From: Lachnospiraceae bacterium JLR.KK002
GTDB lineage: Bacteria; Bacillota; Clostridia; Lachnospirales; Lachnospiraceae
NCBI GenBank assembly: GCA_036941025.1
Contig: JAYMNP010000001.1
Coordinates: 2,750,501 to 2,814,500 of the forward strand
Direction of reading: 5' to 3'
Length of the DNA stretch: 64,000 nucleotides
Below, piece after piece: positions 1-64,000 of the stretch. Position 1 is the first letter of the stretch. Every line of letters starts with the position of its first letter. Both the position numbers and the translations under genes were made by a program. The notes under the pieces are model-generated. The model was given only the letters and a program-made list of their open reading frames with translations. It did not search any database and was not told the origin of the DNA.

Positions 1-950
1 CGCGGAAATGCATTTACATCGGAATACAGATCATACAGAAACTTAATCACACTCCATGGGTTATAAACATCTGTATCTCCAAACAAATATCCGTCATACC
101 ATTCCTTCATGGTCGGAAAACGATTTCCCACTTCATAATATTCCATCATCTGCAAAACTTCCGGTTCCGTAAATCCAAAATGCTCACTGTATTTTCTGTC
201 CAGTACAGAGATAATATTAAGATGGTTCAATCCCGTAAATATACTTTCTTTTGAAATCCGCAGACACCCGGTAATCACAGCAAACTGCAGATAATCATTG
301 GTTTTTAATGCAGATTCAAACAGGGAGCGGATAAAACTGACCATCCTGTCATAAAAACCTCTGAAATATGCATTTTCCAGCGGTACGTCGTACTCGTCAA
401 TCAGAATCACCGTATTCCTTCCGGTAATCTTATACATACACCGGCAGAATAACTGCAGTGCATTTCTTACTGCCCTCTCTTCTGCCTTTCCTTCTGCAAC
501 AGCAGTATACTGCTCATATTCTCTCAGAGAAAGACATTCTTTCCCCGCTTCCACCAGCCTTCTGTGCCGTTCAAATTCCGTGCTGACTGCGTTCTGTATC
601 ATGTAATAAGCCACATCATAGTCTTCCTGCTTCGCCGATTTCAGCGTCAGTTCAAACACCGGATAGTTTCCCATCTGCCCTGTATAACTTTCCCCGGCGT
701 CCATAATTTTCATCCCCTGGAACAGTTCTTTCTGTTCCCCGTTCCTTCTGGCATCTCCCGTATCTTCAAAAAAGTATCGCAACATGCTCAGATTAAGGTT
801 TTTTCCAAAACGCCTGGGACGGGTGAATAAATTAACTTTTCTTTTTAAGTCCAGTAATTCTTTTATGAGCATTGTTTTATCTACATAGTAATAGTCAGAC
901 TTTATCATATCTTCAAAATTATCAACACCTGTCGGCAATGGTTTCTTCAT
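1..950 (-). CDS. AAA-ATPase-like (PF09820/DUF1703 family) protein, 3' end outside window
   Basis: About 316 codons are visible, from the ATG at 950 to the window edge, with no stop. The N-terminus reads MKKPLPTGVDNFEDM and is followed by YYVDKTMLIKELL, the usual opening of the AAA-ATPase-like family that carries a C-terminal PD-(D/E)XK-type nuclease domain (the part cut off here). A P-loop-like RPRRFGKNLNLSML lies near residue 43 and a Walker B-like VILIDEYDVPLENAY near residue 190. Many family members have Ser or Thr after the P-loop Lys; here it is Asn. These proteins are abundant, often multicopy, and of uncertain function in gut Firmicutes and Bacteroidetes. Family assignment is firm; function is unknown. 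Confidence 0.85.
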   Translation of the reverse strand, partial: MKKPLPTGVDNFEDMIKSDYYYVDKTMLIKELLDLKRKVNLFTRPRRFGKNLNLSMLRYFFEDTGDARRNGEQKELFQGMKIMDAGESYTGQMGNYPVFELTLKSAKQEDYDVAYYMIQNAVSTEFERHRRLVEAGKECLSLREYEQYTAVAEGKAEERAVRNALQLFCRCMYKITGRNTVILIDEYDVPLENAYFRGFYDRMVSFIRSLFESALKTNDYLQFAVITGCLRISKESIFTGLNHLNIISVLDRKYSEHFGFTEPEVLQMMEYYEVGNRFPTMKEWYDGYLFGDTDVYNPWSVIKFLYDLYSDVNAFP

Positions 951-1107
951 GGCTCCACCTCCATTTCCCATATTATACCCGATACTCAAACTATCTGCAA
1001 TCCGTGGTTCATAAAATCCGGCGTACCGGCCGGCATTGAGAGACCGGTAAATAATTTCTTACAGGCACATTTCACGTAACAGTTCACGGAACAGTACAAA
1101 CTTCTTA

Positions 1108-1136
1108 TTGTGCTGACTGAGAAAAGAAGTTATAAT
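1108..1136 (+). promoter_or_regulatory. Likely sigma-A promoter of the chemotaxis receptor gene
   Basis: TTGTGC at 1108-1113 and TATAAT at 1131-1136 are separated by 17 bp, and lie about 54 bp before the receptor start codon. The -10 is a perfect match to consensus. This is an inference from sequence only. Confidence 0.6.
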
Positions 1137-1189
1137 AAAAAAGAATACTGTCGGGAGCCATTTATGAAATAAGAGAAAAGAGGACATTT

Positions 1190-3295
1190 ATGAAACAAAA
1201 GACGAACGGAACAACTTCCAGAAAAAAAATTGCAGACGAAATCCTCCGCCAGATTGGCGGCAGCGTTATCCTGGTGCTTCTGCTGATAGCCGCTGTCTCC
1301 ATCTATATGGTGGGCTGGCTGAGCATTACGTCAAAAAGGACAGAGCTGACCGAGGAATCCAATGCAGCCGCAAATCAGCTGACCGGATTTCTGGAGCAGT
1401 ATACCAAAGGTGTGGAACTCCTTGCTGCCAATCCGGAAATCAAACATATCATGCTGGAGACAGAAGCCGGCGGCAACATCAGCCAGGCGGAAAAAATGCA
1501 GACAGTTCTGGACAACCTCTCACACATTGCAGAAAACGATTCCGAAAATGTGATGGCCGTATGGATTGCTGATCTGGATGCAAGTTCCTTCCTCCAGTCC
1601 GACGGGCTCACGAATGAAGAAGAATGGGATATCACCGGCCGCGGATGGTATGGCTGTATTGAACACAAACAGACCATACTTACAGAGCCCTATGTGGATT
1701 CCACCAACGGAAAGATGGTTTTAAGCGCCGCAGCCCCGGTTTATGATGACGCTACCGGAGAGGTTCTGGGCGCAGTGGGTATGGATATCGCCCTGGATCA
1801 TATGACCGAAGTGATGAGCGGATACAAAATCGGCCGAAAGGGATATGTTCTGCTGCTGTCAGAAAACGGTATGTTCCTGTATCATCCCCAGAAAGATATT
1901 ATACAGAAACATGTAACAGACATAAACACATCTCAGAATGTAATGGATGCGATTACCTCGCAAAAGGATGAATTTATGAAATACAAGGCAGACGGCGTCA
2001 CAAAGTACGGTTCTCTGCAACATGCCGGCGATACCGGCTACATTGTGCTCAGCAGCCTTCCCATGTCAGAATATTATGCAACACTGACAGCAATGGTCCT
2101 GGCATTGATTGTTATTTTCGCCGCCGGCATTACACTGATCGCATTCAGAATCCGGAAAAGCTCCGCCAGCCTGACAAAACCCATTCTGGAACTGAACCAT
2201 ACGGCTCAGCAGCTTGCCGCCGGGGATCTGGATGTGAATCTTCTGATTACAAGCGAAGATGAAATCGGAGAACTGGGTGAATCTATCCGGAAAACAGTCA
2301 GCAGGCTGAAAGAATACATTGAATACATTGATGAGACTGCAGACGTACTGGCTCAGGTTGCCGACGGAAAACTGAGTATTCATCTGAAAAATGATTATGT
2401 AGGTGAATTTCAGAAGATAAAAACTGCTCTGCTCAATATTTCCGATTCCATGAATCAGGTGATGGCCGGAATCTCAGAAAGCTCAGAGCATGTATCTGTG
2501 GGAGCCATGGAACTGGCCTCAGCCTCCCAGGTTCTGGCAGAAGGGGCGGAAGAACAGGCCGCAGCCATCGAACAGCTTACCGCTACCACCGCCACTGTGG
2601 CGGAACAGGTGGAAAACAGCCGCAGAGAAGCAGAAAATTCAGCCAAAGCAACCGCTCAGGTCACTGCAATCATTGAACAGAACCAGAAGAACATGACACG
2701 GATGACGGACGCCATGGAGAAAATCAGGCAGACCTCTCAGCAGGTCGTTGGTATTATCCAGACCATCGAAGATATTGCCTCACAGACAAATCTTCTTTCT
2801 CTGAACGCTTCTATTGAAGCCGCCCGTGCCGGCGAAGCAGGAAAAGGCTTTGCAGTGGTTGCCGATGAAATCGGAAAACTGGCACTGGAAAGCTCTGAAG
2901 CAGCCAACACCACAAAGGAACTGATTGAAATCTCGATGGAAGAAATCAACAAAGGAAATACCATTGCCGGCAGTGTTATGGATTCATTAAAAGAATCTGT
3001 CTCCGCAGTAAGCCAGGTAAATAAAATGATACAGGAAACCGCTGAAAATGCCGCTGTTCAGGCGGAAAATATGGAACAGCTCCGTCTGGGTATTGAAGAA
3101 ATGGCCCAGGGTATTCAGGATAATTCCGCAGCTTCTCAGGAAACTTCTGCAACTTCAGAGGAACTGGCCTCCCAGGCTGAAATACTGAATAAAATGGTAC
3201 AGAAATTTGAACTCTGTGAGGAACAGCCGCAGGAATCTTCGCAGGATTTTGAGCTCTTTGAAGAACAGCCGCAGGAAATTTCTCCGGAAGAGTAA
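1190..3295 (+). CDS. Methyl-accepting chemotaxis protein with extracellular Cache sensor
   Basis: 701 aa. Transmembrane helix 1 lies at about residues 23-45. A periplasmic dCache-type region follows (about 50-295, with [19 protein letters not shown] and [16 protein letters not shown] typical of Cache folds), then TM2 near 300-320 and a HAMP region after it. The signalling domain has the conserved hairpin tip [20 protein letters not shown]. It should bind a small extracellular ligand and control CheA. The C-terminus repeats FEL-EEQPQE twice, a short acidic tail that may be a flexible CheR/CheB tether. The start is preceded by AGAGGA. The gene stands alone on the + strand with its own promoter and terminator. 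Confidence 0.95.
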
Positions 3296-3299
3296 TATT

Positions 3300-3350
3300 C
3301 AGGGCTGTTGCAGCATACCGTAAGTTTGCCGCAGCAGCCCTTTTTCTTTC
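3300..3350 (+). terminator. Intrinsic terminator after the chemotaxis receptor
   Basis: AGGGCTGTTGC pairs with GCAGCAGCCCT (one G-U pair), followed by TTTTTCTTTC. It starts five bases after the receptor stop codon. Confidence 0.8.
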
Positions 3351-3370
3351 ATTCCTGTACAGGCCCGTTC

Positions 3371-5590
3371 TCAAAGTTTCAGCTTCGCCAGAGCATCCGC
3401 AAAGGCGTTGTTCACCGGCTCTCTGGCTTCCTGCTTTAACTGATTCATATATCTGGACACCTCTTTTTTTGACACGCCCCCGCCGCTGTCTTTTTTACGT
3501 TTTTCAAACGCAGAAAGTTTTTCCCGGTAGCCGCACACGCAGGTAAACCGCTGATTTTCTCCATCTCCCACCAGCTCCATTTTCTTATGGCACTGGGGAC
3601 AGCGGGCGTTGGTCACTCTGGACAGCGTTTTCCGGTAGCCGCATTCCCGGTCCTGACATACCAGCATCCGTCCATTTTTGTGGTTGACCTCCAGCAGTAA
3701 TTTTCCGCAGTCGGGACATTTTTTCCCGGTCAGATTGTCATGGCGGTACGTTTTGGAGGAAGCTGCGATGTCTTTTACAATATCCGCCGTATACGTTCGG
3801 ATTTCCGCTTCAAAATCTTTCTTTTTGGCTTTTCCTTTTGCAATATCCGCAAGCTGCTGCTCCCATCTGGCAGTAAGTTCCGGAGAAGTCAGTCCCTGAG
3901 GAGCCAGCTCCAGCACCTGTCTGCCCTTGGAGGTCAGATGGATATACCGGTCTTTCTTTTCAATCATAAAACTGTTAAACAGCTTTTCGATAATATCCGC
4001 ACGGGTGGCCACGGTTCCCAGCCCTCCGGTCTCTCCCAGGGTCTTTTTCAGCTCCTGGTCAGAATTCTCCATGTATTTCCCCGGATGTTCCATGGCTGCA
4101 AGGAGGGTGGCCTCCGTAAAGGGCAGAGGCGGTTTTGTCTTTCCTTCCGTGATACTTCCTTCCCCGAACAGGATTTTCTGCCCTTTCACAAATTCCGGCA
4201 AACTCCCTCCGGTCTCTTTGAGCTGCGCGAAATTCTCCGCATTCTCCTCAGTATCTTCTTCGGACAGAATTCCGGCTTCCTCCTGGATTTGGCGGATTTC
4301 CTGCCATCCGGGCTGTTCCATAATCTTTCCTTTTACCGCGAACCGTTCTCCCGCACATGCCACCGTCACCTCGGTCTGACGATACTCACAGGGCGGAAGC
4401 AGAACGGCAAGAAAGCGTGAAACCACCAGTTCGTATATTTTACGTTCTCCGTATTCCAGTTCATGCAGGCGGATTCCCTGTTCCGTGGGGATAATGGCAT
4501 GATGGTCGGAGACTTTTTTATCATCCACAAAGGATTTATTACCCCGTATGGGAGATTTCAGCAGTTTGCCGCATACCGTGTTATAGCTTCCTCCCCGGCA
4601 GGCCCTGACACGCTCCGGCAGAGTTTCCACAATATCCTGCGTAAGATATCTGGAATCCGTTCTGGGATAAGTCACCACCTTGTGGTGCTCGTAAAGACGC
4701 TGCATATAATCCAGTGTCTGTTTTGCGGAAAATCCAAACATCCGATTGGCGTCCTGCTGCAGAGAAGTCAGATCGTAAAGCTGAGGTGCAAAGGATTTCT
4801 GCTTTTTCTCTCTGATTTCCTCCACTGTTCCGGTACTGTTTGTAACTTTTTCCTGAATCTGCCGGATTTTTTCTTCAGAAAATGTGGTAACGCTGTTGTC
4901 TTTGGATTTCCAGCTCCAGACAACGTCGTTCCCCTTTACTTTCAGACCGTAATAAGACCTGGGCTTAAAATTCTTAATCTCTGCTTCCCGTTTCGCAATC
5001 ATGGCAAGGGTGGGCGTCTGCACCCTGCCGCAGGAAAGCTGTGCGTTATGCTTTACCGTCAGCGCTCTGGTGGCGTTCAGGCCTACCAGCCAGTCTGCTT
5101 CCGCTCTTGCCACTGCCGCCTCGTACAGGTCCCGGTACTCCCTGGCGTCTCTCAGATTCGCAAATCCCTGACGGATAGCCTTATCCGTTACCGAGGAAAT
5201 CCACAGCCGCTTCATAGGCTTTCTGACCCCGGCTTTCTGAATAATCCAGCGGGCCACCAGCTCTCCTTCCCGGCCTGCATCTGTGGCAATGATAATCTCT
5301 CCCACATCCTTGCGGTACATCTGGGTTTTTACAGTCTGATACTGCTTCCCTGTTTTCTTAATCACCTGAATTTCCAGTGTTTCCGGCAGCATGGGCAATG
5401 TTTCCATTTTCCATGTTTTCCACTGCTCTCCATAGCTTTCCGGGTCGGAAAGCTCCACCAGATGGCCCAATGCCCAGGTAACCACATAATCTTTTCCCTC
5501 CAGAAATCCACTGCCTCCCTTTGTACAGCCCAGGACTCTGGCAATGTCCCGGCCTACACTGGGCTTTTCCGCTATCACTAATGCTTTCAT
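3371..5590 (-). CDS. topB: DNA topoisomerase III (type IA)
   Basis: 739 aa, full length for TopB. The N-terminal TOPRIM domain starts KALVIAEKPSVGRDIARVLG, and the catalytic tyrosine sits in VTYPRTDSRYL (about residue 310). The C-terminus holds two four-cysteine zinc modules (CPDCGKLLL...CQDRECGY and CPQCHKKM...CVCGY). It relaxes and decatenates DNA by single-strand passage. Four bases separate its start from the stop of the small gene upstream, and an exonuclease gene with the same type of zinc finger lies before that, so the three probably form a small transcription unit. Confidence 0.97.
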   Translation of the reverse strand: MKALVIAEKPSVGRDIARVLGCTKGGSGFLEGKDYVVTWALGHLVELSDPESYGEQWKTWKMETLPMLPETLEIQVIKKTGKQYQTVKTQMYRKDVGEIIIATDAGREGELVARWIIQKAGVRKPMKRLWISSVTDKAIRQGFANLRDAREYRDLYEAAVARAEADWLVGLNATRALTVKHNAQLSCGRVQTPTLAMIAKREAEIKNFKPRSYYGLKVKGNDVVWSWKSKDNSVTTFSEEKIRQIQEKVTNSTGTVEEIREKKQKSFAPQLYDLTSLQQDANRMFGFSAKQTLDYMQRLYEHHKVVTYPRTDSRYLTQDIVETLPERVRACRGGSYNTVCGKLLKSPIRGNKSFVDDKKVSDHHAIIPTEQGIRLHELEYGERKIYELVVSRFLAVLLPPCEYRQTEVTVACAGERFAVKGKIMEQPGWQEIRQIQEEAGILSEEDTEENAENFAQLKETGGSLPEFVKGQKILFGEGSITEGKTKPPLPFTEATLLAAMEHPGKYMENSDQELKKTLGETGGLGTVATRADIIEKLFNSFMIEKKDRYIHLTSKGRQVLELAPQGLTSPELTARWEQQLADIAKGKAKKKDFEAEIRTYTADIVKDIAASSKTYRHDNLTGKKCPDCGKLLLEVNHKNGRMLVCQDRECGYRKTLSRVTNARCPQCHKKMELVGDGENQRFTCVCGYREKLSAFEKRKKDSGGGVSKKEVSRYMNQLKQEAREPVNNAFADALAKLKL

Positions 5591-5594
5591 ATAT

Positions 5595-5822
5595 TTACCA
5601 CTCTTTCTTAATATCTTCCTGATTTACCTCATACCGGGTGCAGAATTCCTGCAAATCCTGCTGACCCCGAATCAGCATAGCCTCCGTAAATTTCCCGGAT
5701 GTTCTGTCTTTAAATCCGGCCACCTGCTCCCCGGTGCAGATACTGGCGCGAATCACCGGTATCTGTGCTGAGGAATCATAAGGCTGAACCGCCCCGTGAT
5801 TTTTCCGCTTTCGTCCAAACAT
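5595..5822 (-). CDS. Conserved small protein of unknown function upstream of topB
   Basis: 75 aa when started at the ATG at 5822, which has AGGAAG just upstream; an in-frame start ten codons earlier lacks as good a site. The protein reads MFGRKRKNHG, then PVIRASICTGEQVAGFKD, then LIRGQQDLQEFCTRY. I recall similar short proteins in clostridial genomes without known function. It has a single CTGEQVAGF core and no membrane segment. It is tightly linked to topB (4 bp gap), which suggests co-expression rather than a specific role. Confidence 0.7.
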   Translation of the reverse strand: MFGRKRKNHGAVQPYDSSAQIPVIRASICTGEQVAGFKDRTSGKFTEAMLIRGQQDLQEFCTRYEVNQEDIKKEW

Positions 5823-5900
5823 AACTTCCTCCCATCCCTTCTGTCCTCTCACATTTTTATCATTCCTGCCTGGGAAAATAATGATTTCATCCGCGTTTCT

Positions 5901-6575
5901 TTAAATTTTTCTGGTTCCCCGGCAGCCGGGATAATTGCTGCATCCGTAAAATTCCCCGTATTTTCCTCTGCGCTTTACCATTTCACTCCCGCACCTGGGG
6001 CAGAGAATCTCCGGCTGATTCTGCTGCATCTCTACCAGAATCTTTCCCAGTTCCTCATAGCATTTCTGATTCATCGCACAGTCATTTAGGGCCCGGTGGG
6101 CTCCGTCTGTATTAATCCGGAAATATGCGGACACATCCGTCAGTCTGCAGTGAGAAAGCTGCGGCAGGCATTTTCTGGCCAGATACAGAGTATCAATATA
6201 ATCATTGCCAATATCTGCCCCCAGCGTTTCCATTGCAGCATCACAGATAAAAATCATATCAAAAGTATGTATATTATGGCCCACCAGGATATCATTTCCC
6301 ACGAAATCCAGAAAGCCCCGGACTGCTTCTTCCATCTCCGGCGCGTCCTTTACCATTTCATCGGTAATTCCGTTGACTGCTGTGGCAGCCCTGGGAATCC
6401 TCATTTCCGGATTCACCAGCGTCGTATACTGATCTTCCACCTGATGGCCCCGGACCTTTAACGCCGATATTTCTATAATCCTGTCCAGCCCCGGCCGGAC
6501 TCCTGTGGTCTCCAGATCAAATACCACATAATCCTCCACATACCGGTTCAGGCGTTTTCCTCTGTTCCCTGTCAT
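5901..6575 (-). CDS. DnaQ/PolC-type 3'-5' exonuclease fused to a topoisomerase zinc finger
   Basis: 224 aa. The DEDDh exonuclease fold occupies residues 15-175: motif I VVFDLETTGV, motif II HNIHTFDMIF, motif III HRALNDCAM with its His and Asp. Residues 190-224 form a type IA topoisomerase C4 zinc finger (CPRCGSEMVKRRGKYGEFYG, then CSNYPGC). Such fingers bind single-stranded DNA in TopA/TopB, so the enzyme may trim 3' ends of unwound DNA. The RBS GGGAGA precedes the ATG. It is 78 bp upstream of the small gene and topB, on the same strand. The fusion and the neighbour point to a shared DNA-processing job, which is inference. Confidence 0.88.
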   Translation of the reverse strand: MTGNRGKRLNRYVEDYVVFDLETTGVRPGLDRIIEISALKVRGHQVEDQYTTLVNPEMRIPRAATAVNGITDEMVKDAPEMEEAVRGFLDFVGNDILVGHNIHTFDMIFICDAAMETLGADIGNDYIDTLYLARKCLPQLSHCRLTDVSAYFRINTDGAHRALNDCAMNQKCYEELGKILVEMQQNQPEILCPRCGSEMVKRRGKYGEFYGCSNYPGCRGTRKI

Positions 6576-6603
6576 GTATTTCTCCCTTCTGTTGTAAGCA
6601 GAA

Positions 6604-6722
6604 CAGGCAATTGCGAAACTATTAAATTATCAAAATTTCATGTACAATTTCTACACTTTCTATGAAATATTTTTCGAATTGCACATGAAACTGGTACAAT
6701 TATTGAGTTTCGCAATTACCTG
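6604..6722. repeat. Nested inverted-repeat element, 119 bp
   Basis: The outer arms CAGGCAATTGCGAAACT (6604-6620) and AGTTTCGCAATTACCTG (6706-6722) are inverted repeats with one mismatch in 17. An inner pair, TTTCATGTACAATTT (6636-6650) and GAATTGCACATGAAA (6676-6690), is complementary with two mismatches. It has no coding capacity and lies upstream of the exonuclease gene. No clear target duplication flanks it. Together with the next element it fills the 474-base gap 6576-7049. Confidence 0.75.
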
Positions 6723-6793
6723 ATAATCAGAATGCCCATTTCTGTGCAGCATGGTTACGTTCACGACATATCTGCAAACAGTAACGATTAAAT

Positions 6794-6926
6794 GTAACAG
6801 TTCAGACAGGTCTGCGCACCTGCTGCGCTGACCGTGAGAATATGATTCAGGAGAGCAAAAATCCCATTGCGAAGCAATTTTAAATGGATTTTTGCATGTA
6901 ACAGGGCAGCTTGTCTGAACTGTTAC
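6794..6926 (+). mobile_element. MITE-like palindromic element, copy 1 (GTAACAGTTC family)
   Basis: 133 bp, bounded by perfect 15-bp terminal inverted repeats (GTAACAGTTCAGACA / TGTCTGAACTGTTAC) and flanked on both sides by the 8-bp direct repeat GATTAAAT (6786-6793 and 6927-6934), which looks like a target-site duplication. Inside are a hairpin with loop ACCTGCT and a second hairpin (GCAAAAATCC / GGATTTTTGC) that holds the mini-hairpin ATTGC-GAA-GCAAT and a 3' bulge TTTAAAT. There is no open frame, so it would have to be moved by a transposase in trans. Related copies are at 13792-13934 and 20985-21070, with a fragment at 8365-8398. Confidence 0.8.
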
Positions 6927-6966
6927 GATTAAATTATAAAGGGATTCGGCGGTATTTGCAAGTTAC

Positions 6967-6995
6967 TTGTTTTCAGAGAGAATTCCCTGTATAAT
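6967..6995 (+). promoter_or_regulatory. Likely sigma-A promoter of the SMI1/KNR4 gene
   Basis: TTGTTT at 6967-6972 and TATAAT at 6990-6995, spacer 17 bp, 55 bp before the start codon. Confidence 0.6.
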
Positions 6996-7049
6996 ATAAG
7001 TTATAGTCTGCCGGAACGGATAAAAAGCATACGGAACAGGGAGGAAACC

Positions 7050-7649
7050 ATGGATATCGCACAAAAATATACGGAAGGCCTCAAAAAGGCATATTATGAC
7101 AATCACGGACAGGAACAATGGGATGACTTTGAGCACACAGTACATGGGGTCAGCAGAGAACATCTGGAAAAACTGCGGGCTTTATACCCGGATATTCCGG
7201 ACAGTCTGGTACATCTGCTGGAGTTTGCAGACGGAACATACTGGAGAACATATGGGGAAAAGACCGTCGCTTTTTTCTTTCTGGGCTCTGACCTGGAAGA
7301 ATACCCTTACTATCTGTTATCTGCAGAACAGATGATGGACAAAGATGATTCTGACTGGATAGAAGAATATATCGACCGGGAATTCGACCAGGTTTCCATT
7401 GACGAGAAAATCACGGACGATTCTGAAAAGATGTGCTGGCTGCATTTTTCCGACTGCATGAATAACGGCGGCACCTCCCAGTTATTTATTGATTTCTCTC
7501 CGTCTCCCAAAGGAAAAAAGGGACAGATTGCCCGGTATCTCCATGACCCGGATGAAATTGAAATCATTGCCGACAGCTTTGAGGAATATCTGGAAATGCT
7601 GATGGAGCGCGGGTATGATTTTATATCAGAAGAGGATATGGAAGATTAA
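7050..7649 (+). CDS. SMI1/KNR4 family protein
   Basis: 199 aa, acidic, no signal peptide or membrane helix. The middle region (LRALYPDIPDSLVHLLEFAD, later YYLLSAEQMM and WLHFSDCMNNGGTSQLFIDF) follows the SMI1/KNR4/SUKH layout of a helical N-terminus followed by a beta-rich core with a C-terminal FEEYLEML helix. In bacteria this fold is common in toxin immunity proteins, but stand-alone copies without a toxin neighbour, as here, are frequent. No polymorphic toxin gene is seen within the window. GGGAGG precedes the start. Family is fairly sure; role is open. Confidence 0.8.
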   Translation: MDIAQKYTEGLKKAYYDNHGQEQWDDFEHTVHGVSREHLEKLRALYPDIPDSLVHLLEFADGTYWRTYGEKTVAFFFLGSDLEEYPYYLLSAEQMMDKDDSDWIEEYIDREFDQVSIDEKITDDSEKMCWLHFSDCMNNGGTSQLFIDFSPSPKGKKGQIARYLHDPDEIEIIADSFEEYLEMLMERGYDFISEEDMED

Positions 7650-7796
7650 TTCGGCAACCATATTGCGGTGCCGGCCGGGAAACGGAACCGGCACCATGCA
7701 AACTTTCAAAAATCATTGATTTTTTATCCGGCAAATTCTTCTCAACATCCGTTCCATACTTTGTCAGGATAAATTGAAAATAATAATTATATTCTT

Positions 7797-8216
7797 TTAC
7801 TTCTTTCCGCAAATCTGAATCAGACGCAGAACATCCTGATACAGACCGTTCCTGTCTTCCAGCTCAATCATTAACCATCTCTGCCCGTTTCCTTCCTGTG
7901 TCCGATGGTATATATCAGACAGTTCCGGAGTACATTCCGGCAGGATTGCCTCCACAGACTCTTTTTCTTTTTTGCCAACCACAATCAGAACCGTAAAATA
8001 ATATTCCCCCGGATATATGGTGCACAATGTTTTTCCGGCTTTTTTAAATTTAAGATTCCATCCCTTTTTCCAGCTGCATGAACTGTACTCTGTTTTTTCC
8101 CTGCAGTTATATGTGTTCCTGATTTCGGAACAGAATTCCATAAAAACAGGGTTTTTCACATACTCGCTTATTTCTTCAATGGCGGGGCAGTTGCTTTTAT
8201 CCAGTAAATCAATCAT
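7797..8216 (-). CDS. DUF3788 family protein
   Basis: 139 aa. The pattern CSWKKGWNLKFKKAGKTLCT, followed by FTVLIVVGKKEKE and a C-terminal RWLMIELEDRNGLYQDVLRLI, matches the DUF3788 family of small cytosolic proteins in Clostridia and Bacteroidetes. Function is unknown. GGGAGA precedes the start. It converges with the SMI1 gene; the 147-base gap between them contains the hairpins GGTGCCGG/CCGGCACC (7668-7694) and AAAAATCA/TGATTTTT (7708-7727). Confidence 0.75.
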   Translation of the reverse strand: MIDLLDKSNCPAIEEISEYVKNPVFMEFCSEIRNTYNCREKTEYSSCSWKKGWNLKFKKAGKTLCTIYPGEYYFTVLIVVGKKEKESVEAILPECTPELSDIYHRTQEGNGQRWLMIELEDRNGLYQDVLRLIQICGKK

Positions 8217-8318
8217 ATTGATTATTCTCCCATCCTTTTTATTTCATATTATAACAGCTATGATATGCTGTTTACAACCAGATTTACATGGAAGTTTTCG
8301 GTTCTGCTGCTGAAAACA

Positions 8319-8350
8319 TTACTGTTCACACCCTGCGGGTGTTCCAGTAA
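8319..8350. repeat. Short palindrome, family E copy 1
   Basis: TTACTGTTCACACCCTGCGG and the following GTGTTCCAGTAA form two nested stems (TTAC/GTAA and ACACCC/GGGTGT). The same 31-base block recurs at 37302-37335 with only two differences in the shared core, so it is a dispersed repeat rather than a chance hairpin. Confidence 0.7.
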
Positions 8351-8364
8351 CCTGAAAACAGTGT

Positions 8365-8398
8365 CTGTTCAGATAAGTTGCCCTGTTACATGCAAAAC
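8365..8398 (-). repeat. Fragment of the GTAACAGTTC MITE-like family
   Basis: On the minus strand, GCATGTAACAGGGCAACTT and then ATCTGAACAG match the right-hand end of the element at 6794-6926 (GCATGTAACAGGGCAGCTTG, then TCTGAACTG) with few changes. The left half and the outer repeat are missing. Confidence 0.6.
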
Positions 8399-8423
8399 TC
8401 CCCCGCAGAACACCCTGCGGGGG
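8392..8423 (-). terminator. Hairpin terminator after the YczE-like gene
   Basis: On the minus strand CCCCCGCAG pairs perfectly with CTGCGGGGG across a GGTGTT loop, followed by AGTTTTGC. The T-run is short, so termination strength is uncertain. It runs directly into the MITE fragment. Confidence 0.6.
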
Positions 8424-8438
8424 AACATTACCTGTCAG

Positions 8439-9080
8439 TTAATTTTCTTTCGGAAGCCTTTTTTCAAATTTTCCGCGGAAAAACTGTATCAACGGTCCGT
8501 TAAACATGGAGTTCAGCAGGGTGCCCAGTCCCACCACCATCCAGATGGAATTGCCGGAGGCCGCGCAGAATCCCACACCTACCAGCATTACCACCACGTC
8601 GGAACAGATTCGCCCATATTTAAAGGGGATTTTCCCATTAGTGAATTTTTCAATGATAAAGGCCACACTGTCATAGGGAGCAATTCCCATATCTGCCACC
8701 ATGTACATGGCCGCTCCTGAAGATGCGAACAGCAGACCGATGGCAAGCATCAGAATCTTAAGCCCCCAGTTCATTTCCAGGTGAACCACATCTTCCATGA
8801 CCCAGCAGAGGAAATCTGCGATATAGCCCACACAGACCATATTCACCACGGTTCCCAATCCGATGCAGTGACGGACCGTAAAAAACACCAGAACCAGCAA
8901 AACCACATTCACAATTAACTGCCAGTTTCCAAACTGCATATGAATAAATTTGCTGATGCCCAGATTCATGCAGGTAAAGGGGTCCACCCCGAATCCGGAC
9001 ATCCGGTAAGCTGCCACGCAAATTCCGATTAGCAGAATTCCGAATAACATAAAACAAAATCTTTTCACTTTTCCACTCAT
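8439..9080 (-). CDS. YczE/YyaS/YitT-type integral membrane protein
   Basis: 213 aa with about five hydrophobic helices, beginning FCFMLFGILLIGICVAAYRM. The motif GFGVDPFTCMNLGISK and the internal echo DMGIAPYDSVAFIIEK are the duplicated G-x-D/A-P signature of the YczE/YitT membrane family, whose transport role is not established. Its ATG overlaps the stop of the alpha-galactosidase gene by 4 bases (ATGA), so the two are translationally coupled. That is unusual for a sugar operon and hints at a role linked to galactoside use. Confidence 0.8.
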   Translation of the reverse strand: MSGKVKRFCFMLFGILLIGICVAAYRMSGFGVDPFTCMNLGISKFIHMQFGNWQLIVNVVLLVLVFFTVRHCIGLGTVVNMVCVGYIADFLCWVMEDVVHLEMNWGLKILMLAIGLLFASSGAAMYMVADMGIAPYDSVAFIIEKFTNGKIPFKYGRICSDVVVMLVGVGFCAASGNSIWMVVGLGTLLNSMFNGPLIQFFRGKFEKRLPKEN

Positions 9081-11314
9081 GCTTCCACCTGTCCCACTGC
9101 TTTCAGAATATAAATCCTCGACTCAAAATCCGTACAGGGCGCCTGATCGTCCGGCGTCTGCCCTGCTGTGGCGTCTGAAGTATTCAGTCCCATATTCATC
9201 AGCTCATCTCCGTAAACTCTGGAACCGTCCCGGCTGTTTTCATAACAGAAATTTTCATTCAGACCCTGCAGTTTTACCCGTGTAAAACGGTCATTTACCA
9301 CATTCAGCACCCGGTACCAGCCCACCACTGCTGTTTTTTTATCCTCGCTGACTGCCATCCAGGCCATTTCATTTCCCTCAAAGGGGCTTTTCAGCCGGTA
9401 GAAGGTGCCGAACTGCAGGAGGCTGCGGTATTCTTTCATAAAAGCAATCTGCTCTTTTACTTCTTCAATTTCTTCTTCCGTCAGTTTATTCAAATCCAGC
9501 TCATAGCCGAAGGTTCCGAAGTATGCCACATTTGCTCTGGTGTGCAGCGGCGTATTGCGGAACACCTGATGGTTTGGTATCACTGACACATGGCTGCCCA
9601 TACTGCTGACAGGATAACACATGGAGGTACCATACTGAATTTTCATACGCTCCACCGCATCGGAATTGTCGCTGGCCCAGCCCTGGGGCGCATAGTAGAG
9701 AATGCCTGGGTCAAACCGGCCGCCGCCGCTGGCGCAGGACTCAAACAGCACCTCCGGAAATTCCCTGGTCAGGCGGTCATACAAATCGTATACTCCCAGA
9801 ATATAACGATGGAAAATCTCGCCCTGCCGCTCTGGGCTGTAGGCCTGGCTGAAACATTCCGTAATGCTTCGGTTCATATCCCATTTAATATAGGATACTT
9901 TTGCTTCCCGCAGGATTTTTGCCATCATTTCAAAAATACGGTCCACCACTTCTTTTCTGGAGAAATCCAGCACATACTGGTTTCTGCCATGGGTATTGGC
10001 TCTGCCGGAAACCTGCAGAATCCAGTCGGGATGGCTCCGGTATAAGTCGGAATCTTTGTTCACCATTTCCGGCTCAAACCACAGGCCGAACTTCATGCCA
10101 ATCTGCTCCATCCGCTCTGCCAGCCCGGTAATTCCGTTGGCCAGGCGCTCTCTGTTGGCCTCCCAGTCGCCAAGGCCCGCAAAATCATTGCTTCTGGCGC
10201 CGAACCATCCGTCGTCCAGTACAAACAGCTCCACGCCGCACTCTTTTGCCTTTTTTGCAATATGTACCAGCTTATCTTCGGTAAAATCAAAATACGTAGC
10301 TTCCCAGTTATTGATTAAGATGGGACGGACACGGTCACGCCAGTAACCCCTTGCCAGTCTTTTCTGAAATAACTGATGGAACGTCTGGCTCATATGGTTC
10401 AAACCGGAATCCGTATATACCATCACTGCCTCCGGGGTCTGGAAACTTTCTTCCGGCTCCAGATGCCATGCAAAGGTATCGGGATGAATGCCCACCAGCA
10501 CCCTGGTATTGTCATGGGCGTCCACCTCCGCCTGCATCAGGAAATTGCCGCTGTATACAAAACTGAACCCTATGGCCTCTCCCTGCTGTTCCCCCGTATC
10601 CGGACGCTTTAAAATCAGGAACGGATTGTGCTCATGGGAAGAATTGCCCCGCATACTGCCCACAGACTGCACCCCCATGGTAAGACGGCGCGTTTTCACA
10701 TGCCGTTCCCTTGCCCATGCGCCGGAAAACTGTACCCAGTCGTACGCACAGTCCGGAAGGTCCAGGCAAAGGCTCATGGCTCTCCCAAGCTGTACCGGCC
10801 TGTTTCCGTTGTTGATGTAACGGACACTTCTGGCCAGCACCGGCCTTCCAGCGAAAATGGTATAAAACATTTCCGCCCGGATTCCGGTCACAGAATCATA
10901 AAGATTCAGCATAAGGGTTTCCGCCTCTTTGGAATCTTCCGCATAGGTGGCCGGAAGCCCCGGAAGCTCCGGCTTTCCGGCTTCCACATGATGGGAATGA
11001 TACTGAAAATCTGAAATCCTGCTGCCGTTTTCCTGGATTACCTCCACAGCCGGGCTTCTGTAATCTCCGGTTCCATAGACGGGCAGCTCCTGTTTGATAT
11101 GTTCCAGGGAAAATGCTTTATTTCCCTCAAAGGTACAGGAGGACATGGGGCGGGGCGCTGTTTCCAGCAAATCCCCGAAATTTTCCCTGTCATGAATTTT
11201 TTTCCCGAAATAGAGGTGCCCCATCTGCCCGTTGGGAAGAATCATCATAATATAACTGATTTCGCCGTTATGTAAATGAAATACCTTTGTTTCTTCATGA
11301 TAAATAATGCTCAT
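9077..11314 (-). CDS. Alpha-galactosidase, glycoside hydrolase family 36
   Basis: 745 aa, the usual length of cytosolic GH36 enzymes (about 730-750). An N-terminal beta-sandwich is followed by the TIM barrel: NNWEATYFDFTEDKL, LFVLDDGWFGARSND, the nucleophile region YIKWDMNRSI (Asp), and SCASGGGRFD followed by WASDNSDAVERM, which carries the acid/base Asp. It should release galactose from raffinose, stachyose and melibiose. No signal peptide, consistent with intracellular action after uptake by the adjacent GPH symporter. GGGAGG precedes the start. The next gene starts within its stop codon. Confidence 0.96.
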   Translation of the reverse strand: MSIIYHEETKVFHLHNGEISYIMMILPNGQMGHLYFGKKIHDRENFGDLLETAPRPMSSCTFEGNKAFSLEHIKQELPVYGTGDYRSPAVEVIQENGSRISDFQYHSHHVEAGKPELPGLPATYAEDSKEAETLMLNLYDSVTGIRAEMFYTIFAGRPVLARSVRYINNGNRPVQLGRAMSLCLDLPDCAYDWVQFSGAWARERHVKTRRLTMGVQSVGSMRGNSSHEHNPFLILKRPDTGEQQGEAIGFSFVYSGNFLMQAEVDAHDNTRVLVGIHPDTFAWHLEPEESFQTPEAVMVYTDSGLNHMSQTFHQLFQKRLARGYWRDRVRPILINNWEATYFDFTEDKLVHIAKKAKECGVELFVLDDGWFGARSNDFAGLGDWEANRERLANGITGLAERMEQIGMKFGLWFEPEMVNKDSDLYRSHPDWILQVSGRANTHGRNQYVLDFSRKEVVDRIFEMMAKILREAKVSYIKWDMNRSITECFSQAYSPERQGEIFHRYILGVYDLYDRLTREFPEVLFESCASGGGRFDPGILYYAPQGWASDNSDAVERMKIQYGTSMCYPVSSMGSHVSVIPNHQVFRNTPLHTRANVAYFGTFGYELDLNKLTEEEIEEVKEQIAFMKEYRSLLQFGTFYRLKSPFEGNEMAWMAVSEDKKTAVVGWYRVLNVVNDRFTRVKLQGLNENFCYENSRDGSRVYGDELMNMGLNTSDATAGQTPDDQAPCTDFESRIYILKAVGQVEA

Positions 11315-11351
11315 TGCCTACCTCCCTGATGTTATGGCAAATCTTCTGCCT

Positions 11352-12761
11352 TTAGTCATTTTTGTGCATTTCCTGCAGTTTCAGAGCCACTTCTTCCATT
11401 TTATCCCCTTTCAGAGTGTAGAATTTTCTGTAGATGAAATAACTCAGAGCTGCCAGAATGATGGGAATCACAATCATCAGAATACGAATCCCAAAAACAG
11501 TTCCTGCTGACTGTACTTCTGCCTTTGCCTCATATCCCACGATTTCAAGTCCCACACCGGTCAGGCCTCCTGCTGCAGCCATCGCCGCTTTCATCAGGAA
11601 TGTCTGGGCGGAACAGGTAACGCTTTCATTGCGGACGCCGAATTTCACTTCGCCATAGTCGATAACATCCGCCATACAGCAGGTGGTTACCCCCAGTGAC
11701 AGGCCGGAACCGAAAAACAGGATGGCACAGCAGATAACTACCAGCACCGCATTGGTGGGAGCGATATAACCGGAAGCTCCAAGAAGAATCAGCCCGATAA
11801 TCGGCATAACGCAGGCACAGAAGTATACTTTTTCCCTTCCCATTTTTGCGGCAATTCTGGGGAAGCATACCAGTCCCAGCATTTCTGCGATAATTGCCAT
11901 TCCGAAAATGGAGTACAGATATTCGTTGCCGCACACGTTTTTGAAATAGTAAACCGCAAAGCTCTTTGCAATCTGCGTACAGAGATTAAAGGTAAGCAGC
12001 AGTCCGATAAAAGCCACAAGCTGATCATTTTTCACAATTACGGTAAGAGCCTGCTTTAAGTTGGTTTTCTGAACCTTTGCATTCAGCGTGGATTCTTCTT
12101 TTACATTAAATACGGTAATTCCGATAGCGATAATAAAAATAACTGCGATGATAACTGCAAACAGGGTATAACCGGTCTCTGCATATTTGTTGGTCTCTCC
12201 CGCCATCTCATTCAGACCGAAGATAATATACAGTCCAAATGTTGCTACGGAGAATCCTGCAAGGCTTGCAAAAAATCTTGGGATAACGGAAATCTTTTCA
12301 CGTTCGCGAGGATCGTTGGTCAGGTTCGGAAGCCAGGACCAGTAAGGTACGTCCATGATGGTATATGTCATGCCATACAGAATATACATAACGGAAACGT
12401 ATACATACAGTGCGGTTCCCTTTAAGTTAAAGCTGTGGAACAGAAGTACAAATACGACGGAGTTTATCAGTGTTCCGATAATCAGCCAGATACGGAATTT
12501 TCCGTATTTCGTACGGGTATTATCCACAATCATGCCCATGACCGGGTCGTTTACCGCATCCCATATTCTTGCCACAAAGAACAGTACGCCTACAAAAGCC
12601 GGGGCCAGATACAGGGTATCCGTAAAATACAGCATCAGGAATGCTCCAACCAGGTTACAGATTGCATCTTTTCCAATTGCACCAATCCCGAAACAATACT
12701 TTTCCCTTGCAGACACATGTTTATACTGTGTCTTTCCAACATTTTCACTCTGCATATTCAT
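11352..12761 (-). CDS. GPH-family (MelB-like) sugar:cation symporter
   Basis: 469 aa, 12 predicted membrane helices. The N-terminal half has the family signature NDPVMGMIVDNTRTKYGKFR and later MDVPYWSWLPNL. GPH symporters move melibiose and other galactosides or pentosides with Na+ or H+. Position directly before the GH36 gene (37 bp gap) and after an AraC regulator supports an alpha-galactoside substrate; this is contextual inference. GGAGG precedes the ATG. Confidence 0.93.
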   Translation of the reverse strand: MNMQSENVGKTQYKHVSAREKYCFGIGAIGKDAICNLVGAFLMLYFTDTLYLAPAFVGVLFFVARIWDAVNDPVMGMIVDNTRTKYGKFRIWLIIGTLINSVVFVLLFHSFNLKGTALYVYVSVMYILYGMTYTIMDVPYWSWLPNLTNDPREREKISVIPRFFASLAGFSVATFGLYIIFGLNEMAGETNKYAETGYTLFAVIIAVIFIIAIGITVFNVKEESTLNAKVQKTNLKQALTVIVKNDQLVAFIGLLLTFNLCTQIAKSFAVYYFKNVCGNEYLYSIFGMAIIAEMLGLVCFPRIAAKMGREKVYFCACVMPIIGLILLGASGYIAPTNAVLVVICCAILFFGSGLSLGVTTCCMADVIDYGEVKFGVRNESVTCSAQTFLMKAAMAAAGGLTGVGLEIVGYEAKAEVQSAGTVFGIRILMIVIPIILAALSYFIYRKFYTLKGDKMEEVALKLQEMHKND

Positions 12762-12813
12762 AATTTACCTCCAATGTAATTTTAATGAATTTCCCCTTGA
12801 AAATGCTGTGCAC

Positions 12814-12841
12814 ATCATCTTCTTAAGATGATTTCATTATA
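12814..12841 (-). promoter_or_regulatory. Promoter -10 and overlapping palindromic operator of the GPH-GH36 operon
   Basis: On the minus strand TATAAT (12841-12836) lies 75 bp before the symporter start, with no good -35, as expected of an activator-dependent promoter. Just downstream, ATCATCTT-CTT-AAGATGAT (12814-12832) is a perfect 8-bp inverted repeat over the likely transcription start, a candidate operator. Confidence 0.45.
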
Positions 12842-12887
12842 GTATATTTTTCCCTGGCCCGTTAGAAAGTTTTGTTTTGAAAATCAG

Positions 12888-13775
12888 TCAAAATGTTTCC
12901 AGCAGCTTCGCCAGTTTCTGTTCCTGAGATTCCAGGTGCTCCCGAACTTCCCTGCGGTGGGTTTTGCGGTATACGCTGGGCGGCATACCCATAATCTTTT
13001 TAAATGTTTTGGAATACACCAGAGCGTCGCCGTACCCGCAGGACATGGCAACTCCTTCGATGGACAAATCTGTCACCACAAGGAGTTCTTTGGATCTGGA
13101 AATCTGAAACTGAGTCAGAAAATCTTTGGGAGACATCTGAAGGGTTTCCTCAAACAGCTTGTAGAGATAACTGCGGCTCACACAGACATGATCCGCAATA
13201 TCCTGTACCCCGATTCCGGCAGAATAATTATTCCGGATAAAATTGATGGATTTCTGCACATAAATACTTTCTTTCGTCTCTTTTGTCACATCTGCAAATC
13301 TGGCGTCTTTGGTCAGCACTGCAAAAAATTCATACAGAAGACTCTGGAGGTAATACTGGTCTGTTCCGGAGGCGGAATGGTAGCTTAACATTTTTGCCAC
13401 AATCCGCTTCAAATCCTTCCCCTGTTCACTCTGAAACACCAGCTGATTGCTGTTCAACCCCAAATCCTGCAGATACTCCTCCGCCTGTTCTCCGGCAAAT
13501 CCAATCCACAGATAAGACCAAGGATTTTTCTCATCCGCTTTATAAAAAGTCACTGCTTCCGGCTCAATCAGAAAACCCTGGCCCTGCTGCAGCTCATACT
13601 TATGGTCTCCCACCTGGTATATACCCTTTCCCCACAGAATATAGTGGATAATATAATTTGGCCGGACCGCCGGGCCGAAGCTGTGGTTGGGCTCGCAGTC
13701 AGACATTCCGCAAAAGCACAGATACAAATCTTTAAATTTCGCTCCCGTCAGCTGCAATACATATGCGTTTTCCAT
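12888..13775 (-). CDS. AraC-family transcriptional regulator of the galactoside locus
   Basis: 295 aa. The N-terminal cupin-like sugar-binding domain includes NYIIHYILWGKGIYQVGDHK. The C-terminal double helix-turn-helix runs from IGVQDIADHVCVSRSYLYKL to the second helix pair LSIEGVAMSCGYGDALVYSK and the end KIMGMPPSVYRK. The start at 13775 is chosen because GGAGGG lies eight bases before it; an ATG five codons upstream has no such site. It probably activates the downstream symporter and GH36 genes in response to melibiose or raffinose. A MITE-like element sits 17 bp upstream, in what should be its 5' untranslated region. Confidence 0.92.
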   Translation of the reverse strand: MENAYVLQLTGAKFKDLYLCFCGMSDCEPNHSFGPAVRPNYIIHYILWGKGIYQVGDHKYELQQGQGFLIEPEAVTFYKADEKNPWSYLWIGFAGEQAEEYLQDLGLNSNQLVFQSEQGKDLKRIVAKMLSYHSASGTDQYYLQSLLYEFFAVLTKDARFADVTKETKESIYVQKSINFIRNNYSAGIGVQDIADHVCVSRSYLYKLFEETLQMSPKDFLTQFQISRSKELLVVTDLSIEGVAMSCGYGDALVYSKTFKKIMGMPPSVYRKTHRREVREHLESQEQKLAKLLETF

Positions 13776-13791
13776 ATATTGTCCCTCCATC

Positions 13792-13934
13792 GTAACAGTT
13801 CAGCCCAGGACTTTGCACCTGCTGCAAAGTCCGTAAAAATGTGTGAATACAGCCAGAGAATCCGGCCCTTTGCTGAAAGCAAACTTTACATGGGCCGGAT
13901 TCTGTAACAGGGAAGCCGCAGGCTGAACTGTTCC
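13792..13934 (+). mobile_element. MITE-like palindromic element, copy 2
   Basis: 143 bp with terminal repeats GTAACAGTTCAGCC / GGCTGAACTGTTCC. Compared with copy 1, the outer stem, the loop ACCTGCT, the GTAACAGGG-AG block and the layout are kept. The stems differ with compensation: GGACTTTGC/GCAAAGTCC here against GGTC-GCGC/GCGC-GACC there, and AGAATCCGGCCC/GGGCCGGATTCT here. Flanks CCTCCATC and CCTTCATT match at 6 of 8 positions, a plausible decayed target duplication. The element and the AraC upstream region fill 13776-14065. Confidence 0.75.
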
Positions 13935-14065
13935 CCTTCATTATAATTTTGCTGGAAATTCCGGGAAAAATCCTTTATAATAATCAGGGTACCAGAAGAA
14001 CTTTTCCGACACCCGAATCACCGGAAACATGAAACTACATGCAGCACTACAGAAAGGAATTTCCC

Positions 14066-14647
14066 ATGGCAGAATACCATCAGCACACTCACGAATTTGA
14101 ACCTGTATATGACAGTAACTCCAGAATCCTGATTCTGGGCACTTTCCCTTCCGTCAAATCCAGAGCGCAACATTTTTATTACGGCCATCCCCAAAACCGC
14201 TTCTGGAAAGTTCTGGCTGCAGTTACACAGGAACCGGTTCCCATCACCATTCCGGAGAAAAAGCACCTGCTGCTGAGCCATCAAATCGCTGTCTGGGACG
14301 TAATTCAGAGCTGTGAAATCATCGGTTCTTCTGACAGCAGCATCCGAAATGTGGTTCCCGCCGATATCCCCGGTCTGCTGGAGCAGACCTCCGTCACCGC
14401 TGTCTTCGGAAACGGAGCAAAAGCCTGCGAACTCTTTCAGAAATACACCCGTCCTCTGCTCCTTTCCACATATGCCGGCAGCAAACCTGAGGCAGAATCG
14501 CTGTGTTCCATCCGCAAACTTCCTTCCACCAGTCCCGCCAACGCTGCCTGGAGCCTGGAACGTCTGACGGATTGCTGGAGGCAGGAAATCGGAAGTTATC
14601 TCAGATATTCTCCCAGCTTTTCCAGTTCATCCAGGAAAATACAGTAA
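14066..14647 (+). CDS. DNA-deoxyinosine glycosylase (UDG superfamily)
   Basis: 193 aa from the ATG at 14066, chosen for AAAGGA upstream; an ATG nine codons earlier lacks a site. The motifs ILILGTFPSVKSR and FYYGHPQNRFWKVL are those of the MUG-like deoxyinosine glycosylase branch of the uracil-DNA glycosylase superfamily, with TSPANAAW near the C-terminus. It removes hypoxanthine produced by adenine deamination. Its last 52 bases overlap the 3' end of the Nudix gene on the opposite strand. Confidence 0.9.
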   Translation: MAEYHQHTHEFEPVYDSNSRILILGTFPSVKSRAQHFYYGHPQNRFWKVLAAVTQEPVPITIPEKKHLLLSHQIAVWDVIQSCEIIGSSDSSIRNVVPADIPGLLEQTSVTAVFGNGAKACELFQKYTRPLLLSTYAGSKPEAESLCSIRKLPSTSPANAAWSLERLTDCWRQEIGSYLRYSPSFSSSSRKIQ

Positions 14648-15627
14648 TTCTCCGCTTTCCCCTGTGCAGCTTCTTTCCGAACCTTTGCCAGTAATTTTTC
14701 ATATTCCATCCAGCATACTGCTTCCACTTCTTCTTTCTGGAGACTTAAATCCGACAGATTCACCGGGCAGCTATAGAGATACACCATGGTGACTTCGGCA
14801 TTTTTAAAGGGTTTTCCGTAAAATTCTGATTCTGCATAACCTCTGTGAAGAAAGAGTTCCTGCAAATCCTCCGGACATGCCCGGATTCCCAGCTCCTCCT
14901 CCAGTTCCCGCAACGCTGAGTCCAGGTAATTACCTCCGGCAGGTACATGTCCTGCGGAGGAGATGTCATAACAGCCCGGATAGGAATCTTTTCCGGAACT
15001 TCGTTTCTGCAGCAGGACTTCAAAACTTCCTGTCTCTGTGGGGCGTACAATCCACACATGGGACGTTCCGTGCAAATCCCCCAGTTCGTGAACCAGGGAG
15101 CGTTCCCGTATCACTCCCGTTCTGCTTCCGTCCTCCCGGCGCAGCTCCAGAAGCTCCATGGGCTTTCCGTTCAGCACCGCTTCTGTCAGACGGTCCCCGT
15201 CATAACTTAATTTCAGAGAGAAAAAGGGAATATTTTCCATAAGAAGACGGAAAAAGATTTTATCCCCCTCCCACAGATTCAGAGACATAAGATCTTTTTT
15301 CGCTACCCATTCCAGCGTCCCTTCGTCGCAGTCGGTCAGGATTCCCTCAAAGCTGTCCGCTGTATAAAGACACATATACTCGGTGGGCCAGCCTGCCGCC
15401 GAAAAGGTCACGATTCCCCGAAAAGAAAAACCGGTCAGTATAAGACCGGTCTCTTCCTTTACTTCCCGGAACAGACACTCCTCCGGACTTTCCCCTTCTT
15501 CGAAATGTCCGCCGATTCCAATCCATTTATCTTTGTTCACATCCACCTGTTTTTTCACCCGATGGAGCATCAGATAGCAATCGTCCTGTTCTATATAACA
15601 AAGTGTTGTCAAAGCTGATTTTTTCAA
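14596..15627 (-). CDS. Protein with two Nudix hydrolase domains
   Basis: 343 aa from a TTG start at 15627 with GAGG seven bases upstream. The first Nudix box is GHFEEGESPEECLFREVKEE (about residues 40-60) in an MTH/MutT-like domain. The second is AGHVPAGGNYLDSALRELEE (about 225-245) in a domain like the IPP isomerase/YfcD type (KDSYPGCYDISSAGHV). Both boxes keep the metal-binding REVKEE and RELEEE glutamates, so both may be active. It is last in a same-strand run starting at thiC, 33 bp after a lipoprotein gene, so a role in clearing damaged thiamine or nucleotide phosphates is possible but unproven. Confidence 0.9.
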   Translation of the reverse strand: MKKSALTTLCYIEQDDCYLMLHRVKKQVDVNKDKWIGIGGHFEEGESPEECLFREVKEETGLILTGFSFRGIVTFSAAGWPTEYMCLYTADSFEGILTDCDEGTLEWVAKKDLMSLNLWEGDKIFFRLLMENIPFFSLKLSYDGDRLTEAVLNGKPMELLELRREDGSRTGVIRERSLVHELGDLHGTSHVWIVRPTETGSFEVLLQKRSSGKDSYPGCYDISSAGHVPAGGNYLDSALRELEEELGIRACPEDLQELFLHRGYAESEFYGKPFKNAEVTMVYLYSCPVNLSDLSLQKEEVEAVCWMEYEKLLAKVRKEAAQGKAENYCIFLDELEKLGEYLR

Positions 15628-15660
15628 TGGCTGCCTCTTTCTTTCCGTACATACCGTTCA

Positions 15661-16560
15661 TTATTTCAAAACATACAGTTCGTTCATCACTTCTTCCAGT
15701 TCCTGGTAAGGCACCTCTATTTCAATCTTACCTCCGGCATAGGCGGTGACCAGATAAGGATTGCAGATAACCACCAGGCCTTTTTCATTCAGATAAAACA
15801 CATCTTCCGTAAGAACATCGGAGACATAACTCTCATAATCCTCCATCAGATACTCCTTGTAGGGATCTTCGGTAATAGTCTTAAGAATATGCTTTTCCAC
15901 AATTTCTCCGGCCTTTGCCTTATCGGTGAAAATATCCGCCAGAGACAGCAGTTTTCCCGTAGTGGCGTCAAAACAGTAGGAAAAAGTCCAGGTGTTGGGA
16001 TGAGGGGTTCCCTGCCACTGATAACTTTCGGCTTCTATACTCAGAATTCTGGTGGAAGCATACATCATTTTATAGACAGAGCCATAGCCGTAGCCTGTCC
16101 AGCTCTCTTTCTCCTCATCGGAAAGATCCTGATAAGCGCTGCGGGCCAGCTCCGTATCTTCCTCAATATATTTCTGTGTTTCCGTATGTTTCTGTTCAAA
16201 AGCCATATTTATCTTCTCAGCGGCCGCCTCATTTTCCGGTATGGAAACCACCGGACTGTTCTCCATCACAGACAGCAGAATGGCGCCGCTTCCTTCATCG
16301 GTAATATCCTGAGAATAGTCGGTAAATGTCACCTCCGGCGGCTGGCTCAGTTCCTTTCCCGGCTCTTCCGCACCAGCGGAACTGTTCTCTTTTTCCTCTT
16401 TGCTGTCAGAATCCTTACGTTCTGTTTTTTCGGAAGTATCTTCCTTTTTCTCTTCCTGCTCTGTATCGGGCTGATTCCCTTTCTCTGCTGTCTTCTTTCC
16501 TGAACAGGCAGCAAACAACAGACATATCCCTAATCCAAGCAAAAGTATTTTTTTCTTCAT
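15661..16560 (-). CDS. Lipoprotein with DUF4163/DUF3298 (RsiV-like) domain
   Basis: 299 aa. The N-terminus MKKKILLLGLGICLLFAACS is a lipoprotein signal with lipobox FAAC. A charged Lys/Glu/Ser-rich linker (about 22-75) leads into a globular region with FTDYSQDITDEGSGAILLSV, then HPNTWTFSYCFDATTGKLLS and DVFYLNEKGLVVICNPY, characteristic of DUF4163 plus DUF3298 seen in RsiV and in surface lipoproteins. Known RsiV binds lysozyme, but that cannot be assumed here because no sigma factor is adjacent. It starts 20 bp after thiD on the same strand, so it may be read from the thiamine operon. Confidence 0.85.
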   Translation of the reverse strand: MKKKILLLGLGICLLFAACSGKKTAEKGNQPDTEQEEKKEDTSEKTERKDSDSKEEKENSSAGAEEPGKELSQPPEVTFTDYSQDITDEGSGAILLSVMENSPVVSIPENEAAAEKINMAFEQKHTETQKYIEEDTELARSAYQDLSDEEKESWTGYGYGSVYKMMYASTRILSIEAESYQWQGTPHPNTWTFSYCFDATTGKLLSLADIFTDKAKAGEIVEKHILKTITEDPYKEYLMEDYESYVSDVLTEDVFYLNEKGLVVICNPYLVTAYAGGKIEIEVPYQELEEVMNELYVLK

Positions 16561-16579
16561 CTGCAGAATCCCCTTTACG

Positions 16580-17359
16580 CTATATTTTGTACATATGGTT
16601 CAGCGGCCCGTTTCCCTTTCCCAGATTCATCCCGTCCAGAATCGCCCCGGTCAGATACTCCTTCGCGTTTCTCACGCTCTCTTCCGGACTCAGTTCCTGA
16701 GCCAGCCCGCAGGCTATGGCGGAAGACAGGGTACAGCCGGTTCCATGGGTATTTCCGCTGTCAATGTGTTTTCCGGAAATCCATATGGGATGCCCCTGCC
16801 AGAACAGCAGGTCATCTGCGGAATTCTCATCGTGACCGCCTTTTAAGTAAACAATACCCTTGTATTGTAACGCAAACTCCCTTGCCGCCGCAACCCTTTC
16901 TTCTTTTGTTTTTATGGTTCTTTTTAACAAAACCTCTGCTTCCGGCAGATTCGGAGTATAAAGTTCCGCCAGCGGGAGCAGTTTTTCTTTATAATACGTC
17001 AGTGCTTCCGGCTCCATCAGGTGTTTTCCGCTGGTGGATACCATCACCGTGTCCATCACCACATGTCTGGCCTGATACCGAAGCAGACAGTTCCGAATCA
17101 CTTCCATCTGGGGTATTCCCGTCACCATACCGATTTTTACCGCATCCGGCACGATATCCGTAAAGACACATTCCAGCTGCTTTTCCAAAAATGCAGGGGA
17201 TACCGGTACAATATCCGCTACCCCCATGGTATTCTGCGCCGTCAGCGCAGTGATGACACTTTCTCCGTACAGCCCGTGGGCCGCTATGGTTTTCAAATCC
17301 GCCTGTATGCCGGCGCCGCCGCTGCAGTCGCTTCCCGCTATGGTAAGCACAACCTTCAT
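16580..17359 (-). CDS. thiD: Hydroxymethylpyrimidine/phosphomethylpyrimidine kinase
   Basis: 259 aa. The start at 17359 follows AGGAGG by seven bases and comes just after the thiE stop (TGATATG). The N-terminus VVLTIAGSDCSGGAGIQADL, the NTHGTGCTLSSAIA anion-hole motif near residue 207 and PNLPEAEVLL identify ThiD. It phosphorylates HMP to HMP-PP, supplying ThiE. Last core gene of the thiamine operon. Confidence 0.96.
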   Translation of the reverse strand: MKVVLTIAGSDCSGGAGIQADLKTIAAHGLYGESVITALTAQNTMGVADIVPVSPAFLEKQLECVFTDIVPDAVKIGMVTGIPQMEVIRNCLLRYQARHVVMDTVMVSTSGKHLMEPEALTYYKEKLLPLAELYTPNLPEAEVLLKRTIKTKEERVAAAREFALQYKGIVYLKGGHDENSADDLLFWQGHPIWISGKHIDSGNTHGTGCTLSSAIACGLAQELSPEESVRNAKEYLTGAILDGMNLGKGNGPLNHMYKI

Positions 17360-17360
17360 A

Positions 17361-17981
17361 TCATTCCTCCTGCTTTTCATCCCTTTCTTCCAGCAGCTTC
17401 CGTATCTTTCTGACCTCTGCTCCGGGATTGTCAGATTTCAGAATTCCTGCGGAAATTGCCAGTCCATGGGCTCCGCAATCCAGAGGCTTTCTGCAGTTTT
17501 CCGGAGTAATTCCGCCCACAGCCACATTGGGAATGGGAGCTGCTTTTAAAATTTCCCGGTAAGTCTCCTCTGAAATGGGAACTGCGTCTTTCTTGGTATC
17601 CGTAGGAAACCAGGCGCCGCTTCCCAGGTAGTCCGCCCCTTCTTCCAGCGCCCGTTTCGCCTGTTCTCCTGTTTTGGCAGTGGCTCCGATGATTTTATCT
17701 GCTCCCAGAAAACGTCTTGCATCTCTGACCGGAATATCCTCCTGCCCCAGGTGAACCCCCTGGGCGCCGCTTAATACTGCAATGTCCATTCTGTCGTTGA
17801 TAATCAGCCTGGTATGATAACAGGCCGTCCATTCTGCCAGCCGTTTTGCCCGCAGAAGATATTCCGCCGAGGAAATATGCTTCTCCCTGAGCTGGATATA
17901 ATCCACACCGGCTTCCAGCGCCGCTTTTATTTTATCTTCTCCATAAGAAAAATCTGCAATCAGATACAGCCATTTTTTCAT
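17361..17981 (-). CDS. thiE: Thiamine-phosphate synthase
   Basis: 206 aa. The reading frame is open further upstream, but the start MKKWLYLIADFSYG at 17981 has AAAAGGAGAG before it and overlaps the thiM stop as ATGA. Motifs DYIQLREK, RLIINDRMDIA, GVHLGQEDI and NVAVGGITPENC are those of ThiE. It joins HMP-PP and thiazole phosphate to thiamine phosphate, the meeting point of the ThiC/ThiD and ThiM branches in this operon. Confidence 0.96.
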   Translation of the reverse strand: MKKWLYLIADFSYGEDKIKAALEAGVDYIQLREKHISSAEYLLRAKRLAEWTACYHTRLIINDRMDIAVLSGAQGVHLGQEDIPVRDARRFLGADKIIGATAKTGEQAKRALEEGADYLGSGAWFPTDTKKDAVPISEETYREILKAAPIPNVAVGGITPENCRKPLDCGAHGLAISAGILKSDNPGAEVRKIRKLLEERDEKQEE

Positions 17982-18817
17982 AAATCTCTCCTTTTCAGCC
18001 AGTCCGAAAAGCAGGAATCCGACAACATTCCAATCCCGTCTAACAGGGCAGTTCTGGCTGCTCCGTAGCCTGCCGCCCGCCCCGCATATTCCAGTGCAAA
18101 TGCCATGCCGAGGGAAGCGGCTGCAGCCGCCAGTATCATTTCCTGCAGCAGGTTGTCTTCCCCGCTCCCGGCGGCATCCTGATTCTGTTCCTTTCTCATT
18201 CCGCGGACTGCCGTATTGCAGGCCCCGGCCACTGCTCCCGCCAGGCAACCGCTTCCCACCATATTCTGACGGAGCCTGCCCTTATGGGGGATTTCCATCC
18301 TGCCCGTTTTCCATAAAATGCAGTCGGATTCTCCCGTTGCCAGATAGACACTGCCGAGCCGGATATCTCCGGTCAGACGTCGGTTCTCCAGGGAATCTAT
18401 ACCCTCTCCGGTCAGCTTTCCCTGCTGAATACTGTACAATTCTGAACGGTTGCCTTTGACAATTCCTTTCCATGGAATCTGAAACAGCTTCCGGACTGCC
18501 TGCTGCCGGAACACAGAGGCTCCGCAGCCCACCGGATCCACCACCGTGGGTTTCTCCTCTTTTGCCGCAGTTTTCAGCGCAGTCTCTGCCGCCGCCAGCT
18601 TCTCCCGGTTCATCTGGCCCAGATTCACCACACATCCATCGGCCTGCATGACAATTTCTTCCATTTCTTCCGGCGCCACTGCCATCAGAGGCCTGGCCCC
18701 CAGAGCCGCAAGACCGTCGGCGCACAAAGGGGCGGAAACCGTATTGGGTATCATATGTATCAGATATTTTCCCCGTCTGATATTTTGGAATATCGCCGCT
18801 ATCTGCTTTCCATCCAT
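17978..18817 (-). CDS. thiM: Hydroxyethylthiazole kinase
   Basis: 279 aa from the ATG at 18817 (GGAGG ten bases upstream). Motifs HMIPNTVSAPLCADGLAALG, PTVVDPVGCGAS and MVGSGCLAGAVAGA are typical; the last carries the catalytic Cys-containing loop. It phosphorylates hydroxyethylthiazole, which ThiW is expected to import. The absence of thiG, thiS, thiF and thiH from the operon fits a salvage-only thiazole branch at this locus. Confidence 0.95.
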   Translation of the reverse strand: MDGKQIAAIFQNIRRGKYLIHMIPNTVSAPLCADGLAALGARPLMAVAPEEMEEIVMQADGCVVNLGQMNREKLAAAETALKTAAKEEKPTVVDPVGCGASVFRQQAVRKLFQIPWKGIVKGNRSELYSIQQGKLTGEGIDSLENRRLTGDIRLGSVYLATGESDCILWKTGRMEIPHKGRLRQNMVGSGCLAGAVAGACNTAVRGMRKEQNQDAAGSGEDNLLQEMILAAAAASLGMAFALEYAGRAAGYGAARTALLDGIGMLSDSCFSDWLKRRDL

Positions 18818-18843
18818 GAATCTGTTTTCCTCCTGTCCGGGTT

Positions 18844-19374
18844 TCACGGCTGCACTTCCTTCAGCATCCCCTGCAGGTACCGCAAGGCTCCGGATTTGTA
18901 CAGAGCTCCCAGAAGAACCGCCGCCAGCATACATCCTCCTACCGTACTAATCAGAAACGGAAGCACATAGGTAAACACTGCGGCTTCTTTATTTCCAAGA
19001 AGAAATGCGGCCACCGGATAACAGAGCATTCCTCCCAGAATCCCGGTACCCAGGATTTCTCCGGCAAAGGCAGTCCAGATTTTTCCGGTCTGCCGGTACA
19101 ATAACGCCCCCAGAAATGCGCCCACCATGCTGCCCGGAAAGGCCAGCAGGCTTCCGGTGCCCAGAAGATTCCGTATCAGGGCTGTGGAAAACGCAAATCC
19201 CACCCCATAGGCCGGCCCCAGAAAAATTCCTGCCAGTACGTTCAGGAGGTGCTGGATGGGAAAACACCTGGAAGCGCCCACGGGAATGGAAAAAGCAGAG
19301 AGGCAGACGCCCAGTGCTGTCATCATTCCTGCCGCCGCCAGTTTCTTTATATTTACATTCACGTTTGCTTTCAT
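18844..19374 (-). CDS. thiW: ThiW, ECF-type thiazole transporter S component
   Basis: 176 aa with five or six hydrophobic helices. The N-terminal KKLAAAGMMTALGVCLSAFS and PIQHLLNVLAGIFLGPAYGV are typical of the ThiW family of energy-coupling-factor substrate-binding subunits. The EcfA/EcfT energising module is not in this window and is presumably shared. Riboswitch control and position next to thiM support uptake of the thiazole precursor. GAGGAGG precedes the ATG. Confidence 0.92.
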   Translation of the reverse strand: MKANVNVNIKKLAAAGMMTALGVCLSAFSIPVGASRCFPIQHLLNVLAGIFLGPAYGVGFAFSTALIRNLLGTGSLLAFPGSMVGAFLGALLYRQTGKIWTAFAGEILGTGILGGMLCYPVAAFLLGNKEAAVFTYVLPFLISTVGGCMLAAVLLGALYKSGALRYLQGMLKEVQP

Positions 19375-19394
19375 TTGCGTCCTCCTCTGTGATG

Positions 19395-20699
19395 TTACAA
19401 AATATCAATGTATTCTCCGGACAGAGCTTTATTCATACTCCGCACGGCACAGAATTTTCCGCACATGGAGCAGGTATCGTCATGTTCCGGTTTCCGGTCT
19501 TCCCGGATTTTCCGGGCAGTTTCCGGGTCCATGGCACATGCCCACTGAGTCTCCCAGTCCAGAGCTCTGCGGGCGTCTGCCATCCGGTCATCCATCTCTC
19601 TGGCTCCCCGGACGCCTTTTGCAATATCTGCCGCATGGGCTGCAATTTTAGAGGCCATAATCCCCTGTTTTACATCTTCCACGTTGGGCAGGGCCAGATG
19701 TTCCGCAGGCGTCACATAGCACAGAAAAGCCGCCCCGTTCTGAGCCGCAATGGCTCCGCCGATGGCAGAGGTGATATGGTCGTAACCCGGTGCAATATCG
19801 GTCACAATGGGCCCCAGCACATAGAAAGGAGCTCCCATACAAATCGTCTGCTGCATTTTCATATTGGCTGCAATCTGGTCCATGGGCATATGTCCGGGCC
19901 CTTCCACCATAACCTGTACGTCTTTTTCCCAGGCCCGTTTCGTCAGTTCTCCCAGACGTACCAGTTCTTCAATCTGGCACACGTCGGAACCGTCTGCCAG
20001 GCAGCCGGGACGGCAGGCGTCTCCCAGAGAAATGGTCACGTCATATTCCCGGCAGATATCCAGGATTTCATCGTAGTATTCATAAAAGGGATTTTCCTCT
20101 CCCGTCATGCACATCCAGGCAAATACCAGGGAACCGCCGCGGGATACTATGTTCATTTTCCGTTTGTGCTTCTTAATCTGTTCAATGGTCTTTCTGGTAA
20201 TTCCGCAGTGCAGGGTTACAAAATCCACCCCGTCTTCCGCATGGAGCCTCACCACATCCACAAAATCCTTTGCGGTAAGGGTGGCCAGGTCGCGCTGATA
20301 GTGAATGACGGAATCGTATACCGGTACTGTGCCAATCATGGCCGGACATTCGGAAGTGAGCTTTCTGCGGAAGGGAATGGTATCGCCGTGAGAAGACAAA
20401 TCCATAATGGCATGGGCGCCCATATGTACAGCCTCCATCACTTTTTCCATTTCCACATTATAGTCCTTGCAATCCCGTGACACGCCCAGATTTACATTTA
20501 TTTTGGTGCGCAGCATGGAGCCTACCCCTTCCGGGTCAATACAGGTGTGGTTCCTGTTGGCGCAGATTACCACTTTTCCCTCTGCCACCAGAGGCATCAG
20601 TTCTTCCGCGGTCATCCGCTCTTTTTCAGCCACCTTTTTCAATTCTTCGGTTGCAATTCCCCTGCGGGCCGCTTCCATCTGTGTTGCAAATTCTCTCAT
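19395..20699 (-). CDS. thiC: Phosphomethylpyrimidine synthase
   Basis: 434 aa, the short form lacking the roughly 150-residue N-terminal extension of the E. coli enzyme. Motifs [54 protein letters not shown] and [20 protein letters not shown] are conserved. The C-terminal iron-sulfur motif reads CSMCGKFC (C-x2-C-x3-C). It is a radical-SAM-type enzyme that rearranges aminoimidazole ribotide into HMP-P. First gene after the TPP riboswitch. Confidence 0.97.
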
Positions 20700-20728
20700 A
20701 TTTTCCTCCTTGATTCAAAATTTCCTTA

Positions 20729-20749
20729 CACGGGGCTGTGCATAAAAAA
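20729..20749 (-). repeat. 21-bp repeat following a terminator (copy 1)
   Basis: CACGGGGCTGTGCATAAAAA and one more A on the + strand, identical to 29529-29549. In both places it is the sequence immediately 3' of a minus-strand terminator hairpin and includes its T-run. Confidence 0.65.
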
Positions 20750-20770
20750 GAGACGCCCGGAGAGCGTCTC
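20744..20770 (-). terminator. Expression-platform terminator of the TPP riboswitch
   Basis: On the minus strand GAGACGCTC and GGGCGTCTC form a stem across a short loop, followed by TTTTTTATG. It lies between the aptamer and the thiC ribosome site, so TPP binding would stop transcription before thiC. Confidence 0.8.
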
Positions 20771-20785
20771 AGAATTTACACATAT

Positions 20786-20912
20786 CTTCCGCTCCCTACG
20801 ACAGTATTAACTGACAGGTTCAAAGAGTCAGGTTTTAACCTTCTCAACCGGGGGAATACATTCGGAACCGGATATTCCTTTCCAAATTTATTCCCGCAGT
20901 CCCTCTGCGTTC
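20786..20912 (-). promoter_or_regulatory. TPP riboswitch (THI element)
   Basis: Read on the minus strand, the pyrophosphate-sensor half TGAACCTGTCAGTTAATACT followed by GTCGTAGGGA matches the THI core (GAACCTG...TAATNC...CGTAGGGA), and CCCGGTTGAGAAGG contains the pyrimidine-sensor TGAGA. A variable P3 arm (GGGAATA/TATTCCC) separates the 5' part. The 5' limit is approximate. Its place before thiC and just upstream of a terminator agrees with a transcriptional off-switch for the whole thi operon. Confidence 0.9.
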
Positions 20913-20926
20913 TCTTATTCTTGTTC

Positions 20927-20955
20927 ATCATATCTGATTTGACCGTATTTGTCAA
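20927..20955 (-). promoter_or_regulatory. Promoter of the thiamine operon
   Basis: On the minus strand TTGACA (20955-20950) and TATGAT (20932-20927) with a 17-bp spacer, ending about 15 bp before the riboswitch. Confidence 0.7.
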
Positions 20956-20984
20956 CCGGTCCGTTTCCATGGGGATTTATATTT

Positions 20985-21070
20985 GTAACAGTTCAGCCAT
21001 CGCCAAAATTATGGACGAATCATGCTCGCATGAATGAGTTCATAATGCCGGCGATGAGGGGAACTGTTAC
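20985..21070 (+). mobile_element. MITE-like palindromic element, copy 3 (short)
   Basis: 86 bp between GTAACAGTTC and GAACTGTTAC. Inside are the stems CATCGCC/GGCGATG and ATTATG/CATAAT; the conserved ACCTGCT hairpin is missing. Flanks TTATATTT and TCATATTC agree at 6 of 8 positions. The right-hand GTTAC supplies the stop codon of the adjacent chemotaxis gene (TAA at 21069-21067). Confidence 0.65.
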
Positions 21071-22005
21071 TCATATTCATCAATAATCGGCGGAATCTGG
21101 GACAGCATGTTGTCCACATCCTCAAACATGGAGCTTTTGGTAGTGCCCAGCTTGCTGGCATAATCAATATGTCCCATAACCTCCTGATATTCTTCTTTCG
21201 TCTGGTCAAAGAATCCGCACAATGTCTGCAGCGCCGTATCTGACTCATCAATTACTCTGGAAATTTCTTCCTGCACATTGGTTGCGCCTTCTGCCGCCTC
21301 CGTAATCTTATCAAACAACTGATAGGTCTCATCCACTTTCCGGATACTCTCGCTCAGTGCCTGCTGAGAGTTATTGATACTGGTATTCAGGCTGTCGGTT
21401 CCCTCCTCCACATCCACAATACTGGAGTCTACCTCTGCTACCAGCTTCTTAATCTGATCCGCCAGTTCCTTTACCTCAACAGCTACCACTGCAAATCCTT
21501 TGCCCTGCTCTCCGGCTCTGGCTGCTTCTATGGAAGCATTCAGGGCCAGTATGTTAGTCTGGTCTGCAATGGTTACAATATTACCGGTGCATTTTTTTAT
21601 CTTCTTTACCGCTTCCAGGAAATCTTCAAAGGTTTTTTCCATATCCTTAAAGTGATTTTCCACCTGGCGGGAACTGTTCTTTAATTCTTCCACTTCACCC
21701 TGGGCCTGGGTCACAGACTGGGCAATCTCGCCTTTCACAGTCTCAAACTGACCGGATACCTGGCCGATACTTGAGAAATTCTGTCCGAAATCCTGAAGCT
21801 GTTCCTGGAAATTCTCGGATTCACTGAGCACTTTTTTAAAAGAATATGTAATTTTATTCAGTTCTCTCAGAGAATCCACTTCTTTCTCTACCAGTTCTTT
21901 CTGGTAGTCTTTCAGATTCTCAATCACATATCCCACCGGATAAAGGCCCTTTTCCTGCTCCTCTTCTTTTTCCATCTGCATCCGGGCGTTTTTCCAATAT
22001 CCCAT
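21067..22005 (-). CDS. Soluble methyl-accepting chemotaxis protein
   Basis: 312 aa with no transmembrane helix or sensor domain. A long coiled coil (about 15-110) precedes the signalling hairpin with tip [25 protein letters not shown] precedes the ATG. It starts 12 bp after the FIST-domain gene, so the FIST protein is the probable ligand-binding partner of this cytoplasmic receptor. The stop codon is provided by the terminal repeat of a MITE-like element, so the natural C-terminus may have been a few residues longer. Confidence 0.92.
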
Positions 22006-22017
22006 GTTCTTCCCCCT

Positions 22018-23073
22018 TTACTCAAATACCACACACGTCATGGACTGGTTGACAAAACGATTGTTGTAATGCTCTCCATATCCCACGAGGCCCGCATGGC
22101 TGCCTAATACTTTCATCTCCTGTAAATATTCCTGCATATAATGGTTGTCGCTGAACAAAAGATACCGGAACAGGCAGTTGATGGAAAATACCGCCGATAC
22201 TCTGGAAAAATCCTTCTGTATGGTCTGTATGGTCTCCCGTACAATACGCCTGTAATCACCCAGTTCCAGCAGAATCAGCACATCGGAATCGTTTACCTGA
22301 CGGAAACATGCCAGGGCATCCCCGTCCACTTCTTTAATGGAAATGATACAGATTTCATCTCCGCTGATTCTTCCAAAGGGATTTTTAAAGGTCTGGGTTG
22401 TAATCTGCTGTTCCGACACATGCAGAATACTCTGGTATACCTGACGGGCAGATTTCCCGTTCAGTTCTCCGATGATATATTTTGCCTTATCTGTTTTGGA
22501 GGCAATAAAACGATACTTCCACACAGGATGATAAATATTTTCCTTATAAGCCTTTACTTTTCCATGCTGATTCTTCACAATGGCATAGGCCACCGCATCT
22601 TTATAAACCCTGCCGTTTGCAGAAACTCTTCCTGCGTCTCCGGTTCCGCCCACCAGGGAAATGTCCTTTTTCTTCAGAACACTGTAAATGGTAGTCAGCA
22701 CACATGCGTCATTACCGGAGCAAAAATCAATGCATATGGTATCATTGCCGGCGCCTTTTACCTTCTCCACATCACGTTCCAGGCGCCGGATATATTTCAC
22801 AGGCATGGTATTCACTTCTTCCAGAACATTGGCGGCAGCTGCAACTCCGTCCTGAAATGCTGCAATTCCCACACCATTTTCCACCACTCTGGTATCATAG
22901 CTCATTCCAATACAGCCAATACTTGGCACACCGGGATAAAGCTCCTCCAGTTCACGCACATGGGCCTCAAACTGTTTATCATTGGACATCAGCATAATGA
23001 ACTGGGGCCCTTTTAAGCCCCGAACCGCTTCCTTCAAATCGCCGCTCTGGCTCATACCAAAAAACTGTTTCAA
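22018..23073 (-). CDS. FIST-domain sensor protein
   Basis: 351 aa from a TTG start at 23073 with GAGGG eight bases upstream. The N-terminal half (QFIMLMSNDKQFEAHVRELE, YPGVPSIGCIGMSYDTRVVE, SLVGGTGDAGR) is FIST_N; the C-terminal half, with GDEICIISIKEVDGDALACF and AVFSINCLFRYLLFSDNHYM, is FIST_C. FIST domains are thought to bind small ligands such as amino acids. Gene order FIST then soluble MCP suggests a two-part intracellular chemosensor. Confidence 0.9.
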   Translation of the reverse strand: MKQFFGMSQSGDLKEAVRGLKGPQFIMLMSNDKQFEAHVRELEELYPGVPSIGCIGMSYDTRVVENGVGIAAFQDGVAAAANVLEEVNTMPVKYIRRLERDVEKVKGAGNDTICIDFCSGNDACVLTTIYSVLKKKDISLVGGTGDAGRVSANGRVYKDAVAYAIVKNQHGKVKAYKENIYHPVWKYRFIASKTDKAKYIIGELNGKSARQVYQSILHVSEQQITTQTFKNPFGRISGDEICIISIKEVDGDALACFRQVNDSDVLILLELGDYRRIVRETIQTIQKDFSRVSAVFSINCLFRYLLFSDNHYMQEYLQEMKVLGSHAGLVGYGEHYNNRFVNQSMTCVVFE

Positions 23074-23130
23074 TGTATTATCCCTCTCTTCCGTAATATA
23101 CCATTATCTTATCCTATCCAGGACAGAAGG

Positions 23131-24402
23131 TCAATCTTTATTCTGTAAAGTTTCCAGCGCTTTCAGCACCTGATTGTCATGCATGGGATTATAGGTTTCG
23201 TCCGTCTGAGACAGGTACTCGTATTCCAGCTCTATATCCGGCTGAATTCCCACATCATGGATGTAATTTCCTTTCGGCGTAAAATATTTTGCCATGGTAA
23301 CTTTTACTGCGCTTCCATCCTCCAGCGGCACAATCGTCTGCACAATCCCTTTTCCAAAGGTGGTGGTTCCTATCAGGGTTCCATACTCATAATCCTTGAT
23401 GGCTCCTGCAAAAATTTCCGAAGCGCTGGCGCTGTTTTCATTAATCAGAACCGCCAGGGGCAGTTCCAGACAGGATTCGTCTGACTTGTAATCGGAACGG
23501 TGTCCGTATTTATCTTCCGTATACACCACAAGGCCTTCCGGCAGAATTTCATCCAGCATGGCGCACACAGTCTGCAGGATACCGCCCGGATTATCCCGCA
23601 AATCCACAATCATGGACTGCATACCCTGTCCCTGAAGATCTTTGATGGCAGCGGAAAACTGTTCGCTGGTGGATTCCGTGAATTCCGAAACCTGAAGAAA
23701 TCCAACCTGGCCCTCCAGCATCTGATATTCCACCGTAGGCACTTCAATCTGGCGCCTTACCACGTCCACCTGAATATGTTCGCTCTCTCCTGCCCGCATA
23801 AGCTCCAGGTGCACCGTACTTCCTTCCTCGCCCTTGATATGAGTCACCAGCTCTGACAGCTCCATGCTGTCCCCCTCAATATCTCCTACTTTCACAATGA
23901 TATCTCCGTCTCTCACCCCTGCTTCCTCGGCAGGGCTTCCCGGATATACATGAAGAATTGTAACAACCCCGGTCTTCAGATTCTGGTTCAGCACAGCGCC
24001 AATCCCATAATAAACTCCCGCAGTGGAATCGTTATAGGAAGCAAATGCCTCTGCTGAAAAATAAGAAGAATAACGGTCTCCCAGACCATCCACCATTCCC
24101 GCATACATGCCTTCCACCATGGCGTCCCGGTCTATCTCGTCATAATAATACTGGTCAATAATATCCGCAATCCGGCCTGCCTTGTCTTCCACCTGCGCTC
24201 CGAAAACAGCATCTCTGCTGCTTTCCTGTGCCTGACTGTCCCCCTGGTTTCTCCTGTTGATTCCGGGCAGAACAAAAAGCCAGATATTCCCTGCAATAAG
24301 GGTTACAACCAGCAGTGTGCCGATTACACCTGCTGCCAGACCCTTTCCAAACCCGGAATTCTTCTTCCTCTCCGGTGATTCAAAATATTCCTGATTGTCC
24401 AT
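23131..24402 (-). CDS. S41 family C-terminal processing peptidase
   Basis: 423 aa. One N-terminal membrane anchor (AAGVIGTLLVVTLIAGNIWL, about 22-45), then a PDZ domain around residues 115-190 (GIGAVLNQNLKTGVVTILHV, GSPAEEAGVRDGDIIVKVGD), then the protease core with catalytic Ser in NENSASASEIFAGAIKDY and Lys in TTTFGKGIVQ. It cleaves extracytoplasmic proteins from their C-terminus. AGGAG precedes the ATG. It follows ftsX by 49 bp, the usual ftsE-ftsX-ctp order of many Firmicutes, suggesting a link to cell-wall hydrolase control. Confidence 0.94.
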   Translation of the reverse strand: MDNQEYFESPERKKNSGFGKGLAAGVIGTLLVVTLIAGNIWLFVLPGINRRNQGDSQAQESSRDAVFGAQVEDKAGRIADIIDQYYYDEIDRDAMVEGMYAGMVDGLGDRYSSYFSAEAFASYNDSTAGVYYGIGAVLNQNLKTGVVTILHVYPGSPAEEAGVRDGDIIVKVGDIEGDSMELSELVTHIKGEEGSTVHLELMRAGESEHIQVDVVRRQIEVPTVEYQMLEGQVGFLQVSEFTESTSEQFSAAIKDLQGQGMQSMIVDLRDNPGGILQTVCAMLDEILPEGLVVYTEDKYGHRSDYKSDESCLELPLAVLINENSASASEIFAGAIKDYEYGTLIGTTTFGKGIVQTIVPLEDGSAVKVTMAKYFTPKGNYIHDVGIQPDIELEYEYLSQTDETYNPMHDNQVLKALETLQNKD

Positions 24403-24451
24403 ATAATTCGTCTCCTGCCATTTATACTAATCTGTCAAGTCAGTCCTATAC

Positions 24452-25360
24452 CTATACCTTCAAATGCTTCCGGATTGTCAGGCGGCTTCCCAGAAATCCA
24501 ATACCAACGCCCAGCACCAGCCCCACCGGAACCAGTGTGGAAAATACCTTATCCACCGGCAGAAACTCCATCATTCCGCTCAGCCACAGAAACTTCTCTC
24601 CCACATAGGAAATAATACTCCGGTACATCCGGTACAGGATTAGCAGCGGCAGCAGAGAACCGATGATTCCGATGAGAATTCCCTCCACAATAAAGGGAGC
24701 CCGTACAAAATAATCGGTGGCGCCGATTAATTTCATAATGGCAATCTCCTCCCGGCGCACTGCAATTCCAATGGTAACGGTGTTGCTGATCAGAAATACT
24801 GCCACGCACAGAAGAATCAGAATCACTCCCGCCGACACATATCCGATTAACCGGTTAAAATCTGTCAGAGTATTTGCCGCCATATCGGAGCTTTTCACCT
24901 CTTTCACACCTTCCAGGGACTGGATATAAGTTACCAGAGACTGCTGCATGGAAATATCATTCATGTAAACCACATAATGGGCGGAATTGGCCAGAGGATT
25001 GTCTTCTGCAAATCCCGCTGCCATGTCCTCGGCGCCTTTGAAATATACTTTCTGGAATTCATCCCAGGCCTGCTCGGCAGACACAAATACCTTCTCCGAT
25101 ACCTCCACCCGCTTGCCAATCTGCACGCCGATTTCATCTATCTGCTCCTGGGTGGCGTCATCTTTGAAAAATACCGTCACAGCAACCCCGGATTCCACTT
25201 CCTGTACCACGCTCTGAAAATTCACCACCACCGAATAGAAGATTCCGAACAGAAAAATACAGGCGGACATGGTGGCAATGGAGGCCAGGGAAAACATTTT
25301 ATTCTTCCAGATATTTCTGGCTCCCTGCCGTAATGTATACCAAAATGTACTAATCCTCAT
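24452..25360 (-). CDS. ftsX: Cell-division ABC transporter permease FtsX
   Basis: 302 aa from the ATG at 25360, overlapping the end of ftsE by 11 bases; the frame is open upstream but inside ftsE. One TM near residues 22-45, an extracellular loop (about 50-170), and three C-terminal TMs with VRREEIAIMKLIGATDYFVR, the FtsX core. With FtsE it activates peptidoglycan hydrolases through its extracellular loop. Confidence 0.95.
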   Translation of the reverse strand: MRISTFWYTLRQGARNIWKNKMFSLASIATMSACIFLFGIFYSVVVNFQSVVQEVESGVAVTVFFKDDATQEQIDEIGVQIGKRVEVSEKVFVSAEQAWDEFQKVYFKGAEDMAAGFAEDNPLANSAHYVVYMNDISMQQSLVTYIQSLEGVKEVKSSDMAANTLTDFNRLIGYVSAGVILILLCVAVFLISNTVTIGIAVRREEIAIMKLIGATDYFVRAPFIVEGILIGIIGSLLPLLILYRMYRSIISYVGEKFLWLSGMMEFLPVDKVFSTLVPVGLVLGVGIGFLGSRLTIRKHLKV

Positions 25361-26033
25361 ATGGGTCACCCATTCGCTCGTCTTCCACGACAACGCCTTT
25401 CCGCATGGTGATGACACGCTTTTTCATCGCCCTGACAATGTCCAGATTATGAGTCACCACCAGAACGGTGGTTCCCCTCTGATTGATTTCCTCCAGCAGT
25501 TTCATAATTTCCCAGGCGTTATGAGCGTCCAGATTTCCCGTGGGCTCGTCTGCCAGAAGGATTTTAGGCTCATTTACCAGTGCTCTGGCTATGGCCACTC
25601 TCTGCTGCTCCCCGCCGGAAATCTCTCTGGGATAAGATTTGTATTTTGCGGCAAGCCCCACCATGGACAGGACTGCCGGCACCTTCCGGCGCATGGTCTT
25701 TACAGGCATTCCGATTGCCCGCTGGGCAAAGGCCACATTTTCGTAGACATTCCTGTCTTTCAGCAGACGGAAATCCTGGAACACCACCCCAATATTCCTG
25801 CGGAATCTGGGAATATCCCTGTGACGGATATTTCCAAGTTTCTGGTTGTTGATGGTGATACTGCCTTTGGTGGGTTCCAGTTCTTTCAGCAGCAGCTTGA
25901 TTAACGTGGATTTTCCGGAACCGCTGTCCCCCACCACAAACACAAACTCTCCCGGTTCAATATACAAACTCACATCATTTAAAGCAGGGATTCCTGCCGA
26001 ATATGCTTTGCTGACATTTTCAAGTTTTATCAT
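25350..26033 (-). CDS. ftsE: Cell-division ATP-binding protein FtsE
   Basis: 227 aa. Walker A GDSGSGKSTLIKLLL, signature ISGGEQQRVAIARAL, Walker B ILLADEPTGNLD, and the H-loop VVTHNLDIV. The RBS AGGAGG is immediately upstream. It forms a complex with FtsX and probably shares a transcript with the regulator gene 18 bp upstream. Confidence 0.97.
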   Translation of the reverse strand: MIKLENVSKAYSAGIPALNDVSLYIEPGEFVFVVGDSGSGKSTLIKLLLKELEPTKGSITINNQKLGNIRHRDIPRFRRNIGVVFQDFRLLKDRNVYENVAFAQRAIGMPVKTMRRKVPAVLSMVGLAAKYKSYPREISGGEQQRVAIARALVNEPKILLADEPTGNLDAHNAWEIMKLLEEINQRGTTVLVVTHNLDIVRAMKKRVITMRKGVVVEDERMGDPYED

Positions 26034-26051
26034 GTAAGCCTCCTGAATCCT

Positions 26052-27140
26052 TTAATAGTCCAGCGTTTCCATATATTTCATATATTTTACCACCATCAAT
26101 GCTATTTTAAACGTGATGGCGTCCTCAAATACCCGCAAATCCAGCCCGGTACTCTTCTGCAGCTTATCCAGCCGGTATACCAGCGTATTCCGGTGAATGT
26201 AAAGCTGCCGGGAAGTTTCCGAAACATTCAGGCTGTTTTCGAAAAATTTATTGATAGTGGTAAGGGTCTCCTCGTCGAATTCGTCAGGGGATTTCCCGTC
26301 AAAAATTTCCTTGATAAACATTTTGCACAGAGGGATGGGAAGCTGATAAATCAGCCGGCCGATTCCCAGTGTGGAATAGGCAATCACATGGCGTTCCTCA
26401 AAGAAAATCTTTCCCACATCCAGCGCCATCCTGGCTTCCTTGTAGGAGCGGGAAACTTCTTTGATTTCATTGACAATAGTACCGTAGGCGATGTGGATAT
26501 CCGTCTCGTCGCCGGCATGGAACAGGCTTAAGATTACTTCGGCTGTTTTATTCATCTCCTCATAACCTTCGTTTTCCATCACCTCTTTTACCACGATAAT
26601 ATTCTTCTCATCTACGGCTGTAATAAAATCTCTGGATTTGCTTCCCAGAAGCCCCCGGACTTTTTCCAGTTCATTGCCGTCCTTCTCCCGGTTCGTCTCC
26701 ACAATAAAGACCACCCGTCTGGCCTCCGTATCAATATGCAGCTTCTTGGCACGGTTGTAAATATCCACCAGCAGCAGATTATCCAGCAGCAGATTCTTAA
26801 CAAAATTATCCTTGTCAAACCGCTCTTTATAAGCTACCAGCAGATTCTGAATCTGGAAGCTGGCAATTTTACCCACCATATATACATCTTCACTGTCCCC
26901 GTTGGCAAGGAGAATATATTCCAGCTGATGTTCGTCAAATACTTTAAAAAACTGGCACCCCAAAAAGACCTGACTGTCTGCCGGAGATTCCACAAATGCC
27001 AGAGCCGCAGTCACATAGCTGTCCGTATCCTGGAATGTGGTGGCCAGTACCTTTCCTTCCGTATCAATAATACACAAATCAATTCTGGTGATTCCCTTCA
27101 ACCCATCAATGGTGTTTTGAAGTATCTGATTCGAAATCAT
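26052..27140 (-). CDS. PucR/CdaR-type transcriptional regulator
   Basis: 362 aa from the ATG at 27140, preceded by AGGAG at eight bases; a GTG three codons earlier would overlap that site. The N-terminal region resembles a sugar-diacid-recognition/PAS-like sensor (ITRIDLCIIDTEGKVLATTF), the middle a degenerate GGDEF-like linker, and the C-terminus the PucR helix-turn-helix (NVSETSRQLYIHRNTLVYRL, DKLQKSTGLDLRVFEDAITF). It sits directly before ftsEX on the same strand; whether it controls division genes or a metabolic target is not shown. Confidence 0.88.
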   Translation of the reverse strand: MISNQILQNTIDGLKGITRIDLCIIDTEGKVLATTFQDTDSYVTAALAFVESPADSQVFLGCQFFKVFDEHQLEYILLANGDSEDVYMVGKIASFQIQNLLVAYKERFDKDNFVKNLLLDNLLLVDIYNRAKKLHIDTEARRVVFIVETNREKDGNELEKVRGLLGSKSRDFITAVDEKNIIVVKEVMENEGYEEMNKTAEVILSLFHAGDETDIHIAYGTIVNEIKEVSRSYKEARMALDVGKIFFEERHVIAYSTLGIGRLIYQLPIPLCKMFIKEIFDGKSPDEFDEETLTTINKFFENSLNVSETSRQLYIHRNTLVYRLDKLQKSTGLDLRVFEDAITFKIALMVVKYMKYMETLDY

Positions 27141-27378
27141 TTGTTTCACTCCTTTTCTCTGCCTTCATCTATACAGATTCCTGTACAACTTTCACAATTA
27201 TATTACCCCTGTTTTTGAAAAATTGCAGGACTTACTATGTATTTTAATGCAAAAGCACAAAAAAAGAAAGAGGAAATCCATATTTTTTTATGCATTTCCT
27301 CAACTTTTTTTCAAAATATGGCTTTTTCCCCCATGGGCATAGTATACAAAAATTTTGCAGCCCTTCAGGCGGAATTTT

Positions 27379-28260
27379 TCAATGGCTTTTGTATTCCATA
27401 AATCCCTCGCCCAGTACCTCCCGGACGTCTCCCACAATGACAAACGCATTCCGGTCAAGCTGATGAATCATCTCTTTCAACTGCACGATTTCCTTCCTGG
27501 ATACCACACAGTAGAGCATACATTTCCGGGCTCCGGAATACATGCCTCTGGCCTCCAGTCCGGTCACGCCCCGGTCCAGTGTCTCCATAATAAGCCTGGC
27601 GGCCTCCTCATACCGGTCTGTGATAATATAGGCTGCTTTGGAGAATTTCATACCTTCCAGAATCGTATCCGTCACTCTGGAAGTAATAAATATGGAAACA
27701 ATGGCATACATGGAAGGCCGCAGACCGAACACATACAGACCTGCCAGTACTACCATACCGTCCAGCACCTGCATAATCTGCGCCACGGAATAATGCTTCA
27801 GTTTACACTGAATCAGAATGGCCACCATTTCCGTTCCCCCTGTGGTGGCATTGGCCCACAAAATGGTACCCATGGCCACACCTGCCAGCACACCGCCGAA
27901 CAGAGCCGCCAGAATATAATCCCCGCTTACAAAATCAAGCTCCGGTATAATATAAAGCCAGGCGGAAAGCAGCGCTGTAGCTATGGCTGTCCGGCCGATA
28001 AACCGTTTGCCCTTTACTTTCAGGGCAATCAGAAACACCGGAACATTCAGGGCCAGATTGGCAAACCACAGAGGAATCCCTCCGTCCAGAAAAATTTCCG
28101 TCATATTTTTCATCAGAATGGAAATTCCGGTAAATCCTCCTGTTACAAGACCCACAGGGTCAAAAATACATTTAATGGCAAATGCCAGGAGACCTGTTCC
28201 CGCAGTAATCATCAGATATAAAAACACAGGCGACCGCCTGTAGTCAGAAATTCTGCTCAT
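27379..28260 (-). CDS. YitT family membrane protein (DUF161 + DUF2179)
   Basis: 293 aa. Five or six hydrophobic helices in the first 200 residues with PVGLVTGGFTGISILM and GTILWANATTGGTEMVAI, the duplicated YitT membrane motif. The soluble C-terminal DUF2179 domain (ITDRYEEAARLIMETLDRGV, GVTGLEARGMYSG) follows. Transport function is undetermined for the family. Start nine bases after the upstream glycosyltransferase gene. Confidence 0.9.
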   Translation of the reverse strand: MSRISDYRRSPVFLYLMITAGTGLLAFAIKCIFDPVGLVTGGFTGISILMKNMTEIFLDGGIPLWFANLALNVPVFLIALKVKGKRFIGRTAIATALLSAWLYIIPELDFVSGDYILAALFGGVLAGVAMGTILWANATTGGTEMVAILIQCKLKHYSVAQIMQVLDGMVVLAGLYVFGLRPSMYAIVSIFITSRVTDTILEGMKFSKAAYIITDRYEEAARLIMETLDRGVTGLEARGMYSGARKCMLYCVVSRKEIVQLKEMIHQLDRNAFVIVGDVREVLGEGFMEYKSH

Positions 28261-28269
28261 TTTGTCACC

Positions 28270-28947
28270 TCATTCATCTTTCTTATTATAACGCGCCAGC
28301 ATACTGTGCATGACGCTTTTCTGAATCAGTTTTTTTGCAAATCCCGCCACTTCTGATACTCCTTTCCGGGAAGTATAATTTTTACCCAGGCCGTACCAGA
28401 TTTTCGCATTCAGCTTTTCCCTGTTGTCCTCCAGAAAATATTCCTGTTCGGGGGCGGGAACCACAGACAGGACAATATCCGGTTCCGCAATATTAATCTC
28501 ATTGACTACCGTATCGTAATCCCCGGTACAGTCTGCCAGTGCATAAACTCCCGTTATATGGATTCTGTCATAATTATCTTCCAGAAATTCCTGCAGAATT
28601 TCGAGGCTTTCGGCCGTATCCCCCAGCAGATACACGCTCCTGCGGTTCCGGTCCGCCCGCTTCATAAATTCCTTCTGAAACTCATTATCCACCGTCTCCT
28701 GTATGCGCTGCTCAGCCGTCACTCCCGCTGCCTTTAAAATTTCCTTATCACTGATAATTGCCAGATCCAGATTTTCTATACATTTTTTCAGTCTGCTGTC
28801 TTCCTGTGCCTTTACCAGTATATCCATGGAAATGGTTCCCACCGTGTTCATTATGGTATTTGTCAGAAATCCCTCAATCTGCCCCATGGATTCCCGCACG
28901 GTATAATTATCCAGCTCCATTCCCAGTATCTCTATTTTCTTAATCAT
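28270..28947 (-). CDS. WecB/TagA/CpsF family glycosyltransferase
   Basis: 225 aa from the ATG at 28947 (AGGTG upstream). Motifs KIEILGMELDNYTVRESM, NTVGTISMDILVKAQEDSRL, SVYLLGDTAESLEILQEFL and IWYGLGKNYTSRKGVSEVAG fit the WecG/TagA family, which transfers ManNAc or ManNAcA onto lipid-linked GlcNAc in teichoic acid or enterobacterial-antigen-type glycan synthesis. Several positions of the canonical core differ, so substrate is unclear. Confidence 0.8.
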   Translation of the reverse strand: MIKKIEILGMELDNYTVRESMGQIEGFLTNTIMNTVGTISMDILVKAQEDSRLKKCIENLDLAIISDKEILKAAGVTAEQRIQETVDNEFQKEFMKRADRNRRSVYLLGDTAESLEILQEFLEDNYDRIHITGVYALADCTGDYDTVVNEINIAEPDIVLSVVPAPEQEYFLEDNREKLNAKIWYGLGKNYTSRKGVSEVAGFAKKLIQKSVMHSMLARYNKKDE

Positions 28948-29216
28948 ATGACACCTGTTTCCGCTTTCCTGATCCCTCAACTATTGAAAGTACCTTAGAA
29001 GTATACCAAATGAGGAAAATTTTTTCAACACCCCTTTTGGCTGATACTTTCACTGATAACCTGTGAACGGTAACAAATTGACTGATATTTCCCCTGCAAA
29101 TCATGTTTTTTGTGTCTTTTAAAAAGTCAATCCTTTTCTCTGTTTTTTGACGGATTCTTTAAATTTATCACAACTTCACAAAACAGATGTTTCTTTTTTT
29201 TACTATGTAAACCACT

Positions 29217-29315
29217 TTATTCACATGATTTTTTGTGGATAATGTGTATAACTCTGTGTATAACTCACTTTTTTGGATTTTCCAGGTCATTTTCATGTGG
29301 ATAACTTCTGGATAA
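29217..29315. other. Cluster of DnaA boxes in an AT-rich 644-bp gene-free gap
   Basis: Consensus TTATNCACA occurs perfectly five times in under 90 bp: TTATTCACA at 29217-29225 on the + strand, and TGTGGATAA (29234-29242), TGTGTATAA (29243-29251), TGTGTATAA (29255-29263) and TGTGGATAA (29296-29304), i.e. four on the minus strand. A near match TCTGGATAA (29307-29315) leads into the perfect palindrome GGATAAATTTATCC (29310-29323). The gap 28948-29591 has no gene. No dnaA, dnaN or rpmH is near, so this is more like a DnaA-titrating or regulatory cluster than the canonical origin. Confidence 0.7.
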
Positions 29316-29457
29316 ATTTATCCCTGTTTTTATAATTTTGTGCACTTTTTTCCATTCTGAAACCGGTAATTTATTCCTTCCTTTTTCTGATAAATTTAAG
29401 TTAGAAAACTGGAATAATTGTGTAACAATTTAGCATTTACGGTATGTCCTGTAAGAA

Positions 29458-29549
29458 TCGAGCAGAGAAGAGCCATCTTCCCTGCTCGCCGCGCGTCCCG
29501 TGCGCCGCATAGCGGCATGTTTCCGCTGCACGGGGCTGTGCATAAAAAA
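29458..29549. repeat. GC-rich block with consecutive hairpins
   Basis: Within the AT-rich gap lies a GC-rich stretch with the stems CGAGCAG/CTGCTCG (29458-29489), CCCGTGC/GCACGGG enclosing GCCGC/GCGGC (about 29498-29535), and finally the 21-bp block CACGGGGCTGTGCATAAAAA (29529-29549) that also occurs after the thi terminator. No open frame. It looks like a repeat element inserted next to the P60 gene terminator. Confidence 0.5.
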
Positions 29550-29572
29550 AGGAACCCCGCCTCCGGGGTTCC
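29544..29572 (-). terminator. Terminator after the NlpC/P60 gene
   Basis: GGAACCCCG and CGGGGTTCC form a perfect 9-bp stem with a four-base loop; T-runs on both sides make it able to act in both directions. It is 20 bp past the P60 stop codon. Confidence 0.85.
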
Positions 29573-29591
29573 TTTTTATCTTATTCTGCTC

Positions 29592-30809
29592 TTAGAAAAT
29601 TCTTCTTACTGCAACAATCGGTCTGTAAGCTGCGGGAGAAGTATATTTGATGCCAGTAGCTTCTGTGCTGGCATGTACAATGGTGTCTCCGCCAATGTAG
29701 ATTCCAACATGTCCGCTGTAGCATACGATATCACCAGGCTGCATTGCGTCTGTGCTTACACCATATCCTACACCTGCCAGCGCGCTGGAGGAATGAGGAA
29801 GGCCTACGCCAAATGCAGCGTATACGCTCATTACAAATCCGGAACAGTCAGCTCCGTTTGTCAGGCTTGTCCCGCCATATACATATGGGTTGCCCACGAA
29901 CTGACATGCATAATCTGCAACTGCCTGTCCGCTTCCGCCGCTTGGCGGATTGTAGCTTCTGCTCTCACCGGAAGACGGTGCGGAGGAGCCTGAGGAACTG
30001 GAAGAAGATGAAGATCTGGTAGCTCTTCTTGCTGCTTCTTCAGCAGCCTTTCTCTCTTCTTCTTCTTTCTTAAGACGTGCTTCCTCTTCTTCTTTGGATT
30101 CAGCTACCACATAGTTGGTGCTGCAATCTACGAATTCGCTGGATACCCATCCGTCTCCTTCTTCAATTGCCACTTTTACCCAACCGTCTTTTTCTTCCAC
30201 AACGCTGAGTTTCTCACCCTGGGGAACCTGTCCCAGAACATCAGATTCCGTACTGGAATCTGCCCGTACGTTCAGATTGTCAGTGGTTACGTCTGCCACT
30301 CTGTATCCAACGGATTTTGCCAGGTCTGCGTCGCCCAGAACCAGGAATTCTGCCTTTATGTATCCTTCCACATTACCGGAGTGGATTTTATACCAGTCTC
30401 CTTCGGCTCCCAGTACGGTACATGCGGAATTGTTATATAATTTTCCAAGTACCTCTCCATCCTCTCCTGCAATGGAGCGTACATTTACATAATCGTCAAC
30501 CTGAGCAATCGCAATATCATCGTACTCTGTTTTCACAACAGGGGTTTCATTCTGAACCACATCCACATTTGTGTCGATGGCTTCCTGTCTCGGCGCAAGA
30601 GAATTTGCAAAAATCTCTGTAACACCTGCTGTTGCGGAATTCTCTTTCTTCGTATCCTGACTGTTATCTATCTGTGTCTCCTGTGCTGCTGAAATCAAAT
30701 TTCCTGCACCTGCGCTTACTGCTGCATGAGAAACAAAAGAGCTTCCTGTAAATACAACTGCGGCGGTTAAACAACAGGTAGTTGCTTTTCTGATTGAATT
30801 TCTGTTCAT
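29592..30809 (-). CDS. Secreted SH3-domain NlpC/P60 peptidoglycan endopeptidase
   Basis: 405 aa from the ATG at 30809, six bases after GGAGG. Signal peptide about 1-31 (RKATTCCLTAAVVFTGSSFV), two bacterial SH3 domains (about 88-145, DDYVNVRSIAGEDGEVLG; about 160-222, DNLNVRADSSTESDVLGQVP), a Glu/Lys/Ala-rich coiled segment (240-265), a Ser-rich linker, and the NlpC/P60 domain with catalytic Cys in NGADCSGFVMSVY and His in GHVGIYIGG. It cleaves D-gamma-Glu to diamino-acid links in the wall. Its promoter is a perfect consensus flanked by WalR-like direct repeats. Confidence 0.95.
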   Translation of the reverse strand: MNRNSIRKATTCCLTAAVVFTGSSFVSHAAVSAGAGNLISAAQETQIDNSQDTKKENSATAGVTEIFANSLAPRQEAIDTNVDVVQNETPVVKTEYDDIAIAQVDDYVNVRSIAGEDGEVLGKLYNNSACTVLGAEGDWYKIHSGNVEGYIKAEFLVLGDADLAKSVGYRVADVTTDNLNVRADSSTESDVLGQVPQGEKLSVVEEKDGWVKVAIEEGDGWVSSEFVDCSTNYVVAESKEEEEARLKKEEEERKAAEEAARRATRSSSSSSSSGSSAPSSGESRSYNPPSGGSGQAVADYACQFVGNPYVYGGTSLTNGADCSGFVMSVYAAFGVGLPHSSSALAGVGYGVSTDAMQPGDIVCYSGHVGIYIGGDTIVHASTEATGIKYTSPAAYRPIVAVRRIF

Positions 30810-30870
30810 AATACCCTCCATTTGCTATCTGTTTTCTATGAACATGAAGTCCTTACGGGATTCTTCATTT

Positions 30871-30948
30871 GTTACGAACTTATTACGAAATTTATTATAG
30901 CAAGGAGGGCTGTCTCTGTCAACTGTAAACTTTTACAAAATTATTACG
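30871..30948 (-). promoter_or_regulatory. Consensus sigma-A promoter with flanking WalR-like repeats
   Basis: On the minus strand TTGACA (30922-30917) and TATAAT (30899-30894) with 17-bp spacing. Upstream, CGTAAT-AATTT-TGTAAA (30948-30932), and downstream, CGTAAT-AAGTT-CGTAAC (30887-30871), each follow the WalR layout TGTWAH-N5-TGTWAH with one or two changes. WalR controls wall hydrolases in Firmicutes, which fits the P60 gene. Confidence 0.55.
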
Positions 30949-30991
30949 ATATTTCCTCGAATCCTGTCAATATTTAAAACTGCCTTTTCAT

Positions 30992-31900
30992 TTACCGGAT
31001 ATATCTTTCAATAGAAGTAATTGCATTGGCTCCGTCGGCTGCTGCAGTGATTACCTGCCGGAGCTGCTTGGTTCTCACATCTCCTGCCGCATACACGCCT
31101 TCCACGCTGGTTCTGGTGTCTTCTCCGGCCAGAATATATCCCTGCTCATCCTGTTCCACCATCCCCTTTACCGCTGCAATATTGGGCTCCGTACCCACCG
31201 CAATGAATATGCCCTGCACTTCCAGTTCCCGGTCCGAATCTGTCTTCTTATCATGCACCAGAATGGAGGACACCTGGTTCTCTCCCCGGATTTCCGTTAC
31301 ATTGCAGTTTAACACAAGTTCAATATTGGTCGTCTCTTTCACTTTCTCCTGAAGAATCCGCACGCCCCGGAATTCCTCTCTCCGGTGAATCAGATATACC
31401 TTTTCACACCCTCTGGCCAGAAACAGCGCATCCTCCAGGGCCACGTCTCCGCCTCCTGCCACCGCAACGGTTTTTCCTCTGAAAAACGCTCCGTCGCAGG
31501 TGGCGCAGTATGACACACCCATACCCAGAAGTCTCTCCTCTCCCGGAATTCCCAGCTTCCTGTGTCTGGCTCCCATTGCCAGAATCAGGGTCCTGGCCTC
31601 ATAGGTGCCCTTTTCCGTGACAACGGTTTTCCTGTCCCCCGTTACATCAATACTCTTTACCGGGCTGTTGACAATTTCCGCCTCGAATTTATCCACATGT
31701 TCACGGAACTTCTGTCCCAGTTCAAACCCGGTAATGCCCGGAAGCCCCGGATAATTGTCCACCTCATAAGTATCCAGAATCTGGCCGCCGCTCAGCGGCT
31801 TTTCTTCTATAATCAACGTATGCAGTCTGGCCCTTTTCGCATATATGGCCGCGCTTAATCCTGCCGGCCCGCTCCCCAGGATAATCACATCATAACACAT
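30992..31900 (-). CDS. trxB: Thioredoxin reductase
   Basis: 302 aa. FAD-binding GSGPAGLSAAIYAKRARL at the N-terminus, redox CATCDGAFF (about residue 133), NADPH-binding GGGDVALEDALFLARG, and C-terminal GVYAAGDVR. It transfers electrons from NADPH to thioredoxin. GGAGG precedes the ATG. Single gene, upstream of the P60 promoter region on the same strand. Confidence 0.96.
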   Translation of the reverse strand: MCYDVIILGSGPAGLSAAIYAKRARLHTLIIEEKPLSGGQILDTYEVDNYPGLPGITGFELGQKFREHVDKFEAEIVNSPVKSIDVTGDRKTVVTEKGTYEARTLILAMGARHRKLGIPGEERLLGMGVSYCATCDGAFFRGKTVAVAGGGDVALEDALFLARGCEKVYLIHRREEFRGVRILQEKVKETTNIELVLNCNVTEIRGENQVSSILVHDKKTDSDRELEVQGIFIAVGTEPNIAAVKGMVEQDEQGYILAGEDTRTSVEGVYAAGDVRTKQLRQVITAAADGANAITSIERYIR

Positions 31901-31999
31901 AAAAACCCTCCTTATTCTATGACTTTCTTATTGATTTTTCCTTCTCTCCATGCAATAATAATACTGTATATTCATGTTACAGGAAAGGAGGTATCTGAT

Positions 32000-32176
32000 A
32001 TGGATATTGCTTCCTTATCAACTTCCCTCAGCATGGCCAACGTACAGAATGATTTCGGCGTTCTCATGCTGAGCAAACAGCTTGACACCGTAGAGGATAT
32101 GGGAGATTCCATGATTAAGCTCATGGAACAGTCTGTGAACCCCCATCTGGGAGGAAATATTGACATCTCCGTATAA
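32000..32176 (+). CDS. YjfB-family putative motility protein
   Basis: 58 aa from the ATG at 32000, nine bases after AAAGGAGG. The sequence MDIASLSTSLSMANVQNDFG followed by VLMLSKQLDTVEDMGDSMIK matches the short YjfB_motility family found in flagellated Firmicutes. No signal or membrane segment. It has its own terminator. Role in motility is by family association only, but it agrees with the two chemotaxis receptors in this window. Confidence 0.85.
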   Translation: MDIASLSTSLSMANVQNDFGVLMLSKQLDTVEDMGDSMIKLMEQSVNPHLGGNIDISV

Positions 32177-32197
32177 TCCCGCCGCTGTCATACTTTA

Positions 32198-32243
32198 TGA
32201 GCAGATTCTTTCTTACTTAGTCTGTAAAGAATCTGCTTTTTTA
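32198..32243 (+). terminator. Terminator of the YjfB gene
   Basis: AGCAGATTCTTT pairs with AAGAATCTGCT, followed by TTTTTTATT on the + strand, 22 bp after the stop. Confidence 0.85.
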
Positions 32244-32258
32244 TTCTGCAGAATTCCC

Positions 32259-33221
32259 TTACATCCGCTCCAGATAAATGGAAAATCCCATATAAGCAAA
32301 CGCAATCAGCATACCCGGCACCAGCGAAACCGTAAACAGCCTTTCTCTGGTTCCCTGGGAGAACATATGCTTCACATAATCCCACCTGTGATTGATTTTA
32401 CAGATGGCGATGTAAACCCCCACAGCTCCGCAGGTTGTGCCAATGGCTATGATTCCCCAGACTGCAATTCCCATCAGAAATACGATTAATTCCGCCCCTT
32501 CCATATTAGCGGCATACCCGCCCTGGGGAATCTGGGTCATCTGCTCCACCCCGGCGGCCTGATACAGCATGGGCAGCAGCCAGGATAACACCACACCGGT
32601 GGCATTCAGGGTAAAGTGGGCAATCATGGAACTGAAAATACTTCCGGTGGCCTCCACCAGAAAGGCCAGATACACGCCAAGGGCAAACGCATAGACAAAC
32701 TGATTCAGGTTCATGTGCATACATCCAAAGAGAAAAGCACTCAGAAGAATTGCCGGCAGTATTCTGCTTTTCCGGTAAGTCTGAAACAGCAGGCCCCGGA
32801 ACATGAATTCTTCCACGCAGGCAGGTACCAGAGCCACGCAGACCAGATTCGCCGCCAGAGACTGGCCTTCCATAATCATCTCTGCCACCGACGCGCTTCC
32901 GCCTGTGGAAAACAGCATGGAAATGGCGTTCAGCACCACCACCAGCGGATACATCAGATACGTGCACACTACCACCAGCACAATGGTGGCAAAGTTTATT
33001 TTCCGATAAGGTACCAGTTCCCGGATGTTTATCTTTTTCAGCTTACAGTAAAGAAAACAGGGCACGAATATCAGGGACTGGGACAGCAGTATGGAGACAT
33101 ACACAGACATTCCCTGCAAAGCCGGAATCCATGCTGTCAGCATGGAAAATCCCAGGCTCACACTCAGATAAATTACCACTACGGCCAGAAACAGCCGGTT
33201 TACGCTTTTGTTCTCAGACAT
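32259..33221 (-). CDS. CPBP family intramembrane glutamic endopeptidase
   Basis: 320 aa, about eight membrane helices. The CPBP/Rce1 core is present: EEFMFRGLLFQTYRK (motif 1, paired Glu and Arg) and FLFGCMHMNLNQFVYAFALG (motif 2, His). In Gram-positives these proteases act in peptide maturation, immunity or stress signalling; the substrate here is unknown. Its start lies inside the end of cvfB (22-bp overlap), so it is translationally linked to that gene. Confidence 0.92.
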   Translation of the reverse strand: MSENKSVNRLFLAVVVIYLSVSLGFSMLTAWIPALQGMSVYVSILLSQSLIFVPCFLYCKLKKINIRELVPYRKINFATIVLVVVCTYLMYPLVVVLNAISMLFSTGGSASVAEMIMEGQSLAANLVCVALVPACVEEFMFRGLLFQTYRKSRILPAILLSAFLFGCMHMNLNQFVYAFALGVYLAFLVEATGSIFSSMIAHFTLNATGVVLSWLLPMLYQAAGVEQMTQIPQGGYAANMEGAELIVFLMGIAVWGIIAIGTTCGAVGVYIAICKINHRWDYVKHMFSQGTRERLFTVSLVPGMLIAFAYMGFSIYLERM

Positions 33222-34069
33222 GCAGTATCCTCCTGTACTTTACGAATGCTCTTTTCTGTGATTTCTATTTTTCTCTCCTTGTACAAATGCCCCACCGCGC
33301 GTTTGAAGGCATTTTTGCTCATTTTTGTCTCCCGCATAATGATTTCAGGTGAAGCCTTGTCATTGAAGGGCAGTACGCCTCCGTATTCTTCCAGAATCTC
33401 CAGTACCCTTTCCGCGTCCTGGTTCATCTGGACATAAGCCTTTTCCCGCAGGGTCAGATCCAGCTTGCCATCCGGTTTCACTCCCGTTACTCTGGCTTCC
33501 ACACGGTCTCCAATCCGCAGGGAGCTGTGGTCCTCGTGCCGGGGAATCAACGCGGAATAACGGTCATCCACTGCAAGAAAAGCGCCGAAATTATCGCTGA
33601 ACTCATACACCCGGCCCTGTACCATGTCGCCGATTTGGTAAGGAGAATCCGTTTCCAGCATTTCATAGAGTTCTCTCATGCTGGCGCAGAGGCGGCTGCT
33701 TTTATCCAGGTAGAGCCTGACCAGAATCTCATCATTCTCCCGGACTTTCAGGGTCTGTTCCTTATAGGGAAGGAACAGGTCCTTCTCCAGCCCCCAGTCC
33801 AGGAATGCGCCGATTTTCTGAACGGACACTACTTTCAGTGCCCGAACCTCCCCCATTTTCAGCTTCGGCTCCTGGGTGGTGGAAATCATCCGGTCTTTGG
33901 AATCCCGATACACAAAAACCTCCACCCGGTCTCCGGGTTCCGCTCCCTGGGGCACCTGTTTTGCCGGAAGCAGAACCTTTCTTTCATCTTCCGTTCTTTC
34001 CGCCAGATATACGCCGAAATCCACTGTTTTTACAATTACAAGCTCCTGTTTCTCTCCTAACCGTATCAT
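33200..34069 (-). CDS. cvfB: CvfB-like S1 RNA-binding protein
   Basis: 289 aa: repeated S1-type OB folds (GEKQELVIVKTVDFGVYLAE; MGEVRALKVVSVQKIGAFLD; IGDMVQGRVYEFSDNFGAFL), then a C-terminal winged helix (VLPFNDKASPEIIMRETKMS). This is the architecture of CvfB, an RNA-binding virulence/haemolysin regulator in staphylococci. GGAGG precedes the ATG, and the start overlaps the thioesterase stop by four bases (ATGA). Confidence 0.92.
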   Translation of the reverse strand: MIRLGEKQELVIVKTVDFGVYLAERTEDERKVLLPAKQVPQGAEPGDRVEVFVYRDSKDRMISTTQEPKLKMGEVRALKVVSVQKIGAFLDWGLEKDLFLPYKEQTLKVRENDEILVRLYLDKSSRLCASMRELYEMLETDSPYQIGDMVQGRVYEFSDNFGAFLAVDDRYSALIPRHEDHSSLRIGDRVEARVTGVKPDGKLDLTLREKAYVQMNQDAERVLEILEEYGGVLPFNDKASPEIIMRETKMSKNAFKRAVGHLYKERKIEITEKSIRKVQEDTACLRTKA

Positions 34070-34776
34070 GTACGTTCCTCCAATTCTACAACTGCATAAG
34101 GCTTTCCCTGCTCATCCGCCAGATTTACCACTGTTTTGCCCGGTTCTTCCATGGTAAAGGGATGGATGATATCTCCGTATACCGCCGCTTTCCGGTACTC
34201 TGTCCGCATTTTCCCGATTTTAAATCCCTGCGGCAGATATTCCTGAGCCATGCTGACATATTTCCCGTTGTTTACATGGCGGTTCGTATCAATGTGATAT
34301 TTGTGTACCGGAAATGTCTCATGGGCCTCCATCTGCTCCGGAAGCTGAATTTTCCTGGAATTGTATTCCATGGGGAATTTCGGTGAAAATACATATGCCT
34401 CCGACATTTCCGGCAGGATTTTTGCAGGCCTTCCTTTCTCCACGTCCAGCAGCACCCACACGGAATTGGCATAAGCCAGAATCTCGCTTCTTTCATCCTT
34501 CATGGTAAAATTCCGATATCCCAGGAATCCTTTAAAATCATAGGGCCATGTACTTACCGTAATACGTTCCCCGTATACGGGATAGCGATTGAGTTCCACC
34601 TGCCAGCAGGACAGAACCCAGGCCAGATTCCGTTTCATCAGGTATTCCAGTCCAAGGCCCAGTTCCTCCGAATGGAAGGAGCTGCTGTCCTGGAAATAAT
34701 CCAATATGGCATTTAGCGTAATGTTTCCTTCACTGTCCACCTCGCTGTAGCGGACTCTGCTTTCAAAACTATACAT
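34066..34776 (-). CDS. Acyl-ACP thioesterase
   Basis: 236 aa from the ATG at 34776 with AGGAGG just upstream; the frame is open for 75 more codons, but that stretch lies in a repeat element and is not coding. Two hot-dog folds: MYSFESRVRYSEVDSEGNIT and later HKYHIDTNRHVNNGKYVSMA with the conserved Asn-His pair (N-x-H-V-N-N). It hydrolyses acyl-ACP to free fatty acids. First gene of an overlapping trio with cvfB and the CPBP protease. Confidence 0.93.
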   Translation of the reverse strand: MYSFESRVRYSEVDSEGNITLNAILDYFQDSSSFHSEELGLGLEYLMKRNLAWVLSCWQVELNRYPVYGERITVSTWPYDFKGFLGYRNFTMKDERSEILAYANSVWVLLDVEKGRPAKILPEMSEAYVFSPKFPMEYNSRKIQLPEQMEAHETFPVHKYHIDTNRHVNNGKYVSMAQEYLPQGFKIGKMRTEYRKAAVYGDIIHPFTMEEPGKTVVNLADEQGKPYAVVELEERT

Positions 34777-34798
34777 GCTTTCCTCCTGTAACTGTAAG

Positions 34799-34847
34799 AA
34801 CATAGAACAGATACTTTCACGCTTCAGCGTGACAAGGTCTTCCCTGT
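34799..34847 (-). repeat. Partial copy of hairpin III of the three-hairpin repeat
   Basis: On the minus strand GGGAAGACCTTGTCACGC and then TGAAGCGTGAAAGTATC. The TCACGC-TGAA-GCGTGA hairpin and the block GACCTTG match the hairpin III units at 34978-35035 and 41327-41385; the outer arm is degraded. Confidence 0.6.
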
Positions 34848-34851
34848 AAAA

Positions 34852-35037
34852 AACAAAGTGGACAGGTCTGCAGGGGCTCCCTGAATCCCTCATTTCTGAG
34901 AGACCTGAACACTTTGACGCGCCGAGCATGGTCGCTTCAGCGACATTATTCCATTCATGCGAGTGCGCATAATCGTTTTCTCTTATAGGAAATACGTTCA
35001 CGCTTCAGCGTGACAAGGTATTTCCTATAAGAGAACA
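34852..35037 (+). repeat. Three-hairpin dispersed repeat, full copy
   Basis: Hairpin I: AAAGTG...CACTTT extended by CAGGTCT/AGACCTG (34855-34915). Hairpin II: GACGCGCCGAG, stem CATG/CATG, mini-hairpin GTCGC-TTCA-GCGAC, 11-nt bulge, then CGAGTGCGCATAAT (34916-34973). Hairpin III: perfect 18-bp arms TTCTCTTATAGGAAATAC / GTATTTCCTATAAGAGAA (34978-34995 and 35018-35035) around TCACGC-TTCA-GCGTGA. Related copies are at 41327-41414 (minus, hairpin II deleted) and 62175-62272 (hairpins I and II). No coding capacity. It fills most of 34777-35069. Confidence 0.75.
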
Positions 35038-35065
35038 AAAACCCATCACATCTGTGATGGGTTTT
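35036..35065 (-). terminator. Terminator of tRNA-Gln
   Basis: On the minus strand AAACCCATCACA and TGTGATGGGTTT form a perfect stem ending in TTTTTG, five bases past the tRNA 3' end. It abuts hairpin III of the repeat element. Confidence 0.85.
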
Positions 35066-35069
35066 CAGA

Positions 35070-35141
35070 CTGGCCCACAAGGATTCGAACCTTGAAATGA
35101 CGGAGTCAGAGTCCGTTGCCTTACCGTTTGGCGATGGGCCA
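35070..35141 (-). tRNA. tRNA-Gln (anticodon CTG)
   Basis: 72 nt on the minus strand. Acceptor TGGCCCA pairs with TGGGCCA; the anticodon arm is ACGGA-CTCTGAC-TCCGT giving CTG, and the T-arm loop is GGTTCGAATCC. The 3' CCA is not encoded (discriminator G followed by TCT). The CTG isoacceptor implies a separate TTG tRNA elsewhere. Confidence 0.95.
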
Positions 35142-35197
35142 TTGTTTTTCAACAAAATGTATTATATACGAGTTCCGAAAGAATTGCAAGCACTTTT

Positions 35198-35842
35198 TTA
35201 AAAAATTTTTATTTTTCCGTCAATTAGTGCAAATTCCGCGGAATCCCCCGTCCGGACGGAAGACTTCCCGCTGGTTCCTTCTGTAATTTCCTGCTGCAGA
35301 AATTCCAGTTTTTCCAGAGGCACCATAACTTCCGTTGTCACTTTATCCGTATAACGGGTATCCATGGCAGTAATCTGATTCTGTGCCAGAATATACTGAA
35401 TTTTCCCAATATCACTATAATCACTGTCAATAACAAGGGGTCTTCCCGTCATTTTTTCAATCACAATGCTGTTGCGCAGCCCTTCCTGCACTGCTTTCTG
35501 GTAAGCCCGCACCAGTCCCCCGGTTCCCAGCAGCGTTCCGCCGAAATATCTGGTTACCACCACTGCCGCATTGTGGATATCTTCTTTCAGAAGCACATCC
35601 AGCATGGGGCGTCCCGCAGTCCCGCCCGGCTCTCCGTCATCGCTGCACCGCTGCAGATTCTGACTGCTTCCGGCCACAAAAGCATAACAGTTGTGACGGG
35701 CGTCCCAGTACTGTTTTTTCATTTTCCCGATAAACGCCAGAGCCTCCTCCTCGGTACCAACTGGTTCCAGATTTGCAATGAAGCGGGATTTCTTCTCCAC
35801 AATTTCTCCCGTTCCGCCCTGATATAATATTTTTACAGACAT
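35198..35842 (-). CDS. YigZ/IMPACT (UPF0029) family protein
   Basis: 214 aa. The N-terminal UPF0029 domain has KKSRFIANLEPVGTEEEALA, YWDARHNCYAF, CSDDGEPGGTAGRPMLDVLL and VVVTRYFGGTLLGTGGLVRA, all strongly conserved in YigZ. The C-terminal DUF1949 domain (SDYSDIGKIQYILAQNQITA) follows. The family is related to yeast YIH1/IMPACT and is proposed to bind translation components; bacterial function is not settled. AAGGTGG precedes the start. Confidence 0.93.
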   Translation of the reverse strand: MSVKILYQGGTGEIVEKKSRFIANLEPVGTEEEALAFIGKMKKQYWDARHNCYAFVAGSSQNLQRCSDDGEPGGTAGRPMLDVLLKEDIHNAAVVVTRYFGGTLLGTGGLVRAYQKAVQEGLRNSIVIEKMTGRPLVIDSDYSDIGKIQYILAQNQITAMDTRYTDKVTTEVMVPLEKLEFLQQEITEGTSGKSSVRTGDSAEFALIDGKIKIF

Positions 35843-35856
35843 AATCCACCTTTTGA

Positions 35857-35906
35857 GGAAACCGGGAACACCGTCCTGGGCAGCCGGTTCCCGGTTCTCT
35901 TTTTAT
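35857..35906 (+). terminator. Strong hairpin in the yigZ-ADH gap, possibly bidirectional
   Basis: AACCGGGAAC and GTTCCCGGTT form a perfect 10-bp stem around a 17-base loop, followed on the + strand by CTCTTTTTATT. There is no + strand gene upstream; on the minus strand it would act after the alcohol dehydrogenase gene, with a weaker TTTCCTC tail. Confidence 0.5.
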
Positions 35907-35977
35907 TCCCGCATACGACGGCCATACGACCGCAGCAGGCGGGTCTTCATTTACAAAAAGATACTTTCGGAACAGAA

Positions 35978-37159
35978 TTAAAAATCAACTTCTGTCCCAT
36001 AATATGTACAGGTAAACAGTTTTTCCATGGTGGCCGGGTCAATTTCCCTTGGATTGGAGCCCGTACATGCATCGCCTACTGCCCGCTCTGCAATACCGGA
36101 AACTTTTTCTTTAAACTCGTCCTCGTTGATACCGAATTCTTTCAGGGTCTTCGGTATATTGAGTCGTACATTGAAGTCGTCGATTTTTGCACAGAGGCTG
36201 TTAATCAGAGCTTTCTCTGAGGTTCCGTCCAGTCCCATTCTGCGTGCAATCTCAGCGTAACGGCCTGCCGCAACAGGATCTTTTGCATTGTATTTGATTA
36301 CATAAGGCAGATAAATGGCATTTGCACATCCATGGGGAATATGTCCTGTAGAGAATGCGGCGCCTGTCTTATGAGCCATGGAATGTACAATTCCCAGAAG
36401 GGCATTGGAAAATGCCATGCCGGCCAGGCACTGAGCATAATGCATCTGCTCTCTTGCAGCCATATTGCAGTTATAGGAAGCCGGAAGATAATCCAGAACC
36501 ATCTCAATTGCCTGCAGTGCAAGAGGATCTGTAAAGGAACAGTTCAGTGTGGACACATAAGCCTCAATAGCATGGGTCAGGGCGTCCATACCGGTGTAAG
36601 CCACCTGCTTCGGCGGAAGTCCTGCCACTAAATCCGGGTCCACAATTGCCACATCCGGTGTGATATTGAAATCAGCCAGCGGATATTTTACGCCTGTCTG
36701 ATAATTGGTAATTACAGAAAAAGCCGTAACCTCCGTTGCAGTTCCGGAAGTTGTGGGAATTGCACAGAATTTTGCTTTCTGTCTCAGTTCCGGGAAATTA
36801 AAGGGAATGCATAAATCTTCAAATGTGGTGTCCGGATATTCATAAAACGCCCACATTGCCTTGGCAGCATCAATGGGAGAGCCGCCGCCCATGGAAACAA
36901 TCCAGTCCGGCTCAAATTTGCGCATTGCCTCCGCACCCTTCATTACTGTCTCCACAGAGGGGTCGGGCTCCACGCCTTCAAAAAGCTCCACTTCCATGCC
37001 GGCCTCTTTCAGATAGCCAACTGCCTTATCCAGAAATCCCTGGCGTTTCATGGAACCGCCGCCCACTACAAGGATTGCTTTTTTTCCTTTCAGGTTCTTA
37101 AGCTCCTCCAGACACCCCGGTCCGTGATAGACATCCCTTGGTAACGTAAATCTTGCCAT
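35978..37159 (-). CDS. Iron-containing alcohol dehydrogenase
   Basis: 393 aa, group III metal-dependent ADH. NAD(P)-binding GGGSMKRQGFLDKAVGYL and VSMGGGSPIDAAKAMWAFY, the metal site in GIVHSMAHKTGAAFSTGHIP with its His residues, followed by HGCANAIYLPYV. Such enzymes reduce acetaldehyde or butyraldehyde, or oxidise 1,2-diols, in fermentation; substrate cannot be read from the sequence. AAGGAG precedes the ATG. Single gene. Confidence 0.93.
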   Translation of the reverse strand: MARFTLPRDVYHGPGCLEELKNLKGKKAILVVGGGSMKRQGFLDKAVGYLKEAGMEVELFEGVEPDPSVETVMKGAEAMRKFEPDWIVSMGGGSPIDAAKAMWAFYEYPDTTFEDLCIPFNFPELRQKAKFCAIPTTSGTATEVTAFSVITNYQTGVKYPLADFNITPDVAIVDPDLVAGLPPKQVAYTGMDALTHAIEAYVSTLNCSFTDPLALQAIEMVLDYLPASYNCNMAAREQMHYAQCLAGMAFSNALLGIVHSMAHKTGAAFSTGHIPHGCANAIYLPYVIKYNAKDPVAAGRYAEIARRMGLDGTSEKALINSLCAKIDDFNVRLNIPKTLKEFGINEDEFKEKVSGIAERAVGDACTGSNPREIDPATMEKLFTCTYYGTEVDF

Positions 37160-37251
37160 AGTATTCTTCTCCTTTTCTTATTTTTATGCAGCGGCCCGGC
37201 CATACATAAACCGAGCCGTTATGCCTTATTTACATTTTACGATATTTTTGC

Positions 37252-37280
37252 TTTATTTACCAGTCCTTTTTTGTTATAAT
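37252..37280 (+). promoter_or_regulatory. Likely promoter of the PBP1A gene
   Basis: TTTATT (37252-37257), 17-bp spacer, TATAAT (37275-37280) preceded by TGT, an extended -10. The family E palindrome lies between this promoter and the start codon. Confidence 0.5.
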
Positions 37281-37300
37281 ACTGTGATAAATTAAGAACC

Positions 37301-37336
37301 AGTTACTGTTCACACCCTACGGGTGTTCCGGTAACT
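37301..37336. repeat. Short palindrome, family E copy 2
   Basis: AGTTAC...GTAACT outer stem and ACACCC/GGGTGT inner stem, with TGTT and TCCG between. The core GTTACTGTTCACACCCTACG differs from the copy at 8319-8350 by single bases. It would be part of the PBP1A mRNA leader. Confidence 0.7.
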
Positions 37337-37388
37337 GCAAATGTCCCATACGGTATCATAACTGACCTGATTTAAGGAGGCTTACTAT

Positions 37389-40115
37389 ATGAATTATGGA
37401 AAGAAAGGCGTATCCCGGAAGGAAAAACAGATTACTTCCACTGCAACACTGGTACGCAAAAAATTTTCAGTCATTTTCTTTAAAACACTGCTTATCTGCT
37501 TTCTGGCCGCAGTTGTCATCGGCGGCTGCGCAGGTATCGGCATCTTCAAAGGCATTATTGATTCGGCACCCGATATTTCAGACATTGACCCCACCCCCAC
37601 AGGCTATCTGTCCGTGGTACTGGACAATCAGGGGAAGCAGACGGCCAAACTGGTAGCATCCGGCTCCAACCGGGTCTACGTCACTCTGGATGAAATTCCG
37701 AAAGACGTGCAACATGCTTTTGTGGCCATTGAGGACGAACGGTTCTATGAGCACAACGGCATTGATTTAAAAGGGATTATCCGGGCAGGCTTTAAAGGCA
37801 TCAGCAACGGATTCCACTTCAGCCAGGGGGCCAGCACCATTACCCAGCAGCTCCTGAAAAACAATGTATTTGAAGGCTGGACCAACCAGTCCGGCATTGA
37901 AAAGGTCAAACGTAAAATCCAGGAGCAGTACCTTGCCGTAGAGCTGAGCAAAATCAAATCCAAAGACTGGGTACTGGAAAATTATCTGAATACCATCAAC
38001 CTTGGGCAGAATACTCTGGGCGTCCAGTCCGCCTCCCGCCGCTATTTTGGAAAAGACGTTTCCGAGCTGACCCTTTCCGAGGGAGCGGTCATCGCAGGGA
38101 TTACCAAGAATCCTTCCGCCTACAATCCCGTCAGCCATCCGGAAGAAAATAAGAAGCGCCAGAAACAGGTGCTGAAAAATATGCGGGATCAGAACTATAT
38201 TTCAGATGAGCAGTACGAAGAAGCCCTGAAAGACGACGTTTATTCCCGGATTCAGCAGGTAAATATTGAATATGCAGAAGAAAATCCCAATTCTTATTTC
38301 GTGGACGCGGTGATTGACCAGGTGGTACAGGACCTGGTGGAAAAGAAAGGCTACACGGATACTCAGGCATACAAGGCCATTTACAACAGCGGCCTTACCA
38401 TTGAATCCACCCAGGACATGGCCATTCAGCAGGTCTGCGACGAGGAAGTCAATAATCCGGATAATTACTCCACCGCCGCAAAATATTCCTTTTCCTACCG
38501 GCTTACCGTGGAAAAAAAAGACGGTACCATGAAGAATTACAGCGACCAGACCATGATTTCCTATTACAGCGCCGCCTCCCCGGACTATTCTCTGAATTTC
38601 TCCAGCCAGGAAGAAGCTCAGGCCGCCATCGACGCCTACAAAGCCGAAATTATGGAAAGCGGGGACACCATTCCGGAAGGAGGGGAATCTGTGGTATTCA
38701 CTCTGCAGCCCCAGGCGGCTGTTACCATCATAGACCAGTATACCGGGGATGTGAAAGCCATCGTGGGCGGCCGGGGAGACAAGACCGGAAGCCGGACCCT
38801 GAACCGGGCCACCGATACCTCCAGACAGCCCGGCTCCACCTTTAAGGTACTGGCAGCCTACGCACCGGCTCTTGACACTGCCGGCATGACCCTTGCCACC
38901 GTGCAGGATGACGCACCTTTTTCCTATTCCAACGGAACTTCCCTGCGCAACTATGACGACAGTTACCGGGGATTCACCACCATCCGTTACGCCATCACCA
39001 AATCCATCAACGTGGTGACAGTAAAAACACTGGCAGATATCTCCCCCCAGACCGGTTATGATTATCTGAAAAATTTTGGCTTCACCACCCTGAAGGAGGA
39101 AGACATTGTGGAATCCCTGGCTCTGGGCGGCATTACTCAGGGTGTGACCAATCTGGAACTGACCGGCGCCTACGCCACCATTGCCGATGGAGGCACTTAT
39201 ATTAAACCCAGATTTTATAACAGGATTCTGGACCACAACGGCAACGTGCTGATTGACAACAGCCCGGAAACCCATACCGTATTAAAGGAAAGTACCGCTT
39301 ATCTGCTGACTTCCGCCATGGAGGATGTGGTCAATGTGGGAACAGGAGGGGCCGTCAACTTCGGCAACATGCCCATTGCAGGAAAAACAGGAACCACCAC
39401 AAAGAACCGGGACGTGCTGTTTGCAGGCTTTACTCCCTATTATACCTGTACGGTATGGTGCGGCTATGATGACAACAGCCCCCAGGAGGGCGCCCTTACA
39501 GCCAATCCCAAAACACTCTGGAAAAATATTATGGGCCGCCTTCATGAAAATCTGGAGTATAAGGAATTTACCCGGCCGGAAGGCATCGTGACAGCCGACG
39601 TCTGCAAAAAATCCGGGAAACTGGCGGTAGAAGGCCTGTGTGACATGGACCCGCGGGGCAGCATGGTGGAAACAGAACTTTTTGCCGCAGGAACCGTTCC
39701 CAACGAGTACTGCGACCATCATGTAAGCGCCACCATCTGTACGGCCTCCGGTATGCTTGCAAATGAATTCTGTCCGGAAGAAAACCGGCAGAGCGGTATC
39801 TATATCGTTGGAGGTTCCCCGGATACGGACGACGGCCCTTACCTGCTGTCCGATTCCCTGAGTCAGGAAAATTACTGTACCATCCACACAGCAGCCTCTG
39901 TAATTCCTGAAATTCCGGAAATCAATCTTCCTTCTGACAATAACAAAAAGCCGGACAAAAACGACAAAAACGACAAAAACGACAACGACAGGGACGACAG
40001 CGAGCAGGACAGGAATGACCAGGAGCTGGAAGAACCAGAGGAACCGGAACCTCCGGAGAATGACACGGAAGAACCGGAGCCTCCGGAAAATGACACCGGG
40101 GAAAACACCCCCTGA
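37389..40115 (+). CDS. Class A penicillin-binding protein (PBP1A-type)
   Basis: 908 aa. Cytoplasmic tail, one TM (about 32-58, TLLICFLAAVVIGGCAGIG), GT51 transglycosylase domain with EDERFYEHNGIDLKGIIRAG and GASTITQQLLKN, then the transpeptidase with SxxK in RQPGSTFKVLAAY, SxN in TKSINVVT and KTG in AGKTGTTTKNRD. A Cys-containing C-terminal region and an acidic, low-complexity tail built from KNDKND and EPEPPENDT repeats end the protein. AAGGAGG precedes the ATG. Confidence 0.97.
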   Translation: MNYGKKGVSRKEKQITSTATLVRKKFSVIFFKTLLICFLAAVVIGGCAGIGIFKGIIDSAPDISDIDPTPTGYLSVVLDNQGKQTAKLVASGSNRVYVTLDEIPKDVQHAFVAIEDERFYEHNGIDLKGIIRAGFKGISNGFHFSQGASTITQQLLKNNVFEGWTNQSGIEKVKRKIQEQYLAVELSKIKSKDWVLENYLNTINLGQNTLGVQSASRRYFGKDVSELTLSEGAVIAGITKNPSAYNPVSHPEENKKRQKQVLKNMRDQNYISDEQYEEALKDDVYSRIQQVNIEYAEENPNSYFVDAVIDQVVQDLVEKKGYTDTQAYKAIYNSGLTIESTQDMAIQQVCDEEVNNPDNYSTAAKYSFSYRLTVEKKDGTMKNYSDQTMISYYSAASPDYSLNFSSQEEAQAAIDAYKAEIMESGDTIPEGGESVVFTLQPQAAVTIIDQYTGDVKAIVGGRGDKTGSRTLNRATDTSRQPGSTFKVLAAYAPALDTAGMTLATVQDDAPFSYSNGTSLRNYDDSYRGFTTIRYAITKSINVVTVKTLADISPQTGYDYLKNFGFTTLKEEDIVESLALGGITQGVTNLELTGAYATIADGGTYIKPRFYNRILDHNGNVLIDNSPETHTVLKESTAYLLTSAMEDVVNVGTGGAVNFGNMPIAGKTGTTTKNRDVLFAGFTPYYTCTVWCGYDDNSPQEGALTANPKTLWKNIMGRLHENLEYKEFTRPEGIVTADVCKKSGKLAVEGLCDMDPRGSMVETELFAAGTVPNEYCDHHVSATICTASGMLANEFCPEENRQSGIYIVGGSPDTDDGPYLLSDSLSQENYCTIHTAASVIPEIPEINLPSDNNKKPDKNDKNDKNDNDRDDSEQDRNDQELEEPEEPEPPENDTEEPEPPENDTGENTP

Positions 40116-40323
40116 ACGTCCCTTAAGCCTCAGGCAGGAACTGCGCCTGCAGCGGACTGCCTGGCAGGCGGTCTGCGGCCTGTTTAAAGAGACCTGCGCC
40201 GAACTGTTGCAGATTTTGTGTCCTTTCCGGAAGAACAGATTGCGTATTGCGCCGCAGTTATGATATGATATGATAAATAAAAGAATACGTTCTATGATAA
40301 ATCACAGTGAGGAGGATATTAAA

Positions 40324-41250
40324 GTGAGATTAGTGACACGTTCCGATTTTGACGGCCTGGTATGCGGAGCACTGCTTTTAGAGGCAGGCATTATTGACAC
40401 CTGGAAATTTGCACATCCAAAGGATTTACAGGATGGTCTGGTGGAAATCAATGAGAACGACTGTCTGGCAAATGTACCTTTTGTGGAAGGCTGCGGACTG
40501 TGGTTCGACCATCATTCCAGCGAACATGAGCGGCTGGAGCTGGAAGGAAAATATAAAGGTGAGAGCAGGATTACCCCTTCCTGTGCCAGGATTATTTATG
40601 AGTATTACGGAGGCAGCGAACGTTTTCCCCAGTTCGGAGAAATGATGGAAGCGGTAGACAAGGTAGATTCCGGCAACCTGACCATAGAGGAAGTACTTCA
40701 TCCCTCCGGATGGATCCTGGTTGGCTTTCTGATGGACCCCAGAACCGGACTTGGAAGATGGCGCCAGTTTTCCATTTCCAACTACCAGTTGATGGAAAAG
40801 CTCATGGAAGCATGTCGCACCATGTCCACAACGGAGATTCTGGAACTTCCGGATGTGAAGGAACGAATTGAAGTATACTGGGAACAGACGGAAAAGTTTA
40901 AGGAAATGGTAGAAAAGTATACGCGGACAGAAGGAAATGTGATTATTTCTGATTTAAGAGGTGTGGAGCCCATCTATACGGGAAACCGCTTTATGATTTA
41001 CAGTATGTATCCGGAACAGAATATTTCCGCATGGATTGTCAGCGGCCGGGGCGGACAGGGCTGTTCTGCTGCTGTGGGCTACAGCATTCTGAACCGTACC
41101 TGTGAAGTAAATGTGGGCAGCCTGATGCTGAAATACCAGGGCGGCGGACACCGGAAAGTAGGCACATGCCAGTTTTCAGAAGAAACCATGCACACGGAAC
41201 TGCCGAAAATGCTGGAAGAACTCTGTAAAATGGCAAATCAGACAGCATAA
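40324..41250 (+). CDS. DHH-family phosphoesterase (exopolyphosphatase-like)
   Basis: 308 aa from a GTG start at 40324, chosen because GAGGAGG lies nine bases upstream; ATG codons earlier in frame have no such site. Motif I TRSDFDGLVCGALLLEAG and the DHH motif LWFDHHSSEHERLE, followed by VDKVDSGNLTIEE, are those of the DHH superfamily. The C-terminal DHHA1-like part includes GRGGQGCSAAVGYSILNRT and KYQGGGHRKVGTCQF. Likely substrates are short oligonucleotides, cyclic dinucleotide products or polyphosphate; not distinguishable here. Confidence 0.85.
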   Translation: MRLVTRSDFDGLVCGALLLEAGIIDTWKFAHPKDLQDGLVEINENDCLANVPFVEGCGLWFDHHSSEHERLELEGKYKGESRITPSCARIIYEYYGGSERFPQFGEMMEAVDKVDSGNLTIEEVLHPSGWILVGFLMDPRTGLGRWRQFSISNYQLMEKLMEACRTMSTTEILELPDVKERIEVYWEQTEKFKEMVEKYTRTEGNVIISDLRGVEPIYTGNRFMIYSMYPEQNISAWIVSGRGGQGCSAAVGYSILNRTCEVNVGSLMLKYQGGGHRKVGTCQFSEETMHTELPKMLEELCKMANQTA

Positions 41251-41280
41251 TCTGTCCGCTTATTATTTCCTGCCGGAAGA

Positions 41281-41330
41281 AGGCGCTGTAAAATCATCTG
41301 TCCGGATGATTTTACAGCGCCTCTTTTTAT
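41281..41330 (+). terminator. Terminator of the DHH gene
   Basis: Perfect 18-bp stem AGGCGCTGTAAAATCATC / GATGATTTTACAGCGCCT, loop TGTCCG, then CTTTTTATC. The T-run merges with the first arm of the adjacent dispersed repeat. Confidence 0.92.
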
Positions 41331-41414
41331 CTTACAGGAAAGACCTTGCCACGCTAAAGCGTGAAAGTGTCTTCCCATAAGATAAAAGTAATATGCGGAC
41401 CTGTCCGCTTTGTT
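41327..41414 (-). repeat. Three-hairpin dispersed repeat, deletion copy
   Basis: Read on the minus strand: ACAAAGCGGACAGGTCCGC, then ATATTACTTTT, then hairpin III with arms TTATCTTATGGGAAGAC / GTCTTTCCTGTAAGATAA around CACGC-TTTA-GCGTG and the block GGCAAGG. Order and sequence follow the full copy at 34852-35037, but most of hairpin I and all of hairpin II are missing, leaving a fused GCGGA/TCCGC stem. Confidence 0.7.
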
Positions 41415-41424
41415 GCCGCAGAAA

Positions 41425-42486
41425 TCAGATTTCTGCCTGCTCTGTCTGTGCAGGCTGTCTGGCGGCTACTTCCATATAATAAACAACTTTTTCATCGCTG
41501 ATACTCTGGTTAAACCGGTCTGCAAAGCACTCCAGTATATTCTGGGTTACCCCGGTCATCACCCTTGCTGTCCGGTTCTCGTGGGCCTCTCCCCAGACCT
41601 TCTCCGGGAACACACCTTCTACTCTTACACGGAACCGCTCCTGATTCACTGGCATAATCACAATTTTTACGTGGAATACCCAGGAAATCATCTCAAATCT
41701 GGTAAGAAGCAGCCAGATAATAAAGTGGAGATTTGTGCAAAAATACGGGTCCATCTCCTGGGGGCAGTTTTCAATCTCCAGCACCACCTGCTGATCCCGC
41801 TCCGGATGCAGAAAATGCTTATAGATATCACGTCTGACCTCTTCCAGATTCCCAGGGAATCCTCCCTCTTTTTCCAGCAGACGGAACAATACCTTCCGCT
41901 CGTATTCAACCAGCTTCCATTTTTCCTGCTCAGACAGTTCTGACTCAACATCCCGGACAAACACATTCAGCAGTGCATGAAGGAATTTGACCAGTTCTTT
42001 CTTCTCCCAGGGGCGTTCCTCTGCTACCCGTTTCAGCATGGCTGCCTGTACGGACGCTTTTTTCAGATTCTGCTCCAGATCACGCCGTTCCAGAGCGTCT
42101 GTCTCTTTCCTGTCGTATTTGATAAATCCGTCCATAATAGCTCCGTACAACTGGAGATAGTTGGTGGGCCGCTGGAAAATCCGGAATACCTTCCGCTCGT
42201 TTACCAGCAGCTTTACATGGGCCAGCTCCAGCCGCCAGGAATAAACGATACAGACGGTCCTGGGATAATTTCTGTTCAGATATTCGATGATTTTCGTTCC
42301 GTCATAAGTGGGCAGATCCAGTCCTGTGACCACTACCTTATATTTCTTTTTCTTCAGAAGAAATGCCGCTTCCAGGCCGCTGTCAGCCGTATCAATTTCC
42401 ATAGGGCAGTCTCTTCCTTCCATCGCCTCCAGAAATTCCTGGATAATATCTTTATTCTGATTGATAAATAACAGATTATTTTCCAT
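41425..42486 (-). CDS. Atypical receiver-domain protein next to amt
   Basis: 353 aa. Residues 1-120 resemble a response-regulator receiver (NNLLFINQNKDIIQEFLEAM, YKVVVTGLDLPTYDGTKIIE, VFRIFQRPTNYLQLYGAI), but the phospho-acceptor Asp position before x-x-L-P is Gly (GLDLP) and the acidic pair near the N-terminus is Asn/Gln. The C-terminal 200 residues (KKELVKFLHALLNVFVRDVE, DPYFCTNLHFIIWLLLTRFE) match no family I recognise; there is no evident ANTAR or DNA-binding motif. It begins 95 bp after the amt-PII gene on the same strand, so a nitrogen-related regulatory role is possible. GGAGG precedes the ATG. Confidence 0.7.
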   Translation of the reverse strand: MENNLLFINQNKDIIQEFLEAMEGRDCPMEIDTADSGLEAAFLLKKKKYKVVVTGLDLPTYDGTKIIEYLNRNYPRTVCIVYSWRLELAHVKLLVNERKVFRIFQRPTNYLQLYGAIMDGFIKYDRKETDALERRDLEQNLKKASVQAAMLKRVAEERPWEKKELVKFLHALLNVFVRDVESELSEQEKWKLVEYERKVLFRLLEKEGGFPGNLEEVRRDIYKHFLHPERDQQVVLEIENCPQEMDPYFCTNLHFIIWLLLTRFEMISWVFHVKIVIMPVNQERFRVRVEGVFPEKVWGEAHENRTARVMTGVTQNILECFADRFNQSISDEKVVYYMEVAARQPAQTEQAEI

Positions 42487-42581
42487 TTTCCTTCCTCCGC
42501 GCTTTACTTTTCATTATTGTCTTCATTATAAACGCTTTGGACGAAAAAATCCACTGGTTTCTGAAAGGTATCTGTTACATG

Positions 42582-44327
42582 CTATTCCACATCCAGCAAC
42601 GCCGCCAGATCCTCCTCTCCGGTACGGATTTTTACCACCTTTGCCACATCATATACAAAAATCTTGCCATCACCGATATGGCCTGTGTAAAGGGTTTTTC
42701 TGGCCGCTTCAATTACTTTTTCCACCGGAATATTTCCGCCGATAATTTCAAGTTTCACTTTGGGCAGCAGAGTCGCGTCCAGTTCCACGCCCCGGTACTT
42801 CTCTCCGGCTCCCCGCTGGATGCCGCAGCCCATCACCTGTGTTACGGTCATGCCGGTAACTCCCAGCTCATTCATGGCTTTTCTCAGTTTGTCATACCTG
42901 GACAGTTTTGCCACAATGGATACCTTGTACATACCGGTGACCTCTCTGGGTGGAGCCACCACCTTTACCGCCGCATCCCGCTGGGCAGGAGAGGCATTTT
43001 CATATTCTGAAATGCCCAAATCCGTATTTTCGTTGATATCCATGGTCATGGTATTGGAAATATCCATAATGCTGAATCCGGAATATGCGGAAGCAATTCC
43101 ATGTTCCGTGGCGTCCAGACCCACAATCTCCTCTTCTTCCGTTACCCGCAGGCCGATGGTCCCTCTGATAGCCAGAAATGCAATGGTAATGGTTACCACC
43201 GTCCAGGCGGCCACAGATACAACTCCCAGAAGCTGAAGGCCGAGCTGATGGAATCCGCCTCCGTAAAACAGTCCGTCAATTTCGCTTCCGGGTGCGGAGG
43301 AGGTGGCAAACAGCCCTACTGCCACAGTTCCCCAGATTCCATTCAGACAATGGACTGCCACAGCCCCCACCGGATCGTCTATGTGCAGTTTGTAATCCAG
43401 CAGCCATACGCCGAATACCACCAGAAGGCCGGATACCAGGCCGACTGCAATGGCACCGAAGGCGTCTGTCACATCACAGGGGGCGGTGATTCCCACCAGG
43501 CCTGCCAGAGAGGCGTTCAGACACATGGACACGTCAGGTTTGCCGAATTTTATCCAGGTAAACACCATACATACCACCGTTGCCACTGCCGGTGCAATGG
43601 TAGTGGTCAGAAAAATGGAGCCGAGCTGAGGGATACTGGTTGCGGCCGCACCGTTAAATCCGTACCATCCGAACCAGAGAATGAAACAGCCCAGACAGCC
43701 CAGTGGCAGATTATGCCCCGGAAATGCATTCACTTTATTGATTTTCCCATCTTTATCCCGTGAAAACTTACCGATTCGGGGCCCCAGAATCCCGGCTCCA
43801 ATCAGAGCGGAAATTCCGCCCACCATATGGATGGCGCAGGAGCCTGCAAAATCATGAAATCCCATCTGAGCCAGCCAGCCGCCGCCCCAGATCCAGTGAG
43901 CCTCGATGGGGTAAATCAGAGCGGAAATCACACCGGAATATATACAGTAGGATAAAAATTTTGTCCGTTCTGCCATGGCGCCGGACACAATGGTGGCTGT
44001 AGTGGCGCAGAATACCAGATTGAACACAAAATTTGAAAAATCAAAATCCTGATAAGATGAAAAAATATCAAATCCCGGTTTTCCGATAAATCCCAGCAGA
44101 TCTTCTCCCAGCAGCAGAGAAAATCCGATAAGAATAAACATTACCGTTCCGATACAGAAGTCCATCAGGTTCTTCATCAGAATGTTGCCGCTGTTTTTCG
44201 CCCTGGTAAAACCTGCTTCCACCATGGCAAATCCTGCCTGCATCCAGAATACCAGCGCGGCCCCGATTAAAAACCAGATGCCAAAGGTATGCTCGCTTAC
44301 CAGGCTTACAATTGTCTGTTCTGTCAT
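42582..44327 (-). CDS. amt: Ammonium transporter fused to a C-terminal P-II domain
   Basis: 581 aa from the ATG at 44327 (GGGAGG upstream). Residues 1-410 form the 11-helix Amt channel (LIGAALVFWMQAGFAMVEAG, FDFSNFVFNLVFCATTATIV, LAQMGFHDFAGSCAIHMVGG). Residues about 470-581 are a GlnB/GlnK domain (MYKVSIVAKLSRYDKLRKAM, TVTQVMGCGIQRGAGEKYRG, LLPKVKLEIIGGNIPVEKVI, GHIGDGKIFVYDV). The usual T-loop uridylylation Tyr (as in RGAEYMVD) is Leu here (RGVELDAT). Ammonium uptake would be gated in cis by the attached sensor. A terminator-like hairpin lies in its leader. Confidence 0.96.
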   Translation of the reverse strand: MTEQTIVSLVSEHTFGIWFLIGAALVFWMQAGFAMVEAGFTRAKNSGNILMKNLMDFCIGTVMFILIGFSLLLGEDLLGFIGKPGFDIFSSYQDFDFSNFVFNLVFCATTATIVSGAMAERTKFLSYCIYSGVISALIYPIEAHWIWGGGWLAQMGFHDFAGSCAIHMVGGISALIGAGILGPRIGKFSRDKDGKINKVNAFPGHNLPLGCLGCFILWFGWYGFNGAAATSIPQLGSIFLTTTIAPAVATVVCMVFTWIKFGKPDVSMCLNASLAGLVGITAPCDVTDAFGAIAVGLVSGLLVVFGVWLLDYKLHIDDPVGAVAVHCLNGIWGTVAVGLFATSSAPGSEIDGLFYGGGFHQLGLQLLGVVSVAAWTVVTITIAFLAIRGTIGLRVTEEEEIVGLDATEHGIASAYSGFSIMDISNTMTMDINENTDLGISEYENASPAQRDAAVKVVAPPREVTGMYKVSIVAKLSRYDKLRKAMNELGVTGMTVTQVMGCGIQRGAGEKYRGVELDATLLPKVKLEIIGGNIPVEKVIEAARKTLYTGHIGDGKIFVYDVAKVVKIRTGEEDLAALLDVE

Positions 44328-44340
44328 AATAATTCCTCCC

Positions 44341-44370
44341 TTTTGCGCACAGGTGCGCATAATTGTTTAT
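44341..44370. repeat. Possible remnant of the three-hairpin repeat in the amt leader
   Basis: TGCGCA-CAGG-TGCGCA is a perfect hairpin, and GTGCGCATAATTGTTTAT matches the end of hairpin II in the other copies (GTGCGCATAATTATTTTAT at 62263). It lies a few bases before the amt ribosome site, so it would affect the mRNA leader. Confidence 0.45.
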
Positions 44371-44375
44371 AAAAT

Positions 44376-44432
44376 AAAAAACGGTGCTTTTCCGTCGTCC
44401 ACAGCGTCGTGGCTCCACAAAAGTACCGTTTT
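44376..44432 (-). terminator. Terminator-like attenuator in the amt leader
   Basis: On the minus strand AAAACGGT-A-CTTTT pairs with AAAAG-C-ACCGTTTTTT, enclosing CCAC-GACGCT-GTGG. The strand is followed by a T-run. A TATAAT at 44557-44552 would start a leader of about 220 nt containing it. There is no gene between this promoter and amt, so the hairpin probably attenuates amt. The factor that would relieve it is unknown. Confidence 0.65.
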
Positions 44433-44589
44433 CATGCAGTTTTCTGTTCACAGATTATTCATTTTAGATTCAAAAAAGTTTCATTTCATCAACACGGAAA
44501 CTTCATTTCTTCCACATATAATAAAACCATAACAAAAGAAAGTCTCAGGTAATTATACATTAAATTACTTTTTCGAATAAACTTTTTCA

Positions 44590-44623
44590 TAATAAATGCC
44601 AGGCGACGACAGTTGCCTGGCAT
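44590..44623 (-). terminator. Probable terminator after glnN
   Basis: On the minus strand ATGCCAGGC and GCCTGGCAT form a perfect 9-bp stem followed by TTATTATG, about 80 bp after the glnN stop. Confidence 0.55.
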
Positions 44624-44703
44624 CCTCCCTTTTCAGGGAATGCGCCAGGTGTACGGAGCCCTTTTAAGGCCGCCGCACACAGGCCGTTTCTCTTATTTAT
44701 ATA

Positions 44704-46818
44704 CTATACTTCAAAAATCAGATCTCCGTAGGACGGCATGGGCCACATATCCTTATCTACAATCATTTCCAGTTTATCCACCGGCGTACGCAGTGCGTCC
44801 ATGGCTGTTTTTACCTGGTCACGATAACAGATGGCCTGATCTCTGCCTTCGCTCATGGCGGAAGCCCGGTCTGCAATTTCCGTCAGATTCTTCAGGGCAT
44901 TTTTCGCTTCTGCCAGGAGCGCGGACACTTCTTTCAGCAAATCTGTCTGGACACTGATATCCGCGTCGCATGCGGCTTTCACAGCATTGATGGAGGATGC
45001 AAGGGCTGTGGTATACTTAATTACCGCCGGGATAATCTGTTTTCCTGCCATATCAATCATGGCGCGGGCTTCAATGTTCAGCGCCTTTGCATAGCTTTCA
45101 TAGAGAATCTCGCTTCTGGATACCAGTTCAGCTCTGGTAAATACGTTAAATTTTTCAAACAATGCTACGGCTTTGTCCGTAATCAGCGCCGGAACTGCAT
45201 CCACCATATTGGTGATATTGGGAAGTCCCCGGCGTTCGGCTTCTTCCACCCATTCCGGTGAATAACCGTTCCCGTTAAATACAATATCCTGATGGGCTGT
45301 GGCCTGCTCTTTAATCAGGTTATGCACTGCCATCTCGAAATCATCTGCTTTTTCCAGTACGTCGCAGGCATCGGAAAAGGCTTCTGCCACAATGGTATTC
45401 AGCACCACATTAGGAGCTGCAATGGAATCATTGGAACCCACCATACGGAACTCGAATTTATTGCCGGTAAAGGCAAAGGGTGAGGTACGGTTCCGGTCAG
45501 TGGCGTCTTTCATAAAATCGGGCAAGGTCTTCACACCTGTCTGAAGCACTTCCCCTTTCAGGCTTCTGGTAGCCTCTCCGGTGCTGATTAACTGGGTCAG
45601 CACATCCTGAAGCTGTTCTCCCAGGAAAATGGAAATGATAGCGGGCGGCGCCTCATTGGCTCCCAGCCTGTGGTCATTTCCGGCGTCTGCGGCAGATTCC
45701 CGGAGTAAATCCGCATGTTTGTGCACTGCTTTCAGAATACAGGTCAGCACCAGCAGGAACTGGATATTGTCATGGGGAGTCTTGCCCGGATCCAGAAGAT
45801 TGATTCCGTCATCGGTGGTGATGGACCAGTTGTTATGTTTTCCGGAACCGTTCACCCCTGCAAAGGGTTTTTCATGAAGCAGACACATCATACCGTGGCG
45901 GCCGGCTACTTTCTTCAGTGTTTCCATCACAAGCTGGTTATTGTCCACAGCCACGTTGGCTTCCGCATAGATGGGCGCCAGCTCGTGCTGGGCCGGAGCC
46001 ACTTCGTTGTGCTGGGTTTTGGCGGTAACCCCCAGTTTCCACAGCTCTTTATTCACATCCCGCATATAGGCCGCAATCCGCTCCCGGATAGCTCCGAAAT
46101 AATGGTCATCCATTTCCTGGCCTTTGGGAGGCATGGCGCCGAATAAGGTACGTCCGGTGAAAATCAAATCTTTCCGTTTCAGATATTTCTCCCGGTCCAC
46201 CAGGAAATATTCCTGCTCCGGCCCTACGGACGGGGTCACTTTTTTGGATGTGGTATTTCCAAATAATTTCAGCAGACGCATGGACTGGATGTTAATGGCT
46301 TCCATGGAGCGCAGCAACGGAGTCTTCTGATCCAGGGCTTCTCCCGTATAGGAACAGAATGCAGTGGGAATACAGAGGGTGGCTCCTGCCGCGTCCTGCC
46401 TTACAAAGGCCGGGGAAGTGCAGTCCCAGGCAGTATAGCCTCTGGCCTCAAAGGTAGCCCGCAGTCCTCCCGATGGAAATGAGGAGGCGTCCGGCTCTCC
46501 CTTAATCAGCTCTTTTCCGGAAAAGCTCATCAGTACCTTTCCGTTCGCCATGGGAGCTGTGATAAAGGAATCATGCTTTTCCGCTGTCACTCCGGTCAGA
46601 GGCTGGAACCAGTGGGTATAATGGGTAGCACCTTTTTCAATGGCCCATTCCTTCATCTCATGGGCAACCACGTCCGCAGTCTCCAGATCCAGCTCCCTGC
46701 CTTCGCTGATTACGTCCATCAGCCGTTTGTAAACTTTTTTGGGGAGACGTTCCTGCATAACTGCATCGTTAAATACGTTTTCCCCAAAAATTTCTGATAC
46801 GTTGTAATATTCGCTCAT
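44704..46818 (-). CDS. glnN: Glutamine synthetase type III
   Basis: 704 aa, the length of GSIII (GSI is about 440-470). Start at 46818 follows GGAAGAGAG. The motifs [60 protein letters not shown] and [20 protein letters not shown] are diagnostic for GlnN. It fixes ammonium into glutamine, directly downstream in function of the adjacent ammonium transporter. A strong hairpin with a T-run ends about 20 bases before the start codon. Confidence 0.97.
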
Positions 46819-46834
46819 ACACTCTCTTCCTTTC

Positions 46835-46871
46835 CAAAAAAAGGGCATTCCACCTCTGCTGGAACGCCCTT
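46835..46871 (-). terminator. Terminator hairpin abutting the glnN ribosome site
   Basis: On the minus strand AGGGCGTTCCA and TGGAATGCCCT form a stem with one G-T pair, loop GCAGAGG, then TTTTTTT. It could end fba transcription, but a weak promoter (TTGCTT-17-TATCGT, about 46890-46930) lies between fba and the hairpin, which would make it a glnN attenuator. Confidence 0.7.
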
Positions 46872-47045
46872 GTTCTATCGTTTGTTTTCTGTCTGGTAAT
46901 ACGATACTCTACTTTTCAGAAAAAAGCAATAGAAATTTTAGAAAAATTTTATTTTTTGCTATTTCAGATAAATTTATTCTTTTTCTTTCTTTTTTTTATG
47001 GAATATAGACAATGTCCTTCTGTCCGACTGTGAAATATGCTTTCT

Positions 47046-47909
47046 TTATGCCTTTCCAACAGAGCCGAATAATTCCATTTTCTCTTTTACGGTAGCTTTG
47101 ATGGCGTCTGTGCCGGGTGCCAGCAGCTTTCTGGGGTCAAAGCCTTTGCCCTGCTGATCTTTGCCTGCTTCAATGTATTCTCTGGTTGCTGCTGCAAAGG
47201 ACAACTGACATTCTGTATTTACATTGATCTTTGCAACGCCCAGGGAAATTGCCTTCTTAATCATATCTTCCGGAATGCCTGTACCACCGTGAAGTACCAG
47301 AGGCATATCGCCTGTCTGCTGCTGAATGGCATCCAGAGTCTCAAAGCTCAGTCCTGCCCAGTTATCCGGATATTTTCCGTGGATATTGCCGATGCCTGCT
47401 GCCAGCATGTCAACGCCCAGATCTGCAATTGCCTTACATTCATCCGGGTCCGCACATTCTCCTGCTCCCACAACGCCGTCTTCCTCGCCGCCGATAGCGC
47501 CTACTTCTGCTTCAATGGACATTCCTTTATCATGGGCAAGCTTTACCAGCTCTTTTGTCTTCTCCACATTTTCCTCGATGGGATAATGGGAACCGTCAAA
47601 CATAATAGAAGAAAATCCTGCTTCAATACATTTCATACATCCGTCATAGCTGCCATGATCCAGATGAAGTGCAACAGGAACTGTAATCTTCAGTTCTTCC
47701 AGCATTCCGTTTACCATTCCAACTACTGTTTTGAATCCTGTCATATACTTTCCCGCGCCTTCGGATACACCCAGAATAACCGGGGATTTTAATTCCTCTG
47801 CAGTCAGTAAGACAGCCTTCGTCCACTCCAGATTGTTGATGTTAAAGTGCCCCACTGCGTAGTGTCCTGCTTTTGCTTTCTGTAACATTTCTTTTGCAGA
47901 TACTAACAT
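47046..47909 (-). CDS. fba: Class II fructose-bisphosphate aldolase
   Basis: 287 aa. Zinc ligands and catalytic motifs VALHLDHGSYDGCMKCIEAG, SIEAEVGAIGGEEDG, MPLVLHGGTGIPEDMIKKAI and VAKINVNTECQLSF. It cleaves fructose-1,6-bisphosphate in glycolysis; the tagatose-bisphosphate/KbaY-type cannot be fully excluded. GGAGG precedes the ATG; a TATAAT (48011-48006) lies about 100 bp upstream, suggesting its own promoter. Confidence 0.95.
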   Translation of the reverse strand: MLVSAKEMLQKAKAGHYAVGHFNINNLEWTKAVLLTAEELKSPVILGVSEGAGKYMTGFKTVVGMVNGMLEELKITVPVALHLDHGSYDGCMKCIEAGFSSIMFDGSHYPIEENVEKTKELVKLAHDKGMSIEAEVGAIGGEEDGVVGAGECADPDECKAIADLGVDMLAAGIGNIHGKYPDNWAGLSFETLDAIQQQTGDMPLVLHGGTGIPEDMIKKAISLGVAKINVNTECQLSFAAATREYIEAGKDQQGKGFDPRKLLAPGTDAIKATVKEKMELFGSVGKA

Positions 47910-48038
47910 TTCTCTTCCTCCATTTCTGCCCCCTGTCCATGACAGGGAACGCTCCTGAATTTCAAATCTTTCGGCAAACTGTTGGGAACAGTTCTGTCCT
48001 TAGCTATTATATCCTACTTTTTCCAAAAAGAAAAGATA

Positions 48039-48947
48039 TTATCCTGATAATTCTTTCCTTTTTATCATAATCTGAACAGCCTGTTTCACATTCTGAATTT
48101 CCACCTCCCTGTGGGCCCCTCCGAACTCTCCGTCCAGAGTCCAGGGAATTTCCTCCAGGGACTTCAGGGCAATCCGGTCTGTTTTAAAGGTATATATCAA
48201 ATCCGTATCGTCAATGAGATTGGTCAGGCTTCCGATAATTTCATTCAGCTCTATGGGATTTCTGGGCATACGGATTAAAGTGACCTCAAAAAGGCCGTCG
48301 TCCAGCTCCACATGTTTCCCGGTAATATTTTTGAATCCTCCGGCGGAGGTGGAATTGGTTACCATCCCGTAGATAAATTCGTCTTCAAAGGTCTGGCCCT
48401 CACAGGTGACCTGGAGATGGTAAGACTGGATACCGGGAATCCGTTTTACCCCTTCCAGCAGGTAGGCCAGATGGCCGATTCTGTTTTTCAGCTCCTGGCT
48501 TGTGGCATAGGACACATCCGTAAACAGGCCGAAAGCCGCAATATAGACGAAATAATCTCCGTTAAAGCTGCCGATGTCACAGCCAAAGGGTTCTCCCTCC
48601 ACTGCTATCCTTGCGGCCTGCTCCATACTTTTGGGAATATCCAGGGAATTGGCAAAATCGTTGGTGCTGCCTGCGGGAATATATCCGATGGGTACTTTTT
48701 TCTCCCGTTTCATCATTCCAGTTACGGTTTCGTCCAGGGTACCGTCCCCGCCGCTGCAAACTACCAGGGCGTAAACGTCTTCCGCCTGCTCCACCAGCTC
48801 CATGGCGTCCTGAGGCTTCTGGGTGGGATAAATAGTCACTTCATATCCGCTCTTTACAAACTGGTCTGTGATTTCCGATAATTTATGCTTAATCTGCCCT
48901 TTTCCGGAAAAAGGGTTATATACAAACAGCAGTTTTTTTCTTTTCAT
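48039..48947 (-). CDS. YegS/BmrU-type lipid kinase
   Basis: 302 aa. The diacylglycerol-kinase catalytic domain begins KKLLFVYNPFSGKGQIKHKL, with VVCSGGDGTLDETVTGMMKR and IGYIPAGSTNDFANSLDIPK, then the C-terminal beta domain (GMVTNSTSAGGFKNITGKHV, VELDDGLFEVTLIR). It phosphorylates diacylglycerol or a related lipid. GGGAGG precedes the ATG, 13 bp after the Crh-like gene. Confidence 0.93.
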   Translation of the reverse strand: MKRKKLLFVYNPFSGKGQIKHKLSEITDQFVKSGYEVTIYPTQKPQDAMELVEQAEDVYALVVCSGGDGTLDETVTGMMKREKKVPIGYIPAGSTNDFANSLDIPKSMEQAARIAVEGEPFGCDIGSFNGDYFVYIAAFGLFTDVSYATSQELKNRIGHLAYLLEGVKRIPGIQSYHLQVTCEGQTFEDEFIYGMVTNSTSAGGFKNITGKHVELDDGLFEVTLIRMPRNPIELNEIIGSLTNLIDDTDLIYTFKTDRIALKSLEEIPWTLDGEFGGAHREVEIQNVKQAVQIMIKRKELSG

Positions 48948-48960
48948 CGGAGCGCCTCCC

Positions 48961-49212
48961 TTAATCTTTCAGAAACTGCCGGACAGACTCCATGGCGTCT
49001 GCTTCCCGTTCTCCGTCTGTTGTCACCGTAATTTCCTCTCCTTCCGGAAGCCCCAGACTCATCATCCCCATCAGACTTCTGGCATTGATACGCTTTCCGT
49101 CTTTTTCCAGATAAACACTGCACGAATAGTAATTGGCCACCTGCACCAGTTCTGCCAGTATACGTGCATCCGCCCCATTTTTGATTCTTATTTTCATGGT
49201 TTCCCGCAGCAT
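48961..49212 (-). CDS. Crh-like HPr paralogue lacking the phospho-histidine
   Basis: 83 aa from the ATG at 49212, which has GGAGG at the proper distance. The fold follows HPr (IKNGADARILAELVQVANYY; RINARSLMGMMSLGLPEGEE), but the active-site GLHARP is GADARI, with Asp in place of His15. The regulatory Ser46 region (RSLMGMMSLG) is kept. That is the pattern of Crh, which is phosphorylated only by HPr kinase and acts in catabolite repression. Location after whiA, near rapZ and hprK, matches the B. subtilis crh neighbourhood. Confidence 0.88.
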   Translation of the reverse strand: MLRETMKIRIKNGADARILAELVQVANYYSCSVYLEKDGKRINARSLMGMMSLGLPEGEEITVTTDGEREADAMESVRQFLKD

Positions 49213-49229
49213 AGGCCTTCCTCCTTACT

Positions 49230-50210
49230 TTACGCAGGCGATTTTCCGCCCTGCATATTCTCACAATCTGTCTGTCTGTATTCTTCCGCCAGTTCGCATA
49301 ATCTGCGAAGTCTGTGGTTCACCCCTGATTTTCCCACCGGCGGCTCCAGAAAAATTCCAAGTTCTTTTAAGGGAGCCTGGGGATACTGCAGGCGAATCAG
49401 AGCCACTTCTCTTAAATTATCCGGCAGACTGTCCAGCCCTCTGGTATGCTTTATATAATTAATGTCCTCCACCTGGCGTACTGCCGCGCTGACCGTTTTA
49501 TTGATATTGGCCGTCTCGCAGTTCACCTGACGGTTGACGGAATTGCGCATTTCCTTGATAATCCGTACATTTTCCAGATTCATCAGGGCCACATGGGCCT
49601 CCATGATATTCAGCATATCCACAATCTGGGCGCCTTCTTTCAGGTAGACCACATGATTTTTTTTGCGCATGACCACTTTGGCATCCATGTCAAAGCTGTT
49701 GATGATTTCCATTAACTGTCCGGCCTTTTCTTCTCCGGTACAGACAATCTCGAAATGATAGGATTTCTCCGGGTCGCTCATGGAGCCCGCGCTTAAAAAT
49801 GCGCCTCGGATAAAGGCCCGGCGGCAGCAGGATTTCTGTACCAGAATTCCGTGCACCAGTTCTCTGGTACGGATATCCTCATTTTTCTCACTGCGCCATT
49901 TGACCGCCTGCAGTACCCTGCCGACTTTCTCCTGTCCGGACAGGGAAATCACGAAGGTTCTGCTTTTGTGAAGATAAATATTCTGCCGTACCGCAATCCG
50001 ACAGGTGACCTGAAAAGTCTGTTTCATCAGGATAAAGTATTTCCGGGCCAGAGAAAGGTTCTCCGTGTACACTCTGAGAATGCTTTCTTCCTCTGTTTCT
50101 TCCAGCCTTCCCGCAAAGCTCAGAATAGCTGCAATTTCCGCAATCCGGCAATGTCTGCTCTTATGAATCTGGCGTGACAGTTCTTCTTTTACCTGACCGG
50201 AAAAAGACAT
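49230..50210 (-). CDS. whiA: Sporulation-type regulator WhiA
   Basis: 326 aa. N-terminal degenerate LAGLIDADG homing-endonuclease fold (FIRGAFLSAGSMSDPEKSYH) and C-terminal helix-turn-helix with NINKTVSAAVRQVEDINYIK and YPQAPLKELGIFLEPPVGKS. In Firmicutes it influences cell division and carbon flux. GGAGG precedes the ATG. It lies 15 bp after rapZ and 17 bp before the Crh-like gene. The yvcK gene often found between rapZ and whiA is absent. Confidence 0.96.
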   Translation of the reverse strand: MSFSGQVKEELSRQIHKSRHCRIAEIAAILSFAGRLEETEEESILRVYTENLSLARKYFILMKQTFQVTCRIAVRQNIYLHKSRTFVISLSGQEKVGRVLQAVKWRSEKNEDIRTRELVHGILVQKSCCRRAFIRGAFLSAGSMSDPEKSYHFEIVCTGEEKAGQLMEIINSFDMDAKVVMRKKNHVVYLKEGAQIVDMLNIMEAHVALMNLENVRIIKEMRNSVNRQVNCETANINKTVSAAVRQVEDINYIKHTRGLDSLPDNLREVALIRLQYPQAPLKELGIFLEPPVGKSGVNHRLRRLCELAEEYRQTDCENMQGGKSPA

Positions 50211-50225
50211 GTATCTCTCCTCCTG

Positions 50226-51101
50226 CTATTTTCCTCGCTGTCCATCCTTCTGGATGTCCCGGTGTTCAATTTTGATTCCAAAGGATTCCTGGTGCTTCAG
50301 TCTCTCGTACAGTCCGTTGGCAAGGGTCACAGACCGGTGTTTTCCTCCGGTGCAGCCTACGCTGATTACAAGCTGGGTCTTACCCTCGGTGATATAATGG
50401 GGAATCAGAAATCTCACCATGTCTTCCAGTTTATCCAGAAACTTTCCTGCTTCCGGGTACTGCATGACAAATTCCTGAATCTCTCTGGTGTTGCCTGTTT
50501 TGGCCCGCAGCCCTTCCACATAATAGGGATTGGGCAGAAACCGCACGTCAAACACCAGATCCGAATCTGTGGGGATTCCGTATTTGAAGCCAAAGGAAAC
50601 AATCGTCACAAACAGATTCTTATAATCCTGATTCTTCACAAATATTTTTTCCAGCTCTGCTTTCAGCTCTCTGGTGAGCATATTGCTGGTATCCAGAATG
50701 TAATCCGCCTGTTTCCTCAGAAATTCCAGACGCATCCGCTCTTTCTGAATTCCTTTGTCCACCCGCTCCCCTCCTGCCAGAGGATGGGTACGCCGGGTTT
50801 CCTTATAACGCTTCACCAGCACCTGGTCTGTGGAATCCAGATAGAGAATATCAAAAGATGTTCCTGCCTGGCGAAGCCTGTCCAGAACATTCTGCAGTTC
50901 ATCCAGTGACTGGCCGCTGCGGATATCCACCCCCAGGGCCACTTTCTGCAGCTCTGCCCCCGGCACGTCCGCAAGCTCCGCAAATTTCTCAAGAAGGGCA
51001 ATCGGAAGATTATCCACACAAAAATACCCGATATCCTCCATCACTTTCAGAGCCGTACTTTTTCCTGCTCCGGACATCCCTGTCAAAATCACAAATTTCA
51101 C
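50226..51101 (-). CDS. rapZ: RapZ (YvcJ) nucleotide-binding protein
   Basis: 291 aa from a GTG start at 51101 with AGGAGG upstream. Walker A TGMSGAGKSTALKVMEDIGY at the N-terminus, the FGFKYGIPTDSDLVFDVRFL motif, and the C-terminal CTGGKHRSVTLANGLYERL that binds sugar-phosphate ligands in E. coli RapZ. It links amino-sugar level and envelope synthesis, in keeping with murB next door (23 bp). Confidence 0.96.
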   Translation of the reverse strand: MKFVILTGMSGAGKSTALKVMEDIGYFCVDNLPIALLEKFAELADVPGAELQKVALGVDIRSGQSLDELQNVLDRLRQAGTSFDILYLDSTDQVLVKRYKETRRTHPLAGGERVDKGIQKERMRLEFLRKQADYILDTSNMLTRELKAELEKIFVKNQDYKNLFVTIVSFGFKYGIPTDSDLVFDVRFLPNPYYVEGLRAKTGNTREIQEFVMQYPEAGKFLDKLEDMVRFLIPHYITEGKTQLVISVGCTGGKHRSVTLANGLYERLKHQESFGIKIEHRDIQKDGQRGK

Positions 51102-51124
51102 TGCTTATCCTCCTTAATATCCCC

Positions 51125-52036
51125 TTAAAATTCCCCTGTAAACCTGACTTCCGGCTCCAGGCGCACCCCGGTTCTGGCTTCCACCCTGTCCTGTACGTCC
51201 CGGATTAACTGCCGGATATCCCCGGCCGTTGCCTGGCCCCGGTTGATGACAAATCCGCAGTGCTTTTCGGACACCTGGGCGCCGCCCACCTGATAGCCCC
51301 GAAGTCCCGCATCCTGGATGAGTTTTCCTGCAAAATACCCTTCCGGCCGCTTAAAGGTGCTTCCGGCGCTGGGGTATTCCAGAGGCTGTTTTGCGAATCT
51401 CTGTTCCTTCAGTTCCGCCATCCGCTGCCGGATGGCTTCCCCATTCCCTTTCTGAAGTTCCAGCTCTGCCTCCAGTACAATATAGCGGTTTTCCGGAATA
51501 CAGCTATGGCGGTATCCCAAATCCAGTTCTGCCAGGCTTAGTTCTTTTTCCTGCCCTTCCGGAGTGAACACCGTTACTTTTCTCAGTATCTGCTTCATTT
51601 CTCCCCCGTAGGCTCCCGCATTCATAACCACTGCTCCGCCGATACTGCCGGGGATTCCTGAGGCAAACTCCATGCCGGTAAGTTCCTGGCGGGCTGCCTG
51701 CAGGGCCACTGCTGACAGCATCGCCCCTGCTTCTGCCCGAACGACGGTACCCTCCACGGTAATATGTTCCGCCATTTTACCCAGTTCCATCACCAGGCCC
51801 CGGACGCCCTTATCCCCCACCAGCAAATTGCTGCCGTTCCCTTTCACCATCCAGGGAATTTCAAACTCTCTGCACAGTGCAGCCACCGGCTCTATCTGCT
51901 CTCTTCCGGGACGCACATAGTAATCGGCCGGGCCTCCCACGCGAAAGGTAATGTGCCTGCTCATGGGTTCCTGTATGCTGTACTGTTCTTCCCCCAGTAT
52001 CTTCCGTAACTGTTCTGAAAAAATCTCGTTTAACAT
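51125..52036 (-). CDS. murB: UDP-N-acetylenolpyruvoylglucosamine reductase
   Basis: 303 aa. FAD-binding MVKGNGSNLLVGDKGVRGLV, GIPGSIGGAVVMNAGAYGGE, and the catalytic-Ser motif PSAGSTFKRP; the C-terminus keeps KHCGFVINRGQATAGDI. It forms UDP-MurNAc for peptidoglycan. Its ATG follows the aminopeptidase stop with no gap (TAAATG). Confidence 0.97.
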   Translation of the reverse strand: MLNEIFSEQLRKILGEEQYSIQEPMSRHITFRVGGPADYYVRPGREQIEPVAALCREFEIPWMVKGNGSNLLVGDKGVRGLVMELGKMAEHITVEGTVVRAEAGAMLSAVALQAARQELTGMEFASGIPGSIGGAVVMNAGAYGGEMKQILRKVTVFTPEGQEKELSLAELDLGYRHSCIPENRYIVLEAELELQKGNGEAIRQRMAELKEQRFAKQPLEYPSAGSTFKRPEGYFAGKLIQDAGLRGYQVGGAQVSEKHCGFVINRGQATAGDIRQLIRDVQDRVEARTGVRLEPEVRFTGEF

Positions 52037-53431
52037 TTACGCCTCTTTCAAAAATGCCGTATAGCCTCGTTTTGCTTCATATAAATCCACTTTGCTGATG
52101 ATTTCCCAGGGAGCGTGCATGTTCAGCACAGCCACGCCGCTGTCAATCACAGACATATTATAATTTGCCAGAATATAGGCGATGGTTCCGCCGCCGCCCT
52201 GGTCTACCTTTCCAAGCTCTGAAGTCTGGAAAGATACGTCGTTGTCATCCATAATCTTCCGCAGCTCTGCCATGTATTCGGGATTGGCGTCGTTGGAGCC
52301 TCCTTTTCCTCTGGAGCCTGTGTACTTGTTGAACACCAGTCCGTTTCCGAAGTATGCGCAGTTTTTCTTCTCCATAACAGAGGCATACAGGGGGTCGTAA
52401 GCCGCGCTTACGTCGGAAGAAAGGACTTTGGAGCTGCTCATGGCCCGGTTGAATGTAATCTGGTTGTAACCGCCCATCTGATTCATAATTTCCGCTACCG
52501 TATAGGCAAAAAACTGAGACTGCATACCCGTAGCTCCCACGCTTCCGATTTCTTCCTTATCTACCAGCAGGCAGACTCCTGTTTTTTCGCATACGCCTGC
52601 TTCCAGAAGGGCTGCAAAGGAAGGATATGCGCATACTCTGTCATCATGGCCGTAGCCCATAATCATGCTGCGGTCAAACCCGTAGTCTCTGGCTTTTCCG
52701 GCGGGAACCACTTCGATTTCCGCTGACAGGAAATCATCTTCTTCTATATTATACTGTTCTTTCAGAATATTCAGTACATTTGCCTTGACAGTTTCTTTGG
52801 CTTTTTCCTTATCTTCTTCTTTTTCAAAGGGAATACTGCCCACCAGCACATCCAGATTTTCCCCTTCTATGACTTTGGCAGCTTTTTTCTCAAGCTGGTC
52901 TGCGGCCAGATGAATCAGCAAGTCGCTGACACCGAATACAGGATCTTCGTCTTTTTCCCCTACATTGACGATTACTTTTGTGCCGTCTTTCTTCACAATC
53001 ACTCCATGAAGGGCCAGGGGCAAAGCCACCCACTGATACTTTTTCACGCCTCCATAGTAATGGGTATCCAGAAGGGCCAGCTCCGTATCTTCATAGAGGG
53101 GTACCTGTTTTAAATCCAGTCTCGGCGAGTCAATATGAGCTCCCAGGATATTCATGCCCTGTTCCAGAGGCTGTTTTCCGATGACGAACAGCGCCAGCAG
53201 TTTACCCATATTTTCCGCATATATTCTGTCCCCGGTTTTGATGGTCCGGCCGGAGGCCAGAATATCCTTTAAATCCTCGAATCCTGCTGCCTTCGCCTGA
53301 GCCACCAGCTCTGTCACGCATTCCCGCTCTGTTTTACAGTCTGAAATGAATTTTCTGTACTGTTCTCCGAAAGCAAATACTGCTTCCCGTTCCCCTTCCG
53401 GGTATTTCTTCCATGCATTTTTTCTTTCCAT
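52037..53431 (-). CDS. M18 family aminopeptidase
   Basis: 464 aa. Metal-binding motifs ILGAHIDSPRLDLKQVPLYE, HDDRVCAYPSFAALLEAG, VDKEEIGSVGATGMQSQFF and the C-terminal NMHAPWEIISKVDLYE are those of M18 aspartyl-type aminopeptidases. Cytosolic peptide degradation is expected. It is inserted between hprK and murB, which in many relatives are closer together. GGAGG precedes the ATG. Confidence 0.95.
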   Translation of the reverse strand: MERKNAWKKYPEGEREAVFAFGEQYRKFISDCKTERECVTELVAQAKAAGFEDLKDILASGRTIKTGDRIYAENMGKLLALFVIGKQPLEQGMNILGAHIDSPRLDLKQVPLYEDTELALLDTHYYGGVKKYQWVALPLALHGVIVKKDGTKVIVNVGEKDEDPVFGVSDLLIHLAADQLEKKAAKVIEGENLDVLVGSIPFEKEEDKEKAKETVKANVLNILKEQYNIEEDDFLSAEIEVVPAGKARDYGFDRSMIMGYGHDDRVCAYPSFAALLEAGVCEKTGVCLLVDKEEIGSVGATGMQSQFFAYTVAEIMNQMGGYNQITFNRAMSSSKVLSSDVSAAYDPLYASVMEKKNCAYFGNGLVFNKYTGSRGKGGSNDANPEYMAELRKIMDDNDVSFQTSELGKVDQGGGGTIAYILANYNMSVIDSGVAVLNMHAPWEIISKVDLYEAKRGYTAFLKEA

Positions 53432-53529
53432 TGTCTGTTCCTCCTGTTCACTCTGATGATTCCCTTCACGGGCAGTTACTCTGAATCAGCCTTCGCCTGC
53501 CTCGCTCTCCGGCAGCCGGTTGTGCCGCA

Positions 53530-54474
53530 TCAGTCCTCTTCTTCCTCATCTTCTGACTTCTGCAGGTTTTCCTGTACCCGGCGGTACAGTTCTTTCGCCG
53601 CATTGTAGCCCATCTTTTTCTGTCTGTGGTTTACCGCCGCAGACTCGCAGATGACAGCCAGATTACGTCCGGGGCGGATAGGCAGAGAGTGGCATACCAC
53701 CTTATTGCCGAGAAATTCCGTATATTCCTCCTCCAGTCCCAGACGGTCATATTCGTTTTCTTTCTTCCAGTCTTCCAGTTTGATTACCAAATCTATATTC
53801 TGTTTCTCTTTCACACATTCCACGCCAAACAGAGTCTTCACATCAATAATGCCCACGCCCCGCAGCTCAATAAAATATCTGGTAATATCCGGCGCCGTTC
53901 CCACCAGCGTATGCTTGTTAATCTTGCGGATTTCCACCACATCGTCGCTGACCAGACGATGGCCTCTGCGAATCAGTTCCAGGGCGGCCTCGCTTTTACC
54001 TATTCCGCTCTCTCCCATAATCAGCAGTCCTTCTCCGTATACGTCCACCAGCACGCCGTGAATGGAAATACAGGGCGCCAGCGCTTCTCCCAGATAATAA
54101 ATCAGCTCTGCCATAAATGCAGAAGTACCGTAATCTGTGGAAAGCACCGGAGTATCATGCTCCGTTGCAATCTGCAGAAGGTCTCCGTCCGGCTCCAGAT
54201 TCCGGCTGAAAATGACGCAGGGTACGTTGTGAGAAAAGAATTTCCGATATAAATCCAGTTTTTCTTCCCGGTCCAGTTTCTGCATATAGGTGTGCTCCAC
54301 CATGCCCACGATCTCCACTCTGCTCTTTTCAAAATAATCAAAATATCCTGCTAACTGCAATGCCGGACGGTTTACTTCGGCGGTTGTCACCTTGCGCTTC
54401 TTAATATCCACTTCCGGATTCAGTACCTTCAGATTCATCTTTTCCACTATTTTTTTCACGCTTACACCGTTCAT
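53530..54474 (-). CDS. hprK: HPr kinase/phosphorylase
   Basis: 314 aa. Two adjacent ATG codons exist; the second (54474) has the better distance from AAAGGAG. The P-loop GESGIGKSEAALELIRRGHR (about 155), the signature EIRKINKHTLVGTAPDITRY and ELRGVGIIDVKTLFG are conserved. The C-terminus ends in an acidic EDEEEED. It phosphorylates HPr and Crh at Ser46; the Crh-like target is encoded four genes downstream. Confidence 0.96.
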   Translation of the reverse strand: MNGVSVKKIVEKMNLKVLNPEVDIKKRKVTTAEVNRPALQLAGYFDYFEKSRVEIVGMVEHTYMQKLDREEKLDLYRKFFSHNVPCVIFSRNLEPDGDLLQIATEHDTPVLSTDYGTSAFMAELIYYLGEALAPCISIHGVLVDVYGEGLLIMGESGIGKSEAALELIRRGHRLVSDDVVEIRKINKHTLVGTAPDITRYFIELRGVGIIDVKTLFGVECVKEKQNIDLVIKLEDWKKENEYDRLGLEEEYTEFLGNKVVCHSLPIRPGRNLAVICESAAVNHRQKKMGYNAAKELYRRVQENLQKSEDEEEED

Positions 54475-54625
54475 CATATCTCCTTTTCTCCGGTTCTTCC
54501 GGCAGTAAATCTTTTCCTGTTACAGACAGAACTCCGTACGCATATTTTATCACAGATGATGCTCTCCTTCAACTGACCTGGCTACTTTAGCGGGTGAAGT
54601 AAACAGTAACAACTGCGCATTCTGG

Positions 54626-54663
54626 TTTTTCATTCTACAGAGTTTTTCCTGTAGAATGAAAAA
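54626..54663. repeat. Perfect 15-bp inverted repeat across the uvrC stop codon
   Basis: TTTTTCATTCTACAG (54626-54640) and CTGTAGAATGAAAAA (54649-54663) are exact complements around an eight-base loop. The uvrC stop codon lies in one arm. No T-run follows on either strand, so it is not a standard terminator. Confidence 0.7.
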
Positions 54664-56509
54664 AATCATAAACCGCCTGTGCCGCCTGCTGATTCATGGA
54701 AGGAAGTTCCGCCAGCGTCTCCACATCTGCTTCCCGTATGGCATCCAGTGAAAGGAATGCCTTCATCAGGGCCTTTCTTCTGGCCGCCCCAATTCCCGGA
54801 ATGTCATCCAGCACAGAATGCACCTGCTCTTTGCTTCTCAGGGACCGGTGATATTCAATGGCAAACCGGTGAGCTTCATCCTGGATTCTGGTAATCAGCT
54901 TAAATCCTTCGCCGTGCCTGTCAATGGGAATCTCTTTATTCTGATAGTATAACCCGCGGGTGCGGTGATTATCATCTTTTACCATACCGCATACGGGAAT
55001 ATGCAGTCCAAGCTCCCCCAGCACCTTAAGAGCCACATTCACCTGCCCTTTTCCTCCGTCCATCATAATCAAATCGGGAAACCGGGTAAAGCTGCCGTAT
55101 TCATGTTCCAGCGCCCGCTCTTTCATTTCTTTCTGTTCTTTCATTCCATGGGAAAACCGTCTTGTAAGCACTTCATACATGGAACCGTAATCATCGGGCC
55201 CTGTTACGGTACGCAGTTTGAATTTCCGGTAATCGCTGCGTTTGGGCTTCCCCTTTTCATAAACCACCATGGAGCCCACGGTTTCGAATCCGTTGATATT
55301 GGAAATGTCAAATGCTTCCACCCGCTTCAGTTCTTCTAACTCCAGCAGTTTTCCGATTTCCCTCAGAGCGCCGATGGTTCTTCCTTCTTCCCGCCGGATT
55401 TTCTCCTTATCCTGGGATAATACCATGGAAGCGTTCTGAGCCGCCAGCTCCACCAGCTTCTCTCTGGTGCCCTTTTTGGGAACCCGGACGTAAACTTTCT
55501 GTCCCCGTTTCTGACTCAGCCACTCCTCTATCACTTCGGATTCTTCTATTTCCTCCTGAAGCATCAGCTCTCTGGGTATAAAAGGTGTTCCGGCATAGAA
55601 CTGTTTCAGAAATGTGGCCATCACCTGGGGCCTGGTATCCTCGCTTCCCACATTCACATGGAAATGGTCCCTGCCAATCAGCTTACCGTCCCGCACAAAA
55701 AATACCTGAACCACCGCGTCCTCTCCGTCCGAGGCCATGGCGATAATATCCCTGTCCTCTCCGTCCGAACTGGTAATCTTCTGTTTCTGGGCAATCTGTT
55801 TTACTGCTTTTAAAAGCTCCCGGTACTCAATGGCTTTTTCAAAATTCATATTTTCAGAGGCCGCCTGCATTTTTTCTTCCAGCTCTTTCAGTACCGGCTG
55901 GTAATTTCCATTGAGAAATTCTATCACCCGGCGAATCTGCTCCCGGTATTCTTCTTTGCTCACATTCCCCTGACAGGGAGCCATACACTGGTGGATATGA
56001 TAATTCAGACAGGGCCTCTCTTTTCCGATGTCCTTGGGCAGAGACCGGCTGCAGGTCCGCAGAGAATATATCTTCTGAATCAGTTCTATGGTGTCCTTTA
56101 CCGCGCCCGCGCTGGTATAAGGCCCGAAATACCGGGATTTGTCTTTTTTCATCTGACGTGAAAAGAGGACTCTGGGAAAATCCTCTCCCAGCGTCACTCT
56201 GATATAAGGGTATGTTTTATCATCCCTCAGCATGGTATTATATTTGGGCCGATGCTCCTTGATAAGATTGCATTCCAGAATCAGCGCTTCCAGCTCGGAA
56301 TCGGTGATGATGTATTCAAACCGCTCAATCTGTCTCACCATCTGCTCCTTTTTCAGTCCCTCATTATGGCTGGGACGGAAATACTGGCGCACCCGATTCC
56401 GCAGGCTGACTGCCTTTCCAATGTAAATAATCGTATCCTTCGCATCGTGCATAATGTACACTCCCGGCTTTTGAGGGAGTTTTTTCAGTTCTTCCTGAAT
56501 ATCAAACAT
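54635..56509 (-). CDS. uvrC: UvrABC excision nuclease subunit C
   Basis: 624 aa. GIY-YIG domain [23 protein letters not shown] motif [18 protein letters not shown], the RNase H-like endonuclease ([38 protein letters not shown]), and a C-terminal helix-hairpin-helix ([20 protein letters not shown]). It makes both incisions in nucleotide excision repair. The ATG shares one base with the ftsH stop (TAATG), indicating coupling. Confidence 0.97.
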
Positions 56510-59500
56510 TATTTTATTCCTTTTAAGAGTTTATCCAGATAATCTTCTCCATTTCCGGAATCAGCCTGTTCTGCTTCCATGTCTTCCTCCGGCGCTTCTA
56601 AAGGTTCCGCCTCCGGATTTCTCTCCGGCGCTTCAGAAAGTTCTTCTTCCTGCACCTCTTCCGGCTCGCCTTCCTTATCCGGCGTATGGGAAATTTCCTT
56701 TTCTTTCCCGGAAATACCCTTTTTCACCGGAAAAAATCCCCATTCTTCCGGAGTCTCCGGCTCTGCTGAAAAGGCTTTTTTCACAGCTTCTTCCAGAGCA
56801 GACACACTGTCTTCCTGCCGGGAAGCTGTTTCTTCCTCTGCAGCCTTTTTCTCCATACGCTTTTTCCGCAGAGAGACAATGGCTGAATTCTCAGGAACTT
56901 CCATATTCAACAGGAGCTTTTCTTCCGGTTTCTCCTCCTGAGGGCCATTTACCATTACAGGAATAATCTGTATTTCTTCTTCCGGAGATTCTGACGTCTC
57001 CTGCAGAACTTCCTCTCCTTTTGAAGGTTCTGTCAGTTCCTGCGGGATTTTCCCTCCTTCCAGCGTATTGACCTCCAGATATGCCTCCGCATCCTCCGGC
57101 ATATCATCCTGATTCAGTTCTTCTCCGCCTTCCAGAATCCTGGCTTCCAGCAGTTCCGCCGGACTTAAGGTATTCACTTCCAGAATCGGTTCTTCTTCCA
57201 GCGTATTGACTTCCAGATATGCCTCCACAGCTTCCGGCTGTTCCGGTTCCAGAACTTCCGGCTCCGGTTCTGATGATTCCTTCACAGATGCTTCTTCCGG
57301 CTCCGGCGTATCCGGAACTGGCTCTTTCTCCGACTCTGACTTATCCGGAACTGATTCTTCCTCCGGCTCCGGCGTTTCCGGAACTGATTTTTCCTCCGGA
57401 ACAGACGTATCCGGAACTGGCTCTTTCTCCGACTCTGACTTATCCGGAACTGGTTCTTCCTCCGGCTCCGGCGTTTCCGGAACTGGCTCTTCCTCCGGAA
57501 CTGATTCTTCTTCCGGTTCCGGTTTTGCAGAAATCTGCTCCGCTGTTTCCGGGACCTGCTGCTCATGTCCGGACACAGCTTTTTCTTCCGGTTTCGCAAA
57601 TTCCCATTTACGAGTTTCTTCGGCTTTAAATCCTTCTGCGGCCTTTTCCGCTTCCGTTTTTTCCTCCGGCTCCGGAATTCCCTTCAGTTCACGGAAAATC
57701 TTCATAAATTCTTTTCCGGTAATTGTCTCATGTTCATAAAGGTACTGAGCAATCTCATCCAGAATGTTCCGGTTCTCCTGAAGCAGACGGGTCGCCTCGT
57801 CATAGCTGTCTTTCAGAATCTTCATAACCTCCTGGTCAATCTGGGCTGCTGTTTCCTCTCCGCAGTTCAGACTTGCCCTTCCATCCAGGTACTGGTTTTC
57901 CACAGTGACCAGTCCCATAAGGCCAAACCGTTCTGACATGCCATACTGGGTCACCATGGACCTTGCAATCTTGGTGGCCTGTTCAATATCGTTGGAAGCT
58001 CCTGTGGTAACGGAATCAAATACAATTTCCTCCGCTGCCCGGCCGCCCATATAGGTGACAAGACGGGCCACCAGTTCATTTTTGGTCATCAGGAATTTCT
58101 CTTCTTCCGGCACCTGCATGGTATAGCCCAGTGCTCCCATGGTTCTCGGCACGATGGTAATCTTCTGCACCGGTTCCGCATCTTTCTGCAAAGCAGTCAC
58201 CAGCGCATGGCCCACTTCATGACAGGCAACCATTTTCTTTTCTTTCGGTCCCATTATCCGGTCTTTTTTCTCTTTACCTGCAATGACCACTTCTACCGAT
58301 TCAAACAAATCTCCCTGATTTACATATTTTCTGCCCTGTTTTACCGCATTGATGGCCGCTTCATTAATCATATTGGCCAAATCTGAGCCCACTGCCCCGG
58401 ACGTTGCCAGTGCAATAGCATCCAAATCCACGGAATCATCCAGAAGCACATTTTTGGCATGGACTTTCAGGGTCTCCACCCTTCCTTTCAAATCCGGTTT
58501 GTCCACAATAATTCTGCGGTCAAAACGCCCCGGACGCAGCAGAGCCTTGTCCAGTACTTCCGGACGGTTGGTTGCTGCCAGAATCAGAAGGCCTTTGGAA
58601 GTATCAAAACCGTCCATCTCCGCCAGAAGCTGATTCAGGGTCTGTTCCCGTTCATCATTGCCGCCGTATCGGGTATCCCGGCTCTTGCCGATAGCGTCAA
58701 TTTCATCAATAAAAATGATACAGGGCGCCTGTTTCTGAGCTTCTTTAAACAAATCACGGACACGGGAGGCACCCACGCCCACAAACATTTCCACAAAATC
58801 AGAACCTGCCAGTGAAAAGAAAGGCACTTTCGCCTCTCCGGCCACTGCCTTGGCAAGGAGGGTCTTACCGGTTCCCGGAGGGCCCACCAGCAATGCTCCC
58901 TTGGGCAGCTTTGCTCCGATATCCGTATATTTTCTGGGATTATGCAGGAAATCCACCACTTCCTGCAGGGATTCCTTGGCCTCGTCCTGTCCCGCCACAT
59001 CCTTGAATGTAACGCCTGTGGACTTCTCCACATAAACTTTTGCGGTGGTCTTCCCGACCCCCATCATTCCGCCGCCTCCCATTTTGCGGAAAATCAGAAA
59101 ATAAAGCAGAATCCACACCAGCACCAGAGGCAGAATATAACTTACCATATTCCACATAATGGCTGTGGATACATCTTCCACAGTTCCGCTGAATTTAACG
59201 TCATGCTCTTTCAGCAGCGGCAGCAGCGTCTCATCATTTAATTCCGCTGTGTAATAAGTTATCCGGTATAATCTGTTCTCCTCTTTGGGCGTAATATTAA
59301 TCCGGTTGGAGGTAAATGTCACCGACTCTACCTTATCCTGCTCCACCATATCTATAAATTCCGAATACGTGACTTCTTTGTTGGTGGCATCTTTGGCACA
59401 GCTGTTCAGAAGGCTGGTCAGAAAAAGCACCAGCAAAGCAGCCAGAATAAAGACCATAATCGTCATTCCGTTTTTATTGCCGCCATTATTATTTCCACCT

Positions 59501-59529
59501 TTGTTATTGTTATTTCCTTTGTTCTCCAT
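56509..59529 (-). CDS. ftsH: ATP-dependent zinc metalloprotease FtsH with a long acidic C-terminal tail
   Basis: 1006 aa against about 600-650 for most FtsH. Normal part (1-615): TM1 at 22-43, extracytoplasmic loop, TM2 near 125-145, AAA domain with Walker [18 protein letters not shown] and Walker [13 protein letters not shown], and the zinc motif [11 protein letters not shown]. From about 620 to 1006 there is a Pro/Glu-rich, probably disordered tail with repeats [20 protein letters not shown] and [10 protein letters not shown], ending [14 protein letters not shown]. The AAA-protease half is complete, so it should be active. AGGAGG precedes the ATG. Confidence 0.96.
57305..57503. repeat. Tandem 99-bp DNA repeat inside the ftsH tail
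   Basis: The segment starting GTATCCGGAACTGGCTCTTT occurs at 57308 and again at 57407, with nearly identical downstream sequence (33 codons per unit). A shorter block encoding [10 protein letters not shown] is also repeated near 57061 and 57198. Copy number could vary between strains. Confidence 0.75.
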
Positions 59530-59705
59530 TTATTTCCTCCTGCGTATCGCAACCGTCTGTTTCGCGACACCTCTTTATTATATGTGCATTTTCCTTGAAA
59601 ATCAATACAATTCTCCTAAACTTTTCCCCGCATTTCTAAAGTTTTTATAAAAAGAACCGCACACAGGCCAGAGTGTGTCAACAAAAGGACAAAACTTCTA
59701 ACAAA

Positions 59706-59921
59706 TTACTTCAATTTATAATAACTTCCCTTCAATTTTCCCTCTTTTTTCAATACCCCTGCCTCTACCAGTTCTTTTAAGATTTTTAATGCACGGGAAT
59801 CTTTTACATTCAGCAACTCCTGAACCTCTTTATTCGTTATTGCCCCTCTTTCCTCTATATACTGAATAATCTTTTTATAATTGTCATTTGATTTATCCGT
59901 ACTTTTCCGTACTTTTTCCAT
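59706..59921 (-). CDS. Winged-helix C-terminal remnant of an AlbA_2/RecG-like protein
   Basis: 71 aa if started at 59921; the same frame is open upstream to a TAG at 60023-60021, reading DAFHINLFRFSDKTRIG just as the end of HATPase_c_4/AlbA_2 proteins does, then STDKTQKG before this part. The visible domain is a winged helix (IIQYIEERGAITNKEVQELL, DSRALKILKELVEAGVLKKE). It is most likely the 3' end of a decayed gene. The DNA is AT-rich compared with its neighbours, a sign of transfer. Confidence 0.55.
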   Translation of the reverse strand: MEKVRKSTDKSNDNYKKIIQYIEERGAITNKEVQELLNVKDSRALKILKELVEAGVLKKEGKLKGSYYKLK

Positions 59922-59983
59922 ACCTTTTTGCGTTTTATCCGTACTTTTTCCAATTCTGGTTTTATCCGAAAAACGGAATAAGT

Positions 59984-60340
59984 TTATATGAAATGCGTCT
60001 TTAAATTCCCGGTTTTTATGCTATCCTGAAAATAATCATTTGTTTTTCCATATTTTTTTGAAAGAAACTTATAAAAGTTCCCTATTACAGAAAAGTAAAT
60101 ATCTACAGCAGCTCTGCTTTTAAGGTTACCTGCCTTCACATAATATTCTACACTCCGTAATAAGGTATCCTTATCCATTACATTCAGGAAACAAATACAG
60201 GTAACATTCTTTTCTCTAAGTTCTAAAGAGACAAATTCGTAAAAAGCATATATTTTGCTCCTATATATATTTGCAGTTGATTCTCCATTTTCTTTCTTCT
60301 GCATATCCAAAAATTCTTTTATTTCATCGGAAAACTCCAT
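59984..60340 (-). CDS. Integrase N-terminal (SAM-like core-binding) fragment
   Basis: 118 aa. FSDEIKEFLDMQKKENGEST, then ANIYRSKIYAFYEFV and YYVKAGNLKSRAAVDIYFSV, GNFYKFLSKKYG, resemble the core-binding domain of tyrosine recombinases. The catalytic domain (R...H-x-x-R...Y) is missing, and the end overlaps the frame of the next fragment. It probably cannot recombine DNA. AAGGA precedes the ATG. It belongs to the same AT-rich island. Confidence 0.5.
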   Translation of the reverse strand: MEFSDEIKEFLDMQKKENGESTANIYRSKIYAFYEFVSLELREKNVTCICFLNVMDKDTLLRSVEYYVKAGNLKSRAAVDIYFSVIGNFYKFLSKKYGKTNDYFQDSIKTGNLKTHFI

Positions 60341-60542
60341 ATTTTTTCCTTTTCAAGTTCTTTATGTACTTATTTTTTGAGTTTCATCGTAACATAAGAA
60401 TACTTATTTTTCAATACAGGATTTTTCTTTCCAAATCTTTTTTATTTTTATAAAAGTTCTGGCTTTCTTTCTCCGCAGGTTGTATAATATATTAGTTATA
60501 ATCAGAGTTTATTAATGTTCACATATAAAGGAGGATCTGTCT

Positions 60543-62153
60543 ATGCCCGTAAAATACGTCTTTGTCACCGGTGGAGTTGTATCCGGTCTCGGCAAGGGAA
60601 TTACCGCCGCGTCCCTGGGCCGGCTGCTGAAAGCCCGCGGATACAAAGTCACCATGCAGAAATTTGACCCTTACATCAACATCGACCCCGGCACCATGAA
60701 CCCCATTCAGCACGGAGAGGTCTTTGTCACCGACGACGGTGCGGAAACAGATTTGGATTTGGGCCATTACGAGCGTTTTATTGATGAAAATTTAGGCAAA
60801 AATTCCAACGTAACCACGGGCAAGGTCTACTGGTCCGTGCTCCAGAAGGAACGCCGGGGCGACTACGGCGGAGGCACTGTCCAGGTAATCCCCCATATTA
60901 CCAATGAAATCAAGAGCCGGTTTTACCGGAATTTTACCACGGAAGAAACCCATATTGCCATTATCGAGGTAGGCGGTACCGTGGGTGATATGGAAAGTCA
61001 GCCCTTTCTGGAATCCATCCGCCAGTTCCAGCACGAAGTGGGACATGAGAACGCTATCTTAATCCATGTTACCCTGATTCCCTATATCACCGCTTCCGGA
61101 GAAATGAAGACAAAACCCACCCAGGCCAGTGTCAAGGAACTGCAGGGTATGGGAATCCAGCCTGATATTATTGTGTGCCGTTCGGAACATCCTCTGGACC
61201 AGGCCATCAAAGATAAAATTGCATTATTCTGCAACGTACCTGACAGCCATGTGCTTCAGAATCTGGATGTGGAGTACCTGTATGAAGCTCCTCTGGCCAT
61301 GGAAAAAGAGAATCTGGCCCAGGTAGCCTGCGAATGTCTCCATCTGGACTGTCCGGAGCCGGATTTAAGCGACTGGATAGATATGGTGGACTCCCTGCGC
61401 AATCCCAACAAAGAGGTGGAAATTGCCCTTGTGGGAAAATACATTTCCCTCCACGACGCCTACATTTCCGTTGTGGAAGCTCTGAAACACGGCGGAATCG
61501 CGGAGCGGGCCACCGTCAATATCAAATGGGTGGATTCGGAACTGCTGAATGAAGAGAATGTAGCTCAGATTCTTGGAGACGTGCAGGGGATTCTGGTTCC
61601 CGGCGGATTCGGCGACCGGGGCATTGACGGTAAAATACTGGCATGTCGGTACGCAAGGGAGCATAAGGTCCCGTTCCTGGGACTCTGCCTGGGTATGCAG
61701 CTTGCCATTGTGGAATTTGCCCGCCATATCTGCGGATTCCGGGACGCTCACAGTATTGAGCTGGACCCCAACACCACTCATCCCGTCATCGCACTGATGC
61801 CTGACCAGAACGGCGTAGAAGATATCGGCGGGACACTGCGGCTGGGTTCCTGTCCCTGCGTTCTGGACAAGTCCTCCAGAGCATATCAGGTCTATGGAAC
61901 GGAAACCATCCACGAGCGTCACCGTCACCGTTATGAAGTAAACAACGATTACCGCTCTGTCCTTACGGAGCACGGCATGAAGCTCTGCGGCCTTTCCCCG
62001 GACGGACGGATTGTGGAAATGGTGGAAATCCCGGATCATCCCTGGTATATTGCCACACAGGCTCATCCGGAATTAAAATCAAGGCCCAACCGGCCCCATC
62101 CGCTGTTTAAAGGCTTTGTGGAAGCTGCCATTAAAATGAAACAGCAGCCTTAA
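60543..62153 (+). CDS. pyrG: CTP synthase
   Basis: 536 aa. Synthetase domain: [60 protein letters not shown]. Glutaminase domain: nucleophile Cys in [16 protein letters not shown] and the HPELKSRP His-Glu pair. It aminates UTP to CTP. AAAGGAGG precedes the ATG, and TATAAT (60483-60488) lies about 55 bp upstream with a poor -35. I see no attenuator of the G-run type. Confidence 0.98.
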
Positions 62154-62174
62154 CTCCCGGACTGTATGCTGAAC

Positions 62175-62272
62175 AAAGTGTGCAATCCCCTCAAGATTGA
62201 GGGGATTGCACACTTTGACGCGCCGAGTGCAGTTGCGAAGCAACTAATACCTTTTGCACGAGTGCGCATAAT
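62175..62272 (+). repeat. Three-hairpin dispersed repeat, copy with hairpins I and II
   Basis: Hairpin I has perfect 19-bp arms beginning AAAGTGTGCAATCCCC and ending GGGGATTGCACACTTT. Then GACGCGCCGAG, stem TGCA/TGCA, mini-hairpin GTTGC-GAA-GCAAC, bulge TAATACCTTT, and CGAGTGCGCATAAT. Compared with 34852-35037 the unpaired blocks are identical, while four pairs of the II stem and one pair of the mini-hairpin are changed with compensation. It is the only content of the 62154-62285 gap between pyrG and the alkylsulfatase gene. Confidence 0.75.
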
Positions 62273-62285
62273 TATTTTATTTCAT

Positions 62286-64000
62286 CTATGGCTCCACAAT
62301 ATTGAAATATGTTGGGAAGTCTGCGATATTTCCTGTCAGCACCGACACAATATCTTCCTTCCCGCTGACAGACTCTATGGCCTCTTCCATCATCTGCCTG
62401 TCATTGTTTGCAATTCCAAGAATTCCGGCTTTTTTCATTTTTATTACCCCATCGGGATTTTCACTCCAGCCCTCCTGAGAATGAAGAAATACACCGTGGT
62501 TGATACGAAGCAGATATTGTTCTCCTTCGTCTGTAATCTCCAGATTGATGACCAGATTCAAATCTTCCATTTCTTTTGCGTCCATGCTGATTCCAAGATA
62601 GTCAAGCATGGTCTCCGTACTCATTCCGAGAGCTGCGGGCCCTGTTTTTCCCACACTTTTTTCAGGATAGTTTTCTGTGCCGTGACGAAGCTCATAAGCT
62701 CCTGTCAGATAAGCATTCCGCCATGCGCCGGACTCTGCCTGATACCCAAGCTGCTCCAGAGCGTCCGCACAGAGATTCCGGGCCTCCTGGTTCTCCGGCT
62801 GGTCATAAACCACAGCATTTGTAATCTCTGCCACCCACTGGTATTCTCCTTTTTCAAAATCTTCCCGTGCCATGGCAAGAACCCGCTCCGTATCTCCCAG
62901 ATATTCCATCAGTTTCTTTGCATATTCTGATGGAGGCATCTGATTAAGGTGTACCGGATTTGCATCATACCATCCCATATATTTCTGGCAGACTGCTTTT
63001 GCATTATGGGCCAGGGTTCCGTAATACTGACGGGTATACCATACTTTTTCCAGGTCTTCCGGCAGCTCAATCATCTCCGCAATCTCTGCGGAAGTATAGC
63101 CCTGATTAATATACTGCAATGTCTGAGCCGTAATATATTTATATACGGAAGCAGTATTTATCATATATTCTCTGATTACGTCATTTCCCCAGTGGGGCCA
63201 GTTATGGGACTGGAAAATCACCTCTGTCTCATCTCCGAAATATTCCAGAGCTTTCAGAATATACTGGCCCCAGGCATTTCCGTCACGGACTTCCGCGCCC
63301 CGCAGAGTATACAGGTTGTGCATGGTTCCGGTACAGTTTTCCGCCATCCAGAGGGCTTTGTGCTGAGGCAGATATGTATTCATCTCGGCGGGAGATTCCG
63401 TACCTGGCGTAAGCTGAAACACCAGTTCCACCCCGTCCAGCGTCATCTCAAACAGTTCTTCCTTCACTTCAAAGGTGGGAGAATAATAAGAACCGGTTCC
63501 GGAAGAGGGCGTCAGTCCAATGCCTACAGACAGGCTCCCCTTTTCTCCTTTTTCCAGAAAAGTTCCATATTGGAAATCGCTTCTTCTGCGCATGGCATTT
63601 CCCGCAAATACATTTTCCTCCATAACTGCTTTTTCATACCCTTCGGGAACAATCACCAGGGTTTTTCCGGAAGCAATCTGTTCTTCCAGACTGAGCGCAG
63701 AATCTGCCAGGTCTTCCGGGGCCACCACTCCTCCGATTCCTCCATAATGGTCCACATGGGCATGGCTCACCACTACGGCAGTAATATGAGCCTCTCCAAA
63801 TTCCTGTTCCAGAAGTTCCAGGGCAGCCCTGGCTGTCTCCACAGAGGTGGTGCAGTCAAATACAATCCAGCCGCTGTCACTGCGTACAAAGGTAATATTT
63901 GCCACATCGTATCCCCTGACCTGGTAAATCCCCTCTTTTACCTCAAACAGTCCGTATTTCCCGTTTAATTCCGTATTGCGCCACAGACTGGGATTGGCGC
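62286..64000 (-). CDS. SdsA-type MBL-fold alkyl/aryl-sulfatase, 5' end outside window
   Basis: About 571 residues are visible with an open frame to the window edge (NPSLWRNTELNGKYGLFEV is the normal N-terminal region). The MBL motif is SHAHVDHYGG, followed by YEKAVMEENVFAGNAMRRRS, CTGTMHNLYTLRGAEVRDGN and HNWPHWGNDVIREY. The C-terminal third is the SCP2-like alkylsulfatase domain (LVINLEITDEGEQYLLRINH). Such enzymes hydrolyse primary or secondary alkyl sulfates. An in-frame GTG at 63905 is internal and not the start. Confidence 0.92.
   Translation of the reverse strand, partial: ANPSLWRNTELNGKYGLFEVKEGIYQVRGYDVANITFVRSDSGWIVFDCTTSVETARAALELLEQEFGEAHITAVVVSHAHVDHYGGIGGVVAPEDLADSALSLEEQIASGKTLVIVPEGYEKAVMEENVFAGNAMRRRSDFQYGTFLEKGEKGSLSVGIGLTPSSGTGSYYSPTFEVKEELFEMTLDGVELVFQLTPGTESPAEMNTYLPQHKALWMAENCTGTMHNLYTLRGAEVRDGNAWGQYILKALEYFGDETEVIFQSHNWPHWGNDVIREYMINTASVYKYITAQTLQYINQGYTSAEIAEMIELPEDLEKVWYTRQYYGTLAHNAKAVCQKYMGWYDANPVHLNQMPPSEYAKKLMEYLGDTERVLAMAREDFEKGEYQWVAEITNAVVYDQPENQEARNLCADALEQLGYQAESGAWRNAYLTGAYELRHGTENYPEKSVGKTGPAALGMSTETMLDYLGISMDAKEMEDLNLVINLEITDEGEQYLLRINHGVFLHSQEGWSENPDGVIKMKKAGILGIANNDRQMMEEAIESVSGKEDIVSVLTGNIADFPTYFNIVEP

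Follow-up and report, generated by a model that had tools for sequence, protein, structure and literature searches.

A non-coding three-hairpin repeat of Lachnospiraceae that follows the replication fork and often adjoins intrinsic terminators

The genome of Lachnospiraceae bacterium JLR.KK002 carries a dispersed, non-coding element of about 120-230 bp with three hairpins, whose stems covary, whose strand follows the replication fork and whose 3' end often adjoins intrinsic terminators; it has been copied recently, and its occupancy differs between species. Its nearly constant polarity relative to chromosome replication suggests that it spread through single-stranded DNA. The explanation that we favour, giving it about an even chance, is a non-autonomous mobile element that targets terminators by a single-stranded, fork-coupled route. 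We started from a 64,000-nucleotide stretch of this genome (the window), in which a preliminary description had noted several copies.

Copies, structure and distribution of the element

The window contains the following features.

34852-35037, plus strand: full copy, read directly in the sequence
34854-34916, plus strand: long-type hairpin I of the full copy, CAAAGTG..CACTTTG (sequence; RNA fold)
34919-34968, plus strand: hairpin II of the full copy (sequence; fold; model match C1:2785411-2785474)
34978-35035, plus strand: hairpin III of the full copy (fold)
34799-34847, plus strand: inner portion of another hairpin III, lying head-to-tail ahead of the full copy (sequence; profile search)
35038-35065, minus strand: terminator-like A-tract, hairpin and T-tract directly behind the element, between the full copy and the tRNA gene
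35070-35141, minus strand: tRNA-Gln gene, its downstream side adjoining the full copy (Rfam; ARAGORN)
62174-62217, plus strand: near-perfect palindrome forming hairpin I of the second copy (sequence; fold)
62220-62267, plus strand: hairpin II of the second copy, with no hairpin III after it (sequence; fold; model match C1:2812712-2812773)
41327-41414, minus strand: deletion copy, the start of hairpin I fused to hairpin III (sequence; fold)
44341-44370, plus strand: possible weak remnant, the end of hairpin II followed by an A-tract and a hairpin

Reading the sequence bore out the preliminary description for the full copy, for the minus-strand deletion copy, from which hairpin II is deleted, and for the partial hairpin III, which is an inner part. 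The copy that it had placed at 62175-62272, lacking hairpin III, consists of hairpins I and II at 62174-62272. The remnant that it had proposed is a fair but weak candidate: what it has in common with the element is just GTGCGCATAAT, behind which come an A-tract and a hairpin of terminator type. With at most one mismatch, this 11-mer occurred four times in the window (three of them exact) versus 0.83 expected, and four occurrences were reached in 1 of 100 shuffles.

Hairpin II of the full copy is laid out as GCGC-CGAG-CATG-inner hairpin-unpaired strand-CATG-CGAG-T-GCGC, and the stem swaps described earlier for its outer and inner parts are exact. Covariation was assessed by column shuffles and by sliding the partner by 1-3 columns, and hairpins II and III were found to covary, in support of the covarying stems noted earlier. 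In 24 sequences, both sides of hairpin II had changed in 8 of 15 pairs, and 97.5% of cells were paired versus at most 62.2% with the partner slid. The blocks of hairpin II that had been called invariant and unpaired are indeed invariant, but probably not simply unpaired: judging from the sequence, GCGC would pair with GCGC and CGAG would face CGAG (C-G, G.A, A.G, G-C), with one T bulge. The hairpin III region of the full copy (34973-35036) gave DNA fold z values of -10.2 on the plus strand and -9.2 on the minus strand. The analysis also supported the absence of coding capacity.

A model of hairpin II found 93 matches in the window's genome (E<=1), as expected if the element has further copies there; 88 of these (E<=5.3e-4) were used in later counts, the five weakest being left out. 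The model also matched 26 of 27 relatives of the same genus. In a family-wide sample of 299 genomes it matched 96, about one third of the sampled Lachnospiraceae genera. A dispersed family is supported. Genomes carried up to about 90 copies, with 94 model matches in G024, 86 in G012, 81 in G009, 54 in G021 and 88 in G014 (copies listed: 67 of 94 for G024 and 83 of 88 for G014). All occurrences known from this work lie on Lachnospiraceae chromosomes or on unassigned contigs of this family. One query each of plasmid and phage collections gave no match, and three exact element patterns occurred in 0, 1 and 0 stretches of viral contigs.

Fork polarity, terminator adjacency and movement

In the window's genome (G000), 85 of 87 chromosomal copies lay on the strand that the direction of the replication fork predicts; this count excludes the copy on contig 2, which does belong to the 88 loci used for gene orientation and GC skew. 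The fork map placed dnaA at 3513049 and the terminus near 0.86 Mb, a position taken from the strand switch of the copies. GC skew at the fetched loci flipped sign with copy strand (45 of 46 and 38 of 42). Leading-strand genes made up 227 of 281 (81%) in 400 kb, and gene orientation alone would predict about 70 of 87 fork-following copies, versus the 85 observed (98%; p = 2e-6). In G315, which belongs to another genus and is assembled in one contig, all 15 listed copies fell in two strand blocks, which GC skew bore out at 7 of 7 loci. Contig 2 of G024 followed the polarity in 24 of 26 copies among the matches listed. Exceptions numbered 2 of 87 in G000 and were more frequent in G024 and G014, among the matches listed; the deletion copy at 41327-41414 stood outside the count because it has no hairpin II, and its strand is opposite to the rule for its chromosome arm.

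Of the 53 testable copies, 33 had a 3' end that adjoined an A-tract and a hairpin, which on the opposite strand form an intrinsic terminator; the same was seen in 23 of 2650 control windows (0.9%). The other 35 of the 88 copies have no recognisable hairpin III end and were left out. The test failed in 20 of 53 copies, several of which are arrays or hairpins with longer loops. For 77 of the 88 copies, a crude open-frame rule gave a right-hand gene that reads toward the element. A/T tracts were present at both ends of the element.

Genome G272 contained 10 copies, of which 7 of 45 pairs were at least 97% identical, with median flank identities of 31% and 35%. In a 400-kb comparison, the orthologous place held no recognised copy for 14 of 14 matches (10 sites) with syntenic flanks. 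These near-identical copies in unrelated flanks, together with the differences in occupancy between species, indicated that the element moves. Some terminators carried copies in two species, and in at least four cases the subtypes differed; the comparison covered 30 G024 copies, those at L407-L421 had approximate coordinates, which makes their identities low estimates, and the evidence of different occupants comprises four pairs. An array of four copies was found at C1:186683-187466. Left ends varied among the G272 copies, with TGAAAAAG in 7 of the 10; the modules were mosaic, one I-II unit being combined with different hairpins III. When flank pairs of 11 copies were compared with seven relatives, four sites aligned and none was a clean empty site; for one aligned candidate, a second relative did not align.

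Route of spread and rival explanations

The preliminary description had argued that the structure is selected in RNA or in single-stranded DNA. Pair counts on the plus strand gave 57 G.T versus 31 A.C in hairpin II, 32 versus 19 in the arms of hairpin III and 10 versus 7 in the short hairpin I, summing to 99 versus 57. In 12 tRNAs from the same sequences there were 20 G.T and 0 A.C, a result that the pairing rules of ARAGORN favour. Because G.T lacked an RNA-like dominance over A.C, the evidence leans toward DNA, with RNA still allowed, and the modest G.T excess counts weakly for a single-stranded DNA route. Hairpin II was more stable on the plus strand in 56 of 78 cases and hairpins I and III were even; for the whole element, the counts for greater stability on the plus strand were 39 versus 48. 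Folding asymmetry was rejected as an argument for RNA, since the flank control was itself strongly skewed and hence not a clean one.

The proposed Y1/RAYT partner was not supported. The Y1 family PF01797 had no match in G024, G009, G012, G021, the single-contig G315 or G282. It was present in 19 of 37, 6 of 8 and 11 of 18 genomes searched, with no visible relation to copy number and no linkage, and this candidate was therefore rejected. The reverse-transcriptase family PF00078 (RVT_1), the other of the two protein families tested, was present in 10 of 11 genomes and absent from G024, which thus lacks both enzymes while carrying 94 matches. A scan of 75 Y1 or reverse-transcriptase loci found a copy in one, a Y1 locus of G023. 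IS200 ends at seven Y1 loci in five genomes were rejected as the source of the hairpins, being unrelated by eye. A profile search for element pieces split by a gene, in loci of at least 7000 bases, revealed no autonomous longer copy. When 918 neighbouring open frames were clustered, the 14 largest clusters pointed to no recurrent neighbour gene, looking like common families by eye; one of these clusters is a short frame overlapping the element. Rfam yielded no match to the element at gathering score in the window, none at relaxed score in 34500-35200 and no credible score at seven loci, and the same searches found no group II intron domain V/VI or intron ends on it. An integron attC site has R' and R'' boxes and depends on an integron integrase; none of these boxes stood out when hairpin II was inspected by eye.

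Under the favoured explanation, the complement of the element would sit on the lagging-strand template, having entered directly after the T-tract that closes an intrinsic terminator, and the order would be terminator hairpin, T-tract, hairpins III, II and I, and a T-rich tail. Hairpin I with its tail (CTTTGTTC, CTTTTTCA) resembles a hairpin with a T-tract, so each copy may offer a landing site for the next, which would give head-to-tail arrays. We infer that the intermediate is single-stranded, that an enzyme recognises the hairpins and that joining takes place at the T-tract. The anatomy would be matched best by an HUH-type nuclease acting in the manner of IS608 or TnpA-REP; none was found linked to the element. 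Against this explanation stand the lack of an engine among the families searched, the mismatches that favour pairing on the plus strand, a conserved G.A/A.G pair that forms on the plus strand when the model exposes the complement, the polarity exceptions listed above, the lack of a clean empty site among the four aligned, and the terminator failures.

A rather unlikely alternative is RNA-mediated spread, in which a plus-sense RNA uses its terminal A-tract to pair with a T-tract 3' end at the terminator, so that reverse transcription starts there, or in which hairpin and T-tract in single-stranded DNA are the recognition site of a group IIC-like ribonucleoprotein. Both variants predict the observed target and polarity, and the A-tract at the element's 3' end facing a T-tract at the target, the G.T excess and the variable left ends in G272 agree with them, as does the DNA stem-loop target of a group IIC intron (PMC10190682). 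The G.T ratio is nevertheless far below that of tRNAs, Rfam found no match, intron families included, and RVT_1 is absent from the copy-rich G024, though it may have been lost there. The polarity, the A/T tracts at both ends and the mosaic modules would also follow if copying needed no dedicated enzyme: at a fork, a nascent strand that stalls at a terminator hairpin would use its T-tract to switch onto another copy's A-tract, copy that element and switch back. The missing engine and the empty plasmid and phage queries speak for such copying, but the engine test covered two protein families, the precise repeated left ends in G272 suggest an enzyme, and we know of no precedent for dispersal on such a scale; we regard it as distinctly unlikely. 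Improbable, in our judgement, is a resident functional element, such as a transcript 3' end or a fork or nucleoid site, kept in fixed places and shuffled by gene conversion. The right-hand genes reading toward the element and the terminators occupied in two species would suit it, but no orthologous copy was recognised at the 10 syntenic sites, flanks in G272 are unrelated, and gene orientation predicts 81%, not 98%. The most far-reaching possibility, which we also hold unlikely, is a transposase-free and reverse-transcriptase-free, family-wide, chromosome-bound mobile DNA that copies itself at forks, with joining at the T-tracts of intrinsic terminators and hairpins that capture the nascent strand; each copy would then close with a terminator-like site where another can land.

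Relation to known systems and significance

In kind, the element is best read as REPIN/MITE-like; its target and its polarity are new. Genomes with REPIN/RAYT systems have a Y1 (RAYT) gene, usually flanked by repeats. REP/REPIN sequences with TnpA-REP (RAYT) are likewise short hairpin repeats that code for nothing, lie scattered in intergenic regions and are presumably mobilised in trans, but the present element has three hairpins, different conserved boxes and a position behind terminators, and several genomes rich in copies have no Y1 protein. Tandem REP arrays are reported to run forward on one side of the genome and in reverse on the other (PMC3116915). A MITE of a DDE transposase would have terminal inverted repeats and a fixed target duplication; the two ends of the present element are different hairpins, with A-tracts on both sides, and none of the four aligned sites was cleanly empty. 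Insertion sequences of the IS200/IS605 family (IS608, ISDra2) and their non-autonomous derivatives also have subterminal hairpins, and the family inserts into the lagging-strand template (PMC6006769). The copies described here have that orientation (85 of 87; dnaA; GC skew), but they contain no Y1 gene, show no linkage beyond 1 of 75 loci, and are unrelated by eye to the IS200-type ends of the window's genome.

The landing motif of group IIC introns is often a terminator, and here too a stem-loop precedes the insertion site (33 of 53). The element is, however, far too short for such an intron, with neither Rfam intron domains nor an internal reverse transcriptase. bcr1 of Bacillus cereus and BOX of pneumococci are non-coding too, measure 100-200 bp, occur at dispersed sites and keep a conserved secondary structure; these and similar intergenic repeats resemble the element by description, not by sequence comparison, and to our knowledge neither fork polarity nor terminator adjacency has been described for bcr1 or BOX. 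Literature searches in open-licence PubMed Central brought up no paper apparently describing the element.

New here are the fork-following strand, the terminator-adjoining 3' end and the movement. Fork-coupled single-strand transposition is known from a few insertion sequences and from group II introns. The element marks the direction of replication in gut anaerobes, may remodel the 3' ends of numerous genes, and points to a dedicated enzyme or to enzyme-free copying.

Copies and anatomy of the element

The element is a dispersed non-coding repeat with hairpins I, II and III in that order. Reading and folding of the sequence gave the following features.

Features in the window (+, strand as written)
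34852-35037, +, full copy (sequence read, fold)
34854-34916, +, hairpin I of the full copy (fold)
34919-34968, +, hairpin II of the full copy (fold)
34978-35035, +, hairpin III of the full copy (fold)
62174-62272, +, copy with hairpins I and II only (sequence read)
41327-41414, -, deletion copy without hairpin II (sequence read)
34799-34847, +, inner part of hairpin III, before the full copy (sequence read)
44341-44370, +, weak remnant (sequence read)
35070-35141, -, tRNA (Rfam, gathering score)

The full copy, the copy lacking hairpin III, the minus-strand deletion copy and the partial hairpin III of the preliminary description were all recovered; its likely remnant at 44341-44370 was kept as a remnant but graded weak. 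At gathering score, the tRNA was the sole Rfam match in the window, and the element copies had none. The full copy adjoins the terminator-like hairpin of this tRNA.

In hairpin II, the outer stem GCGC/GCGC was kept, CGAG faced CGAG (C-G, G.A, A.G, G-C) with one T bulged, and a pyrimidine-rich strand was unpaired on one side; the variable parts were a 4-bp stem and a 5-bp inner hairpin. A second hairpin II type read GCGCGCGAGCGG...CCGCGAGCTGCGC. Hairpin III usually kept TAGGAA...TTCCTA, with varying arms outside it, and hairpin I, almost free in sequence, occurred in long, short and modular types. Six copies of the window's own genome, G000 (3239704, 1695013, 486077, 672216, 1257161 and 3342916), contained an extra arm of ~48 nt in the inner hairpin of II, which read GATTTGTCCTAAGGGGTACC.. 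and was itself a hairpin. A further structured repeat of G000 (TCGAGCAG..CTGCTCG, then a hairpin ending GGGGCTGTGCAT) looked like a third, more diverged I+II subtype lacking III; it was seen in the left flanks of copies 449082 and 3643389 and, at site B2, in G000. In locus L351 (G312:C36, 1716 bases), bases ~1-130 resembled a group II intron 3' end inside a hairpin III remnant, as judged by eye from domain V/VI-like letters.

Covariation and spread

Of 360 hairpin II cells, 97.5% were paired, and 8 of 15 pairs were changed on both sides (46 such cells). The pair number was matched by 4 of 500 shuffles, and the cells paired, the changed cells and the covariation score each by none. Pairing was at most 62.2% once the partner was slid by 1-3 columns. 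The 12 further pair types were equalled or exceeded in all 500 shuffles (mean 14.5); thus, this measure gave hairpin II no support. Across 7 positions in 143 distinct pairs of hairpin III arms, 61% of pairings were Watson-Crick; 500 shuffles averaged 41% and reached 46% at most. Because related copies are not independent, the shuffle figures for both hairpins are not probabilities. The stems of hairpins II and III covary, as had been proposed.

R1, a covariance model made from 24 hairpin II sequences, had 93 matches at E<=1 in the own genome, where BLAST with the full copy returned 87 matching pieces, the palindromic hairpin III being scored on both strands. At E<=0.01, R1 matched 34 of 61 genomes, the own genome being one of the 61; these 34 included 26/27 same-genus relatives. 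Across the family, 96 of 299 genomes (298 genera) had a match at E<=1e-4, with per-genome counts that are lower bounds (at least 18 where 18 were recorded). The model search suggested in the preliminary description therefore yielded further copies both in this genome and in related Lachnospiraceae. A pattern scan of species genomes found 44 stretches, 43 of them labelled Lachnospiraceae, Eubacterium or Hungatella; the remaining one, from Bradyrhizobium, looks like chance. Plasmid and phage collections gave no match (one query each), and viral contigs gave 0, 1 and 0 stretches for three exact patterns (pattern matches only).

Target sites, mobility and candidate engines

The end of hairpin III could be recognised in 53 copies; in 33 of these, an A-tract and a hairpin of >=6 bp started within ~12 nt of that end, versus 23/2650 random control windows from the same loci. 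On the opposite strand, this reads as an intrinsic terminator (hairpin plus T-tract) with the element behind it. The gene on the terminator side read toward the element at 77/88 copies, which by itself does not exceed the overall bias of genes (75/86 with both neighbours known; p = 0.17). Hairpin I with its tail also looks terminator-like, so each copy regenerates a site of the type that it follows. Head-to-tail arrays reached four copies (chromosomal contig C1:186683-187466).

Ten copies in genome G272 had unrelated flanks (median identities 31% and 35%); their pairwise identity had a median of 91.5% and a minimum of 64.8%, the latter because some carry another hairpin III, and 7/45 pairs reached >=97%. 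Four copies in G154 had a median identity of 89%. G000 and genome G024 are syntenic, mostly at 80-95% identity. Over 400 kb, flanks were mappable to the other genome for 14 of 23 element matches (10 sites), and none of the 14 had a recognised copy at the orthologous place; for one of them, G000 had a diverged hairpin II-like stretch that the profile had missed. Elsewhere, 30 G024 copies were set against the 88 of the own genome, and roughly ten shared a site by both flanks. At least four shared sites held different subtypes (1817600/L197, 2214067/L190, 518114/L204, 940476/L113), and two held the same copy (3192372/L186 and 3556541/L415; stretches 98-100% identical). Sites are reused with changing occupants, which is compatible with gene conversion as well as with insertion into hot sites. 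At G024 sites L293 and L300 and on the G024 side of site A2, lone short hairpin III-like palindromes or half-palindromes lay before terminators where G000 had the full element; they could be remnants or else a unit of their own.

The Y1 transposase domain (PF01797) was present in 19/37, 6/8 and 11/18 genomes searched, with no match in several many-copy genomes, including G024 (94 element matches) and the single-contig genomes G315 and G282. The reverse transcriptase domain RVT_1 (PF00078) was found in 10/11 genomes searched, G024 being without a match. Only 1 of 75 loci with either gene carried an element copy. The suggested Y1/RAYT partner was therefore not borne out. Seven Y1 matches on C1 of G000 (1277851, 1342912, 1987618, 2099747, 2368000, 2592894 and 3260879) had equal scores and 170-aa frames; they represent an IS200-type element that has hairpins of its own, and their strands follow no single rule.

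Replication polarity and strand

With dnaA at C1:3513049, 85/87 chromosomal copies (E<=5.3e-4) lay on the strand predicted by fork direction, given a terminus at ~0.86 Mb placed from the copies' own strand switch; dnaA is independent of that switch. The exceptions were 3626986 and 3943384. The window's deletion copy (41327-41414), which kept terminator adjacency and broke fork polarity, is outside these counts. By eye, copies 3626986, one of the two rule breakers, and 2839803 adjoined T-box leader terminator look-alikes. GC skew changed sign with copy strand at 45/46 and 38/42 fetched loci, overlapping loci each counted. The leading strand held 227/281 genes (>=150 aa; 400 kb of one arm), so genes alone predict ~70/87 copies.

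Among the copies listed for other genomes, G024 contig 2 agreed with dnaA in 24/26; its contig 1, for which there was no independent marker, had 25/25 minus up to 1.52 Mb and 9 plus and 3 minus beyond. On contig 1 of G014, 31/35 were minus below 2.5 Mb and 11/11 plus above it. In G315, from another genus, two strand blocks held 15/15 listed copies and agreed with GC skew at 7/7 loci. From the dnaA position and GC skew, we infer that the leading-strand template carries the element as written and the lagging-strand template its complement.

Mismatches on the strand as written were G.T 57 and A.C 31 in hairpin II and 32 and 19 in hairpin III; the short type of hairpin I had 10 and 7, and 12 comparison tRNAs had 20 and 0, a figure shaped by ARAGORN's rules. 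The ratio is far from RNA-like, yet uneven, with the plus strand favoured. Single copies had similar DNA and RNA folding energies on either strand. The mechanism most likely involves single-stranded DNA. The element works like IS608, whose fork-coupled single-strand transposition is described in excerpts of PMC6006769, and has in common with group IIC introns a stem-loop landing motif (excerpts of PMC10190682); judged by the tests applied here, it belongs to neither group. These results indicated that the element is real, widespread, structured, mobile and non-coding, with fork polarity and terminator adjacency.
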